From a virus: 42,506 nt of DNA. The DNA is taken from the IMG/VR virus record IMGVR_UViG_3300017605_000381, positions 1 through 42,506 of that record. One strand, 5' to 3'. This document shows, one piece after another, positions 1 through 42,506 of the stretch. The notes beneath the pieces are model-generated. The model worked only from the letters and a program-made list of their open reading frames with translations. It was not told the DNA's origin and did not search any database. The position numbers were made by a program, and so were the translations under genes. Each line of letters begins with the position of its first letter. Position 1 is the stretch's first letter.

Positions 1-1
1 A

Positions 2-994
2 GACAGAGGCGGGTGTTACTGGTTCCGCACCAAGGACGCAACCGGCAAGCGTGTTAACAGGCCGGGAGGTTCAACCAAGCGGGAAGCCATCGAAGCACGG
101 GACTCTTTTCGAAGGGAGCAGGAAGCGCTTCGCTCAGAAGTTAGGTGTGAGCTTAAAGACTTCGTAGTTAACACCTACCTTCCCGAGCAATCAGCAAACA
201 TCAGTGAGAGGTCTCTTGTCAGGGAGCTTGGCGCGATCAGTTCGCACTTGCTCCCTTTTTTTATTGGTGCAGGGTGTCATCAGTTGAAGGACATCACGCC
301 CGAGCTAATCACGCAGTACAAGAACCAACGAGCCGCGCATGTCACCAGCGGCACAGTGCGCAAAGAGCTTGCCATCCTGCGGCATGTCTTCAGTATGGCT
401 GTTAGCTTGGAGAAGATCGGAAAGAGCCCATTCAACAAGGTCAAGATGCCTCGCGACTCAGTTCCTCGCGTCAGGTTCCTTGACCCCTCAGAGTGGGAGG
501 CGTTGTTGAAGAACGTGCCCGAGTGCTACCGGGCCATCGCTGTCTTTCTTGTTAACACTGGATGCAGACGAAGCGAAGCCCTCGCCTTGCGCTGGTCGAA
601 CGTTGACCTAGTGAACGGCTTCGGTGTGATCGAGCGGGACAAGAGGCACAAGGAGAAGGTGATTACTCTCAACTCTGACGTGGTTGCACTGCTGAAGACC
701 TTGCCTCGCCATGAGACAGACGACAGGGTTTTTCATTGGGTGCCATCCGGTGACGCGGTGACATGGGCCTTCAGTCAGGCTGTGAAGAAGTCAGGCGTTG
801 TTAACTTCCGGCTCCACGACTTGAGGCACACGGCTGCAAGCCATCTCGCTATGGCAGGCCACGACATCAAGACTATCGCAGACTTCCTTGGGCACAGTGA
901 CATCAGACAGACCACGCGCTACGCTCACCTAACACGGCAGAGCATACGAGAGGCGAGTGATTCACTGGCCGGGAAGTTCGGAGGTTCCAAGTGA
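2..994 (+). CDS. int: Tyrosine recombinase (phage integrase), 5' end outside window
   Basis: Catalyses site-specific recombination between phage attP and host attB. The frame is open from base 2, so the N-terminus is missing and the first internal ATG (248) is not the real start. Visible family motifs: the Arg I box TGCRRSEAL (Arg codon near 566), the HDLRH box near 812-826, and LGHSDIRQTTRYAH near 890-925 with the nucleophilic Tyr. The N-terminal part (GKRVNRPGGSTKREA) resembles an arm-binding domain. It lies about 0.4 kb from the attP core, as expected. The open frame at the right end of the window (from 42322) joins it in frame if the molecule is circular, giving about 392 aa, a usual integrase length. 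Confidence 0.95.
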   Translation, partial: DRGGCYWFRTKDATGKRVNRPGGSTKREAIEARDSFRREQEALRSEVRCELKDFVVNTYLPEQSANISERSLVRELGAISSHLLPFFIGAGCHQLKDITPELITQYKNQRAAHVTSGTVRKELAILRHVFSMAVSLEKIGKSPFNKVKMPRDSVPRVRFLDPSEWEALLKNVPECYRAIAVFLVNTGCRRSEALALRWSNVDLVNGFGVIERDKRHKEKVITLNSDVVALLKTLPRHETDDRVFHWVPSGDAVTWAFSQAVKKSGVVNFRLHDLRHTAASHLAMAGHDIKTIADFLGHSDIRQTTRYAHLTRQSIREASDSLAGKFGGSK

Positions 995-1173
995 AAACGA
1001 AAACAATCATCGGTTACGTGTTCATCGCGATCATGTTTCCGTTCCTTGCTCCGTTCTACCTAGTCGGTTGGGTTGCTTTCAAGTCGATCTGTTTCGCGAC
1101 CGACTGCATTGAGTTTGCATGGAGGGACTACCATGAAGTTGCCGATAAGACCACCAAGGAGACGACCAAATGA
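991..1173 (+). CDS. Small membrane protein, 60 aa
   Basis: GTG start overlapping the integrase stop (GTGA), so translation is probably coupled. The N-terminal half is a hydrophobic stretch (IIGYVFIAIMFPFLAPFYLV) that should span the membrane, followed by a charged, Lys/Thr-rich C-terminus. I recognise no family. It sits between integrase and attP, where short accessory genes are common. Function is unknown; the coupled start and continuing ATGA overlap with the next frame support it as a real gene. Confidence 0.6.
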   Translation: MKTKTIIGYVFIAIMFPFLAPFYLVGWVAFKSICFATDCIEFAWRDYHEVADKTTKETTK

Positions 1174-1319
1174 AATCCAAGATTCCGTATAACCTGTTTG
1201 TCGGGGCTCTTGCTGGTGCTGGTAACTTCGCGATGTCAAGCTCGGTCACTAGCGCCCTTCTGGTTGGCGTTACAGTAGCCGCCTTTTGCTTCGCCTACTA
1301 TCGCTTCACCGGGAAGTGA
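1170..1319 (+). CDS. Micro membrane protein, 49 aa
   Basis: Starts with an ATGA overlap on the preceding gene and has a good ribosome binding site (AAGGAG about 9 bases upstream). The product is small and mostly hydrophobic: an Ala/Gly-rich segment, then LLVGVTVAAFCFAYY, ending in a basic tail (RFTGK). One or two membrane spans are likely. It is the last gene before the attP region. No family recognised; a holin-like or membrane-anchoring role is possible but not shown. Confidence 0.55.
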   Translation: MKSKIPYNLFVGALAGAGNFAMSSSVTSALLVGVTVAAFCFAYYRFTGK

Positions 1320-1321
1320 AG

Positions 1322-1339
1322 TGTCCCCAATCTGTCCCC
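1322..1339. repeat. TGTCCCC direct-repeat pair, left of attP core
   Basis: Two TGTCCCC heptamers begin at 1322 and 1333 (11-base period), just after the last integrase-side gene and about 35 bases from the tRNA-derived core. A second pair lies on the other side of the core at 1513-1531 and a third at 6469-6487. Short direct repeats flanking an att core are the usual form of integrase arm-binding sites; that role is inferred. Confidence 0.55.
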
Positions 1340-1372
1340 GTGAAAGCTAGCTCTGTTGTAAGTGATTGAAAA

Positions 1373-1417
1373 TGGTAGCGCTAACGGGGATCGAACCCGT
1401 ACTCTTCGCCTTGAGAG
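1373..1417 (-). other. attP: attP core: 3' part of a tRNA-Glu(CUC)-like gene
   Basis: Read on the minus strand this 45-base stretch matches tRNA positions 32 to the CCA end: anticodon loop CTCTCAA (anticodon CUC, Glu), 3' anticodon strand GGCGA, variable loop AGAGT, T arm ACGGG-TTCGATC-CCCGT, acceptor TAGCGCT, discriminator A, CCA. Upstream of the loop (1418-1422) the bases read CCTCC instead of the TCGCC needed to pair, and no D arm or 5' acceptor follows, so it is not a working tRNA. Tyrosine integrases often cross over in the anticodon loop and carry exactly this 3' copy to restore the gene. An intact attP implies an excised or virion genome, not an integrated prophage. Confidence 0.8.
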
Positions 1418-1512
1418 GGAGGCGTGTGTTGTGGAATCAAGAGGTTATCGTTTGCGTTGAGTCGTGAAGAGTGGCGTTGGTTCGTGTTCGGTGGGGATTT
1501 TATCGTTTCATT

Positions 1513-1531
1513 TGTCCCCAAGAGTGTCCCC
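1513..1531. repeat. TGTCCCC direct-repeat pair, right of attP core
   Basis: Heptamers TGTCCCC begin at 1513 and 1525 (12-base period), about 96 bases beyond the core on the side away from the integrase gene. Same orientation as the pair at 1322-1339. Together they bracket the tRNA-derived core, the arrangement expected for integrase arm sites. Confidence 0.55.
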
Positions 1532-1806
1532 ACGATACGACTAGGAATGCTCCGAGGTTTCGTAATAGTTCTTGACAGCCCAAGGGGTATTGCCTCATTC
1601 TTACTACTGGCCCGTCAGGGTCTCTCACCCCTTACGAGCAAATCCTCAGATTACATATCCGCAATCTGGGGGTGGGGCTCACCGAGTTTCGTTTGCACCT
1701 CGCTTTCAAAACCCGGTGGGCCTTTTCCACGTTCGGGCTCAGTTGTCCATGAGGGATGACTGAGTGAACGCTCAACCATAGCACTTTGCGACAAGACTGC
1801 GCAACA
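1532..1806. other. Non-coding attP-flanking region
   Basis: About 275 bases between the right TGTCCCC pair and the terminator. Short frames exist on both strands (for example 1424-1759 plus and 1632-1847 minus), but none has a convincing ribosome binding site or recognisable product. I see no tRNA half, promoter or repeat that I can support. Confidence 0.5.
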
Positions 1807-1840
1807 AAAAAGCCACAATCAGCTTCGATTGTGGCTTTTT
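1807..1840. terminator. Bidirectional intrinsic terminator
   Basis: Perfect inverted repeat: AAAAAGCCACAATC (1807-1820), loop AGCTTC, GATTGTGGCTTTTT (1827-1840). The A-run and T-run give U-tracts in both directions. It lies 41 bases past the end of the leftward operon and also faces rightward transcription from the integrase side, so it insulates the two. Confidence 0.93.
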
Positions 1841-1881
1841 GCCTCACCCCTTAGATTGATTTCCTACCTTGCTTGCCGTCC

Positions 1882-2142
1882 TCAGTCTTTCCCTAGTACA
1901 GCCCTCACCCTGCCCAGTAGTCCTCTGTCTGCGTGCCATCTCATCTCAGTTAACACAAGGTCAACCTCTTCGAGCTGCTCTCGGTACTTCTCAGCCGTGC
2001 GCTCAAGCGCTTCAATCTCGTACTGTAAGCACTCTTGACAGTTGCAGGCTTCTTCATGCCCGTTAACTTTCACGGTGCCCTCGGCTTCCTTCCTGTGCTG
2101 CTCACAGATTGGACAATCCGGCTTAGTGCAATCGTCGCTCAT
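1882..2142 (-). CDS. Cys-rich small protein with coiled-coil, 86 aa
   Basis: Last gene of the leftward operon; its ATG overlaps the stop of the upstream frame by four bases. The N-terminal third holds paired cysteines (CTKPDCPIC, then ACNCQEC), a likely zinc-binding arrangement. The rest (YEIEALERTAEKYREQLEEV) is a charged amphipathic helix probably forming a coiled coil. No family recognised. Possibly a DNA- or protein-binding accessory factor; this is inference only. Confidence 0.7.
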   Translation of the reverse strand: MSDDCTKPDCPICEQHRKEAEGTVKVNGHEEACNCQECLQYEIEALERTAEKYREQLEEVDLVLTEMRWHADRGLLGRVRAVLGKD

Positions 2143-2393
2143 GCCTTGCCTCCCTTCCTTAGTCTCTCGATTAGCAGGTCAACGCTCGAAGCTTGCCTGT
2201 AGTTTCTCTTGGTCTTTATTGCGATGTCCTCAAGAATCCTTCTCTTGATATTCTCCCGCTCGTAGTGCAGCACGTCGCCCACGAGGTAGAGCAATTCAAC
2301 TCTCGCCTCCAGCCGGTTCGCTGCGATGCCAGTCCCCGCCAAGTCTGACAGCGCGTCTAGTGTGGTGTTAACTCTCTCAAGTATGCTGCTCAT
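2139..2393 (-). CDS. Small helical protein, 84 aa
   Basis: Four-base overlaps with both operon neighbours support translation as part of a coupled leftward message. The sequence is strongly helical and charged (NRLEARVELLYLVGDVLHYE, then a basic stretch KTKRNYRQ) with no Cys cluster or membrane span. I do not recognise a family. It sits directly downstream of the HTH gene and may act with it, but nothing in the sequence shows this. Confidence 0.65.
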   Translation of the reverse strand: MSSILERVNTTLDALSDLAGTGIAANRLEARVELLYLVGDVLHYERENIKRRILEDIAIKTKRNYRQASSVDLLIERLRKGGKA

Positions 2394-2590
2394 GCTCCCT
2401 CGCTTTCAGTACGGATGTGTCCGTAGCATATTTTCATCACTGTGCTGTAAGGCATGTTAAAGCGGTGCGCTAGTGCCTTGGGGCTGATCTTCCCGCTAAT
2501 CCGAATCCATCGCTGATAGTTCTTCCTGACAAGTGCTACTTGCGCATCGCTGTACTTCGCTCGCCCGTGTCTCTCGCCTCTCCTAGACAT
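2390..2590 (-). CDS. Small helix-turn-helix DNA-binding protein, 66 aa
   Basis: The start is taken at the ATG at 2590, which follows GAGAGGGG by a normal spacing; an upstream GTG at 2659 would add 23 residues that overlap another gene. The basic N-terminus (MSRRGERHGRAKYSDAQVAL) followed by a C-terminal helix-turn-helix (SPKALAHRFNMPYSTVMKI) matches small phage HTH proteins of the kind also found as endonuclease DNA-recognition modules. It is one of only two obvious HTH proteins in the window, so it is a candidate regulator and a candidate binder of the iterated GTTAAC palindrome. Both roles are inferred. Confidence 0.75.
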   Translation of the reverse strand: MSRRGERHGRAKYSDAQVALVRKNYQRWIRISGKISPKALAHRFNMPYSTVMKICYGHIRTESEGA

Positions 2591-2735
2591 AGATACACCC
2601 CTCTCCGTCAGTGAATACCTGACCGTCGAAGGTTGGCTTTCCTTGCTTGCCGTCCTCACTCTTTCCTTGTTTGCATTCCTCCTGCGCCTCCCTCTCCTCC
2701 TGCTCCTGCTCCCTCAGTAGTTCCCTTGGGGTCAT
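2583..2735 (-). CDS. Small charged protein, 50 aa
   Basis: Short frame whose ATG (2735) is preceded by GAGAGGGAAACC, a good ribosome binding site. Its stop overlaps the start region of the HTH gene, which fits the operon. The N-terminal half is very rich in Glu, Gln and Arg (MTPRELLREQEQEEREAQEE) and should form a single charged helix; the C-terminal half is polar. No family recognised. Support is mainly the ribosome binding site and tight packing with the next gene. Confidence 0.5.
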   Translation of the reverse strand: MTPRELLREQEQEEREAQEECKQGKSEDGKQGKPTFDGQVFTDGEGCIYV

Positions 2736-2785
2736 GGTTTCCCTCTCTCACTAGGAAATTGGACTCGGCTGCGTCCCCGTTGGCA

Positions 2786-2810
2786 GGGAGCTTAAGGCTT
2801 CTAAGCTCCC
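2786..2810. other. Perfect 9-bp hairpin inside leftward operon
   Basis: GGGAGCTTA (2786-2794) and TAAGCTCCC (2802-2810) form a perfect stem with a 7-base loop. It lies in the only gene-free stretch (2736-2830) of this part of the operon. No T-run follows on either strand, so it is not a classic intrinsic terminator. An RNA processing or stability element, or an operator, are the alternatives. Confidence 0.6.
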
Positions 2811-2830
2811 GACCACTAGGCACGGTCAAG

Positions 2831-3085
2831 TTAACTTTCCTCCCGCCTGTAAACCGTCCACTCAAGCCCTGAGTCTTGGAACACTGCGAAGCTCTCAACT
2901 GCAAGCTTGCAGAATCCGTTCCCTCGTGGCTCCCATGTGATGTAAGGCCGCTGAAGCCTTACAAGTCCCTCTTGGATTGTGAGAACAGTCGCGGTCGAAT
3001 ACGCGCTGTCAGGTGCGCCGGGGGAGTGGATTGAAACCACGTCGCCCGGTCTTAGGTCGCGCTGTGCAATGATTTGAGCTTGCAT
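2831..3085 (-). CDS. Hypothetical protein, 84 aa, beta-rich
   Basis: ATG at 3085 follows the upstream stop by one base, and a GGAGGA ribosome binding site lies within the end of the upstream gene. The sequence (LRPGDVVSIHSPGAPDSAYS, then TVLTIQEGLVRLQRP) resembles small SH3- or KOW-like beta barrels that begin with an RPGDVV-type turn. This is a fold impression only; no family is recognised. Part of the leftward operon with the AAA+/vWA pair. Confidence 0.7.
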   Translation of the reverse strand: MQAQIIAQRDLRPGDVVSIHSPGAPDSAYSTATVLTIQEGLVRLQRPYITWEPRGNGFCKLAVESFAVFQDSGLEWTVYRREES

Positions 3086-3086
3086 G

Positions 3087-3452
3087 TTAGTATTCCTCCG
3101 GAAGCTGAACGGTCGTTACACTGCGGTCTGCTTCGGTGATGACATAGAAGCTCGTGCTTCTCACCTTGAACTTACTGACGATGCGTGAGCCGTCCTTGAC
3201 TGCTAGCACGTTTAGCTGATGGTCTTCGTTGCCAAGCTCTCCTTGCTCCATGTCGGCGTGGGCTATGAGCAGGTCGATCATGTCGGGGCCGTCAAGCTCT
3301 GCGATTGCTCCCGGCGTGGCTACAACCTGCCCAAGCTGAAAGATGGGGTTGTATTCCCACTTGTTCTGCGGTGCTCGTTCAATCACGAGGATTGCGAGGA
3401 AACCGTCTTCCTCGGGTTCGCTCTGACTTGCTTGTTTCGTCTCTTCGCTCAT
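3087..3452 (-). CDS. Hypothetical acidic protein, 121 aa
   Basis: ATG at 3452 preceded by GAGAGGGG at good spacing. Acidic N-terminus (EETKQASQSEPEEDG), then a mixed alpha/beta region with a hydrophobic core (FLAILVIERA) and a C-terminal beta-rich part. No cysteine motif, membrane span or catalytic signature seen. It follows the vWA-like gene after a structured 97-base gap, so its expression may be separately controlled. Family unknown. Confidence 0.7.
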   Translation of the reverse strand: MSEETKQASQSEPEEDGFLAILVIERAPQNKWEYNPIFQLGQVVATPGAIAELDGPDMIDLLIAHADMEQGELGNEDHQLNVLAVKDGSRIVSKFKVRSTSFYVITEADRSVTTVQLPEEY

Positions 3453-3490
3453 GTCTAATCCCCTCTCACTGAGATTTGAAGTTAACTTCG

Positions 3491-3540
3491 GGACGCGAAT
3501 CCCGCTATGGGCCGGTCGTTGCCGGCCTCAAGCGCGTCTC
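3491..3540 (-). other. Structured RNA element in intergenic gap
   Basis: The gap 3453-3549 contains nested inverted repeats: GACGCG (3492-3497) with CGCGTC (3533-3538), enclosing GGCCGG (3510-3515) and CCGGCC (3522-3527) around a 6-base loop. Next to it is a 12-bp palindrome GAAGTTAACTTC (3478-3489) carrying the iterated GTTAAC. No U-tract follows on the minus strand. It separates the AAA+/vWA pair from the small distal genes, so an attenuator, processing site or operator is plausible. Confidence 0.5.
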
Positions 3541-3549
3541 GCGTCTTGC

Positions 3550-4347
3550 CTACTCTTCCGAAGCTCCGATTTCTCGAAGCTTCGTGTTAATCCATTCCAC
3601 GGGGTTCTTCAGCATTTGGTCGTGGAGGGCTGCGGGTGGAACGTAAATGTCCTGCTCGTTCATGCCTACGTGCTGACGGATGAAGTTGTAATATTTGCTC
3701 CCTCCGTTCGTTTCGCCGTATTTGTACTGATTTGGCCACCCTCCGTTAAATCCCTCGTGACGCTGCGCAAAGGTGTAGGTCAGGTGTCGGGCGAAACTGA
3801 CGTGAGCAAGGGCGTAGCAAGCTACTGACAAGTCGATGGGACTAGATTGCATTCTGACGGCGATTGCACAGATGCCGTCTTTGTTGCCGTGCGTCTCGGC
3901 TAACAGGTACAGGCTAACGGGGCGGATCGTCTCAAGCTTCCGGAGTAGTGCAAGGGCCACTAGGCCGCGTTTTGTCATTACCTCTGAGTCGATTCCGCCT
4001 GAGCAGGTTGTGCTCACGTATATGCTGACGGGGCTAAGCTCTGAGCTTGCTTTCTTGCGGAGTCTCATCGGCGTTGGGCTCCCGCTCAGGTAGTCGGGGA
4101 CGTTGCAAAAGGCTCCTTGAACCGATTTCGCCCAATAGGGCTGCAAGGTTTCGATTGATTCCGCTTCAACCTGCTCTAAAAACTCGTCAGATTTCACGAC
4201 TAGGTTAGAGTCGCCCTTGAAACAACCCTTAAGCGTGTCGTTGTAGGATTCGAAGCCGTACCAAGACCCCTCGCTGTAGGCATCGCGAGGGGTGAGCTTT
4301 TCGCAAGCTCGGGCAAAGTCTTGAATGGAGTCGAAAGAGTAGAACAT
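3550..4347 (-). CDS. vWA-like protein (DUF7192/CobT-type partner of AAA+ ATPase), 265 aa
   Basis: Start chosen at the ATG at 4347, two bases after the AAA+ stop and preceded by AGAGGTGG; the ATG at 4368 would overlap. The middle (residues about 78-150: FCNVPDYLSGSP, then SIYVSTTCSGGI and KRGLVALALLRKLE) has the pattern of phage vWA-like proteins paired with CobS/MoxR ATPases. The first MIDAS position, normally Asp in DxSxS, reads VSTTCSG here, so metal binding may be lost or altered. The adjacent ATPase gene supports a two-protein machine. I recall the phage family as DUF7192; that name should be verified by profile search. Biological role in phages is unknown. Confidence 0.7.
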   Translation of the reverse strand: MFYSFDSIQDFARACEKLTPRDAYSEGSWYGFESYNDTLKGCFKGDSNLVVKSDEFLEQVEAESIETLQPYWAKSVQGAFCNVPDYLSGSPTPMRLRKKASSELSPVSIYVSTTCSGGIDSEVMTKRGLVALALLRKLETIRPVSLYLLAETHGNKDGICAIAVRMQSSPIDLSVACYALAHVSFARHLTYTFAQRHEGFNGGWPNQYKYGETNGGSKYYNFIRQHVGMNEQDIYVPPAALHDQMLKNPVEWINTKLREIGASEE

Positions 4348-4349
4348 GA

Positions 4350-5636
4350 CTAGGCCACCTCTTTCCATTGCTCGGGGCTCATGCCCTTGCGCAAAGTTAA
4401 CTCTTCAACCTGCGGCCATGCCATGCCAGTCGCGAGCAACGTTGCGCCGTACACTGAAGCGCGGGGAGTGATTAGCACCTTGATACCCCTTGCTTTCACG
4501 TTGGCTCTAACCTGCTGTACCCTCTTCACCCAATTATCATTGTTGGCAATGGCAAGCTCTAGGGCCTCGTCAACGTCCCATGACAGGAACACGTAGCGGT
4601 CAAGGGTTGCGGCGTCAAGCTTCGTGCGTCCCACGTAGTCTGCGGTTGCACCTAAGCCGAAAGTATTCCCTGCGGCTATGATGATGCAATCCTTGTGTCT
4701 CTCCACTAAGCCATCAGGGAAGGCGCAATGTCCGTTGGCGGTTGCTGCGTTGAAGGGTAGAACGGCGTCGTTGCTGCTGCCGTCGATCTCGTCAAACAGA
4801 AAAATCCCTCCGTTCTCGTAAGCTTCGCGAAACGCCGTCCGTTGGTATTCGCCGTTGGCGTTCTTGAAGCCAAGCAAGCTGAAGGGCTCGCTGATGGCTC
4901 CCGTAAAGTAGAATTTCAGGTCAAGGGCTTTTGCAACGTTCTGAGCGGCGGTTGTCTTTCCGCTACCTGCGGGTCCTGCTAGCCAAACATTCAACGGGCC
5001 TCGGCCTTGCTTATACGCTGAACAGATTTGGAGCAACGTTGGGAAAAGCTTATGCTGTATTCCCATGTCTCTAGTCTCGCCTGATTCTTCAGACTTGACA
5101 GTGACAGTGACGGGCCGCGGTACTGACAAGCTCTTTACCTTGGCGTCGATCATGGCGCTGATCTGCTCGGCGTCAATGGGTTGCGCTTTCGGTGCTACGC
5201 TCTCGGCAATCTTCCGGATTGCCTCTTCAATCGCTGAGCCGTTGCCGTTGGTGCTAGCTGCCGGGATAATCACCGTGTCGGGGTGTCTCTCAACCTTGGG
5301 CGTGTAGGTGCCAGTCGTGAGGTATTCGACAAGCTGAGCTTTGCCGAGTGATAGCAGAGTCGTGCCGTTCAATCCGGAAGCTCGGCAATGTTTCCGGAGT
5401 TCATCGACGCTCATAGTCGCCCAATCAGTCGAGGGCGGTGCGTCTTGCTCGTCGCTCTCAACGGCGGTTGCCGTCTCGTTGCTGAAATTGTTGGTTGCTG
5501 CGTTATAGCAGGTCTGGCAGGTGATTCCTTCGCCTTTGCCGTGCCAGTAAATCACGACGCCCTTGCTCTGCGGTGTCTTGCAAGTTTTGCAACGGTTTCC
5601 GTTGAAACGGTTTATGAGGGTTTTCGGAGTGCTCAT
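4350..5636 (-). CDS. CobS/MoxR-like AAA+ ATPase with zinc finger and SAP domain, 428 aa
   Basis: Domains in order: a CxxC...CxxC zinc ribbon (Cys16, 19, 40, 43); a SAP-type DNA-binding helix pair at about residues 75-107 (SVDELRKHCRASGL, then LGKAQLVEYL); a linker; and a AAA+ core with Walker A GPAGSGKTT (221-229), Walker B FLFDEID (280-285), a sensor-like IIIAAGNT and an arginine region near LDAATLDRY. MoxR/CobS ATPases remodel partner complexes together with vWA proteins, and such a gene follows immediately. The zinc and SAP parts point to action on nucleic acid. ATG lies one base after the upstream stop, in the context GTTAACATG on the coding strand. Alternative: a general chaperone ATPase. 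Confidence 0.85.
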   Translation of the reverse strand: MSTPKTLINRFNGNRCKTCKTPQSKGVVIYWHGKGEGITCQTCYNAATNNFSNETATAVESDEQDAPPSTDWATMSVDELRKHCRASGLNGTTLLSLGKAQLVEYLTTGTYTPKVERHPDTVIIPAASTNGNGSAIEEAIRKIAESVAPKAQPIDAEQISAMIDAKVKSLSVPRPVTVTVKSEESGETRDMGIQHKLFPTLLQICSAYKQGRGPLNVWLAGPAGSGKTTAAQNVAKALDLKFYFTGAISEPFSLLGFKNANGEYQRTAFREAYENGGIFLFDEIDGSSNDAVLPFNAATANGHCAFPDGLVERHKDCIIIAAGNTFGLGATADYVGRTKLDAATLDRYVFLSWDVDEALELAIANNDNWVKRVQQVRANVKARGIKVLITPRASVYGATLLATGMAWPQVEELTLRKGMSPEQWKEVA

Positions 5637-5637
5637 G

Positions 5638-5742
5638 TTAACGCGCTCCCTTCAAAACACGAGCAAGCCAGTAGCAGGTATAAACCGCAACCGCTAAGGC
5701 GATAAGCTCGAACTGATGGGATTGGACTACAGGTAGGTTCAT
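5638..5742 (-). CDS. Micro membrane protein, 34 aa, first in leftward operon
   Basis: ATG at 5742 with GGAG about ten bases upstream; the stop lies one base before the AAA+ start. One hydrophobic span (FELIALAVAVYTCYWLARVL) is followed by a basic KGAR end, suggesting a cytoplasmic C-terminus. A longer frame from 5964 exists, but its upstream part looks non-coding and runs into the divergent promoter region. Too short to assign a family. Position suggests it leads the operon transcript. Confidence 0.5.
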   Translation of the reverse strand: MNLPVVQSHQFELIALAVAVYTCYWLARVLKGAR

Positions 5743-5785
5743 GGTATCCGCTCCAAGTTTGGGTTTTGGCCGCCTCTCACAGCGG

Positions 5786-5805
5786 CAGGTCAGTATGCCG
5801 ACCTG
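5786..5805. promoter_or_regulatory. Inverted repeat in divergent intergenic region
   Basis: CAGGTC (5786-5791) and GACCTG (5800-5805) flank 8 bases. It sits about 45 bases upstream of the leftward operon, in the 241-base gap between divergent genes (5743-5983). The same gap holds GTGTTAACAC (5835-5844), a palindromic copy of the iterated motif. Operators for the divergent promoters are likely, but no convincing -35/-10 pair could be fixed; TATACT at 5890-5895 is a possible rightward -10. Confidence 0.4.
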
Positions 5806-5983
5806 AGCACAGTACAAGCAAGCACGTTGCCAAAGTGTTAACACGTTGAAAACAAAAGGCGAGTGAGTTTTTGTGGGCTCATGCGGCGGTATACTTGAGG
5901 GGATGCGATTACCGAAAAGTGGACAGGTTGCCGATTTTAGGACATTTTTTTCCACAAAGTGCAATGGACTAAGGGGTTTAGCT

Positions 5984-6466
5984 ATGCCTAATCAGTATAC
6001 AGTTGAGGGTAAAGAGTCGAAGGGTAGGAAAGATGGTGCAGGTCAAGAGCTAACTCCAAGGCAAAAGAGGCTGTTCTTCAACGTAGCCTCGGGTCGGTTC
6101 AAGACCGTGAAAGAAGCTGGGATTGATGCGGGCTATGCCATGTCGTCGGCCATGACGAATTGTCAAGAACTATGTCGGCAATATGCTGATTACATTGAGC
6201 AACTGAGGCTAGAATTTCAAGCACCGCAACGTGAGCAAGCTCAAAGAGACGCAGATATGGCAAGGCGAATATTGGCGGATTTAGCGTTGTCGTCTGCCAA
6301 CGATCAAGTCAAGCGCTTGGCTTGTAGAGACATCCTAGAACTCGCGGGTGAGCTTAAGGCCGTGAAGGTTGATGCTGTAGACCTTACGCCCAAGGACTTA
6401 CGGGCCGAAGCCCAAAGGGTAGCCAAGGGCATGTCCAAGGACACGACTCCAGCGGTTGTGAATTGA
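5984..6466 (+). CDS. terS: Terminase small subunit-like protein, 160 aa
   Basis: Start at the ATG at 5984 with AAGGGG upstream; the longer frame from 5873 starts in the promoter region. Residues about 22-55 (LTPRQKRLFFNVASGRFK, then AGIDAGYA) match the N-terminal helix-turn-helix of small terminases, where an LTpkQ...AGY pattern is typical. The rest is helical and polar with QREQAQRDADMARRIL, as in the oligomerisation part. Small terminase binds the packaging site and stimulates the large subunit. It is separated from terL by about 2.5 kb, an unusual gap. A different HTH regulator of similar shape cannot be excluded. Confidence 0.65.
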   Translation: MPNQYTVEGKESKGRKDGAGQELTPRQKRLFFNVASGRFKTVKEAGIDAGYAMSSAMTNCQELCRQYADYIEQLRLEFQAPQREQAQRDADMARRILADLALSSANDQVKRLACRDILELAGELKAVKVDAVDLTPKDLRAEAQRVAKGMSKDTTPAVVN

Positions 6467-6468
6467 TC

Positions 6469-6487
6469 TGTCCCCTATTGTGTCCCC
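6469..6487. repeat. Third TGTCCCC direct-repeat pair
   Basis: TGTCCCC begins at 6469 and 6481 (12-base period), directly after the TerS-like stop codon, in the same orientation as the pairs flanking attP. Its distance from attP (about 5 kb) is too far for a normal integrase complex, so the heptamer pair may serve another protein or a second role such as excision control or packaging. Confidence 0.45.
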
Positions 6488-6939
6488 TGCCGTGTTAACA
6501 TGTTTGCAATCAACACGCTATTCGCCTCGTCGAAGCGATTAGGTGCAGAGCAAGGCTCGAAGCTCGTGTCTAAACCATGCAGGCTGTTAACTTTAGGGGT
6601 AGGGGTATACCCCTCGACACATCCACCGCCCTGTGTCAAAAAGGAATCCCTTTCCCTCCGGTTGGATACCCCAAAAACGCTTCAGCAGAAACCCTTTCAA
6701 ATCAAGCACTTATTTGGATCCAAACTGCGAGGTTTGACACCCTCTAAGCACGTCACCTGCCAAACCCCTTAAGAATCAACAAGAGTCTTGTGAATAGGCT
6801 GTTACCCACGGGGAAGAGGTGAATAATTGAGCCTTGCCCCCTTTCCGTGCGAAATTCGGGCATCCTACGAAGCTGTCACACCCTCAGTTTTGATTCTCTT
6901 CGAGAGTAGTGGTCTCAGATTCATCTCCGCGCTCTCTTA

Positions 6940-7019
6940 GTTTGAGTGACTAAAGTTTGAGTGACTAAAGTTTGAGTGACTAAAGTTTAAGCTACTCAAA
7001 CTTAAGCTTACTCAAACTT
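6940..7019. repeat. Iteron-like array: three direct 15-mers plus two inverted half copies
   Basis: GTTTGAGTGACTAAA repeats exactly three times in tandem (6940-6954, 6955-6969, 6970-6984). It is followed by GTTTAAGCT and then the complementary core ACTCAAACTT twice (6994-7003 and 7010-7019), the second forming CTCAAACTTGAG. Direct plus inverted copies of one core are typical of initiator-binding iterons or cooperative operators. They lie in the largest non-coding region of the genome. Confidence 0.85.
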
Positions 7020-7022
7020 GAG

Positions 7023-7042
7023 TGCCTACCTGTCGGTAGGCA
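7023..7042. other. Hairpin adjoining iteron array
   Basis: TGCCTACC (7023-7030), loop TGTC, GGTAGGCA (7035-7042): a perfect 8-bp stem immediately after the last iteron. No T-run follows, so termination is doubtful. A cruciform at an origin or an RNA hairpin is possible. Confidence 0.6.
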
Positions 7043-7361
7043 GAAACAAAGTGTCTTAAGAGAGTCCTGAAGAAAAGTGCAGTAAGATACTTAGTTCATC
7101 TACCCCCGTAGTCCATCCCCTAGCCCTGTCCATGAAACATGGACGTTCATTATTCCTGAACGGTAACAAATCCTGAACATGATCGTTGACATTCCCAAAT
7201 GTCACCGAGCGGTAACTCGCCACATGCGGAGAATCGGAGGCGTAATCTCCGCAAACTCGTCAGACTAGGCGAAAAAAACTACCAAAAAATTCCCTAACCG
7301 GGTGACTGCGAAGGGGATCGTTTGTCTAGGGGAGTGATCGAATAGCACATAGGCGGTATCC

Positions 7362-7547
7362 ATGAACAAGCTAACACGAGAAGTAAAACAGGCTGAAGGT
7401 CATGTGAGCCAAACACGGCGCAAGAAAGAACACAGGAATTACAGCGAAGACTTCCGCTCGATTGAGTCCGACCACGTTCAGATTTACGGCAAGTTCACCC
7501 GGCCCGTTGGCAGCTACCGGCGCGGCTACAAGAAACCTACGGAGTAG
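7362..7547 (+). CDS. Small basic protein, 61 aa
   Basis: First gene after the non-coding region. ATG at 7362 has only a weak purine stretch (AGGCGG) upstream. The product is very basic and polar (VSQTRRKKEHRNYSEDFRS, then RPVGSYRRGYKKP) with no cysteines or membrane span. It may bind nucleic acid or be a minor virion component; no family recognised. The next gene starts three bases after its stop. Confidence 0.55.
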   Translation: MNKLTREVKQAEGHVSQTRRKKEHRNYSEDFRSIESDHVQIYGKFTRPVGSYRRGYKKPTE

Positions 7548-7550
7548 ATC

Positions 7551-7835
7551 ATGGGATGGAAGAGTCAGTTGTTCGGTGGGCTAAAGGCAGTTGGCAAGGA
7601 AGCAGGCAAGGCCGCTCTACAGAGCGCAGTACAAGCCGCCGCTGTCAACCCCTACGCCTCCATCTTGGCGACGGTGCTGACGACCGCAGCTAACAGAGAG
7701 AATCAATCACTCGACGCTATCGCAACGGCGACACTCGAAGCCTTCGGCGTTGAACTCACACCTGAAGAGTTTGAAGTATTCGTTCGGGTCGTGTCGAAGA
7801 TGAAGGAAGCTCGCGTTCCTAAGCAGCTCTCCTAA
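7551..7835 (+). CDS. Small helical protein, 94 aa
   Basis: ATG at 7551 with GGAG seven bases upstream inside the previous gene's end. The N-terminal two thirds is rich in Ala and Gly and amphipathic (GLKAVGKEAGKAALQSAVQA), like small membrane-active or capsid-associated phage proteins. The C-terminus (LTPEEFEVFVRVVSKMKEA) is a conventional charged helix. No family recognised. Followed by a 17-bp repeat and a possible hairpin. Confidence 0.65.
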   Translation: MGWKSQLFGGLKAVGKEAGKAALQSAVQAAAVNPYASILATVLTTAANRENQSLDAIATATLEAFGVELTPEEFEVFVRVVSKMKEARVPKQLS

Positions 7836-7866
7836 GTTTGCTTGTCCTCCCCCCTCTAAGACAAGC
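7831..7866 (+). promoter_or_regulatory. 17-bp repeat copy A and overlapping hairpin
   Basis: CCTAAGTTTGCTTGTCC at 7831-7847 is repeated exactly at 33191-33207, just ahead of the sigma-factor gene. Here part of it also pairs: GCTTGTC (7840-7846) with GACAAGC (7860-7866). The hairpin does not exist at the second copy, so the shared sequence itself is more likely the functional site, for instance a phage promoter element or protein-binding site. A weak terminator is the alternative for this copy. Confidence 0.5.
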
Positions 7867-7931
7867 CGCCTTTTCGCGGGTGTTGAGGCGCGATCAATAC
7901 CCGCTCCTAATTTCCAGTACGAGGTGCAGTG

Positions 7932-8171
7932 ATGCCAGAAGAAGTCTTGGATTCCATCTACCCGCTTCCAATCGAAAAGAGAGTCCCTGCTCCGCTGCCT
8001 GCCGACCGTGACCCGTTCGGGATGAACCTTGCGCCATTGCGCGAGAAAGCCGAAGCCGAGAATCCCGCAAGCGGCTCCGCTGATAACGCTCCCGTCCTTA
8101 AGGCTCTGGGTGAGATCAAAGACAGACTCGACAACGTTGAGAAGGCGCTCTTCAAGTTGCTCCTGAAATAA
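7932..8171 (+). CDS. Small protein with C-terminal coiled coil, 79 aa
   Basis: ATG at 7932 after GAGGTG; a GTG three bases upstream is also possible. Proline-rich N-terminus (YPLPIEKRVPAPLPADRDP), then a C-terminal helix (LGEIKDRLDNVEKALFKLLL) with heptad spacing typical of a short oligomerising coiled coil. It directly precedes a membrane protein, so a lysis-cassette or membrane-complex role is possible. Family unknown. Confidence 0.65.
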   Translation: MPEEVLDSIYPLPIEKRVPAPLPADRDPFGMNLAPLREKAEAENPASGSADNAPVLKALGEIKDRLDNVEKALFKLLLK

Positions 8172-8172
8172 C

Positions 8173-8514
8173 ATGATCGAACAGGTTTACAGCTACATCA
8201 TCCAGCACGAGACGCAGTTGCTGGAAATCCTAGCGGCTGTCGTCTTCGTGTCTAGGGCGATCACCGCGTTAACACCGTCGAAGGCTGATGATGAGATTGT
8301 CGGTAAGTTCGAGCGTGGCGTTCGCAAGGCTCTTGAGTTGGCCTCCGGCGCGGGGCACCGAAACCTGATTGTCAAGGAAGACGTGGCCCAACCCGAAGAG
8401 CCTGTCATCGTTCCGGTTGAAGACCTGTTCCCGCCTGACCCGCTTCACGCATTCGAGCGAATGCTCGATAGGTTCGGAGCTGAAATCAAGATCGTTTCCA
8501 AGGAGAAAAAGTGA
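8173..8514 (+). CDS. Holin-like single-span membrane protein, 113 aa
   Basis: ATG one base after the previous stop. Residues about 14-34 (TQLLEILAAVVFVSRAITAL) form one membrane span, followed by TPSKADDE and a charged cytoplasmic-type tail. This span followed by a TPxxxDD-type turn recurs in small phage membrane proteins often listed as holins, but I cannot assign a named family. A genuine holin would time lysis by forming membrane holes. The nearest lysozyme gene is 8 kb away, so the call stays tentative. Confidence 0.5.
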   Translation: MIEQVYSYIIQHETQLLEILAAVVFVSRAITALTPSKADDEIVGKFERGVRKALELASGAGHRNLIVKEDVAQPEEPVIVPVEDLFPPDPLHAFERMLDRFGAEIKIVSKEKK

Positions 8515-8906
8515 AGACCTTCTTCCTCGCGCTGTGCTTGATGATTGGATTTAACTTCGCCTGCTTCGCTCAGGTGAGCGCACCGACTCAGACCGTGAAG
8601 AAGGCTGTCGGCGCTCTAACAACCGTCAAGTGGGATTACGATGTAGCGGAAGAGCCTGCCATCACGCACTTTAACCTGTGTTGGGTGGACGACCTGACGA
8701 AGACAACTATCGTTCTGAAGTCAGTCCCCAAGACCGACCGCACAACCACGTTCCCCGCGTTCTACTCGACGGGGTTTGGTCTCACATACTTAAACATGGT
8801 TGCCGTCAAAGCTAACACCGCTCCGATTGTTGACGAGGTGTCAGACCCTTCGAACACTGTCGCAATCCAACGAGTCGGCAAGCCCGTATCAAACCTCCGC
8901 TTCTAA
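8511..8906 (+). CDS. Secreted or lipid-exposed beta-sandwich protein, 131 aa
   Basis: GTG start overlaps the previous stop (GTGA). The N-terminus is a clear signal peptide (KTFFLALCLMIGFNFACFAQ). The mature part (TVKWDYDVAEEPAITHFNLC, later NMVAVKANTA) looks like a fibronectin type III fold. Export to the periplasm or cell surface is expected, which is unusual for a packaging-region gene; superinfection exclusion or lysogenic conversion are options. A Cys near the end of the hydrophobic stretch could also be a lipidation site, but the lipobox is not canonical. Confidence 0.65.
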   Translation: MKTFFLALCLMIGFNFACFAQVSAPTQTVKKAVGALTTVKWDYDVAEEPAITHFNLCWVDDLTKTTIVLKSVPKTDRTTTFPAFYSTGFGLTYLNMVAVKANTAPIVDEVSDPSNTVAIQRVGKPVSNLRF

Positions 8907-8916
8907 AAGACTTAAA

Positions 8917-8985
8917 AGAGTACCGGCAAGGCCGGGAGCGATAAACCCGTCACCTATCGGACTGCGTTGACCGTCGCGGTACTCT
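8917..8985 (+). other. Structured leader RNA upstream of terL
   Basis: AGAGTACCG (8917-8925) pairs perfectly with CGGTACTCT (8977-8985), closing a 69-base domain. Inside, CGATA (8939-8943) pairs with TATCG (8955-8959), and an alternative hairpin CCGGC-AAG-GCCGG (8923-8933) competes with the closing stem. The downstream terL start has no Shine-Dalgarno sequence (CTTCCTCCCTT precedes the ATG). A cis-regulatory RNA or small ncRNA in this 95-base gap is plausible; it resembles no riboswitch I know. Confidence 0.45.
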
Positions 8986-9001
8986 GCTCACTTCCTCCCT
9001 T

Positions 9002-10525
9002 ATGGAACTTCAAGCCGTCCTAGACTTGTGCGGCATCGTGGACGTTCGCGCCTGCGATCTTGACCCAGAGGGAAAGCAGCAACTATGGAACTCCATCAAG
9101 TCTTTCGCTGAGCCTCTAATCAGGCAGAGCGTGCAACACCCGCTCAAGTTCTACAAGCCTACTGACAAGCAAGCAGTCTTCCTCAAGACCGTCCGGCCTG
9201 ACGTGAAGCAGTCCGTCGCCAAGGGCGGCAACCGAACCGGCAAGACACACATCGGCGCGTTAACAGCGTGCGTCTACCTGCTCGGCAAAGACTACTTCAT
9301 CGGCTCCGATCTGTGGGAGCACATCAAAGACATTCCCGTTCCCGAGGATCGAGGCCGCACCATTTGGGCTGTGGGCGTTGACTTCGAAGCGGGTATCAAG
9401 TCTGTCATTTGGCCCAAGCTGAAGATGTTCTTGCCAAGGGGCGAGGGCACCGGCTTAGTGTGGAGAGACTACGAGAAGACGGTTGAGTACACCGACGCCC
9501 GAGGACACACGAGCGTTCTACGCTGCAAGTCTGCCGAGTCGGGCCGCACCAAGTTCCAAGGTGCTAGCATTGACCTGATTTGGGAAGACGAAGAAATCCC
9601 CGAGGACGTGCATGATGAGTGCTACCAGCGCACCATTGATTGCGCAGGACATCTCATCATTACGTGTACACCTATCGGAGAGGAAGGTAAGGTCGGAACG
9701 ATTACTTGGCTTTACGACCTGTACGAGCGGTGCTTGGCTGGTGAGCGAACCGTCGCCTTCACGTCTTTCAGTATCTTTGATAATCCCTACCTTCCCCACG
9801 CCGAAGTCCAAGCGGCGGTTGACAAGTGGAGCGGGAGGCCGGAAGGCCGAGCGCGTCTCTACGGTGACTTCTACCAAGCGCTAGGGATGTGCTTCTACGA
9901 GCTGGAGCCCGGTGCTCATTTCATCCGTCCTTATCAGATTCCTAAAGACTGGCTCCACTTCAGGGTTATCGACCCGCACCCCGCCAAGGCAACCGCCTGC
10001 ATCTGGGGCGCTGTTGACTGGTTCGACAACCTCACTATCTTTCGCGAGTACAGTCAGCAAGGCATTGCCAGCGATCACGCCAAGAACATTACCGCTATCT
10101 CTGAGTCAGCCGGTGAGCGCATCGACTTCACCCTGATTGACCCGAAGGGCGGCAACCAAAAGAACGCTGAGAGTCACAAGACCATCGCGCAAATCTACAG
10201 AGAGAACGGACTCTTCACGCTCGACGGGATTCCGGATGTTGACTTCAGAGTAGCCAAGGTCAACGAGTACCTTCGCGCTACGAAAGACAAAAACTCACGC
10301 CATCCGAAAATTCAAATCTTCGACACGCTTCCGACGCTGCGGCATCAGATGAGCCGCTACAGGCAAGACGTGTTTACGAGTGGGGCTAAGAAGGGGGAGC
10401 CCAAAGGTAAGCCTGTGGAGGTTGACGATGACTTTTGTGATTGCATCGGGTACGCCTGCGCAAGACAACCCCGAGCTAAGAAGCAACGAGGAACGCCGCA
10501 ACCGAGGAACAACAGCTACACGTAA
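9002..10525 (+). CDS. terL: Terminase large subunit, 507 aa
   Basis: ATPase-nuclease motor that packages DNA into the prohead. Walker A GGNRTGKT at residues 75-82, Walker B DLIWEDEE at about 191-198, a coupling motif near TCTPIGEEG (221-229). The C-terminal RNase H-like nuclease shows the expected acids: Asp324 (VIDPHP), Asp380 (LIDPKGG) and the DDD at 475-477. Length is typical. The start has no purine-rich ribosome binding site and sits behind a structured leader, which may limit its translation. A small gene begins inside its 3' end. Confidence 0.95.
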   Translation: MELQAVLDLCGIVDVRACDLDPEGKQQLWNSIKSFAEPLIRQSVQHPLKFYKPTDKQAVFLKTVRPDVKQSVAKGGNRTGKTHIGALTACVYLLGKDYFIGSDLWEHIKDIPVPEDRGRTIWAVGVDFEAGIKSVIWPKLKMFLPRGEGTGLVWRDYEKTVEYTDARGHTSVLRCKSAESGRTKFQGASIDLIWEDEEIPEDVHDECYQRTIDCAGHLIITCTPIGEEGKVGTITWLYDLYERCLAGERTVAFTSFSIFDNPYLPHAEVQAAVDKWSGRPEGRARLYGDFYQALGMCFYELEPGAHFIRPYQIPKDWLHFRVIDPHPAKATACIWGAVDWFDNLTIFREYSQQGIASDHAKNITAISESAGERIDFTLIDPKGGNQKNAESHKTIAQIYRENGLFTLDGIPDVDFRVAKVNEYLRATKDKNSRHPKIQIFDTLPTLRHQMSRYRQDVFTSGAKKGEPKGKPVEVDDDFCDCIGYACARQPRAKKQRGTPQPRNNSYT

Positions 10526-10613
10526 CTCCCGCATCTCCCGCCTGACCGGGTGGGACGACATCTTTGACGCACCCGCCGAATACCAAGAAGACGACTCCGA
10601 CGACGATCTGTAA
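10428..10613 (+). CDS. Small acidic-tailed protein overlapping terL, 61 aa
   Basis: Starts 98 bases before the terL stop in another frame, with a strong GGAGG six bases ahead of the ATG at 10428. The stop overlaps the portal start (TAATG), giving translational coupling terL - this gene - portal. N-terminal half is Arg/Asn-rich, and the C-terminal half is acidic (YQEDDSDDDL). No family recognised. An acidic tail could contact the basic portal or terminase, but that is inference. Confidence 0.7.
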   Translation: MTFVIASGTPAQDNPELRSNEERRNRGTTATRNSRISRLTGWDDIFDAPAEYQEDDSDDDL

Positions 10614-12625
10614 TGGAAACCAAAGACCAAATCAAGAAGGACTACAACGCGGCAAAGTCCTTCAAGTCCGAATACGAGAACGGTTGGCTTGAAGCTTACC
10701 GTCAATACCTGTCGGCCTCAGAGCCTCGCTACTTCCCTGACGGGCAGACCAAGCGAAGCTCCGTCTTTGTGCCTTACGCCTTCTCCAACGTGGAGGGCGT
10801 GGTTGCTCGCATTGCAGACATCATCATTCCTAACAACGATTGGTTTGATGTCACCGGCTTCGAAGGGAAAGACCGTAAAGACGCCGAGAAGATGTACAAG
10901 CTTCTTCAGTACGGCTTTCAGAAGTCTTTCATCATCGACAAGATTCACGACTTCCTGAAGCTGTGGGCGATCTTCGGCTTCGCCGTCGCAAAGGTAGACT
11001 GGTCGCGGAACAAGAAGAAAGTCGTCAAGTTCAACAAGCAGATTCTTGAAGGAATCGAAAGCAACATCATCATCCCCGAGGCTCAGGAAGTAGAAGATAA
11101 CTTCCCCGGCTTCGAAGTTATTTCTCCGTTCAACATCTTCATCGACCCGGCTGCTACGTGCATCGACAACGCTCGACACATCATGCACGAGACCGAGTTA
11201 ACAGTGAAGCAGCTCAAGGAAGGAGCTGATGGAGACGACCCGATCTTTATCCCCGAGAGAGTGGCCGAAGTTTTGGCCGATCTTGGAGAGGTGCGAGACT
11301 CCGACCTAGTGCGGGTCTTGGAGTATTGGACGGATGATAAAGTCTGCGTGATGACGCTCTCAGAGGGCGACACGGCAGAAGATAAGATTGACGAGATGCA
11401 CTCTTACCGGGGCGCATCGCAGACCGGAAACAAGGAAGTCAAGAAGGTTGGAGAGTACGTGATTCGCGAGGAAGAGAACCCCTTCCTTCACGGGCGCAAG
11501 CCCTTCGTGGGCGACAGCTACACCCGTCTCCCCAATCAGGTTTACGGTGTCGGAATCGTGGAACCGAACCAGCGCCTTCAGGAAACCCTGAACGTGATGG
11601 TGAACATGATTATCGACAACTGGAATCAAGGTGTTAACAGGCGCTATGTCTACAGCCGAGACGCCGACATTGACCTGAACGACTTCAATAACTTCAACGT
11701 TCCCGGTGGACTGGTAGGCGTCTACGGTGACGCAACGAAGGCAGTCAACCCGCTTCCCTCGTTCACCCCGGCTCCCGGCGATTACGGCATCCTCGACCTA
11801 ATCAAGTCGATGATTGCTCTCTCGTCCGGCATGGATGACTTCTACGCCCGAGGCCAAGGCTCCGCTCGATCCAACCGCACAGCCGCAGGAATCCAGCAGG
11901 TCATTGACCAAATGGGTTTCCGGTTCAAAGACCTTATCAAGAACCTTGAGCAACGAGTGCTCAAACAGATTCTCGATATGAACGTTGTTCTTTGGCAGCA
12001 GTTCATTGGCGACAACGAGCCCGTGGAAATCCGCATCACCGGCCAAGAGCCGATGGTGAAGGTGAGCCCGGTTGAGATTTACAAGCAGTTCGACTTCGTT
12101 CCGGTTGCCGCTCAGAACTTGATGAACAAGAGCGTCAAGCTTCAGAACATCGCGCAGTTCTCGCAGATGTTCGGGACGAGTCCGTTTGTCGATCAGTACG
12201 AGCTTGTTAACAGCTACGCTCAACTCATCGACCTTCCGCCAAGCATTGTCTTCGAGAAGCCTGCAAGCACGATGACGCAGGACGAAGAGAACCTAATCCT
12301 TCTCGGCGGTCAGCCTGTCCCTGTTAACATGTGGGACAACCATCAACAACACCTCCAAGACTTGCAGAAGGCGAAGCAATCCCCGATTGGTGGAGTGCTA
12401 CCAGACGAGATTAAGAACGCCGCTCTCATGGCGATCCAACAGCACGAGCAGGGTCACATGATGGCGATGCAACAGATTCAGGCAGGCATGATCTCCCAAC
12501 ACTCCGCGCCAAAGGCAATGAGCGCAGAGGAACAGGTTGAAAGCGAATCGCAGAAGTTCTCAGACGCAACCGCAGGCTACGCACCGAACGAATCTCAAAG
12601 GGGGGTAAGTGAGGGCTCTTACTAA
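10613..12625 (+). CDS. Portal protein (P22-like podovirus type), 670 aa
   Basis: Forms the dodecameric DNA channel at the capsid vertex. Placement right after terL, length near 670 aa and sequence features fit the large podovirus portals: an N-terminal helical region, a conserved FVPYAFSNVEGVVARIADI segment near residue 53, a core with ISPFNIFIDPAA (about 175), SYTRLPNQVYGVGIVE around 305, and a Gln/Met-rich helical C-terminus (QQHEQGHMMAMQQIQAGM) resembling barrel helices. No competing family. Start codon overlaps the preceding stop. Confidence 0.9.
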   Translation: METKDQIKKDYNAAKSFKSEYENGWLEAYRQYLSASEPRYFPDGQTKRSSVFVPYAFSNVEGVVARIADIIIPNNDWFDVTGFEGKDRKDAEKMYKLLQYGFQKSFIIDKIHDFLKLWAIFGFAVAKVDWSRNKKKVVKFNKQILEGIESNIIIPEAQEVEDNFPGFEVISPFNIFIDPAATCIDNARHIMHETELTVKQLKEGADGDDPIFIPERVAEVLADLGEVRDSDLVRVLEYWTDDKVCVMTLSEGDTAEDKIDEMHSYRGASQTGNKEVKKVGEYVIREEENPFLHGRKPFVGDSYTRLPNQVYGVGIVEPNQRLQETLNVMVNMIIDNWNQGVNRRYVYSRDADIDLNDFNNFNVPGGLVGVYGDATKAVNPLPSFTPAPGDYGILDLIKSMIALSSGMDDFYARGQGSARSNRTAAGIQQVIDQMGFRFKDLIKNLEQRVLKQILDMNVVLWQQFIGDNEPVEIRITGQEPMVKVSPVEIYKQFDFVPVAAQNLMNKSVKLQNIAQFSQMFGTSPFVDQYELVNSYAQLIDLPPSIVFEKPASTMTQDEENLILLGGQPVPVNMWDNHQQHLQDLQKAKQSPIGGVLPDEIKNAALMAIQQHEQGHMMAMQQIQAGMISQHSAPKAMSAEEQVESESQKFSDATAGYAPNESQRGVSEGSY

Positions 12626-12917
12626 GGACGACTTGAAGGTTATCGCAACGCTGAAAGATCACGCCGGGTTTGTCCGGCTGATGGAGTGGAGCGAAGACCA
12701 AGAGAAAGAGCAAGCGAAGTTACTGCTTCAGGTGGACGCCTTCAAAGACCCTGAGCAAGTGACCAAGCTTCAAGCGTGTCTACTGGAAAAGGAGAACTAC
12801 AGAAAGCTTTTGAAAACCTGTATCGAGAATGCGGGGGCCGACACAGGACAGCGAGCAGCGCAGATGAATGAGCAGGAAAAGCAAACGCTGCTTCAGCGAC
12901 TCAAAGCCCGTATCTAA
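12609..12917 (+). CDS. Small helical head-region protein, 102 aa
   Basis: GTG start inside the end of the portal gene with AAGGGGGG just upstream. Almost entirely charged helix (EDQEKEQAKLLLQVD, later EQEKQTLLQRLKARI), with a mid-region CLLEKENYRKLLKTC. Proteins of this size between portal and scaffold occur in several podoviruses without known function. It may be a portal- or scaffold-associated factor. No family recognised. Confidence 0.7.
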   Translation: MRALTKDDLKVIATLKDHAGFVRLMEWSEDQEKEQAKLLLQVDAFKDPEQVTKLQACLLEKENYRKLLKTCIENAGADTGQRAAQMNEQEKQTLLQRLKARI

Positions 12918-12965
12918 CTTCGCCCCACAAGGGCACAGCCAATCTAAGGAGACGGCCACAAGCCT

Positions 12966-13979
12966 ATGCCTAATGACCTTGATGTACTCGACACCTCCGA
13001 CTTGGACAACTCAATCGGAGACGTTTCGATTAACGATCTGCCAGCCGCGCCGGACGAAAGCGAAGGCGATGAAGGTAGCGCCGACGCCGGAGCCGCCGAG
13101 GGTGATGTTAACGCGGAGGGCACCGAAGGAACTGAAGGAGCTGAGGGAGATGAATCTGAAAGCTCCACCGAAGACACCAACCCGCCACAAGCGGACACGA
13201 AAGACGAACCGTTTTTGAAGGATGGCGACATCGTTTACAAGACGAAAGAAGACGCCATCAACTCTCACAAGCACAAGAACGACCTGATTTCTCGCATGAG
13301 GAATCAGTTGATTGCTCAGACAGGATTCGACCCAATCACCGGCAAACCCGCTCAGCAGAGCGCCCCGGTACAGCAGAGGCCACAGGCACAACCGAAAGCC
13401 GAAGCTCCCGACCCGGTTTCAGATTGGACGGCCAACCCTGACAACTACTTTTTGGCCGCAGCGAAGAACCCCGTCGAAGCAAATCTAGCACTCGTTGACC
13501 ATCACTTTCAGCAGCACGTTGCCCCTGTTTTGGGAGACCTTCTCGACACGATGGCGGACATGCAGCTTGAGATTGCAGTGAGCCGGTTCTCAAGTGCGAA
13601 AACGAAAAACGAGAAAGGCGAGGCCGTACTCGCTAACGAAGGATTCACCGAGTTCCTTGAGTCTGGCGGCATGGAGAAAACTCTACAAGAGAACCCCATG
13701 CTTTTACAGCAACTCATCCAAGCGAAAGGCACCCGGCAATGGAAAGTTTTCCCCGAGATTCTGAAGAGCGCGTTCGGAATTTATCGCGGTCTGAAAACTC
13801 CTGAGCTGGTGAAAAAGGCTACGGACGCCGCCGCCGCTAAGGTGACTCAAAACCTCAAAAAGAACAACCGAGCAGTTACGGTTAAACCGACAGGTAACAA
13901 GTCCACCGCGAAGCCCGTTGACGACTTGGCAGCATTGGAAGCCAAGCTTGGAAACGCGAAGCTGAACATGGATTTCTAA
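12966..13979 (+). CDS. Scaffolding protein, 337 aa
   Basis: Lies directly before the capsid gene, the normal scaffold place. The first 75 residues are highly acidic and low in complexity (DESEGDEGSADAG, EGTEGTEGAEGDESESS), followed by a Gln/Pro-rich linker, a helical middle (VEANLALVDHHFQQHVAPV) and a basic Lys-rich C-terminal region (TQNLKKNNRAVTV). Acidic N-terminus with a basic, capsid-binding C-terminus is typical of internal scaffolds. An AAGGAG lies rather far (about 15 bases) from the ATG, which may reduce translation. Confidence 0.85.
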   Translation: MPNDLDVLDTSDLDNSIGDVSINDLPAAPDESEGDEGSADAGAAEGDVNAEGTEGTEGAEGDESESSTEDTNPPQADTKDEPFLKDGDIVYKTKEDAINSHKHKNDLISRMRNQLIAQTGFDPITGKPAQQSAPVQQRPQAQPKAEAPDPVSDWTANPDNYFLAAAKNPVEANLALVDHHFQQHVAPVLGDLLDTMADMQLEIAVSRFSSAKTKNEKGEAVLANEGFTEFLESGGMEKTLQENPMLLQQLIQAKGTRQWKVFPEILKSAFGIYRGLKTPELVKKATDAAAAKVTQNLKKNNRAVTVKPTGNKSTAKPVDDLAALEAKLGNAKLNMDF

Positions 13980-14032
13980 GTTAGCTTTGGTTAGACCGTC
14001 AGCCGCTCACATCTCTCAAAAGGAAAACTTCA

Positions 14033-14977
14033 ATGGCTGACTCTTTAACTAACACAAGTATTCTCTCTGCTGATCTTCAAACGTATTTCGCTAAGAAAAC
14101 GTTGAAGGTTGCAGAGTTCAACACCGTCCTGAATCAGTTCGGTGAGAAGGTGCCGATTCCTTCGAACAGTTCCAAAACCATCTCCTTCACCCGTTACGAG
14201 AAATACACCTCTCCGACCGGAACCCCAACGCAGTTGGTCGAAGGCATCACCCCCGATGCTGAGTTGCAGACCATCACCGCGCTGACGGCTGTTGCTGAAC
14301 AGTACGGCAAGCTGATCCGCCTGACCGATCTTGCTGAGCTGACCGTGAAGCATCCTGCCGTTCAAGAGGTTCTTCGCAACCTCGGCCTGCATCAAGGTGA
14401 GCTGTACGATCACCTGATTTACAACGTGCTCGCGGCTGGCACGACCATCAAGTACGTTGGTGGAGGTTCCTCAATCGCTGACATCGACAGCACGGACGTT
14501 ATGAGCTACGTCGAAATGTTGGACAGCGCGGCTCTGTTGGAAGACAACGGCGCTCAGAAGTTCGGAACCGACTTGGTTCTTGTTGTGGCTCCCCGCGTGA
14601 AGGCGAGTCTGTTGGACGACGACGACTTCAAAGCGGCCAACCAGTTCAACAACACCAACCGGATTTATCGCGGCGAGATCGGCCAGCTCGCAGGTTTCCG
14701 AGTTGTGGCAACCAACGGGCCTGCCTTCACCCCGACCGTCCAAGCGGTCTCCGGCAAGTCTACGACCGTGTACACCTCGCTCGCAATGGGCAAGAGCGCG
14801 TACCAAATCTCCGACTTGCAGAACAGCCGGGTTTACAACACCGCTCCCGGTGGGCAGGGCGATCCGCTGCATCAGAAAAGGTTCTTGGGCTACAAGTTCG
14901 CCTTCAAGAGCGTCATCACCAATCAGAATTGGATTCAGGTAATCAAGTCCGCTGGCTCCAACTCGGTCGAAGCGTAA
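14033..14977 (+). CDS. Major capsid protein, N4-gp56 family, 314 aa
   Basis: Forms the icosahedral shell. Hallmarks of the N4-gp56 capsid family: an N-terminal region, then SKTISFTRYEKYTSPTGTP, LVEGITPDAELQ, VAEQYGKLIRLTDLAEL and a LGLHQGELYDHLIYNVL stretch at about residues 110-145. Length is in the usual range. It has a good AAGGAAAA ribosome binding site and is followed at once by a strong intrinsic terminator, so it probably makes a discrete, abundant message end. Confidence 0.93.
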   Translation: MADSLTNTSILSADLQTYFAKKTLKVAEFNTVLNQFGEKVPIPSNSSKTISFTRYEKYTSPTGTPTQLVEGITPDAELQTITALTAVAEQYGKLIRLTDLAELTVKHPAVQEVLRNLGLHQGELYDHLIYNVLAAGTTIKYVGGGSSIADIDSTDVMSYVEMLDSAALLEDNGAQKFGTDLVLVVAPRVKASLLDDDDFKAANQFNNTNRIYRGEIGQLAGFRVVATNGPAFTPTVQAVSGKSTTVYTSLAMGKSAYQISDLQNSRVYNTAPGGQGDPLHQKRFLGYKFAFKSVITNQNWIQVIKSAGSNSVEA

Positions 14978-15008
14978 TCGCCTAGCCTCCTAGTGAGGCA
15001 ATAGGATG

Positions 15009-15032
15009 GAGCCGCCTTCGGGCGGCTCTTTT
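15009..15032 (+). terminator. Intrinsic terminator after capsid gene
   Basis: GAGCCGCC (15009-15016), UUCG tetraloop, GGCGGCTC (15021-15028), then TTTT. A textbook terminator 31 bases after the capsid stop. It should reduce transcription into the tail genes or set capsid excess over tail proteins. Confidence 0.95.
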
Positions 15033-15063
15033 CTCCCCATCTCAAAATCAAAGGAAAACGAAC

Positions 15064-15408
15064 ATGAGTATCACTGCTGCTAACGCATCTTATGCGGGTG
15101 GCAACGCGCCCACAGTCACGGGAGAGGTTAAGGCCGGACAGAACGAGTTGGATTTCGTTCTTGTTGGTCAAGCAACCTTTATCCTTGACGGCTCGCTGAC
15201 CGCCGCTCAAATCAACTTCATCGACGGAACGAAAGTAGTCTCCCCTGTGCCCACGAAGGTCTTTGCAATGCGCATCGGTGGAACTGCTCTCAGCTCTATC
15301 GGTGTCGTGAGTTGTACCGCAATCACTGGCGCGAAGTTTGTGTGCGAAGTGAGCGCGGCTGGCACCAACACCCACACAGTCATTATCGCGTTCTTCGCAG
15401 CGCGGTAA
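15064..15408 (+). CDS. Putative head decoration protein, copy 1, 114 aa
   Basis: ATG with AAAGGAAAA upstream. Beta-rich, low in charge, no Cys. It is a clear paralogue of the next gene: both begin MSI.AANASY, share ELDFVLVGQAT, WIDGTK/FIDGTK, VSP.PTKVFA and end in VIIAFFAAR. Tandem, Ig-like small proteins right after the capsid gene are most simply capsid-surface decoration or cement proteins. That role is inferred from place and fold impression only. Confidence 0.7.
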   Translation: MSITAANASYAGGNAPTVTGEVKAGQNELDFVLVGQATFILDGSLTAAQINFIDGTKVVSPVPTKVFAMRIGGTALSSIGVVSCTAITGAKFVCEVSAAGTNTHTVIIAFFAAR

Positions 15409-15418
15409 GGGGTGAAGC

Positions 15419-15796
15419 GTGTCTATCGCCGCCGCTAACGCATCTTACATCACCGGAGCAGGGCCAACGGTAGACGGAGAAGTTCGAAGCAGGATGCACG
15501 AGCTTGACTTCGTGCTTGTTGGTCAGGCGACCATCGTTGGAGTGTGGGATGAGAACGTTGAGGAACCCGAAGTTCCAGACACAGACGTTGATTTTAACGT
15601 TAACTGGATCGACGGAACCAAGACGGTCTCACCAACGCCAACGAAAGTCTTCGCCGGTCGTATCGGCGGGGACGCAGCCGCAAGCATCAGGGTCGTAAGC
15701 TGTACCTCGATCACGAATCAAAAGTTTCTCGTGACTCTTTCGGGAACGCCCGTGATTGGAACGACCGTGATTATTGCGTTCTTCGCCGCTCGGTAA
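15419..15796 (+). CDS. Putative head decoration protein, copy 2, 125 aa
   Basis: GTG start with AAGGGG upstream. Tandem duplicate of the preceding gene, about 50% identical by eye, with an insertion rich in acidic residues and prolines (VEEPEVPDTDVDF) where copy 1 has a short loop. Conserved start and the VIIAFFAAR end show common ancestry. The insertion suggests divergence for a different surface contact. Role as capsid decoration is inferred. Confidence 0.7.
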   Translation: MSIAAANASYITGAGPTVDGEVRSRMHELDFVLVGQATIVGVWDENVEEPEVPDTDVDFNVNWIDGTKTVSPTPTKVFAGRIGGDAAASIRVVSCTSITNQKFLVTLSGTPVIGTTVIIAFFAAR

Positions 15797-15906
15797 TCAA
15801 GAGAAAGGCCGGGTAAACGGCGCAATCTCACGGCTCGCGGGTGCCGGTAGTCCTCTGTTAACGGGGGAAAACCCGCTACAAAAACGGGAGGACAACAAAG
15901 GAGCTT
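15797..15906. other. Structured intergenic spacer
   Basis: 110 bases between two head genes. GCGGGT (15837-15842) can pair with ACCCGC (15871-15876), and GCCG/CGGC closes a small hairpin near 15809-15822. It contains one GTTAAC copy (about 15857) and ends in a strong AAGGAG site for the next gene. No U-tract follows a stem, so termination is not supported. Confidence 0.35.
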
Positions 15907-16191
15907 ATGCAAGAAACAGTAATCGCAGCACCAAAGAAAGAAGAGGTGAAGGTGAAGGAAGAGCTGGTTGCCTTCGAGATGCCAACGGAAGAGATCACAG
16001 GCGGGAACCACCCAAACGTTCAAATCAACAGAGACATCTATGAGCCGGGTAAGACCTACATGGTTACGCCTGCTCGCAAGGCTGGCATCGAAGAGCGCAT
16101 CAAGACACACGCTAAAGCCTGCATCCGGCTGACGCAGGGACGTAAGATCACCAACGTTAGCGGTGCATCTTCAGACTTAAGGGTTCGGTAA
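15907..16191 (+). CDS. Hypothetical head-tail region protein, 94 aa
   Basis: ATG preceded by AAAGGAG. Lysine/glutamate-rich N-terminus (APKKEEVKVKEE), then a compact region with INRDIYEPGKTYMVTPARK, and a basic C-terminus. The position between decoration proteins and the tail adaptor fits a head completion or minor structural protein. I recognise no family. Confidence 0.7.
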   Translation: MQETVIAAPKKEEVKVKEELVAFEMPTEEITGGNHPNVQINRDIYEPGKTYMVTPARKAGIEERIKTHAKACIRLTQGRKITNVSGASSDLRVR

Positions 16192-16205
16192 GGGAGAAAT
16201 AAGCT

Positions 16206-16892
16206 GTGAACGTTGAAAAGGTAATGCGCGACATGAACATCGACCTTAAACGGTCGGGCCGGTACGTTGAAGACGGTCTTACTGACTTCATTGACCGGGC
16301 TCACAAGGAGATTGTTGGAAGCTCCAAGTGGGGATGGCTTGAGGTGGAAGTTAACACAACCGCCCCTGTCGCTGTTGACCCTGCCACGTACTCAGAGATC
16401 ACTCTACCGCTCAACACCGCAGACACACCCGCAGTTGACGTTGAAGGAATCATGTGGGTCAAGGACTACTCGAACAAGCGGGAGCTTTGGCCCACTGATG
16501 TCGAACCCTTCCAACTCAGCGGGAACCTACCTACCTACTACCGCATTTCGCCGGACGGCCTAAGCCTTCGCCTCTATCCCGGCATCGAAGCAATCGCAGA
16601 CCTTCGTTACAAGTATTGGCGCAAGCTTTACGACCTGACGAAGCCAAGCGACACCCTCTTGGTTCCTGACAAGTACAGCGACGTAGTAAAGAACCTCGCT
16701 CTCAGCTACGCCTTCCGAGGCGTGGACGATACCCGCTCAGCAGACTTTGAAACTCTCGCGACTCGCGGGATGTTCCGCATGAGGACGAACAAGTACGGGC
16801 AAGAGAACGCTCGCATGTTCGTCAAGCCTGACCAGCAAACGCAACGCATCGGCGGCGGCTCACGCGGCTTCGATACCTCCAACAACAACTAA
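16206..16892 (+). CDS. Head-tail adaptor (P22 gp4-like tail accessory factor), 228 aa
   Basis: GTG start behind AAGGGAG. Features of the gp4-like podovirus adaptors: an N-terminal helical segment (VEKVMRDMNIDLK), YVEDGLTDFIDRAHKEIVG, a WLEVEVNTTA start of the beta region, then a helical C-terminal part (LSYAFRGVDDTRSADFETL). Such adaptors bind under the portal and connect the short tail. Its place before the tail hub gene agrees. The stop overlaps the lysozyme ATG. Confidence 0.75.
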   Translation: MNVEKVMRDMNIDLKRSGRYVEDGLTDFIDRAHKEIVGSSKWGWLEVEVNTTAPVAVDPATYSEITLPLNTADTPAVDVEGIMWVKDYSNKRELWPTDVEPFQLSGNLPTYYRISPDGLSLRLYPGIEAIADLRYKYWRKLYDLTKPSDTLLVPDKYSDVVKNLALSYAFRGVDDTRSADFETLATRGMFRMRTNKYGQENARMFVKPDQQTQRIGGGSRGFDTSNNN

Positions 16893-17410
16893 TGAAATCA
16901 ACTGAGCTTTGGCTTGAGAGAGTTCTCGGTCACGAGGGAGGTTTCTCCCTTGACCCCAAAGACCCCGGCAACTGGACTTTTGGCAGAGTCGGTGCCGGAG
17001 AGCTTCGGGGTACGAAGTGGGGTATTTCTGCCAACGCATACCCCACTCTCGACATTAAGAACCTATCAGTCGAACAGGCGGCTCATCTCTACGAGATTGA
17101 TTACTTAGACCCGCTCAAGGCTGACAGGTACAGCGACGGGGTAGCGTTTCAGCTCTTCGACTTCGCTGTTAACTCAGGGATTCAGACGGCAACGAGGCGG
17201 CTACAAAGGGCTCTCGGTGTCGCAGACGATGGCGTGATAGGGCCGATCACTCAGGCCGCTCTCATCGCCCGGTCAGAGTCGGACGTTATCATGCTGCTAC
17301 TCGCTGAACGCCTCGACTTCATGTCTTCCCTCTCGAATTGGCCGGTACACGGCAAGGGTTGGGCTCGCAGGATTGCAACTAATCTCAGGTACGGCGCACA
17401 AGATTCCTAA
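16892..17410 (+). CDS. Glycoside hydrolase 108-type muramidase, 172 aa
   Basis: Cleaves peptidoglycan. The N-terminal GH108 signature is visible: HEGGFSLDPKDPGNWT with catalytic Glu15, then GTKWGIS and LYEIDYLDPLKADRYSDG. The C-terminal half (FDFAVNSGIQTATRRLQRAL, DGVIGPITQAAL) matches the family's peptidoglycan-binding-like part. No signal peptide or span is seen. It overlaps both flanking tail genes, so it is made with the tail and may be a virion-borne lysin as well as, or instead of, the lysis endolysin. No other endolysin is evident in the window. Confidence 0.92.
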   Translation: MKSTELWLERVLGHEGGFSLDPKDPGNWTFGRVGAGELRGTKWGISANAYPTLDIKNLSVEQAAHLYEIDYLDPLKADRYSDGVAFQLFDFAVNSGIQTATRRLQRALGVADDGVIGPITQAALIARSESDVIMLLLAERLDFMSSLSNWPVHGKGWARRIATNLRYGAQDS

Positions 17411-19269
17411 TGGCATTCCGAAACTCTCGCAACCTACAGCTCGAACGCTTCCTCTCGCTCGACGAGGGTGTTAACACGTTCTCAAGCAAGACGGCGGCCC
17501 CCGACAAGACTCTTCGTCAGGCCGAGAACGTTATCATCGGAGCCGATGGGATCATCAAGCGTAAACCCGGCTACGTCGATCTGTCTGCGAACGCTCTCAC
17601 GAGCTACAACTCGCTCCACTTCGTCAAGACGAACGGCTACAGAGCGCTTCTGCTGAACAGCGGCACAGACATCTACAAGCTTGCCACGTTAACAGGAACG
17701 ATCACTTCGATTAAAAGCGGCGTGACGGCTGGCAGACAGTACACCTACGCCCTCTCTTCGAACCGTAGAGTCTACATGGGCAACGGCGTACAGGCCGACA
17801 TGTACCAGCTCTTGAGCAACGGCGGCACGGTCGTACTTTGGGGCCTTGCGGCTCCCACGGTTGCGCCAACGTTCAGCACGTCTGATGCCGGTTCACTAAC
17901 CTTCGTCAACGGCGGACGCCGCGCAGCATACGCTTGGAAGAACAGCGTCACCGGCCACATCAGCAACGCCAAAGTTAGCGCGTCAGCAACGGGCAACATC
18001 ACGGGGAAGGAGATCGACTACACCATTCCCACGACCGGCGCACCGACCGGCACCGACCAAGTTGTTATCTACGAGACCACGGACGGCACAAGCTCCTATT
18101 GGTTCTCAGGGACGGTGAGCTATGGGACTAGCACGTACACTTCGAACGTTGCGGATTCGACTCTCACGGCTTCGGGGCACAGAGCGCCATTTTTTGACAA
18201 TCATCGCCCTCCACCGGGGAAGCTTGTTGTTCGCTATAAGGGCCGGATGTTCGTATCGGGGATTGATGATGAGCCTTCTTACGTTTACTTCTCCGATGAT
18301 CCTTTTTCTAAGGTCAATGGAGTTGCCGAAGAGTCTTTCACGGAGTATCAAGGCGCAACGTCTGCACGGCGTTTTTCTGTTCCGGCACAAGGCGAGACCA
18401 TCAAGGCCCTAGCGACTCACGCCGACCGGCTTTGGATATTCACAGAGGATCGCTACTACTGGTTTTATGGAGATGATGAGTTCACCTTCGCTCAGCCTCG
18501 CGAAGCCGCAGGCGAGAAAGGAACCAAGTCACACTACAGCGTTGTCAAGACTCCCTACGGGCTGTTTTGGTTCAGCTCTGACAAGAAGGTTCTACTCGCT
18601 ACCGGCAACGAGCGGGAGCCCGAAGAGGTTTCACTTCCAATCAGAGATCAGCTTGTCACGGTCAACGCCTCAACGGTCTCCGGCGCTTACTACTCCTACG
18701 GCGCGAACGAGTGGGTAATCTTCACAGGGCAGCGCAAGGATGGAAGTTTCTTCTCGTGCGTCTATGACATCTCTACGCCCAACGGCTCTTGGACTTTCTT
18801 TGACGACTCAGCAGACCTGTTTTATTCGGTGTGGGAAGAGTCGAACGGAGACAAGTACCTGCTCTCAGCAACGGACGACACGACAGGGCTAGGAACCGGA
18901 AAGATTGCGAAGGTTATCCCGGTCGAAGACGAGACTCCTACAGGGCAGCACCCAGAAGCTAACTTCCGCACGAAGTTCTTAACACCTCAGTCGCTCGGTA
19001 TTGACGGGCTCTTCTCTTACGTGAGCTTCATTACCGACAACCCAGACCTTGCGATTGAAGTCTTCGCAGACTACGACTTTCAGAACGACATCAATGGCGG
19101 GGATCAGATGGCGGTTGAGAAGGTGAGCCGCTACGAATACAAAGCCTTTGTTAGACCGGGCAAAGAATACTCTCGGTCGATTCAGTTCCGCTTCAAGTTT
19201 CCGCGACAGTCTGAAGTTGGAGGCATCTATGCGATTGTCGTTGGATTCCAACCGCAAAACAACTCTTAA
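17410..19269 (+). CDS. Tail hub/nozzle-like protein, 619 aa
   Basis: Large, beta-rich protein right after the adaptor. The N-terminus (LSLDEGVNTFSSKTAAPDK, AENVIIGADGIIKRKPGY) resembles the first strands of podovirus tail nozzle or tubular-B type proteins. Further on, repeated blade-like segments appear (RLWIFTEDRYYWFYGDDEF, TPYGLFWFSSDKKVLLATG), suggesting a beta-propeller as in P22 gp10 needle-hub proteins. No membrane span or catalytic motif. A structural tail role is well supported by position; exact homology needs a profile search. Confidence 0.75.
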   Translation: MAFRNSRNLQLERFLSLDEGVNTFSSKTAAPDKTLRQAENVIIGADGIIKRKPGYVDLSANALTSYNSLHFVKTNGYRALLLNSGTDIYKLATLTGTITSIKSGVTAGRQYTYALSSNRRVYMGNGVQADMYQLLSNGGTVVLWGLAAPTVAPTFSTSDAGSLTFVNGGRRAAYAWKNSVTGHISNAKVSASATGNITGKEIDYTIPTTGAPTGTDQVVIYETTDGTSSYWFSGTVSYGTSTYTSNVADSTLTASGHRAPFFDNHRPPPGKLVVRYKGRMFVSGIDDEPSYVYFSDDPFSKVNGVAEESFTEYQGATSARRFSVPAQGETIKALATHADRLWIFTEDRYYWFYGDDEFTFAQPREAAGEKGTKSHYSVVKTPYGLFWFSSDKKVLLATGNEREPEEVSLPIRDQLVTVNASTVSGAYYSYGANEWVIFTGQRKDGSFFSCVYDISTPNGSWTFFDDSADLFYSVWEESNGDKYLLSATDDTTGLGTGKIAKVIPVEDETPTGQHPEANFRTKFLTPQSLGIDGLFSYVSFITDNPDLAIEVFADYDFQNDINGGDQMAVEKVSRYEYKAFVRPGKEYSRSIQFRFKFPRQSEVGGIYAIVVGFQPQNNS

Positions 19270-19375
19270 CACGGCCAAGGGAATTAACACGGCCAAGATA
19301 AAAGACCTAGTTGAAGCGTTCGTAGTCCTCGCAATCGGGCTCTACGTGGCCTTCAAGCTGTGGGAGGTTCAGTAA
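19229..19375 (+). CDS. Micro membrane protein, 48 aa
   Basis: Starts inside the end of the tail hub gene with a perfect GGAGG five bases before the ATG. The C-terminal half is one membrane span (LVEAFVVLAIGLYVAFKLW). The N-terminal half carries an internal repeat (NTAKGINTAK) from a 14-bp duplication at 19266 and 19284. It lies beside tail genes and the GH108 lysozyme; a holin or pinholin-like function is conceivable. Confidence 0.65.
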   Translation: MRLSLDSNRKTTLNTAKGINTAKIKDLVEAFVVLAIGLYVAFKLWEVQ

Positions 19376-20248
19376 GTGTCTAACCCGATTCCGCGCTTCT
19401 CCGAAGGCAACAAGGTTGAGTTCACGGATAAGGTGAGCATTTGGCTGAACCGTGCGGCGGGGTTCTTCTCGAAGGACGCTAAACCGACAACGCCTTCAGA
19501 CTTCTCGGCTGCGCAGCGCGAGTACGCCTTACTGTTAACTTGGACGCCAGACCCAAAGGCAGACTTCTATAACCTCTATGTTTCCTCAACCAACGATGTC
19601 AACGCGAAGTTGCTCGTTGGTCGTCTCTATGGCGATGTCTCAAGCTTCCTTCACTACATTGGAGTCGTTAGCACGCGCTACTACTGGCTCCAAGCCGGTA
19701 CGAACACCGGAAGAATGGGCGAGCTTGTTCAGTCTTTCGGCACGAGTACGGGCCTCACTGGAGCAGCGCCCTCAGCTCACGCAACCTCTCACCAAAACGG
19801 CGGCTCAGACGAGATCAACGTTGCCGGATTAAACGGACTGCTCGCAGACAGCCAAACACCCCTAGCGCACAAGACGAGCCACGAAGACGGCGGCTCAGAC
19901 GAGATCAATGTTACCGGCCTGAGCGGAGTTCTCGCAGACAATCAACACCCGCTAGGGCATCACACTTCACACGAGAGCGGCGGCTCAGACGAGATCAAGC
20001 TCGACGACCTGAAGGCTCCCGATGATAACACCGACCTGAACGCCTCAACCTCCGCGCACGGCCTGCTCAGGAAGCTAGACAACAACTCGGCGCACTTCTT
20101 AGACGGTCAAGGTAACTGGAGCACTCCAGCAGGCGGCGGCGGATCGCCTACGACCTACTTCGAGCCTGCAACGAACGGAGACCCTGACTTTCCGGAGATC
20201 ATGTTTGACGGGGATGGAGATGTTGTGATGGTTGAGGTTGAAATCTAA
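19376..20248 (+). CDS. Tail fibre protein with 30-aa repeats, 290 aa
   Basis: GTG start directly after the preceding stop. The N-terminal half looks like a fibronectin type III domain (YALLLTWTPDPKADFYNLY). The middle has three 30-residue repeats centred on SHxxGGSDEI with LLADxQTPLAH-type linkers, a motif found in many phage tail fibres. The C-terminus is Gly-rich with SAHFLDGQGNWSTP. Likely part of the host-recognition fibre set with the next two genes. DNA of the repeats is identical over 20 bases at a 90-base period. Confidence 0.8.
   Translation: MSNPIPRFSEGNKVEFTDKVSIWLNRAAGFFSKDAKPTTPSDFSAAQREYALLLTWTPDPKADFYNLYVSSTNDVNAKLLVGRLYGDVSSFLHYIGVVSTRYYWLQAGTNTGRMGELVQSFGTSTGLTGAAPSAHATSHQNGGSDEINVAGLNGLLADSQTPLAHKTSHEDGGSDEINVTGLSGVLADNQHPLGHHTSHESGGSDEIKLDDLKAPDDNTDLNASTSAHGLLRKLDNNSAHFLDGQGNWSTPAGGGGSPTTYFEPATNGDPDFPEIMFDGDGDVVMVEVEI
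19798..19997 (+). repeat. Three 90-bp tandem repeats in tail fibre gene
   Basis: The string GGCGGCTCAGACGAGATCAA recurs exactly with a 90-base period (19799, 19889, 19979). It encodes GGSDEI in the fibre shaft repeats. Near-identical DNA suggests recent or homogenised duplication, a route to fibre length variation. Confidence 0.85.
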
Positions 20249-20967
20249 TGCCAGCGTGGACTAACCATCAAGACATAAGGCCGTCATACGTCCAAGAATC
20301 AGACCCCGGCGCGGTCGGTCACGGTGTCTTCTGGTTCAAAGAGAGCACTGGAGAGTTGAAGGTTAGGGACTCTGCTAACACGGGATGGACAAGCGTATCG
20401 GCAGGTGGTTCTTCACTTACGCCTCCAGTACCAGCAGACTTCTCTTGGCTCAATAAGGGCGCGGCATCACTGAGCACTGCCAATGACCAGATGTATGTGT
20501 CAGGGCCGTCAAACGGAACGGCTCAAGGCATTCACGCTCAGGTGAAGTCTATTCCTACCGCTCCGTACAAGATCGACATCACCTTCTATCCTCTTCTTTA
20601 CTTCAATCAGTATTCACAAGTCTGCGTCGGTTGGAGGCAAGCCTCTGATGGGAAGATTGTAATTTTTAACGTCTACACAGAAGGGGATGAGATCAAAGTT
20701 AACGTCTTGCGCTTCTCTGACGAGACAACGTTCAACGCAACTCTCATAGGAACAAGAGCCGACTCTCTGCCGTTTCAGCCCTGCATCGTGAGGTTGGAAG
20801 ACGACAACTCTAATCGCATTATTTCTTACTCTGGCGACGGAAACAACTTCGTTCCGTTCTACAGCGAAGGAAGAACAAGCTACCTCACAGCAAGTCAGTC
20901 TTTGTTTGGAATCAACCCATACTCGCAGTTTTCAGGAATCACAGTTGCCGGATGGTTGGAGCACTAA
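20248..20967 (+). CDS. Tail fibre protein, jelly-roll-like, 239 aa
   Basis: TAATG coupling to the previous gene. The N-terminus (GAVGHGVFWFKESTGELKVRD) is like the attachment region of fibre proteins. The remainder is a beta-sandwich in style (YKIDITFYPLLYFNQYSQVC, NRIISYSGDGNNFVPFY), compatible with a concanavalin-like or carbohydrate-binding fold. No enzyme motif seen. Probably contacts the host surface; exact specificity cannot be told. Confidence 0.7.
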   Translation: MPAWTNHQDIRPSYVQESDPGAVGHGVFWFKESTGELKVRDSANTGWTSVSAGGSSLTPPVPADFSWLNKGAASLSTANDQMYVSGPSNGTAQGIHAQVKSIPTAPYKIDITFYPLLYFNQYSQVCVGWRQASDGKIVIFNVYTEGDEIKVNVLRFSDETTFNATLIGTRADSLPFQPCIVRLEDDNSNRIISYSGDGNNFVPFYSEGRTSYLTASQSLFGINPYSQFSGITVAGWLEH

Positions 20968-21606
20968 ATGTCGAAACACGTAGACGCATCGGGACAAAAT
21001 AACGTTCATCCACCTTACGCCTTCTCGTTCGCTAGTGCCAGCACTAGGGCGGCAGGAACCGGCTACACGCTTGCGGCTTCAGATGTTGGCAAGATAGCAA
21101 GGCAGACCGACGACAACACGCTTTGGATGCTGCTGGACGATTCCCCGATTACGTGGGTTTGTGTTGGTCTGGCAGTTTGCGCGGTCAGAGTCTACCGCAA
21201 TACAACTCAGACCATCTCGACCGGCACGAGTACGGCGGTGTCCTACGACACTGAGGTTTACGATCACGGCGGGTTATGGGCTATCGGAAACCCAACGCGC
21301 CTAGTTGCTCCCGTTAACGGCATCTACTCGGCGGTCTCTTCCGTGGAGTTTGTTGCGAACGCAACCGGAGCACGCTTCCACTTTTGGAAAAAGAACGGAA
21401 CGACTGACATTGGCCCTTCAGTCGCGAGGCTCGGAGATGGAGCCCAAGACTATTACAACCGCTTCCTTGTCACCTGCCAAGTCAAGCTAGCCGCAGGAGA
21501 GTACCTAGAAGCGATTGTCAACCAAGCTTCGGGCGGAAACTTAAACCTCACAACGAGCGCAGACTTTCACCCTCTCGCGATGATGGCGCTAGTTTCGGGC
21601 TACTAA
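20968..21606 (+). CDS. Tail fibre protein with C1q/TNF-like tip, 212 aa
   Basis: Starts directly after the preceding stop. The N-terminal 70 residues include LAASDVGKIARQTDDNTLW, a common linker in fibre proteins. The C-terminal 140 residues (VRVYRNTTQTISTG, VAPVNGIYSAVSSVEF, RFHFWKKNG) fit the C1q/TNF-like jelly roll used as trimeric fibre tips. Likely a receptor-binding component. Function is inferred from fold pattern and position. Confidence 0.7.
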   Translation: MSKHVDASGQNNVHPPYAFSFASASTRAAGTGYTLAASDVGKIARQTDDNTLWMLLDDSPITWVCVGLAVCAVRVYRNTTQTISTGTSTAVSYDTEVYDHGGLWAIGNPTRLVAPVNGIYSAVSSVEFVANATGARFHFWKKNGTTDIGPSVARLGDGAQDYYNRFLVTCQVKLAAGEYLEAIVNQASGGNLNLTTSADFHPLAMMALVSGY

Positions 21607-21625
21607 CTCAAAAAGGATTTCTCAG

Positions 21626-22792
21626 ATGTCTAAAAAAGATCGCTTGAAAGAAGTTGCCCACGATCAGTATTGGCAAGACGCCAATCAGGTCGATTGGAGA
21701 AGTAAAGGCGAGCAGAACGTATGGGATCAGTTGCTAGGCAGCGATGCCTTCGACTGGCAGCAGATCGACAACCTCGCGAGGTTTGACCCGTCTGCTTACA
21801 ACCCGACCGGAATGGGAGACCACGAGCTGAAGGACTTGAGCCTTGGGCGTGTTAACTACTCGCAAATGGGCGACCTTCCGACTCTGAGACGTAGTGACCC
21901 GAACGGATACGACGCCGCGCAAGTGGGCTCTATCGCGTCCATCAACGACATGATGAGCGGTCAGGGTCTCCCTCAAGGAGTCTTGAACCTTCTGCAAAAC
22001 AAAGCAGCGATGTCAGTCAATGACAACGCAGATGCAGCGAGGCGCAATCTCAGCTCCAACCTGCAAGCCCGTGGCTTCGGTGATGGAGGCGGACTCTCTG
22101 GCGATGCACTGCTCAAGGCCGAGCTTGAGCGCGGCAATCAGATGGGCCAAGCAACGGCTGACATCTACACCAACAACGCGATGATTGGGAACGAGAATCG
22201 CAAAGTTGGAACCGGGATGGAGCTTCAGCGCCAAGGCATGAACGCGGACGCAACCAACCGCGCTCGGGCAATGGGCTACGAGTCTGGCAACGCGGCCAAC
22301 CTCGCAGAGTACGAGGCGGCAATCAACCGACAGCGCGAGAACAACCAAATCGGCAACCGTCAGCAAGACGTTAACTTGCAGCAAGGCAACACCGAGGCGA
22401 ACACCAACCTCGACAACTATTACAAGCGGAAGTATTACAACCTCGGGCTCCGCAACGACGCAGACAGGTTCAACGCGACGAATCAAACCGAAGCCAACAA
22501 GTACAACGCGAGCACTCAGAACAACGCTCAGCAGTTCAACGCGCAGCAACGATCACAAGCAAATCAGAATTGGGCTAACACGATGATGAACCGGGCGCAG
22601 TCTTTCAACCCGCTCGGCTGGAGAGGGGCGCAAGCAAATCAGTTCGGCAACATGCAAACGGAGTTCACTAGACCCGGCTTTTGGGGCAACCTCGGGCAAG
22701 GATTGCTCGGAGGTGCGCTAGGTGCCGGGATGAGTTTCGCAAGCGGTGGGCTGATGAACCCGGTAACGGGCGGAAAGGGGTTCTTCTTCTAA
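21626..22792 (+). CDS. Putative internal/ejection protein, Asn/Gln-rich, 388 aa
   Basis: ATG with AAAGGA upstream. Unusual composition: the middle and C-terminal two thirds are very rich in Asn and Gln with helical repeats (RQRENNQIGNRQQDVNLQQ, NNAQQFNAQQRSQANQN), ending in a Gly-rich hydrophobic tail (LGQGLLGGALGAGMSFASGG). Podovirus ejection proteins often combine long helices with such membrane-active glycine stretches. It is followed by two further candidate ejection proteins. No catalytic motif recognised. Confidence 0.65.
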   Translation: MSKKDRLKEVAHDQYWQDANQVDWRSKGEQNVWDQLLGSDAFDWQQIDNLARFDPSAYNPTGMGDHELKDLSLGRVNYSQMGDLPTLRRSDPNGYDAAQVGSIASINDMMSGQGLPQGVLNLLQNKAAMSVNDNADAARRNLSSNLQARGFGDGGGLSGDALLKAELERGNQMGQATADIYTNNAMIGNENRKVGTGMELQRQGMNADATNRARAMGYESGNAANLAEYEAAINRQRENNQIGNRQQDVNLQQGNTEANTNLDNYYKRKYYNLGLRNDADRFNATNQTEANKYNASTQNNAQQFNAQQRSQANQNWANTMMNRAQSFNPLGWRGAQANQFGNMQTEFTRPGFWGNLGQGLLGGALGAGMSFASGGLMNPVTGGKGFFF

Positions 22793-23820
22793 TGTCTATC
22801 AACATCGAAAGCCTCTTAGAGTACATGAAGCAAATGGGGGTTAGGCCGCAAACGGAGATCGCCGGGACACCCCCGTTTCTTCCTTCTCCAACCATCGCTA
22901 GGCCGACCATCAACCCGACACCTCCAAGGCCAATGGACGAAGTTCCGCGTCCCGACTCTGGCTCTTTTGACGAGCAGATGTCTAAGCCGATGCCTCAATT
23001 CGACTACAAGCCACAACAGCAAGTCGGCGGCATTCGCGGCCTGTTGGCTATGCTGGCTTCAGGCATTGGTCATGGTGCCGGTGCTAACAGCGTCGGTGGA
23101 GGCATCACTCGCTCCTTCGAAGGGCTTCAGGACGACGCTGACCGGAGACGACAGCTCGACTACCAGCGACAGGCTCAGCAGTTCAAGAACGTATACGACG
23201 CTGAAGCAGATCGCCGTCAGAACCTAGTGCGCATCGTTCAGCAAAGACGCGCAGACGCAGAGCAGGCTCGACGTGCCGCCCACGAGGGGCGCATGGAAAG
23301 CATCGCCGGGGATCGGGCAGCGTTCGACATGGCGAAGGCCGGTCAGAACATGATCGAGAAAGGCGAAGACAGAGCCTCAGCGGACGCACGAGCCGCCGCA
23401 GACAGGGCCTCGCGTGAGAACATCGCCAAGGGCGCTCAGGCTTCAGCGCTAGAACGGGCAAAGATTCACTCTAATGCAAGCAGGGCTAACGCTCAGCTTC
23501 GCGCAGGCAATCGCGGAGAGATGACACCCGTTGCTTACGAGAAGGCTATTGCAACTCTCGGGGCGCAGCTCAAAGACGTTAACTCAAAGATCGCAGCCTA
23601 CAAGAGCAGAACCAACAACAAGGGCAAGCTGATGAACCCGCCCGACGCTCAAGGCAACCATGCGAGAATTAACGGGCTTTGGAACCAACAGAAAGCAATT
23701 CAGTCTCAGATGGACAGACTCAACAGCATGTACCGTCAGTTCTCCGGCGCTCCCGAAGAGCAAGCAGCTCCCCCGCAAGACGACCCCATTCTGTCTCTCT
23801 TCTCCGACATCCTTCAGTAA
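22792..23820 (+). CDS. Putative internal/ejection protein, helical, 342 aa
   Basis: Start set at 22792, overlapping the previous stop (TAATG); an upstream start at 22681 lies inside the prior gene. Pro-rich N-terminus, a short Gly-rich hydrophobic segment (IRGLLAMLASGIGHGAGANS), then a long charged helix rich in Ala, Arg, Glu (RRADAEQARRAAHEGRM, ADARAAADRASRENIA). The shape suits an ejection protein of the P22 gp7/gp16/gp20 kind or a tail-tube extending protein. Low complexity prevents family assignment. Confidence 0.6.
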   Translation: MSINIESLLEYMKQMGVRPQTEIAGTPPFLPSPTIARPTINPTPPRPMDEVPRPDSGSFDEQMSKPMPQFDYKPQQQVGGIRGLLAMLASGIGHGAGANSVGGGITRSFEGLQDDADRRRQLDYQRQAQQFKNVYDAEADRRQNLVRIVQQRRADAEQARRAAHEGRMESIAGDRAAFDMAKAGQNMIEKGEDRASADARAAADRASRENIAKGAQASALERAKIHSNASRANAQLRAGNRGEMTPVAYEKAIATLGAQLKDVNSKIAAYKSRTNNKGKLMNPPDAQGNHARINGLWNQQKAIQSQMDRLNSMYRQFSGAPEEQAAPPQDDPILSLFSDILQ

Positions 23821-23844
23821 ATCCCCGCAGTTAACTTTCAACTC

Positions 23845-26800
23845 ATGCCCTCCATCAATTACCGGGAGTTCGCCTCTCGGATTAAAGCACAGTATCCACA
23901 GCTTCAAGACGTTGATGATTTGACGATTGCGAAGCGCATTGTCGGGCAAAAGCCTGAGCTTCAGGGGAAGGTGTTCTTCGGAGAGGAAGACCCTGCCGTA
24001 TTGCAAGCCAAGCACGATGCCAACGTAGCGGCGGGAGCCAACCAACCTCGGACGCTGACGGAGAGGATTGCTCAGGCGATTCCTCAGAAAGCCTATGACA
24101 TTGCCGTTCCTACCACGAGCGCGGCTCTCCGCATCGTCCCCTCTGTTGTCGGCGGCATGGCTACGCCTTTGCTTGGGCCTTTGGCTCCGGTGGTCGGAGG
24201 TATGGCCGGGGAAATGGCCGGTCAAGCTTTCGAGAAGGAGCTTGGAGAGAGGAAGGATTTGAACTTCGGAGTGGGAGCCGCAGAGGGAGGGCTTAACGCT
24301 CTCGCAGGCGGCGTGTCGAAAGTTATCACACCTGCAAGCAAGCTCGGACGCATCATGGTTCAGGGCTTGGAAGGCGGTCTCTTTGGTCAAACGTCAACCG
24401 ATCTTCGATCACTCATCGAGAAGGGACAGCTCGCGGATTTCAGTGAGACTGTGCCTTCTACTTTGCTCGGTGCCGGTCTTGGTGCCGGTGCTCATGCTCT
24501 TGCTGAAGTAGCGCAAGCTCGCAAGGTAAAGCTCGACAAGATTCGCCAAGAGAACGCAGCGCTTGAAGCTGAGGCTGTTGCTCTCGACGCTCAGAGGGTA
24601 GGCGGTCAGGATCAGACCGGCATCCCTGACAATCCTGAGCGCGGTTCGTTCAGCACTCGGCCTGTAGACGCCGGACGTATCGAGAAGCCTTACGAGGCAA
24701 CCCCCGGTATTCCTGAAGGCACGCAGCCACTTCCGCCAAGTCGCCAACTCCCCGAGCGCGTCCCAACCGCGCAGCCTGTTGAAAAGGCTATCGAGCTTTC
24801 CCCTTCCTCCAAGGTGAAGCCTGCTCAGCCTCGCGACGTGTTAACAGACATCGAAGAGCAGCCCATTGAAAAGTGGATCGAAAACCACATGGGCGTTGAT
24901 AAGAAGACAGCGGACTTCATCAACAACGTTCATCGCACAAGCACAGCACGCAAGGCCGCAGAAGCAGCCGTTGCCGTCGAAGATGCACCCGTTGAGGGAT
25001 GGGCTAAGAAGCTCTTCTCCGGTGCAATGCCTAAGAACGAGCGCGGCTCCATCACTCTCGCGCCTCGCACTACAGAGCGCCTAGAAGGACATGGCGGCGT
25101 TGGTGGGAAAGGTGCGTCTGTCGAAGAGTTGAACCGGCCCGGTAACTTCTACAAGGTCGGACGGAGCGGCCTCACCTTCTTAGGCAAGCAGGTTGACGCA
25201 AGCCTGAAGCCCGGTGAAGCCATCATGCAGGCAATGCCGGACGGTAGCGTTAAGACCTACGCGACCGAGGGGCTGAACTTCAAGCAAGCTGAGGCGATGT
25301 TTTCGCCCCAAGTCAAGAAGGCTCACGGGCAGCGCGGCTCTATCAACATGGACTTGCTAGTAGGCGGCTCCGGAAAGCACGGAGAGATTTTCCGAGGCAA
25401 GGACACCGAGGCTCCCCCGGCGAAGTTTGGGAAGCACTCGTTCCCTTCGAAGCTCAAGAGCGAAGAGGGCTATCTCTATCACGCAACCAACGAAGAGAAC
25501 GCTCAATCTATCGCAGCAGAGGGAAAGATTCGTCTTCACCGTCCCAACGAAGGCACGCCTGACCAAGACTTTTGGCCCGATGGAGACAAAGGCAAGCGAG
25601 CCTACTTCTCCACGAACGCTGCTAACACGGCAAGCTTCGCGCCTGAAAATGGCTCACCTGTTTTGTTGAGGGTGAAGCGTGGGGCGCACTCGTTCCGCAA
25701 AGAGTCCGGAACCGGAGACTACTTCACTAACAAGGAAGTTAACGCGGGAAACGTTGAGTATCTAGGCGACGATAAGCAATGGCATCCGTTGAGCAGAGTC
25801 GCTGACCCTGACGGCGTTAAGGCCGAGGCTCAGGGCCTCATCGACGATCTTGCGAAGGACTACGCCGGAGGCATCCCGACCAAGGATAAAGAAATCATTT
25901 ATGACGAGTACGACCGGAACGGCATGGGCGTTGGCTCCGGCTTCCGCACTCACTCGGGGATGAATGTTAACGACATCCCGGTACTGCAAGACCTAGCTCA
26001 CACACCCGAAGCAATCGCGAACGCGCTCAAGACTCGCAAGGGGCCAATCTATAACAACCTCGTGAAAGCCGCAGAGCACAGGGTTCGCGAGTGGCGCAAA
26101 GAAGCGAACCTACAAGAGCGTTTACCTGAGAAGGGTGATGCTTTTGAAGCCGAAGGTGGAGACACGTCTTTCGACTTCAAGGACGAATCTACGGCCCTAG
26201 TCAAAGACAACTCCATCACCGGAAAAATAGAAGACATCGGAGAGCCAAAGTTAACTGACTACATCAAGCATAAAGGGGAGAACTTTGTTGACGACTATTG
26301 GGCGAAGCTCGATAGGGACAAGGCAGGCTCAAAGCTCGCCCAAGACTTCCCCCTCGCTGAGTCTCTAAAGGTTCAAGACCTACCGGACTACGCGCAGAGA
26401 ACTATCTCGCAAGCCAAGCTACCTAGTTCTGAATGGCAGCGCGAGACTGTTCCCGTTGAGTCTCTTCGCAAGAGAAACGGAATGCTGTGGGGTGAAGGCG
26501 AGCATCGTCCTTCACAGACGAAGGGGCCTATCGTCCTCAACAAAGCAGGCGATGTTATCGACGGCAACAACCGGACGATTGAGGCTATTAAGCGCGGAGA
26601 CGAGACTATCGAAGTCTTCAAGCCTAAGACCCTCCGCGAGCAGAGACCCGGCGAAGCAGGTTTCCTCAGACTTGGCAGAAGGCCACAGGTTCAACTCTCT
26701 CCCGAAGAGGCCAAGGTTCGCGCAGGCTACACCGAACCGGCTCAGCCTGTCACGAACGCGAAGAAGGCAATCAAGAAGGGGTGGGATGCAACCATTAACG

Positions 26801-29193
26801 CTCTGACAGACAGAACCATCTACACCAAGAGAGCGCAGGACATCGTTGAGAAGGAACATGGTGGGCCTCTGCCTCAGATCGCACGAGCAAGAGAGGAAGC
26901 TCTTCGTTGGCCCGGTCGTATGGCTCGTGTTGAAGAGAACTTGAGAGAGAAGATTTCTCCGCACCTGAAGAATCTCGACTCCGATCAGTTTGACACGTTG
27001 AAGGATTTGATCGCAGCGGAAGACGCCATCACCAAAGCTAACGCGACCGGAAATCAGAATCGCGTTTACTCTGGCGGCTACGATTGGCAGGAAGCACAGC
27101 AAGCAATCATCAACATGGAAGCTCGGCTTGGTACTGCGAGATTCCAACAGGTTCAAGACGCTGCTAACGCGGTGTACAAGTACAACCACGAGTTGCTTAA
27201 GAAAGACCTAGACTCAGGCAACATCTCTCAGGCGCTTTACAACGATCTAACAACCAAGTTCGACAAGTACAACCGGGTTCGCATTGCTGAGTACATCAAG
27301 CAGAGCCCAGACACCCACGTAGGCGGTGCGGCTGAGTTCTTCCGCAACAGCGATACTGGTCTCAGGAAGTTGAGTGAGGCCGGAACCTCCAAGAGAATGC
27401 TTGACCCCTTGGAGTCGATGATTATGTCTGCATTCGAGACAGAAAATCGAGTCGTGAAGAATGACATTGCAAACGCAATCGCAAGCTGGAAGCAGTTGTC
27501 TCCAACAATGGACGGGCTGATTCAGAAAGTTCCCGCAGATCACAAGTTCACCAACGCAGAAGCGAAGATGCAAGCTCGCTTCAACGGGAAGCTCGAAACC
27601 TACTCTATCCCGAAAGCAATGGAAGGGATTTTTCACTATGCAGACTCAAGCGATGCGAAGGCTTTGTCGGCGGTTGGAAAGTGGCTTGGTAAGGGCCTCT
27701 TGGAAGCTGGCGCTGTACGGAGAAACCCTCTGTTCCTTACCACTAACGCTCTTGTCGATGCTACTCAGTCGATGATTCGAGGGCTAAACCCGAAAGACTT
27801 AGTGCGCGGCTACATGTCGGCTTTCAAAAACGACAAGTGGGCAAAGCAGGCTCGGCTATCGGGCGCAACAATGGGCACCGGATTCTACTCCACCACACCG
27901 AAGGACATCCTGAGCGAGATTAGCAGCAAGGGACATTTCGAGATCAGAGACGCACGAGACCTAAAGCGCTTCGCAGACCTTGCGGCTTTCGGTTGGGTGT
28001 CGAAGATCGGAGAGAAGATTGAGAACGCTCCGCGCATCGCGGCTTTCAGGAAGGAGTTTGAGAAATCAGGCGACGAGCTGAAGGCAGGCATCGCAGGCCG
28101 GGACATCACCGTTGACTTCGCAAAAGGCGGTTGGCTTGCAAAGAACCTGAACATGCTAACACCGTTCTTCAACGTTGGAGTTCAGGGAGCCCTAGTAATT
28201 CCCCGCACTCTCGCGAACCCAGAACAGCGCAACCGGCTTATCGCAGGCATGGGAGTGCTCACAGTGGTAGGCGCAAGCATGGAGGCATACAACCGAACCT
28301 TTGAGAGCTACAAGGACATTCCGCAGTACGTCAAAGATCAGGGCCTAATCTTCATGCTCAAAGAGAAGCAGGAAGAGGATGGTAAGACAACCCCCTACTA
28401 CCTCAACCTGAACCTTCGCGAGTTCGCGCCGGTAGTTACAGCGGTGCGAGAAGGATTCAACAAAGCGTATGGAGACGAGGGTAAATCATTTGCAGACTTC
28501 GCGGCGGGTGTTGCGGCTTCAGGTCTTCCAGTGAAGGGTGAAGGAGTGTCGGGCAAGGTTGCCGCATTCGTTCCACCGTTGCCCAAGGCGGCTATGCAGG
28601 TAGGAACTAACAAGGACTTCTATCGAGGCAGGGACATCAACCCGCCCAATGAAATGAGAATCAACACCCCTGAAGACCGTTTCGGCCCGTACCAAACAGG
28701 CATGTCGAAATGGCTCAGTAAGCACGGCCTCGGCAAGCACGCAGGGCTAGGCCCTCGCGACATCGAATCAATCGCAGGCACGATGGGCGGCGGCGGTGCA
28801 ATGCAGTCAATGAGAGAGGTTGACAACGTTGGCAAGGTAATGAAGGGCGAAGTGAAGGATGCAAGAGACGTGCCCGGTTTGTCTTCGTTCATCAGTCAGG
28901 TCTACAAGTCGCAGGGTGGAGAACAGCAGTCTAAGAAGTACAAGGATTTCACGAAGGATTCGGTGAAGTTAACACGGGACACCTTCAAGGAAGTGGAAAA
29001 CCTCGCAGAGTTCAAAGCTCTCACAACCGCACAGAAGCAAACCCTCCAAAGGCAGATCAGTAGCAGGGCAGACAAGATGGTGAAGTTCAAGCTCGGCCTC
29101 CTTGATAAAGACAAGGCGGAAGACTATGACGGCCCCACCAGCAACGAAGAACTGCTCGACCTAGCGAAAGACCTTCTGGCAGAGATCGAGTAA
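23845..29193 (+). CDS. Giant LPD38-type virion ejection protein, 1782 aa
   Basis: Largest gene. N-terminus (INYREFASRIKAQYPQLQDV) is typical of large phage internal proteins. Residues about 85-140 hold Gly-rich hydrophobic segments that could enter membranes. About 540-650 resembles an ADP-ribosyltransferase fold: YHATNEENAQSIAAEG, AYFSTNAANTASF, EVNAGNVEYLG, fitting an H-Y-E triad. About 860-930 is ParB/sulfiredoxin-like (VDGNNRT-type motif IDGNNRTIEAIKRGD). About 1350-1500 matches large polyvalent protein domain 38 (TVDFAKGGWLAKNLNMLTPF). Such proteins enter the cell with the DNA and may act on host targets. No Shine-Dalgarno sequence precedes the ATG. Confidence 0.8.
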   Translation: MPSINYREFASRIKAQYPQLQDVDDLTIAKRIVGQKPELQGKVFFGEEDPAVLQAKHDANVAAGANQPRTLTERIAQAIPQKAYDIAVPTTSAALRIVPSVVGGMATPLLGPLAPVVGGMAGEMAGQAFEKELGERKDLNFGVGAAEGGLNALAGGVSKVITPASKLGRIMVQGLEGGLFGQTSTDLRSLIEKGQLADFSETVPSTLLGAGLGAGAHALAEVAQARKVKLDKIRQENAALEAEAVALDAQRVGGQDQTGIPDNPERGSFSTRPVDAGRIEKPYEATPGIPEGTQPLPPSRQLPERVPTAQPVEKAIELSPSSKVKPAQPRDVLTDIEEQPIEKWIENHMGVDKKTADFINNVHRTSTARKAAEAAVAVEDAPVEGWAKKLFSGAMPKNERGSITLAPRTTERLEGHGGVGGKGASVEELNRPGNFYKVGRSGLTFLGKQVDASLKPGEAIMQAMPDGSVKTYATEGLNFKQAEAMFSPQVKKAHGQRGSINMDLLVGGSGKHGEIFRGKDTEAPPAKFGKHSFPSKLKSEEGYLYHATNEENAQSIAAEGKIRLHRPNEGTPDQDFWPDGDKGKRAYFSTNAANTASFAPENGSPVLLRVKRGAHSFRKESGTGDYFTNKEVNAGNVEYLGDDKQWHPLSRVADPDGVKAEAQGLIDDLAKDYAGGIPTKDKEIIYDEYDRNGMGVGSGFRTHSGMNVNDIPVLQDLAHTPEAIANALKTRKGPIYNNLVKAAEHRVREWRKEANLQERLPEKGDAFEAEGGDTSFDFKDESTALVKDNSITGKIEDIGEPKLTDYIKHKGENFVDDYWAKLDRDKAGSKLAQDFPLAESLKVQDLPDYAQRTISQAKLPSSEWQRETVPVESLRKRNGMLWGEGEHRPSQTKGPIVLNKAGDVIDGNNRTIEAIKRGDETIEVFKPKTLREQRPGEAGFLRLGRRPQVQLSPEEAKVRAGYTEPAQPVTNAKKAIKKGWDATINALTDRTIYTKRAQDIVEKEHGGPLPQIARAREEALRWPGRMARVEENLREKISPHLKNLDSDQFDTLKDLIAAEDAITKANATGNQNRVYSGGYDWQEAQQAIINMEARLGTARFQQVQDAANAVYKYNHELLKKDLDSGNISQALYNDLTTKFDKYNRVRIAEYIKQSPDTHVGGAAEFFRNSDTGLRKLSEAGTSKRMLDPLESMIMSAFETENRVVKNDIANAIASWKQLSPTMDGLIQKVPADHKFTNAEAKMQARFNGKLETYSIPKAMEGIFHYADSSDAKALSAVGKWLGKGLLEAGAVRRNPLFLTTNALVDATQSMIRGLNPKDLVRGYMSAFKNDKWAKQARLSGATMGTGFYSTTPKDILSEISSKGHFEIRDARDLKRFADLAAFGWVSKIGEKIENAPRIAAFRKEFEKSGDELKAGIAGRDITVDFAKGGWLAKNLNMLTPFFNVGVQGALVIPRTLANPEQRNRLIAGMGVLTVVGASMEAYNRTFESYKDIPQYVKDQGLIFMLKEKQEEDGKTTPYYLNLNLREFAPVVTAVREGFNKAYGDEGKSFADFAAGVAASGLPVKGEGVSGKVAAFVPPLPKAAMQVGTNKDFYRGRDINPPNEMRINTPEDRFGPYQTGMSKWLSKHGLGKHAGLGPRDIESIAGTMGGGGAMQSMREVDNVGKVMKGEVKDARDVPGLSSFISQVYKSQGGEQQSKKYKDFTKDSVKLTRDTFKEVENLAEFKALTTAQKQTLQRQISSRADKMVKFKLGLLDKDKAEDYDGPTSNEELLDLAKDLLAEIE

Positions 29194-29223
29194 TAACAAT
29201 CACAAACAACAGGAGTTTGACCA

Positions 29224-29685
29224 ATGAAGAAACCTATCGGCTTCAAGCTGACTGGAACTTGGACTTTCAAAGTCTTCGACAGGACAGGAAAGCTTAAGTC
29301 AACCCACGTCCACAAGAACCTCATCACAAGCGCCGGTCTCGGGTGGCTCTGCAACTACATCAACGGGGCTGTTCCGCCTACTAACATGTCCCACATCGGC
29401 GTGGGGACTGGCACGACTCCCGCCGCAATCGCAGACACCGACCTAGAAACGGAGGTGTTAACACGCGAGGCGGTAACGAAGTCAGTTGTCACCACAGACG
29501 AAACCGATGACACCATGCGCTTCGTTGTCACAGTCCAAAACGCCACCTCTTCGAAGACCATCACCGAGGCAGCACTTTTCAACGCCTCGACTTCCGGAAC
29601 AATGTTCAACCGAGCCGTGTTCACCGGCATAGTTCTAGCTGACACCGACTCAATCCAAATCACCCTTGACGTTAAAGCGAGCTAA
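29224..29685 (+). CDS. Tail fibre-associated protein, 153 aa
   Basis: ATG with CAGGAG upstream. The N-terminal strand region, NLITSAGLGWLCNYING and the HIGVGTGTTPAAIADTDLETEV segment are typical of small phage tail or baseplate proteins in which an LxTEV..R motif follows a VGTGTT turn. Beta-rich, no catalytic motif. Probably a fibre-base component for the long fibre gene block that follows. Confidence 0.7.
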   Translation: MKKPIGFKLTGTWTFKVFDRTGKLKSTHVHKNLITSAGLGWLCNYINGAVPPTNMSHIGVGTGTTPAAIADTDLETEVLTREAVTKSVVTTDETDDTMRFVVTVQNATSSKTITEAALFNASTSGTMFNRAVFTGIVLADTDSIQITLDVKAS

Positions 29686-29689
29686 ACAC

Positions 29690-30712
29690 ATGGGAAGAAT
29701 CTTCACAGAATCTTTTGACCTTGAAACCCTAGATCAGTTCTCTAGTAGCACGGACGCGGCTGTTATTGAGAGCAATCTAGGGGGCGGGGATTACGCCTTG
29801 GAGATCGACGATTCTGGCTCGATTGAAAAGACGTTTGCCTCTGCTGCGGGCGAGAAGTTTTACGGATTTTTTGCTGAGTTCGATGAGACCAACGACGCCA
29901 GCAAGCGCATTCTCCTATGGAAGAACGGGAGCACTGTTCTTGGCAGCGTGCGCTTCAACTCCAGTAACCGCAAGGTTGAGGGGTACACCGGAGACGGAGG
30001 CGGGGAAACGCTTCGCGGCACAAGCACGGTTGTATGGAACGACCTTGCGCGGCACCACGTTGCGGTTAGAGTCAAGCTCGGCAATGGAGGTTCTGGCCGT
30101 CTACAGGTGAAGATCGACAACGTTCTTCAGATCGACTTTTCTGGCGACACTCAGCCGGGGTCTGAAACCACGATTGACGGCTTCGAGTGCATTGCTGGCT
30201 CGGGCAAGAGTCGATACGCGGCCTTCTACATCAACAACACTTCCGGCTCTCTCTTGCGAGAAAACACATGGCAGTCGGCGCTAAGGATGCGCGGAAGAAA
30301 GGCGGTCGCTGATGGCTTCCACGATCAGTTTGACCGAGACCCGGCCTCTCCGACAACCGCCTTCAGTCACGTTGACGAGACCGGAGCCCCAAGCCCCACG
30401 GACATAATTTCAGAGGATACGAACGGAAATAAGCAGTCCTTGAGGTTTAACTCTCACGGCCTGATTGGTGCGGCTGTGCAGTCCAATAGCTTCATGTGGC
30501 ACATGAGAAAGGTGACAGACGGTCAAGGCAAGCATGGCCTGCGGAAGCGAACGCCGGGTACGACCATCATGGACTCCGCTTCTGAGGTTCTTGGAACAGG
30601 GTTCGAGACTCACATCTTCAGGTATCCGAAGAATCCTCACACAACACTGGACTGGACGCTTAACGAAGCACAGGAAGACCAGTATGAGTCCGTTATGGAG
30701 GCGGTGGTTTAA
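29690..30712 (+). CDS. Concanavalin/LamG-like tail protein, 340 aa
   Basis: Start at the ATG at 29690 just after the preceding stop; a TTG at 29666 is possible but overlaps. N-terminal half looks like a concanavalin-type sandwich (ITESFDLETL-like start, KFYGFFAEFDETN, HHVAVRVKLGNGGSGRLQVK), often in fibres and receptor-binding proteins. The C-terminus has many polar residues (RKRTPGTTIMDSASEVLGTG). Likely a surface fibre or tail appendage protein. Confidence 0.65.
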   Translation: MGRIFTESFDLETLDQFSSSTDAAVIESNLGGGDYALEIDDSGSIEKTFASAAGEKFYGFFAEFDETNDASKRILLWKNGSTVLGSVRFNSSNRKVEGYTGDGGGETLRGTSTVVWNDLARHHVAVRVKLGNGGSGRLQVKIDNVLQIDFSGDTQPGSETTIDGFECIAGSGKSRYAAFYINNTSGSLLRENTWQSALRMRGRKAVADGFHDQFDRDPASPTTAFSHVDETGAPSPTDIISEDTNGNKQSLRFNSHGLIGAAVQSNSFMWHMRKVTDGQGKHGLRKRTPGTTIMDSASEVLGTGFETHIFRYPKNPHTTLDWTLNEAQEDQYESVMEAVV

Positions 30713-32490
30713 TGCCAGCGAGAAGATTTGATTCAACATCTGACTTCCTCGACACCGGCCTAACTGCGTCCAAAGGGGCTGGAGATAACTTCTCCTTTCT
30801 GGCGTGGGTGAAGCTCAACCCTTCACCCGCTGGCTCAACTCAGTTGGCTCTAGTCGGCCATGAGAACGGCGGAAGCGGCAACGGGTTTGAGGTTTACATC
30901 ATAGCCGACCCAGACGTGGGCACCGGGACAGATTCATACGTTATCAGGTTCAGGCCGGGTAATGGTCACGGTGATAGCAATTCCTCTGCTATCAACGTAG
31001 ACATCACGACAGTTCCTCAGTGTATTGCCATTGTCAACGACAAGAGCGGAACCAACGAGATAAGGTTCTACGCAGGCAACAGCGTTAACACGCTGGCTCT
31101 GGTCTCGACAGACACCGGGAGAACGCTTAACTCTACACCCGGCGCAAATCAGTACATCGGTGCGCGGAAGAACAGTGGCGGGAGTGTGGCCGAATCTCTG
31201 ACCGGAACAGTCGGCAAGATTGCCCTGTTCTACGATCAGGTGTTAACACTAACCGAGCTTAAAGAAGCAGCTCCACCGACAGGAACCGATCACGCAGACA
31301 TCGCGACGTATTACTACCCCATGTCTGGGCTCTCTCCGGAGCCGGACGAGTCTTTGAATAACCTCGACGCATCGGTAACAGGGACGACAATCGTATCCGG
31401 CTTTGGAGGCGAGGGAAGCTCTCGTATCTTCAACGGCGCGGAGACGAACTACTTAGGCACAACGAATCACGTTGACGTTGGGACTAACGCAAACTGCGCT
31501 TGGGTTACGGTGGATGCCCTTGGGGTAAGGGGCACCATCTTTGGAAACCGCTATGATGCTGGATACGCTTTCGAGATCAATGAAGATGACGAGCTTCAAA
31601 TCTCTTACCAGTCGTCCGGAGTCATTTACTACATGTCTGTCCCGCTCACTATCGCGGGAGGCGCTAGTAAGGACTACTTAGAGGTTGGAGTCCCGCTCTT
31701 CGTTGGTTGCAACATCACCAGCATTGGCCCACCAGCCGCAGCCGACTTCTACGCCGGACAGAACGCCGCAGACGTTGAGTTTATCGGGTCTGACACAGCC
31801 GCAGCCGTTATGGCACCCAACGGCGTTCAAGGGATTTTCATTGGTGCCAACAACTATGGAGTTGCAGAGAACGCTCTCTCTGGAGCCCTGTCTCGCGTTC
31901 GCAGATGGGGAGGTTCAACCAACTTAACCCTAGAAGAGTTTCAGCAGGCCGCTCAGTGCGAGGGAGCGACACCACAAGACGCCGAATGTCAGATGTTCTT
32001 CCCCATGACAGGGGCTGAGCCTGAGCCGAACAGTGGAACAGGTGTTGACGCTGACGTTATTGGATTCGTCCCCACGGGCGGAGACCTGTGCCTAGATGGA
32101 GTCCCCTTCGTTGGTGTCCAAGTTGACAAGGTTGTTCAGGTAATCGAGTCAATCACCAATGGAATCGCCATCGACAAGGTTGTTCAGATAATCGAATACT
32201 ACGGGGCTAACGTTCACATCGTCGAAGAGCTGGAGTTAACAGACGACCCCGACGGAGACGGAAGGGCCTTCCAGTTCCTGCCAATCAAACACATCCTTGA
32301 AGTGCTTCACCTGTCGGATTCTTGGAAGCCGATGACGTTCTTCAAGATCAAGCTCCTTGAAATTCTGAACCTTGAAGACACAGTAGAAGGCGAGAACGTT
32401 GGATCAATACAGATACTCACTCAAGTCTTCACCAAGCCAATCAAGTTCACAATGGAGCTGGTTAGAAGCCTGTTCTTTGGAGGTAGGTAA
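30712..32490 (+). CDS. Double LamG-like tail fibre/appendage protein, 592 aa
   Basis: TAATG coupling. Two LamG/concanavalin-like regions can be seen: residues about 1-190 (FDSTSDFLDTGLTASKGAGD, NFSFLAWVKL, YIGARKNSGGS) and 235-420 (NYLGTTNHVDVGTNANCAW, GIFIGANNYG). A C-terminal 120 residues contains a duplicated KVVQVIE/KVVQIIE repeat and helical tail. Likely a host-surface binding appendage. The twin modules suggest internal duplication. No hydrolase motif evident. Confidence 0.7.
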   Translation: MPARRFDSTSDFLDTGLTASKGAGDNFSFLAWVKLNPSPAGSTQLALVGHENGGSGNGFEVYIIADPDVGTGTDSYVIRFRPGNGHGDSNSSAINVDITTVPQCIAIVNDKSGTNEIRFYAGNSVNTLALVSTDTGRTLNSTPGANQYIGARKNSGGSVAESLTGTVGKIALFYDQVLTLTELKEAAPPTGTDHADIATYYYPMSGLSPEPDESLNNLDASVTGTTIVSGFGGEGSSRIFNGAETNYLGTTNHVDVGTNANCAWVTVDALGVRGTIFGNRYDAGYAFEINEDDELQISYQSSGVIYYMSVPLTIAGGASKDYLEVGVPLFVGCNITSIGPPAAADFYAGQNAADVEFIGSDTAAAVMAPNGVQGIFIGANNYGVAENALSGALSRVRRWGGSTNLTLEEFQQAAQCEGATPQDAECQMFFPMTGAEPEPNSGTGVDADVIGFVPTGGDLCLDGVPFVGVQVDKVVQVIESITNGIAIDKVVQIIEYYGANVHIVEELELTDDPDGDGRAFQFLPIKHILEVLHLSDSWKPMTFFKIKLLEILNLEDTVEGENVGSIQILTQVFTKPIKFTMELVRSLFFGGR

Positions 32491-32810
32491 TGTTTAACAA
32501 GTACGACCTAGTAGTGGGAGACACCGCGAAGATTCTTGAGCACACCTGTATCGACCAAAACGAAGACCCGATTGACCTGACGGACTCTATCGTTCGCCTG
32601 AAGTTCCGCATCGGCGGGGGTGCATGGAAGACGCGCCTAATGGTTGTTACCGGCGATCCGGAAGACGGCATTGTTCGCTATCAGTGGGTAGCCGGAGACC
32701 TTGACGACTCTGGAACGCTTCAGTACGAGGTTGAAATAGTCAACTCCGTTGGAGCCGTGGCCGGAAACGATGATTGGCAATACCTCGAAGTAAGGCCGGA
32801 AGGTGGATAA
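32490..32810 (+). CDS. BppU-like/Ig-like tail protein, 106 aa
   Basis: ATG overlaps the previous stop. Begins with a DLVVGDTAKILEHTCIDQNE pattern followed by DPIDLTDSIVRLKFRI and a DDSGTLQYEVEI strand. This matches the N-terminal Ig-like domain of phage baseplate upper proteins (BppU type) and similar tail modules. Small size implies a single domain. Probably a tail accessory protein; enzymatic role not indicated. Confidence 0.7.
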   Translation: MFNKYDLVVGDTAKILEHTCIDQNEDPIDLTDSIVRLKFRIGGGAWKTRLMVVTGDPEDGIVRYQWVAGDLDDSGTLQYEVEIVNSVGAVAGNDDWQYLEVRPEGG

Positions 32811-32812
32811 CG

Positions 32813-33112
32813 ATGGAAGAGAGAGATGAACTTTTCACAACCGACTTCTATCGAGACCTAGTGAACAGCCAAGCCGAAACGAACGCAACGCTTCGGCTTT
32901 TGGCTGAGCGCTTAGGCTCCGCTACCGATGGGCTCGAACACCTTGAGCCCATTTTGACCGATTTTGGGAAACGACTCTCAGCCGTGGAAGGACAGCTCAA
33001 TACCACTAAGAGAGTTTTGAAATGGGGAGCAAGCATCTTCGCCTCTTCCATCGGCGGCCTGCTGACCTATAGGAAAGAAATCGCCGCAACCCTCAAGCAA
33101 TTTTTTCAATAA
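32813..33112 (+). CDS. Coiled-coil plus membrane-span protein (holin-like), 99 aa
   Basis: ATG at 32813 with GGTGGA upstream; a longer frame from 32774 overlaps. A long helix (NSQAETNATLRLLAERLGS, then RLSAVEGQLNTTKRVLK) leads into a C-terminal hydrophobic segment (WGASIFASSIGGLLTY) and a basic tail. This plan, coiled coil then span, is that of XhlA/holin-associated proteins. It closes the structural operon, a usual site for lysis genes. Call is tentative. Confidence 0.55.
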   Translation: MEERDELFTTDFYRDLVNSQAETNATLRLLAERLGSATDGLEHLEPILTDFGKRLSAVEGQLNTTKRVLKWGASIFASSIGGLLTYRKEIAATLKQFFQ

Positions 33113-33245
33113 GAATCTGTTAACACGCCTGAAGACCCGCTCCACACCTGCCTTTTCAGCCTAAAGGAAATTTTTAGCAGGAGTCTACGACCTAAGTTTG
33201 CTTGTCCCTAGTCGCGTCCGAGAGACGCCACAAAGGAGACGAGCA
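33113..33245 (+). promoter_or_regulatory. Promoter-type gap with GTTAACAC and 17-bp repeat
   Basis: The first sizeable gap after the late genes. Contains CTGTTAACACG (33118-33128) and, at 33191-33207, CCTAAGTTTGCTTGTCC, which is identical to 7831-7847. AAAGGAG follows before the sigma gene ATG. A promoter for the early operon is expected here. I could not fix a convincing -10/-35 pair. Confidence 0.5.
33191..33207 (+). repeat. 17-bp repeat copy B, upstream of sigma factor
   Basis: CCTAAGTTTGCTTGTCC, exact match to 7831-7847 over 17 bases in the same orientation; the next base differs. Lies 39 bases before the sigma-factor start. No partner stem is present here, unlike copy A, which favours a DNA-binding site or promoter core over an RNA hairpin. 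Confidence 0.75.
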
Positions 33246-33833
33246 ATGCAAATTTCTGATCCAAGTTTCGACCAAGAACTAAAGAAGATCGTCGCAGTTT
33301 TCGAGAGGCTTTATCCAAAGCACCGCTACGAAATTGAAGACATCGCACAGACAGTTGTATGCAACGCTCTGCGCCTCGGCGTTACAGAGTTTTGCCCCGC
33401 CTACCTCAAAACCTCCATCAAAAACGAAATCATCAACATCGTCCGCTCAGCGCGGAGCAAGGCGAACGTGTCTCTTGACTCTTCCGCTAACGAACAGCGA
33501 GCAAACAAGCCGCCCGTGCTTCGCTTCAAGAGGGGTGTTGCTTCCACTCAGGACAGCAGGGCTCGCTCTATAGACGTTCGAAACGCTATCGAAGGCTCAC
33601 ACCTCGACGGCGAGAACGTCCTCAGCCTCTACTTCATTGACGGCCTAGACCTGACTGAGATCGCAGAGCGCACCGGCACTAACAGGGGCTCAGCGCACCG
33701 CAAGCTTCACCGACAGATGAAGCGAGCGAAGGCATTGCTTGGCGACTACCAAGATGTTTTTCCGAACGGTGGAGAGATTCGACTTTCGCGAGAGACAGAG
33801 CGCGACATCAAAGGGAGACCATGCACACTCTAA
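33246..33833 (+). CDS. Sigma-70 family (ECF-like) RNA polymerase sigma factor, 195 aa
   Basis: Start chosen at 33246, preceded by AAAGGAG; an upstream frame from 33198 lacks a site. Region 2-like segment (PKHRYEIEDIAQTVVCNALR, then KTSIKNEIINIVRSARS) and region 4-like HTH (VLSLYFIDGLDLTEIAERTG, GSAHRKLHRQMKRAKALL). Basic, compact, no anti-sigma nearby. It probably redirects host polymerase to phage promoters. Its gene heads the early-type operon and sits behind one copy of the 17-bp repeat, suggesting self-regulation. Phage-encoded sigma factors of this kind are uncommon. Confidence 0.8.
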   Translation: MQISDPSFDQELKKIVAVFERLYPKHRYEIEDIAQTVVCNALRLGVTEFCPAYLKTSIKNEIINIVRSARSKANVSLDSSANEQRANKPPVLRFKRGVASTQDSRARSIDVRNAIEGSHLDGENVLSLYFIDGLDLTEIAERTGTNRGSAHRKLHRQMKRAKALLGDYQDVFPNGGEIRLSRETERDIKGRPCTL

Positions 33834-34552
33834 CAACCACACTCACAAGTGACCTTCACGGGCAGTACAAGGACATCGCTGCTTGGAAGGTTCACCTAGC
33901 CGCCGTTGAAGACCTGAAGCCACACACTCACGTTGTAATTGGAGACTTCTTAGACTGCGCCTCAGTGTCTCGTCACGCCAAAAGCGAAGCGTCTGTCTTA
34001 ACCCTCGGAGAAGAGTACGACATAGGCAACAACGACCTTGACGCTATCGAAGCAAGGATCGGCAAGGGGTGCAAGCGCAAGGTGTTCCTCGCGGGAAACC
34101 ACGAAGACCGCATTAACGCCTACGCCTTCAATCAGGCTCCAAACATCGGCACAGCTTTGAAGAGCGTTCAGGAAGGACTTCACCTTGCAAAGCGCGGTTG
34201 GGAGTACGTGCCTTATGAGAAGCAACTGAAGCTTGGGAAGTTGATTATCGCTCACGGCTATTACGTGAATCAGTACAGCGCGGCGAAGCATGTTAACAGC
34301 TTCGGTCACTCGATCATCACCGGCCACACCCACGGGCACCAGTCGCACGTTGTCACCCACGGCGACTCTCCGCACATTGGCATGACGATTGGCTGTCTCT
34401 GTCAGATTGAGCAGAAGTGGCTCAGGGGCAGGCCGCAACCGTGGATGCACGGCTTTGGAGTCGTGTACCACAGAGGCAAGATGTTCTACCCCTACTTCAT
34501 TCCAATCATCGAGGGAAAGGCCGTCTTCGGGGGGAAAGTGTATGGCGAATGA
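33821..34552 (+). CDS. Calcineurin-like metallophosphoesterase, 243 aa
   Basis: ATG overlaps the end of the sigma gene. Metal-binding motifs in order: SDLHG (Asp11, His13), GDFLD (Asp42), GNHED (Asn93, His94), an IIAHG loop, and GHTHGHQS. This is the standard dimetal phosphoesterase set. Phage members act on nucleotides, phosphates or nucleic acid ends. Length is typical. Being next to sigma and nuclease genes, it may work in host takeover or recombination; substrate cannot be told. Confidence 0.9.
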   Translation: MHTLTTTLTSDLHGQYKDIAAWKVHLAAVEDLKPHTHVVIGDFLDCASVSRHAKSEASVLTLGEEYDIGNNDLDAIEARIGKGCKRKVFLAGNHEDRINAYAFNQAPNIGTALKSVQEGLHLAKRGWEYVPYEKQLKLGKLIIAHGYYVNQYSAAKHVNSFGHSIITGHTHGHQSHVVTHGDSPHIGMTIGCLCQIEQKWLRGRPQPWMHGFGVVYHRGKMFYPYFIPIIEGKAVFGGKVYGE

Positions 34553-34754
34553 TCTAGCGAAGGGCTTCACCTGTGTCTGTGGCAAGTGGCACGACTACCC
34601 GTCTTATGTTTACGCCCATTGGGACACCGCTCTTGTACACACATGCCCCGACTGCAATCGGGAGCACTTCATCTATCAGGGGCACCCGATTCTAAGGAAG
34701 GTAAAAAGGGGGAAGAAATGCGCTACGTCTTCAAGTGCAAGAAGTGCCACGTAG
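34542..34754 (+). CDS. Zinc-ribbon protein, 70 aa
   Basis: ATG at 34542 overlaps the end of the phosphoesterase gene, with GGGGGGAAA upstream. Two Cys pairs: CVCGKWHDYP and HTCPDCNREHF, forming a likely single zinc-ribbon. Lys-rich C-terminus (KVKRGKKC). A small nucleic-acid or protein-binding factor; no family recognised. It is the first of several Cys-rich small proteins here. Confidence 0.65.
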   Translation: MANDLAKGFTCVCGKWHDYPSYVYAHWDTALVHTCPDCNREHFIYQGHPILRKVKRGKKCATSSSARSAT

Positions 34755-35029
34755 AGAAAGAGGCTGACAGTTTTTCTCCAGCGCCGGAGTGCTGCAAGAA
34801 GAGTTGTTTGTTTAAGGAAGTGCGCGGAGGCGAGGCGATGACGGAACAGGACTACAACCTACAGGCAAAGCAGTTGGTCGATTCTCTCACATTGGCCAAC
34901 AAGGAATTAATCGAAGCCGTGGAGTTGCTTAATGCTTCTGCTATCGCCTTGAACCTCAGCGGCTCCAACTACAGGGAGCGCAAGAAATCAATCAAACAGT
35001 GGCTCGGAATGAAGGACGTGCCCAAATGA
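34718..35029 (+). CDS. Cys-rich N-terminus, helical C-terminus, 103 aa
   Basis: ATG at 34718 behind GGGGGAAG. N-terminal zinc-type cluster (CKKCHV, ECCKKSC), then a helical, mostly uncharged region (LANKELIEAVELLNASAIAL). An internal ATG at 34838 with GGAGGCGAGGCG upstream could make a shorter product without the Cys cluster. Role unknown; part of the small-protein run in the early operon. Confidence 0.6.
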   Translation: MRYVFKCKKCHVEKEADSFSPAPECCKKSCLFKEVRGGEAMTEQDYNLQAKQLVDSLTLANKELIEAVELLNASAIALNLSGSNYRERKKSIKQWLGMKDVPK

Positions 35030-35223
35030 CAAGAGAGCTTAAAAAGTACGAATGCCACATAACGACCGACGACATTAAGACCCTCGCGATAGATAGGGGC
35101 ATGGAAGAGATTCGGAAGCTTTGCCCCGGCAATGAAGTGAAGTTTGTTGGGTTCCATTGGGAGGGAACTACTTTGGTTATCTACGGAGACGAAGTGGAGG
35201 GGGTGCAAGGTGCCGATTCTTGA
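35026..35223 (+). CDS. Small hypothetical protein, 65 aa
   Basis: ATGA overlap with the preceding gene. Charged and mixed alpha/beta (MTRELKKYECHITTDDIKTL, later VKFVGFHWEGTTLVIYGDEV). No membrane span, no Cys cluster. Its last codons contain GGAGGGG, which serves as ribosome binding site for the next gene. No family recognised. Confidence 0.6.
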   Translation: MTRELKKYECHITTDDIKTLAIDRGMEEIRKLCPGNEVKFVGFHWEGTTLVIYGDEVEGVQGADS

Positions 35224-35470
35224 TGTGAAGTGCCGCCATTGCTGCTCTGAGCGTGAGTTGATTTGCTGCCAAAACAGAGACCATCACGGCCTGTTGCCAG
35301 CAGAAAGGGCTCACTTCCTGCGATGTGATTCGAAGTCTTGTAAGGGAAAGATGCGGAAGTTCTACGTTGTTGACCGCGTTCACCCGCCTGCAATCCGGTT
35401 CGTTGATGGGATAAGCCAATGGGAATCAAACGAGAAAAAAGCAAAAGCTCTTCGCGAAGGAAAGCACTAG
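35210..35470 (+). CDS. Cys-rich zinc-binding protein, 86 aa
   Basis: GTG at 35210 is preferred because GGAGGGG lies just upstream within the prior gene. Multiple Cys in a close pattern (CRHCCSERELICC, then RCDSKSCKGK), with conserved His (DHHGLLPAERAHF) between. Probably one or two zinc sites. Such small zinc proteins in phage early regions often bind host proteins or nucleic acid. No specific family recognised. Confidence 0.6.
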   Translation: MPILDVKCRHCCSERELICCQNRDHHGLLPAERAHFLRCDSKSCKGKMRKFYVVDRVHPPAIRFVDGISQWESNEKKAKALREGKH

Positions 35471-35772
35471 CAATCCTTCTCTTCCTGTTCCTGATGTTAA
35501 CAGCGAAGGCCGAAGAGCCCGACCGCTTCAGGAAGGTGAGGGAGGCCGTGAAGAAAACCGGCAAGCCTCACTTCATCACTGAAGGGTGGATTCAAGTAAG
35601 TGAAACCTCGAAGCAACGCATTCTGATTGTCTTCATGGATGCGCCGTTGTCTGACTGGTTCATCTCCTACAACGCTGTAGAAGGGGCTTCGCGTGTGCTC
35701 TTCATAGGCAAGCCCTCACTATCCCGAAGCATTGCTTTCGAAAGGTGGGCTACCAATGAATCAAAACGCTGA
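35419..35772 (+). CDS. Signal-peptide or anchored protein, 117 aa
   Basis: ATG inside the end of the Cys-rich gene. Basic N-terminus (KREKSKSSSRRK), a hydrophobic core (ALAILLFLFLMLTAKA) with an AKA cleavage-type site, then a mixed alpha/beta domain (FITEGWIQVSETSKQRILIV). Exported to the periplasm or anchored. No known family. A role in exclusion or envelope modification is possible but unproven. Confidence 0.65.
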   Translation: MGIKREKSKSSSRRKALAILLFLFLMLTAKAEEPDRFRKVREAVKKTGKPHFITEGWIQVSETSKQRILIVFMDAPLSDWFISYNAVEGASRVLFIGKPSLSRSIAFERWATNESKR

Positions 35773-36040
35773 AGAGGCAGTAAGGGGCGCAGTAGCAGAG
35801 GCCCTTGGAGATATTCGAGTCGTTCAGTTGCTACGAGGGAAAGAGCACGGCCTTATGGGGCCAAACTTCCTCGTCGTTCACGATCACCTGCTAGCTAAAG
35901 ACGGAACCGTTTACGTCGCAGGCTACATCAAGGCGCACTTCCCGAACGGTGCCCCAGTGGACAAGTTAACACTGAGGCGAATCAGCTTGAAGAAGGGCGA
36001 AGAGAAGCGACTACTCAAGACGAAAGGGGCAAAGGGATGA
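35756..36040 (+). CDS. Hypothetical protein, 94 aa
   Basis: ATG at 35756 with AAAGGTGGG upstream, overlapping the previous stop. Mixed alpha/beta with a conserved-looking centre (GLMGPNFLVVHDHLLAKDGT, VYVAGYIKAHFPNG) and a Lys-rich tail (LKKGEEKRLLKTKGAK). No motif assigned. Genes on each side are nucleotide or DNA related. Confidence 0.65.
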   Translation: MNQNAEEAVRGAVAEALGDIRVVQLLRGKEHGLMGPNFLVVHDHLLAKDGTVYVAGYIKAHFPNGAPVDKLTLRRISLKKGEEKRLLKTKGAKG

Positions 36041-36387
36041 CGGAATCACAAGCCGCATTCATCGAGAGCTTCAATCACGTTTCCGGCGAAGCCTGTCGCA
36101 ACGCCTTTAACAAAGGCTTCAGGAAAGCAGGCGAAGAGAAGAACCTTGGCGAAGAGATCGCTCTCGCTCACTCCGAGTTATCCGAGTGCCTTGAGGGAGT
36201 GCGAGCAGGAAACCCGCCATCAACCAAGATACCCGAGTTCACCAAGGCTGAGGCCGAGTTAGCAGACACGGTTATCCGTCTCATGGATACGGCCTACGCC
36301 CGAGGCTGGCGGCTGGCTGAGGCAATCATCGCAAAGCACGAGTACAACCTGACCCGGCCACACATGCACGGCGGAAAGCTATTCTAA
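36037..36387 (+). CDS. MazG-like nucleotide pyrophosphohydrolase, 116 aa
   Basis: Start overlaps the preceding stop. Family signature: EEIALAHSELSECLEGVRAG with the paired EE..E (helix 2), EAELADTVIRLMDTA, and a C-terminal YNLTRPHMHGGK. These Glu/Asp residues bind Mg in the all-alpha NTP-PPase superfamily. Phage MazG-like enzymes adjust nucleotide pools, and some lower ppGpp-related signals. It is adjacent to the recombination nuclease, in a nucleotide-handling operon. Confidence 0.85.
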   Translation: MTESQAAFIESFNHVSGEACRNAFNKGFRKAGEEKNLGEEIALAHSELSECLEGVRAGNPPSTKIPEFTKAEAELADTVIRLMDTAYARGWRLAEAIIAKHEYNLTRPHMHGGKLF

Positions 36388-37202
36388 TGCCACTGACACG
36401 GCTTTACTGCGACAAGTGCGAGGTTCCACCTACCGACCTGAGCAAGTACGTTGTGGGCTCTTGTAGCTGCATCCCTGAGCCCCTTCAAGCTCTCATCATT
36501 CAGGACGAGAGCGACAACTATCACAACTCTCTGCCCGAGGACACCTTCACGGCGACCATGTTAACAGGGTGTCTCCGGAAGACCTTCCTTCAGAAGACAG
36601 TCTCATACGACAGCACGCCGAAGGCGCGTTACCCGGCCATCAGGGGCCGCATCATTCACGGAATCCTTGAGGGCTACCATGAGCCTTGGGTTAAGGAAGA
36701 GCGCTACGAGAAGAAGCTAGGCAGTACCACACTAACCGGGCAGATCGACGCGGAGAACGGAGTTGAATCTGAGATCGTTGACTACAAAACGATTGCAGAC
36801 GATGGCTTCAACTTCCTCAAGGAAGGCCCGAAGAAAGAGCACGTTCTTCAGGTCAACATCTACGCTTGGCTCCGCAACGGTGGGCGCAACCTGCGCACTC
36901 GCATCATCTCCAAGATGATCGCTAAGAAGTTAACTATTTGGTACGTGGGTATGAGGAACGCCGCCAAAACCGGCTCTTGGGTCAACGTCAAGAACGGATG
37001 GAAGACCGGAAGGTATTTTCTGAAGCCGGTGCCAGTGATGGAGTACGGGGACGTTGAGAAGATTGTTAAGAGATCGACTGACGTTCTAAGTGAGGCGTTC
37101 AAGAAAGGCGTGATGCCTCCCATGACCGAAGAGAAATGGATGTGCAAGGTTTGCGAAGTGAAGCAGCAGTGCGAAAACTACAACGAGAGGGGGACTATTT
37201 GA
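36387..37202 (+). CDS. Cas4-like PD-(D/E)XK nuclease with Fe-S cysteines, 271 aa
   Basis: ATG overlaps the MazG-like stop. Motifs: GRIIHG with His91, GQIDAE (Asp121), VDYKT (Asp132, Lys134), HVLQVNIYAWL (Gln155, Tyr159). Cys62 plus Cys253, Cys256 and Cys262 (MCKVCEVKQQC) provide four ligands for a 4Fe-4S cluster as in Cas4/AddB proteins. Probably a 5'-3' DNA exonuclease making single-stranded ends for the ERF protein encoded next but one. Further N-terminal cysteines (CDKC, CSC) are extra. No CRISPR array is present. Confidence 0.85.
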   Translation: MPLTRLYCDKCEVPPTDLSKYVVGSCSCIPEPLQALIIQDESDNYHNSLPEDTFTATMLTGCLRKTFLQKTVSYDSTPKARYPAIRGRIIHGILEGYHEPWVKEERYEKKLGSTTLTGQIDAENGVESEIVDYKTIADDGFNFLKEGPKKEHVLQVNIYAWLRNGGRNLRTRIISKMIAKKLTIWYVGMRNAAKTGSWVNVKNGWKTGRYFLKPVPVMEYGDVEKIVKRSTDVLSEAFKKGVMPPMTEEKWMCKVCEVKQQCENYNERGTI

Positions 37203-37541
37203 ATGCCTAAGAAAGAGTACCGACACAAAACAGTTGCGGGGTTCTTCTCCGCTCACCGTGAGCGATGGATTAAGGGAGCCTACAACGAAGATAAAAAGGG
37301 GGTGTTGTGCTTCTGTCTCGTCGGCAAAGTTCAGTACTTGATAGAAGACGACCACGACCGGAGGGAAGCCTACAAGCGTCTCTCTGACGCAATCAAGAAG
37401 CTTCACCCAATCATCTTCAAGCGCATCATTGAGAAGGACGGGGCAAAGGAAGGAAGCGATGATGTGGCAATCATCTTCAACGACAGATCGGGAATCACCG
37501 TTGACGAGGTTGTAGAAGTAGCGCATCACGCACGAGTCTGA
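37203..37541 (+). CDS. DUF6197-like protein, 112 aa
   Basis: ATG directly after the nuclease stop. Pattern ERWIKGAYNEDKKGVLCFC, LVGKVQYLIEDD and a C-terminal ND-type segment (IIFNDRSGITVDEVVEVAH) matches the DUF6197 layout seen in phages and bacteria, where a WND.pgr..eEV tail is common; W is replaced by F here. Function of the family is unknown. Between two recombination genes, it may be an accessory factor. Confidence 0.65.
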   Translation: MPKKEYRHKTVAGFFSAHRERWIKGAYNEDKKGVLCFCLVGKVQYLIEDDHDRREAYKRLSDAIKKLHPIIFKRIIEKDGAKEGSDDVAIIFNDRSGITVDEVVEVAHHARV

Positions 37542-37548
37542 AAAATCG

Positions 37549-37618
37549 GTCAGCGCGGCGACAAGGCTGACTGACGGCGGCTGTGGGCTGTAGCAGGTTG
37601 AACAGTATCCACAGCCGC
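37549..37618 (+). promoter_or_regulatory. Two-hairpin leader before the ERF gene
   Basis: GTCAGC (37549-37554) pairs with GCTGAC (37566-37571). Further on GCGGCTGTGG (37577-37586) pairs perfectly with CCACAGCCGC (37609-37618) over 10 bp, with an inner CTGT/ACAG extension (37588-37591 with 37602-37605). AAAGGAG and the ERF ATG follow. This is the only gap of note in the 33-42 kb operon, so a control point for recombination genes is likely. No U-tract follows. Confidence 0.6.
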
Positions 37619-37640
37619 ATTCCACTCACAAAGGAGAACT

Positions 37641-38396
37641 ATGTTAGACGTTGAAGACTCACCAAGCGTCAAGTTGCACCGCGAAGCAGCGGCGAAGTTC
37701 GGAGCGAAGTTATCAGCTCTGATCGGAAAGGCTTCTTACGTCAAAAAGAGCGGGTACAACTCGTTCCACAAATACAACTATGCGACAGAGGGCGACTTCC
37801 TTGCGTTGGTTAAGCCGCTGTTGGCCGAGCACAAGCTCGCAGTCATGGCGAGCACTGAATCTGTGGAACGTATCGAGGTTGAGCCCACGAGTAAGGGAAA
37901 GCGGCAATGGGTTACTCAGGTCAAGATGACCTTCAAGCTCATTGACGCAGAGACAGGCTACAGCGAAAGCCTGACGAGCTTTGGAACTGGCATCGACTCA
38001 GAAGACAAGGGCCTCTACAAAGCAATCACGGGTTGCGTGAAGTATTTCATCTCCAAGCTATTCCTAGTCGAGACAGGCGACGACCCCGAGAGAGAGAACG
38101 AGAACGAGACCGGCACTGGCGACAAGCCAACGGCCACAGTGCGGCCACTAGCTGAGAAGAAGCCTGAGCAGTCTACACCAACTCCAACCGCACTAATCGA
38201 GAAGGCGCAAGAGTTGCTTGAAAAGGTGAGCGGCAAGACAGGCGAGAGCGCGACCGAGATTCTGAAGTTAGCATCCGGCTACGAAGACAAGTCCCAAAAG
38301 TTTTGGTGCCTCACGCCTGACACGCTGAAGACGGCGACTTCCGAGAAGTGGCTCAAGATGACCATTGCCAACCTTGAAAAAGAACTAGGGGGTTAA
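37641..38396 (+). CDS. erf: ERF-family single-strand annealing protein, 251 aa
   Basis: Promotes annealing of complementary single strands in phage recombination and genome circularisation. Family core at residues about 25-140: KKSGYNSFHKYNYATEGDFL, ALVKPLLAEHKLAVMAS, then MTFKLIDAETGYSESL, GTGIDSEDKGLYKAITGCVK and YFISKLFLVETGDDPE. The C-terminal third is a Pro/Thr/Glu linker then a helical domain. AAAGGAG and a structured leader precede it. Partnered by the Cas4-like exonuclease upstream. Confidence 0.92.
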   Translation: MLDVEDSPSVKLHREAAAKFGAKLSALIGKASYVKKSGYNSFHKYNYATEGDFLALVKPLLAEHKLAVMASTESVERIEVEPTSKGKRQWVTQVKMTFKLIDAETGYSESLTSFGTGIDSEDKGLYKAITGCVKYFISKLFLVETGDDPERENENETGTGDKPTATVRPLAEKKPEQSTPTPTALIEKAQELLEKVSGKTGESATEILKLASGYEDKSQKFWCLTPDTLKTATSEKWLKMTIANLEKELGG

Positions 38397-40172
38397 TTGG
38401 ACGCTCGATTTCCATACTTCGACTTAGCAGTTGGCTCCGCGTCACACCGTAACAACCTGAAGAGCGAGACTGATTTCGACTGGAAAGAGTTGGAAGGAAA
38501 AGTTGATGTCTACGACTCGCTCTATAGGTTTCCGGTGTCGTTCAAGGAACACTTCGAAGTTAACAAGACCGTTGCCGGTTACACCGGAGATGTTTGGTCA
38601 GAAGCTTTGGTGTTCGACGTTGACAACGAGAAACTTGAGGAAGCTCTGAAGGACACGAGGAAGCTAGTTGGTCGGCTGGTTAGCGAGTTCGACGTACCAA
38701 GGGGAGCTATTAGCGTCTACTTCTCAGGCGCGAAGGGCTTCCACATTTACCTTCCGGCTTCCCTGTTCGGCGGCTTCGAGCCCTCACCTAACCTGCCACG
38801 GCTCCACGCGAAGTTAGCGCGGAGACTGGCTTGGCCCCTGAAGGTTGACCCTTCTATCTACGAGCGCAACAGAATCTTTCGGCTCGTTAACACGATCAAC
38901 GCCAAGACGGGCCTGTTCAAGATTCATCTCACGAGAGACGAGCTTTCCAACCTGAGCATTGATGTTATTTGCGAGTTAGCAAAGACGGCGCGTGCTGTAC
39001 CTGATCTTGACACGTTCAACGCCGTTCCGAAGCTTGTAGCTCTCAAGGCCGAGAGCGCAACCGAGGCACCGGCTCCGAGCCTGCCAGTTGTTAACAGCAT
39101 CCCGGCTTCTGCTCAGAAGCTTTGCATCGACAAGATGCTGAAGGGTGTGTCGAAGGGAGAGCGCCACAACACGGCTTTCCGTTTGGCTGACTACTGGAAA
39201 AAGCAAGGCTGTGCGCCTGAAGTCACAGTGCAAAACCTTGTTGCTTGGAACAAGCTCAACGAAGAGAAGAACGACCAAGAAGACCACTTCCGACAGATCG
39301 TCAAAGACGTTTACTCACGCGCCTACGACTACGGCTGTCACGACCCGTTGTTAGATGCGAAGTGTGATAGCGCCTGCCACTTGTACCCGGCAAAGGTCGG
39401 AGAGAAGGCGGCTCCGGTTCCAACTAAGGCAGTGAAGCTCAGGCCGGTCAAGATGGCGGACATAGTTAGCACGCCTATTGAGTGGCTGTGGTTCCCGTTT
39501 GTCCCGAGCGGCAAGGCGACGATTATCGAGGGCGACCCAGACATAGGCAAGAGTTGGACGCTTCTCAAGATCGTAGCCACGTTAACACGGGGCGAACGTC
39601 TTCCACGCTCACGCAAGCTCGACCCGGCCAACGCTCTTCTGATGATGGGAGAGGATGCGCTAGGCGACACGATCAAGCCACGGCTTGAAGTGATGGGAGC
39701 AGACATCAGCAGAGTCTTCGCTCTCGACGGTGCGCTGACCCTGAACACTGACGGCCTCAACACAATCGAGGCGGCTATTAGAGAGACCGAGGCGAAGGTT
39801 GTTGTGATCGACCCGCTAGTAGCCTACATGGGCGGGGAGGTTGACATGAACCGAGCGAACCACATGAGAGCGATGATGGGAGCCGTTGGCAAGATTGCCG
39901 AAAGAACCAACTCTTCCATTATCTGTTTGCGCCATCTCACCAAGGGCTCTGACAACGGCAAGGACAAGGGAGGCAAGGGCGGCAACCCGCTCTATCGAGG
40001 CATCGGCTCTATCGACTTAGCGGCGTCTGTCCGGTCGGTGATTCGCGTTGAGAAGTTCCCCGACTCAGATATTCGCTTCCTGTATCAGATCAAGAACAAC
40101 GTTGGGCCGAAGGGTGAGCCAGTCTACTACGAGTTAACACGGGATAGGGGGCTTGTATGGAAAGCAGTCTGA
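38397..40172 (+). CDS. Primase-helicase fusion (AEP primase + RepA-type ATPase), 591 aa
   Basis: TTG start immediately after the ERF stop with AGGGGG upstream. N-terminal archaeo-eukaryotic type primase: catalytic DVD at 74-76, SGAKGFHI at 110-117, DPSIYERNRIFRLVNT at 151-166. A Cys trio (313, 322, 326: YGCHD, AKCDSAC) follows in the linker. C-terminal RecA-like ATPase: Walker A GDPDIGKS at 378-385, Walker B VVVIDP near 467-472, and LRHLTKGSDNGKDKGGKG. It should prime and unwind DNA at the phage origin. No DNA polymerase is seen, so host polymerase is presumably used. Confidence 0.9.
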   Translation: MDARFPYFDLAVGSASHRNNLKSETDFDWKELEGKVDVYDSLYRFPVSFKEHFEVNKTVAGYTGDVWSEALVFDVDNEKLEEALKDTRKLVGRLVSEFDVPRGAISVYFSGAKGFHIYLPASLFGGFEPSPNLPRLHAKLARRLAWPLKVDPSIYERNRIFRLVNTINAKTGLFKIHLTRDELSNLSIDVICELAKTARAVPDLDTFNAVPKLVALKAESATEAPAPSLPVVNSIPASAQKLCIDKMLKGVSKGERHNTAFRLADYWKKQGCAPEVTVQNLVAWNKLNEEKNDQEDHFRQIVKDVYSRAYDYGCHDPLLDAKCDSACHLYPAKVGEKAAPVPTKAVKLRPVKMADIVSTPIEWLWFPFVPSGKATIIEGDPDIGKSWTLLKIVATLTRGERLPRSRKLDPANALLMMGEDALGDTIKPRLEVMGADISRVFALDGALTLNTDGLNTIEAAIRETEAKVVVIDPLVAYMGGEVDMNRANHMRAMMGAVGKIAERTNSSIICLRHLTKGSDNGKDKGGKGGNPLYRGIGSIDLAASVRSVIRVEKFPDSDIRFLYQIKNNVGPKGEPVYYELTRDRGLVWKAV

Positions 40173-40249
40173 ACACAATCACGCTTCAGCTTGGGATAGT
40201 CATTGGCCTGCTGTTCATCCTAGTCATGGGCCAATTCGAGAGGCGGTAA
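40157..40249 (+). CDS. Micro membrane protein, 30 aa
   Basis: ATG at 40157 lies inside the end of the primase gene with AGGGGG upstream; the stop overlaps the next ATG (TAATG). Nearly all hydrophobic (LGIVIGLLFILVMG) with a basic end (FERR), one membrane span. Double overlap and good site support translation despite small size. No family can be assigned. Confidence 0.6.
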   Translation: MESSLNTITLQLGIVIGLLFILVMGQFERR

Positions 40250-40437
40250 TGGACTTAGCAAAGTTGTTTGAAGACGTTGACAACGTGGTTCGCGAGGCGG
40301 CACAGGCGAGCACTCCTCTTGCTCGTGCTGCCATCGTGAAGAAAGGGGTGAAGGCTTTGGACTGCGAACCTATCAAGGTTCAGTTCTACGACGAGAAGGA
40401 AGAGAAATTCGGAAGGCCGGTATACCTGAGAGACTGA
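40249..40437 (+). CDS. Small hypothetical protein, 62 aa
   Basis: Starts by TAATG overlap with the micro-membrane gene. Charged helix at the N-terminus (LAKLFEDVDNVVREAAQAS), then VKALDCEPIKVQFYDEKEEK. No recognised motif. Its start choice excludes 32 residues of an upstream extension that overlaps other frames. Confidence 0.6.
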   Translation: MDLAKLFEDVDNVVREAAQASTPLARAAIVKKGVKALDCEPIKVQFYDEKEEKFGRPVYLRD

Positions 40438-40480
40438 ACTTTGTCTAAGGGTAGAGAAACTAACTGACACGAGGAACAAA

Positions 40481-40783
40481 ATGATAACGATTAAAAACCT
40501 GAAGAAGATCGACAAGAAGGGACTCATCGCAGTGTTCGACGTTGATGTTAACGGCGTCGAAGCGCGGAAGTGCAAGCTCACGCAGTTCAAGGGCGAGTAT
40601 TCCATCATGGGGCCGAGCGAGAAGTATTTCTCCGAGAAAGAGGGGAAGGATAAGTATTACGACTTGATTCGGTTCTCTCCCGACCTGAAGAACAGCATTC
40701 TCGACAAGGTGCTTGTGTTGGCCGACTGCGAGAAGCAGGAACGGGCACCGCAAGGCCCGAGCGACGAAGACATTCCATTCTAA
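40481..40783 (+). CDS. SSB-tailed SpoVG-like DNA-binding protein, 100 aa
   Basis: ATG with GAGGAA upstream. Core resembles SpoVG/phage beta-barrel proteins: MITIKNLKKIDKKGLIAVFD, a KCKLTQFKGEYSIMGPSEKY segment and YYDLIRFSPDLKN. The C-terminus is DEDIPF, the acidic hexapeptide by which bacterial SSB proteins recruit partners. The phage has no recognisable OB-fold SSB elsewhere, so this may be its ssDNA-binding protein, supporting ERF and primase-helicase. Family name needs a profile check. Confidence 0.65.
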   Translation: MITIKNLKKIDKKGLIAVFDVDVNGVEARKCKLTQFKGEYSIMGPSEKYFSEKEGKDKYYDLIRFSPDLKNSILDKVLVLADCEKQERAPQGPSDEDIPF

Positions 40784-40792
40784 GGAGCTAAC

Positions 40793-41164
40793 TTGTCACT
40801 GACACCTGAGTACGAAGACAAAATGCCATCAAAGTGGATAGAGAAGCCAACTCCGCTCAACGGACACCCCGGCTTCTATGAACTGCTCAAAGTCATGGCA
40901 GACATTCACAGCCGGAAAAATGGCAACTATGCCAAGTCTTCAGACGCTCTCTCAAACTTCCGGCTATCGAACGAGCTAGGCATTAACCCTTTCAAGGGTT
41001 GCCTGATTCGCATGTCTGACAAATGGTCACGCATCTGTCAACTCTCCAAGGGTGTTCCTGATTTGGTCGGAGAGTCGTTGGAAGACACGTTGATTGACCT
41101 AGCAAACTACTCGCTCATCTCCATTCTGTTGCTTCGTGAACAGAGGGACAGCGACAAGGGGTAA
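40793..41164 (+). CDS. DUF1599/Nmad1-like protein, 123 aa
   Basis: TTG start with AAGGAG five bases upstream. Helical, with family-like strings: DIHSRKNGNYAKSSDALSNF, CLIRMSDKWSRICQLSKG, and ESLEDTLIDLANYSLI with paired acids. These resemble the nucleotide modification associated domain 1 (DUF1599) of phages, which is an all-alpha fold near MazG. A nucleotide pool or DNA-modification function is inferred. It is near MazG-like and HD genes. Confidence 0.65.
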   Translation: MSLTPEYEDKMPSKWIEKPTPLNGHPGFYELLKVMADIHSRKNGNYAKSSDALSNFRLSNELGINPFKGCLIRMSDKWSRICQLSKGVPDLVGESLEDTLIDLANYSLISILLLREQRDSDKG

Positions 41165-41168
41165 GCCC

Positions 41169-41249
41169 GTGGGACACAGAGAGGCCGCAGCCGTTTCCAT
41201 TCTCCTTGGCGTGTTGTTGGCCTTTCTGTGGTTTTGCACTTCACTTTAA
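41169..41249 (+). CDS. Micro membrane protein, 26 aa
   Basis: GTG start with AAGGGG seven bases upstream. Short N-terminus (GHREAA), then one membrane span (VSILLGVLLAFLWFCTSL) at the very end. Length is minimal, so the evidence is the ribosome binding site and composition only. A micro-membrane protein in the same operon style as 40157-40249. Confidence 0.4.
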   Translation: MGHREAAAVSILLGVLLAFLWFCTSL

Positions 41250-41260
41250 GAGAGGGAACC

Positions 41261-41503
41261 ATGATCGACAGTCAAGAGCAGAAGATTTTGAACTTCTTCA
41301 ACTACAACCGTGACGCAGTTCTTACACCGCCACAGGTGAAGGATGCAGTTGGCCTGACGTGCCCGCTCACCAGCGTCCGCCGAGCGCTGACCGTGTTAAC
41401 AGAGAAAGGCAAGCTTAAGAAGACCCGAGAGACCGGAGACGGAATCTTTGGACAACCTAACCACAAGTGGAGCCTGCCAATCTCGGCCACAGCCACGGCC
41501 TAA
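41261..41503 (+). CDS. Winged-helix DNA-binding protein, 80 aa
   Basis: ATG at 41261 behind GAGAGGGAACC. HTH pattern: QKILNFFNYNRDAVLTPPQV, LTCPLTSVRRALTVLTEKGK (recognition helix) and a wing GDGIFGQPNHKW. It is a compact regulator-like domain with no extra parts. With the HTH gene at 2390-2590, it is one of two candidates for control of the lysogeny/early genes. The GTGTTAACAG motif lies within its own coding sequence. Confidence 0.75.
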   Translation: MIDSQEQKILNFFNYNRDAVLTPPQVKDAVGLTCPLTSVRRALTVLTEKGKLKKTRETGDGIFGQPNHKWSLPISATATA

Positions 41504-41509
41504 CAGCCC

Positions 41510-42325
41510 ATGTTCTTTAACGCTGAGTATGACGGACAGAAGCTTCAGCAAGAGCTAGATGCCGAGTATGAGGAAGAGGCCGAGGCTTGGATGAGGAAAG
41601 GTATGCCTAAGAAGAAAGCAACCGCAAGCGACCCAAGTATGTCTTGCATCAGAACCTTCACCAACAAGCTCTTCTATCCCTTCAAGCCATCACCGAAGGA
41701 TGTTGACGTTAGGGACATAGCCCACGGCCTCTCTCACCTTTGCCGGTTCTCTGGTCAGTGCCAAATCTTTTGGAGCGTGGCACAGCACGCCATGTTAGCA
41801 GCGGACTTATCACTAGCCCTCAGTCACGCTGAGCCTCGCATCGTTCAGCTACTCCGCACTCATGCAGTCCTTCATCACGACGACTCCGAGGCGTATTGCA
41901 TCGACCTGCCTAAGCCAATCAAGAACTGCATACCGGCCTACGAAACGATGGAAGCCGGTGTTACTAAGGCAATCAACCAAGCTCTCAATATCGACGCCTC
42001 CACCGCAGCGCATGACTTCGTGAAGATAGTTGACAACCAAACCTATCAGATCGAATCGGGCCTTCTCTTCGACCCCTACAAGCTGAGCATGGAGTTAGCA
42101 CGCACAGACAGCGCCTTTGGCCGGTTGGCCCGTCTCACCCACAAAGAGACAGAGAAGATGTTTCTTGACTACGCGGACATGTTAGCAGCGGAGATTGAGG
42201 AAGAGAAGAGTAAGACTAGCTTCACTCATCACGAAGACTTCGGCATGAAAATAATCAAGTACATGGCTTCAGGCGCGAACGATTTCACGTTTGAGAAAAT
42301 CAACGCAAAGGACTTCTACAAATGA
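41510..42325 (+). CDS. HD-domain phosphohydrolase (YfbR/5'-nucleotidase-like), 271 aa
   Basis: ATG six bases after the previous stop. HD superfamily motifs: AQHAMLAADL (His93), LHHDDSEAYCIDLPKPIK (His122/123, Asp124), and VKIVDNQ later with a likely last Asp. The DLPKPIK string is typical of phage and YfbR nucleotidases acting on dNMPs. N-terminal 60 residues are charged and family-external. A phage-specific C-terminal extension of about 80 residues is present. It likely tunes nucleotide pools with MazG- and DUF1599-like proteins. Confidence 0.85.
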   Translation: MFFNAEYDGQKLQQELDAEYEEEAEAWMRKGMPKKKATASDPSMSCIRTFTNKLFYPFKPSPKDVDVRDIAHGLSHLCRFSGQCQIFWSVAQHAMLAADLSLALSHAEPRIVQLLRTHAVLHHDDSEAYCIDLPKPIKNCIPAYETMEAGVTKAINQALNIDASTAAHDFVKIVDNQTYQIESGLLFDPYKLSMELARTDSAFGRLARLTHKETEKMFLDYADMLAAEIEEEKSKTSFTHHEDFGMKIIKYMASGANDFTFEKINAKDFYK

Positions 42326-42506
42326 GCAGCATAAGCAAGCCTATTCCCGAAGTGCGGTATCGAGAGCTTGAGAGGTTGCTAGAGCTTTACGCTCTCATCA
42401 AAGAGACTCCGGAGGGCGGGGCTTGCAACCGGCTCAGCATGGAGTATCGAACAATGATCTTGGCCGATGTCAACAAGGCAGTCGTTGACACGTTCGGGAG
42501 TTGGGA
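42322..42506 (+). CDS. Partial frame open to the right edge (candidate integrase N-terminus)
   Basis: ATGA overlap with the HD gene; runs for 61 codons to the window end without a stop. N-terminal part is helical (YRELERLLELYALIKETPE), later YRTMILADVNKAVVDTFGSW. If the molecule is circular, the frame continues straight into 2..994 (the joining codon is GAA) and yields a tyrosine recombinase of about 392 aa. It may instead be a separate short gene whose end is missing; no motif of its own decides this. Confidence 0.55.
   Translation, partial: MSSISKPIPEVRYRELERLLELYALIKETPEGGACNRLSMEYRTMILADVNKAVVDTFGSW

Follow-up and report, generated by a model that had tools for sequence, protein, structure and literature searches.

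Stoperators have been described in Cluster A mycobacteriophages and in Gordonia phages (PMC6550527, PMC5559632, PMC9934374). They are asymmetric sequences of about 13 bp bound by a monomeric repressor (PMC9283540), and they lie mostly between genes in one orientation to transcription, with some 14–30 copies per genome and 21–22 in the Gordonia A15 phages (PMC6550527, PMC5559632, PMC9934374). In cyanobacteria, the iterated palindromes known as HIPs belong to the chromosome; most are rich in GC, and they go together with cognate methyltransferases (PMC4390886). Restriction-site avoidance has been reported in phages (PMC6286503).

The window analysed here is a stretch of phage DNA of 42.5 kb (42,506 nt), from a record incomplete at both ends, in which GTTAAC is repeated about once per 760 bases. 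Chi and other octameric recombination signals are dispersed and redundant and keep their density; Chi is asymmetric and enriched in host chromosomes, and GTTAAC is neither. As with stoperators, one short motif is present in many copies in a temperate phage, at least one copy is near the divergent early region, and the system is common to relatives. Unlike stoperators, GTTAAC is a palindrome of 6–10 bp without orientation, has 56 copies, lies mostly inside genes (47/56) and turns over quickly in position. An earlier sequence-only reading had seen no match to the sequences of either stoperators or HIP1, and for stoperators this was borne out, as a palindrome with symmetric flanks differs from the asymmetric ~13-bp type of GGTGGNTGTCAAG (PMC5559632). 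The set is not a true stoperator array, which is asymmetric, intergenic and oriented. Nor is it HIP1, a host-chromosome repeat: like HIP1 and the alternate HIPs, GTTAAC is a short palindrome far above chance, found in genes and gaps and with extended flanks, but its core is AT, it is restricted to one phage clade, and candidate hosts show no enrichment in it. Our search of the literature on GTTAAC with phage and on dispersed phage palindromes found nothing comparable.

Excess of GTTAAC and its flank rule

About 56 copies had been claimed, roughly sixfold over composition, and exactly 56 were counted against 8.6 expected from base composition. Expectations from order 1 and order 2 Markov models were 6.3 and 8.4, and the third-order model, named beforehand by the sequence-only reading as a test that could overturn the claim, gave 20.9. 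The maximal-order model gives 43 and leaves only a 1.3-fold excess, which would favour an incidental effect of codon usage, amino-acid composition or palindrome avoidance, but this figure is circular because the model contains the GTTAAC word itself. The favoured codons GTT and AAC do account for part of the excess. However, synonymous codon shuffling within genes, the other check proposed in advance, yielded 27.8 ± 3.4 copies and never more than 39 in 300 shuffles. The rare TTA was used by 20 of the 38 leucine codons able to complete G-TTA-AC (53%) as against 47/953 (5%) elsewhere (p = 1e-16), and GTT by 27 of the 42 valine codons preceding AAC as against 321/812 elsewhere (p = 0.001). Noncoding sites also exist, the flank exclusion is strong (p = 6e-12), and none of the other phages examined has a palindrome as strongly enriched. 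By these Markov, shuffle and codon-context tests we rejected base composition, codon usage and palindrome avoidance as the full cause, and an excess arising purely as a by-product is hardly credible.

Against a background in which 40 of the 64 six-base palindromes are wholly missing from the phage genome, GTTAAC is conspicuous. The sequence-only reading was thus apt in noting that phages often avoid HpaI sites, and the genome does resemble cases of restriction-site avoidance in its extreme avoidance of palindromes; avoidance accounts for the missing palindromes, but not for the strongly enriched one. As the sequence-only reading had it, the sites are found in both transcription arms and in genes as well as gaps; 47 are genic and 9 lie in gaps, and their concentration in noncoding DNA was not significant (9/56, p = 0.10). 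Neighbouring sites are at least 92 b apart (p = 0.0002), the minimum in relatives being 71 b, and the missing short spacings are what a coverage function would predict.

Both outer bases had been described as constrained, and indeed GGTTAAC and GTTAACC each occur 0 times. As to the iterated form, the GTTAAC core stood, whereas the full TGTTAACA turned out to be merely its commonest form (17/56 sites); the rule is H-GTTAAC-D, with GTGTTAACAC as the favoured 10-mer. At +1 the preference is A>T>G and never C, and A is rare at +2. The +1 preference is found whichever of the two usable frames a site occupies, as well as in noncoding DNA, and relatives show it together with the +2 preference. The preference is the same on the left and on the right although transcription is mostly rightward, and a single-strand or RNA-level signal was rejected on this ground. 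Because the flanks are constrained symmetrically, GTTAAC appears to be read as duplex DNA by a symmetric reader.

Distribution and turnover of sites

Three sites are in the integrase gene, at 53–58 and 551–556 (both TGTTAACA) and at 167–172, followed by one at 800–805. Those at 1949–1954, 2062–2067 and 2367–2372 lie in the leftward arm, 2830–2835 overlaps the stop codon of ORF 2831–3085 (minus strand), 3481–3486 is noncoding and 4396–4401 is in an AAA ATPase gene. The site at 5637–5642, which directly precedes the ATG of the leftward AAA ATPase gene, is altered in the relative L001. Between the divergent arms, the site at 5837–5842 (TGTTAACA) is contained in the 18-mer TGTTAACACGTTGAAAAC, which is perfectly conserved, on the evidence of one relative, L001; among all the copies it would be the leading candidate for a true operator. 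A search beside it turned up no sigma-70-like promoter. In the noncoding gap after TerS, 6494–6499 (TGTTAACA) is present in L002 and lost in L001, and the noncoding gap site at 6586–6591 is kept in both, just upstream of the conserved palindrome TAGGGGTATACCCC.

Farther right, 8268–8273 is common to L001, L002 and L003, whereas 9259–9264 in the TerL gene is present in L001 and absent from L002–L005. Four sites fall in the portal gene: 11197–11202 and 11633–11638 (TGTTAACA) are common to L001 only, and 12206–12211 and 12323–12328 (both TGTTAACA) are absent from L003–L005. The site at 13107–13112 is common to L005. Then come 15599–15604, the noncoding 15857–15862, 16350–16355, 17168–17173 in the endolysin gene, 17470–17475 (TGTTAACA), 17688–17693, 19534–19539, 20698–20703, 21313–21318, 21851–21856, 22370–22375 and 23578–23583. 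The site at 23830–23835 precedes the start of ORF 23845–29193 by 15 bases, and it is followed by 24840–24845 (TGTTAACA), 25738–25743, 25966–25971, 26250–26255, 28968–28973, 29457–29462 (TGTTAACA), 31084–31089, 31242–31247 (TGTTAACA) and 32235–32240. The noncoding 33119–33124 (TGTTAACA) lies upstream of a sigma-factor gene. The remaining sites are 34292–34297 and 35496–35501 (both TGTTAACA), 35965–35970, 36560–36565 (TGTTAACA), 36929–36934, five in the primase-helicase gene (38559–38564, 38886–38891, 39090–39095 [the TGTTAACA form], 39581–39586 and 40133–40138), 40547–40552, and 41395–41400 (TGTTAACA) in a winged-helix-like gene.

All six close relatives are enriched in GTTAAC (5- to 8-fold; 43 sites against 6.6 expected) and obey the same flank rule, so that the claim survived this check too; more distant phages and control phages showed no enrichment. 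The positions of the genic sites are not conserved. In the comparison with L003, from a clade 81% identical, 0 of 10 sites were shared while 37.6% of all hexamers were identical, indicating that density is kept as positions turn over. On average, the L003 counterparts depart from the sites at 2.6 of the 6 positions, and the encoded amino acid frequently changes as well. This comparison suggests selection behind the making of new GTTAAC sites.

The phage and its probable host

The phage carries an integrase and a tRNA attP and is therefore taken to be temperate. Its presumed attP core is the 3' half of a tRNA-Glu(CTC) (1373–1420, minus strand), which points to Acidobacteriota, probably soil Acidobacteria, as the host. 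Transcription is mostly rightward; a leftward arm is also present, and the two diverge around 5837. The encoded enzymes include an ERF recombinase, a PD-(D/E)XK nuclease and a primase-helicase. A search with TerL turned up no relative in GTDB genome contigs or in 396 Acidobacteriota genomes, and 0 of 120 genomes held an integrase relative at the strict limit of E ≤ 1e-60. Viral contigs gave 0 relatives for the proteins at 17.4–19.3 kb and 23.8–29.2 kb, the conserved noncoding block used as a query recovered only L001 again, and an Rfam scan returned only chance matches below threshold.

Eight Acidobacteriota genomes contained 2–28 copies of TGTTAACA per 4–9 Mb. In the best-matching host candidates H-GTTAAC-D occurred 40–157 times per 4–6 Mb, below the reversed-pattern control, and neither candidate hosts nor 298 genomes of the inferred host's order were enriched in GTTAAC, which is 50–150 times denser in the phage than in candidate hosts. 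A host-chromosome repeat was rejected on this absence of enrichment. Two genomes, G516 and G587, contained many copies of GTGTTAACA, several of them at a fixed offset from contig ends; these resemble insertion-sequence termini and were set aside.

Possible readers of the site and competing explanations

Being far above chance in the phage and its close relatives, in contrast to the likely host, GTTAAC resembles a docking site or self-mark used across the genome. Of the readings offered earlier, a phage-specific duplex site of stoperator-like or nucleoid-like use is favoured by the tests, and the lack of enrichment in candidate hosts speaks against a host-wide HIP-type repeat. Our preferred reading, held with a little less than even confidence, is that H-GTTAAC-D (GTGTTAACAC) is the site of a dimeric protein that binds DNA, that this lineage uses and that it most likely encodes itself, the copies serving both as operators and in silencing or nucleoid-like anchoring. 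The symmetry and spacing in the sequence fit recognition by a dimer with genome-wide coverage. Such a symmetric protein would recognise GTTAAC in its H-GTTAAC-D form and, through some 56 dispersed sites, could make contact with phage DNA along its whole length. A small number of intergenic copies fixed in place, the one at 5837 among them, would serve as operators; the others, scattered in large number and interchangeable, would be stoperator-like silencing sites or nucleoid-like anchors, both on DNA that enters the cell and on the prophage.

Comparison with Pfam and PHROGs revealed no repressor, and no nucleoid protein was identified; the HTH candidates match weakly. One candidate binder, encoded at 2390–2659 (minus strand), is small and is predicted to contain a homeodomain-like HTH of three helices; its structure model is weak, and its matches, the best of them homeodomain-like, are weak or not significant. 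Another is a 91-aa winged-helix-like protein (phrog_9069; 41228–41503, plus strand). A sigma-factor-like gene (phrog_1740; 33198–33833, plus strand) is a possible regulator.

The density kept through positional change, the even spread with short spacings missing and the lack of concentration in gaps would also suit a non-regulatory self-mark read in replication, recombination, packaging or degradation, Chi-like or dispersed-pac-like, by which a phage enzyme tells phage from host DNA or a nuclease is stopped at frequent intervals. The much lower density in candidate hosts and the phage's own recombinase, nuclease and primase-helicase are in keeping with this. However, Chi and primase sites are normally asymmetric and single-stranded whereas the GTTAAC flanks are duplex-symmetric, and the conserved intergenic copies would go unexplained; we regard this explanation as unlikely, though a serious contender.

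A host or phage methyltransferase of HpaI specificity might also modify GTTAAC, and methylation-dependent repair or protection might enrich it, as proposed for HIP in cyanobacteria (PMC4390886); HIP sequences are over-represented palindromes too, the alternate HIPs having a cognate methyltransferase (PMC4390886), and parallel gain, with the two clades differing in where their sites lie, would be consistent with an outside agent. Candidate hosts nevertheless lack the enrichment, a scan of phage proteins from a subset of the ORFs of a record incomplete at both ends brought no methyltransferase to light, relatives' counterparts differ by several bases, and the outer-base variants GTTAAT and ATTAAC are not clearly depleted, which argues against mismatch-repair conversion and makes this route quite improbable. 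Those differing positions in two clades would also fit independent gain if a host defence or competing phage selected the site, for example through a host factor sparing DNA that carries it, the mark then being an evasion signal. The absence of so many hexamer palindromes shows that sequence-specific defence probably weighs heavily on the lineage. Yet one would expect the host to carry such a sparing signal on its own chromosome, and there GTTAAC is rare; we know of no defence that spares DNA in this way; evasion seems very doubtful.

It is possible, and we suggest it only tentatively, that the lineage evolved a highly iterated palindrome of its own as a redundant mark of self-identity, read by one symmetric protein that takes the entire phage genome, to the exclusion of the host chromosome, as its target, with dozens of interchangeable copies gained and lost by selection even at a cost to protein sequence. 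If true, genome-wide marking of phage DNA would not be limited to actinobacterial stoperators and could work via a redundant palindrome placed mostly inside genes, giving the phage a sequence identity distinct from that of its host. The question raised by HIPs, why an iterated palindrome is kept, would then become testable in a 42-kb genome, and the rules found for density, turnover and flanks are sharp enough for the binder to be sought by a single pull-down.

Enrichment and flanking bases of GTTAAC

GTTAAC occurs exactly 56 times in the window, as the sequence-only reading had estimated, and the two flank exclusions noted there hold, with G before or C after the palindrome at 0/56 sites; the full TGTTAACA makes up 17 of the 56. 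The sixfold excess over composition was borne out at Markov order 0 (8.6 expected; 6.3 at order 1 and 8.4 at order 2), but order 3 raises the expectation to 20.9; the maximal-order value, 43, is circular as a benchmark. The excess persists over order 3 and over shuffling of synonymous codons within genes (27.8 ± 3.4, maximum 39 in 300 shuffles). TTA was used for 20/38 Leu codons able to complete G-TTA-AC versus 47/953 elsewhere (p=1e-16), and GTT for 27/42 Val codons preceding AAC versus 321/812 (p=0.001). Favoured GTT and AAC codons account for part of the raw excess and leave much unexplained.

Because the genome lacks 40 of 64 six-base palindromes and the remainder without GTTAAC total 203 against ~609 expected, GTTAAC is the sole strong exception in a palindrome-poor genome. 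No palindrome had comparable enrichment in the control viral sequences, namely distant relatives, phage records and lambda (−log10 p, 26.8 for the window versus 4.6 for the best control). Palindrome loss of this extent has been reported as more characteristic of non-temperate phages (PMC6286503), yet here it stands alongside an integrase and attP.

Among the 112 half-sites, A was the commonest +1 base (54%), ahead of T (29%) and G (17%), and C never occurred there (p=6e-12 relative to GTNNAC controls); at +2, A was avoided (p=0.0006). The +1 preference did not differ between the right flank and the complemented left flank, nor between the two coding frames and noncoding DNA. Since this symmetry exists despite mostly rightward genes, the signal appears to be read in duplex DNA by a symmetric reader. 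The sites were spaced more evenly than random, the closest pair lying 92 b apart (p=0.0002), and their concentration in noncoding DNA of the window was not significant (9/56, p=0.10).

Conservation of density and turnover of positions

GTTAAC was enriched in all six close relatives, IMG/VR contigs with TerL or portal protein at 87-95% identity (pooled 43 versus 6.6 expected at order 1 or 8.5 at order 2). Both flank preferences recurred there, with C at +1 in 4% and a minimum spacing of 71 b. The enrichment was absent from the distant relatives L006 (TerL 39%), L144 (AAA ATPase 53%) and L145 (AAA ATPase 36%).

The nearest contig, L001, has 3/3 sites in common with the window in the best-aligned stretch. 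L003, 81.5% identical, shares 0/10 sites versus 37.6% of all hexamers, and therefore density is kept and position is not. Its ten counterparts had a mean of 2.6 of 6 bases changed, most within flanks 75-95% identical, and by sequence comparison new sites appear as substitutions, such as Val-Asn, where the protein tolerates change. Exceptions that keep their position are intergenic. One is site 5837, which separates the divergent arms and is part of an 18-mer identical in L001; another, near 6586 and just 5' of the conserved TAGGGGTATACCCC palindrome, is kept in L001 and L002. A strongly conserved noncoding block, CGATTACCGAAAAGTGGACAG... (5904-5972), common to L001 and 5' of the terminase small subunit, may serve in packaging or control. 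A 900-b noncoding gap contains direct 15-bp repeats AGTTTGAGTGACTAA and inverted copies of them (6939-7029), possibly a replication origin or a binding array of another regulator.

Host genomes

The window begins within the integrase gene, followed by the 3' half of tRNA-Glu(CTC) (1373-1420, minus strand), the presumed attP core, which points to an Acidobacteriota host. Its T-arm/acceptor pattern is found mostly in Acidobacteriota, and in 3 of 396 genomes a 41-base match differs at one or two positions. A prophage of this type was not found with TerL in GTDB contigs and 396 Acidobacteriota genomes, or with the integrase in 120 genomes (E<=1e-60). The integrase side and the leftward operon converge on a perfect inverted repeat (14 bp, A/T ends; 1807-1840), probably a bidirectional terminator.

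The enrichment, also sought in candidate hosts, was not seen in these Acidobacteriota. TGTTAACA occurred 2-28 times per 4-9 Mb in eight genomes; the flank-extended H-GTTAAC-D occurred 40-157 times per 4-6 Mb in the best candidates, below the reversed control; samples of 240 and 160 kb held 8 and 7 GTTAAC versus 13.4 and 9.2 expected; and GTGTTAACA was rare across 298 genomes of the host order versus 15 in the window (both strands). We rejected a host-chromosome repeat on these rare or below-expectation counts, which, for the host that we infer, argue that the GTTAAC mark is a phage trait. In two Acidobacteriota genomes (G516, G587), GTGTTAACA recurs at set distances from the ends of contigs and is there probably part of insertion-sequence termini; its counts are likewise raised in G631, G637 and G645.

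Possible readers of the sites

The array had been likened to mycobacteriophage stoperators and the cyanobacterial HIP1 palindrome. It resembles the former in number and spread and the latter as an iterated palindrome, but belongs to neither class, as Cluster A stoperators are asymmetric, intergenic and oriented (PMC6550527, PMC5559632, PMC9934374) and HIPs are chromosomal and methyltransferase-linked (PMC4390886). Rival explanations are that GTTAAC is a Chi-like or packaging-type self-mark, the product of a methylation-linked HIP-type process, or a signal for evading host defence. MazG-like pyrophosphatase (36037-36387), DUF1599 (nucleotide modification associated; 40793-41164) and dNMP phosphatase-like (41510-42325) genes hint that nucleotide pools may be unusual or the DNA modified.

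With the observed enrichment, symmetry, clade restriction and maintained density, the most economical reading is that a dimeric protein would bind the sites. Candidate binders are a small HTH protein (2390-2659, minus strand) and a winged-helix-like protein (41228-41503), both with weak or non-significant family, structure and fold matches. A TGTTAACA site (33118-33125) lies just 5' of a sigma-factor-like phage gene (33198-33833). The dimeric DNA-binding protein of this phage lineage would use fixed operators together with many interchangeable genomic sites, in a mode that may resemble stoperator silencing or nucleoid anchoring.

Follow-up and report, generated by a model that had tools for sequence, protein, structure and literature searches.

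A phage MoxR-type ATPase and its DUF7192 partner as a probable remodelling pair

NorQ–NorD (Paracoccus, Jhaorihella) and CbbQ–CbbO each combine a MoxR-type AAA+ ATPase with a vWA partner, in which a hairpin "finger" lies ahead of the first MIDAS-bearing vWA strand. The NorD finger goes into the NorQ pore and contacts the helix-2 insert (PMC13036017), and NorD MIDAS mutants still bind NorQ while their target function is gone (PMC9976466). CobS–CobT and phage cobST are likewise AAA+/vWA gene pairs, common in tailed viruses. Viral MoxR–vWA pairs, for which a chaperone role has been proposed, are also represented by ATV p618/p892 and by jumbo phages (PMC4124505, PMC7824862), and a MoxR–vWA core occurs in ternary conflict systems (VMAP, bpMoxR; PMC7159879).

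The window, by which the whole stretch of DNA analysed is meant (an IMG/VR virus record of 42,506 bases), carries an operon in which an AAA+ ATPase gene is followed by a gene for a DUF7192 protein, and the two very probably form a remodelling pair of the MoxR–vWA type. NorQ–NorD and CbbQ–CbbO are the best structural matches; however, NorD has a large N-terminal domain and depends on its intact MIDAS for the target, whereas the window partner is short with a degenerate MIDAS, and the extra modules reside here on the ATPase. The pairs of phiM5, Kayvirus and mycobacteriophage cluster L share the families (PHROG_249 and PHROG_1909), order and strand of the window pair, and that of Listeria phage P70 is related, but the window ATPase has its own Cys4 plus SAP-like N-terminus. 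The vWA proteins of ATV and jumbo phages are longer or fused to a peptidase, and the ATV pair is virion-associated.

Setting and layout of the operon

The record is a fragment, in which a tyrosine recombinase (integrase) frame at 1–994 (+) is truncated by the left end, so that genes further left lie outside view. Rightward genes encode terminase, portal, capsid, an endolysin-like glycosyl hydrolase, ERF and a primase–helicase, the portal and capsid being called by eye and by position adjoining the terminase. The operon runs leftward from 5742, divergent from a probable small terminase gene at ~5984, and the terminase, structural and replication genes all occupy the other strand, as the original prediction had stated for the lytic genes (Table 1). 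The description of the phage as temperate finds support in the integrase, truncated as it is, but no repressor was identified. A sigma-70 promoter scan of the window gave no more matches than chance. Between the structural and replication genes, a frame at 33198–33830 (+) encodes a phage ECF-like sigma-70 factor (TIGR02937, 45.1 bits, over the cut-off; PHROG_1740), which may switch phage transcription. The non-coding segment 6939–7030 holds three 15-nt direct repeats (AGTTTGAGTGACTAA), perfect or nearly so, with inverted versions after them, and is a possible origin or operator.

Table 1. Features of the leftward operon in the window.
Feature	Position	Strand	Remarks
34-aa ORF	5638..5742	(-)	possible single-TM microprotein; GGAG SD; coding part 5742-5641, TAA stop 5640-5638
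MoxR-type AAA+ ATPase, 428 aa	4350..5636	(-)	
ATPase modules	Cys4, residues 16-43; SAP-like, residues ~71-110; linker; AAA+, residues ~190-428		
DUF7192 vWA-like partner, 272 aa as called	3550..4368	(-)	
Partner finger tip, residues 83-101 of the 272-aa form	4066..4122	(-)	highly conserved; proposed pore-inserting element
Degenerate MIDAS first motif STTCS, residues 119-123 of the 272-aa form	4000..4014	(-)	
121-aa ORF, next downstream, same strand	3087..3452	(-)	unit membership uncertain

The partner probably starts not as called but at an ATG at 4347 (265 aa), which has AGAGG 10 nt upstream; the sequence TAGTCATG directly follows the ATPase stop at this ATG, the ATPase ending two bases before it. 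The 34-aa frame overlaps the ATPase SD and ends as TAA-C-ATG on the ATPase start, and this junction, together with its own SD, makes it a credible coupled gene. From the well-placed ATG at 4347 and the TAA-C-ATG junction, the three genes appear to be translationally coupled. What had been called a leading membrane protein of 34 residues stands as an apparently coupled frame with an SD, but its TM helix is marginal in hydropathy; the idea that such a microprotein is conserved next to the pair was rejected, small TM frames being found near just 12 of 95 pairs. The 121-aa frame matches no family in Pfam, PHROG, NCBIfam or PADLOC, Pfam gave nothing for the four small neighbours in the operon, and no recognisable effector was found in the window operon.

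The ATPase and its DUF7192 partner

The ATPase matches Pfam AAA (1.1e-7) and AAA_5 (1.3e-5) as well as PHROG_249 (3e-53), and AAA_5 is matched by all 61 of its relatives. Walker A (~221–228), Walker B (D282/E283), sensor-1 (N324), the arginine finger (R347) and sensor-2 (R392) are intact, with most of the catalytic motif residues invariant among the 61 relatives, and by these motifs the protein is classed as MoxR-type. The family profile finds midasin, CobS (4e-20), CbbQ (8e-15) and NorQ (8e-13) in the PDB, and CbbQ and NorQ are also the best Foldseek matches of the AAA part of the model (pLDDT ~97). In this model, short strands are predicted at 257–258 and 264–265, between helices 252–255 and 268–275, and the hairpin between residues 257 and 265 occupies the position of the MoxR helix-2 insert, so that the predicted structure has the β-hairpin by which the MoxR type is recognised.

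Of the two DNA-binding modules originally proposed in the N-terminal part of the ATPase, the SAP-like one holds as a plausible assignment: the model has three helices at residues 77–108 (pLDDT 92–95), and two relatives (L038 and L028) have homologous segments, with the Pfam SAP score at 12.5 bits, under the 23.9 cut-off. The other, a Cys4 motif (residues 16, 19, 40 and 43 of the sequence) in a region modelled at pLDDT ~43–66, is a putative zinc site. Just 3 of ~93 family members have the SAP module, and DNA binding through it therefore cannot be the general function. Because the N-termini differ strongly from one ATPase to another, with a CxxC motif in 22 of 95, and the SAP-like segment is clear in just two others, the N-terminus appears to be an exchangeable module, which in the window, with Cys4 and SAP-like parts, may bind nucleic acid. 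The N-termini of L004 and of Bacilli ATPases appear enzyme-like by eye and gave no PDB sequence match.

The partner belongs to DUF7192 (PF23822; 2e-16, 60.4 bits against a curated cut-off of 27) and PHROG_1909 (1.4e-29). Its model, built with 64 family members (pLDDT 88.9), has as best PDB matches in Foldseek the vWA domain of NorQ-bound NorD (3e-4) and the MIDAS domain of Rea1, which also lead the VIA ranking, where the best Z of 8.1 lies at the edge of the range reached by unrelated folds. Viral fold matches are other DUF7192 proteins and then CobT-like vWA proteins; the match to ATV ORF892 is very weak (E 0.08). The partner profile matches neither a single NorD sequence in hhalign nor anything relevant among PDB sequences. 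An E of 2.8e-4 results when it is aligned with five cellular CobT proteins; finger and MIDAS regions are then in register, the hairpin falling on CobT QNRxWEFDLEEGxLD and STTCS on DNSGS. A Z of 8.1 is borderline alone, but as the same families top both rankings and CobT matches at this E value, the partner can be read as having a vWA fold, at moderate scores, and the predicted folds of both proteins support the MoxR–vWA reading.

The register with CobT also confirms the earlier observation that VSTTCSG stands in place of DxSxS. Loss of the MIDAS is not special to this locus, as had been supposed: within the first motif, which the test covers, D-x-[ST]-x-[ST] is kept in just 5 of 75 non-redundant partners (phiM5 and L019 included), and the first position is N in 30, E in 13, D in 9, S in 8 and another residue in 15. 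Judged from these alignments, degeneracy is a family trait, and it looks to have arisen by repeated loss, since the keepers phiM5 and L019 lie near the window partner in the tree. The hairpin finger, G-x3-[DN]-V-x3-L-x-G-x-P, is conserved across the family. Its tip (residues 83–101) averages 2.21 bits per column, compared with 1.40 overall and 1.50 in the MIDAS loop, G85 being invariant and G96 and P98 nearly so in the 75 non-redundant partners. Read with the NorD data, a kept finger and a lost MIDAS suggest that the partner has retained docking on the motor and changed how it meets its target. A DUF7192 protein acting as a MIDAS-less vWA with an ATPase-docking finger would offer a concrete, testable mechanism, and raises the question of what job a vWA co-chaperone performs when it lacks metal-dependent adhesion.

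The label of PHROG_249, "porphyrin biosynthesis", and the interpretation of viral cobST in PMC8651126 would make the two proteins a cobaltochelatase-like auxiliary metabolic pair, a phage CobST acting with host CobN. This is very improbable, as the CobS family model is absent from the NCBIfam hits of the ATPase at E 0.01, and the partner matches DUF7192 rather than CobT_C, falls well short of cellular CobT in length and is without the DxSxS of the CobT MIDAS. The label is likely misleading for this ATPase.

Distribution in phages, timing and proposed mechanism

By tblastn, the ATPase is found in 423 phage records, mostly of Staphylococcus, Mycobacterium and Listeria phages and including the Staphylococcus Kayviruses used in therapy; the partner was detected directly in 18. 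Wherever the partner was detected (91 copies across a set of 80 further viral loci and those annotated earlier), it lies on the strand of the ATPase (91/91, far beyond chance), usually within ~100 bases and nearly always directly downstream. The same order occurs in phiM5, phage K, P70, LMTA-34, cluster L mycobacteriophages, Gordonia phage Sephiroth, Rigallicviruses (with two small genes between) and the crAss phage cr118_1, and PHROGs confirms the identity of the partner in the annotated phages tested. An opposite-strand gene separates the two in Acinetobacter phage Mithridates, and the partner is upstream of the ATPase in L028. Room for a partner with none present was seen in L045, the remaining misses lying at contig ends. 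A DNA-level search in phages returned no match, and neither did a scan of viral contigs with the partner protein alone. With families, folds and this pairing in agreement, the original idea of a CobS/CobT-style (MoxR–vWA) pair holds.

Second DUF7192 copies occur in L003 (7614–8468), L054 (4661–6424) and L064–L066 (4772–6511), a duplication of the partner within one phage that is in tandem in all but the first. In L100 (2–2895), a DUF7192 gene lies between two AAA+ ATPase genes, the first clipped at the contig end. In the Kayvirus loci L006 (5700–6142) and L096 (4883–5325), two small putative membrane proteins, mbpR and mbpP, directly follow the pair.

Staphylococcus and Listeria phages, the source of 306 of the 423 ATPase-bearing records, are mainly strictly lytic. 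The ATPase gene of Kayvirus fRuSau02 is closely preceded by an early-type promoter, TTGACA-N17-TATAAT without a mismatch, and the locus holds two consensus sigma-70 matches where 0.04 were expected. The Kayvirus 515A1 transcriptome study reports that host-type promoters of this kind drive early units (PMC7698491); the early timing proposed for the pair is drawn from one distant relative. Both phiM5 and cluster L have the pair near a genome end, where it is read inward. The Kayvirus promoter and these positions speak against a role confined to lysogens. The strand of the operon and the lysogeny of the phage had been taken as a sign of prophage defence, a reading that gains no support from the mostly Staphylococcus and Listeria carriers, from the Kayvirus promoter or from PADLOC, which gave nothing significant.

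The position of several pairs, divergent beside terminase genes and with portal and head genes as neighbours, would suit a chaperone of virion assembly, the role suggested for the ATV and jumbo-phage pairs, and the fRuSau02 annotation reports the ATPase in particles; the particle annotation and the places beside terminase genes also count against a purely early role. A MazG-like protein is on the same particle list, however, in the phiM5 annotation neither member of the pair carries a particle-detected mark, the Kayvirus promoter is of the consensus sigma-70 kind, and the structural genes of the window occupy the other strand from the pair; an assembly role is improbable. In phiM5, gp65 (L002, 42460–42657, (-)), in another frame inside the ATPase gene, is annotated as particle-detected, possibly an artefact of annotation or of identification.

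No literature on DUF7192 was found, and the earlier statement that the role of such phage pairs is undefined is upheld. The pair is proposed to work as the phage counterpart of the MoxR AAA+/vWA machines (NorQ–NorD, CbbQ–CbbO, CobS–CobT, Rea1). By homology to NorQD, the ATPase would form a ring into whose pore the DUF7192 protein would dock by its conserved finger, and ATP hydrolysis would turn or pull the partner so that a target is remodelled. As the MIDAS is degenerate, the target would probably be chosen mainly by the variable ATPase N-terminus and the non-MIDAS surfaces of the partner; given the Cys4 and SAP-like modules, a nucleic acid or nucleoprotein complex is a plausible target here. 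Expression would most likely come early in lytic infection, when a host or phage complex would be remodelled. The complete statement, an early-infection MoxR–vWA remodeller whose ATPase N-terminus selects the target, may be right or wrong with about equal probability, and an early nucleoprotein or host-takeover role for the pair is a tentative proposal, judged slightly less probable than even.

Copies in bacteria and the conflict alternative

Bacterial genomes sampled at species level yielded at least 14 real ATPase relatives, 13 with an adjacent partner and the 14th clipped by a contig end; plasmids gave one partial ATPase and no partner. In a few Bacilli chromosomes, the pair is flanked by housekeeping genes with no obvious phage genes. 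It occupies one shared place near tmRNA and pyruvate formate-lyase genes in the related Bacilli L102 and L105, where pN/pS values of 0.22 for the ATPase and 0.09 for the partner (partial) indicate purifying selection, and it adjoins tmRNA in L103 (Acholeplasmatales). Such stand-alone copies leave room for a conflict or domesticated role.

They are also one ground for regarding the pair as a conflict cassette, a prophage-expressed or stand-alone bacterial two-gene unit for defence, superinfection exclusion or counter-defence. The three tmRNA-side pairs and the purifying selection seen in L102 and L105 would fit this, as would a type I R-domain protein in L098, a Schlafen-type helicase in L103, the ATPase N-termini, which vary like those of sensors, the recorded MoxR–vWA conflict systems and, in the window, the integrase and the operon's orientation against the lytic genes. 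Weak matches to bpMoxR occur in 14 of the 61 relatives. In the window operon, however, no third component or effector was recognised, PADLOC returned just P-loop matches of the ATPase to IetA (16–18 bits) and none for the partner, relatives appear rare in bacterial genomes (at least 14), and the carriers are predominantly phages generally taken as strictly lytic. A conflict cassette is therefore unlikely, and somewhat more doubtful still is a broader proposal, in which DUF7192–AAA+ would be a distinct MoxR–vWA branch without metal-dependent target binding that kept the finger, passed target choice to swappable N-terminal modules and became a mobile conflict cassette of two genes, for defence or counter-defence, common to phages and Bacilli. 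The pair probably serves as a general remodelling machine during infection and not as a dedicated prophage defence.

The L110 pair adjoins a primase–polymerase gene, and its region may be mobile-element DNA. The tmRNA-side pairs span 3403–7731 in L102, 1298–5142 in L105 and 5085–7793 in L103, and the Bacilli ATPases have a long unrecognised N-terminal domain.
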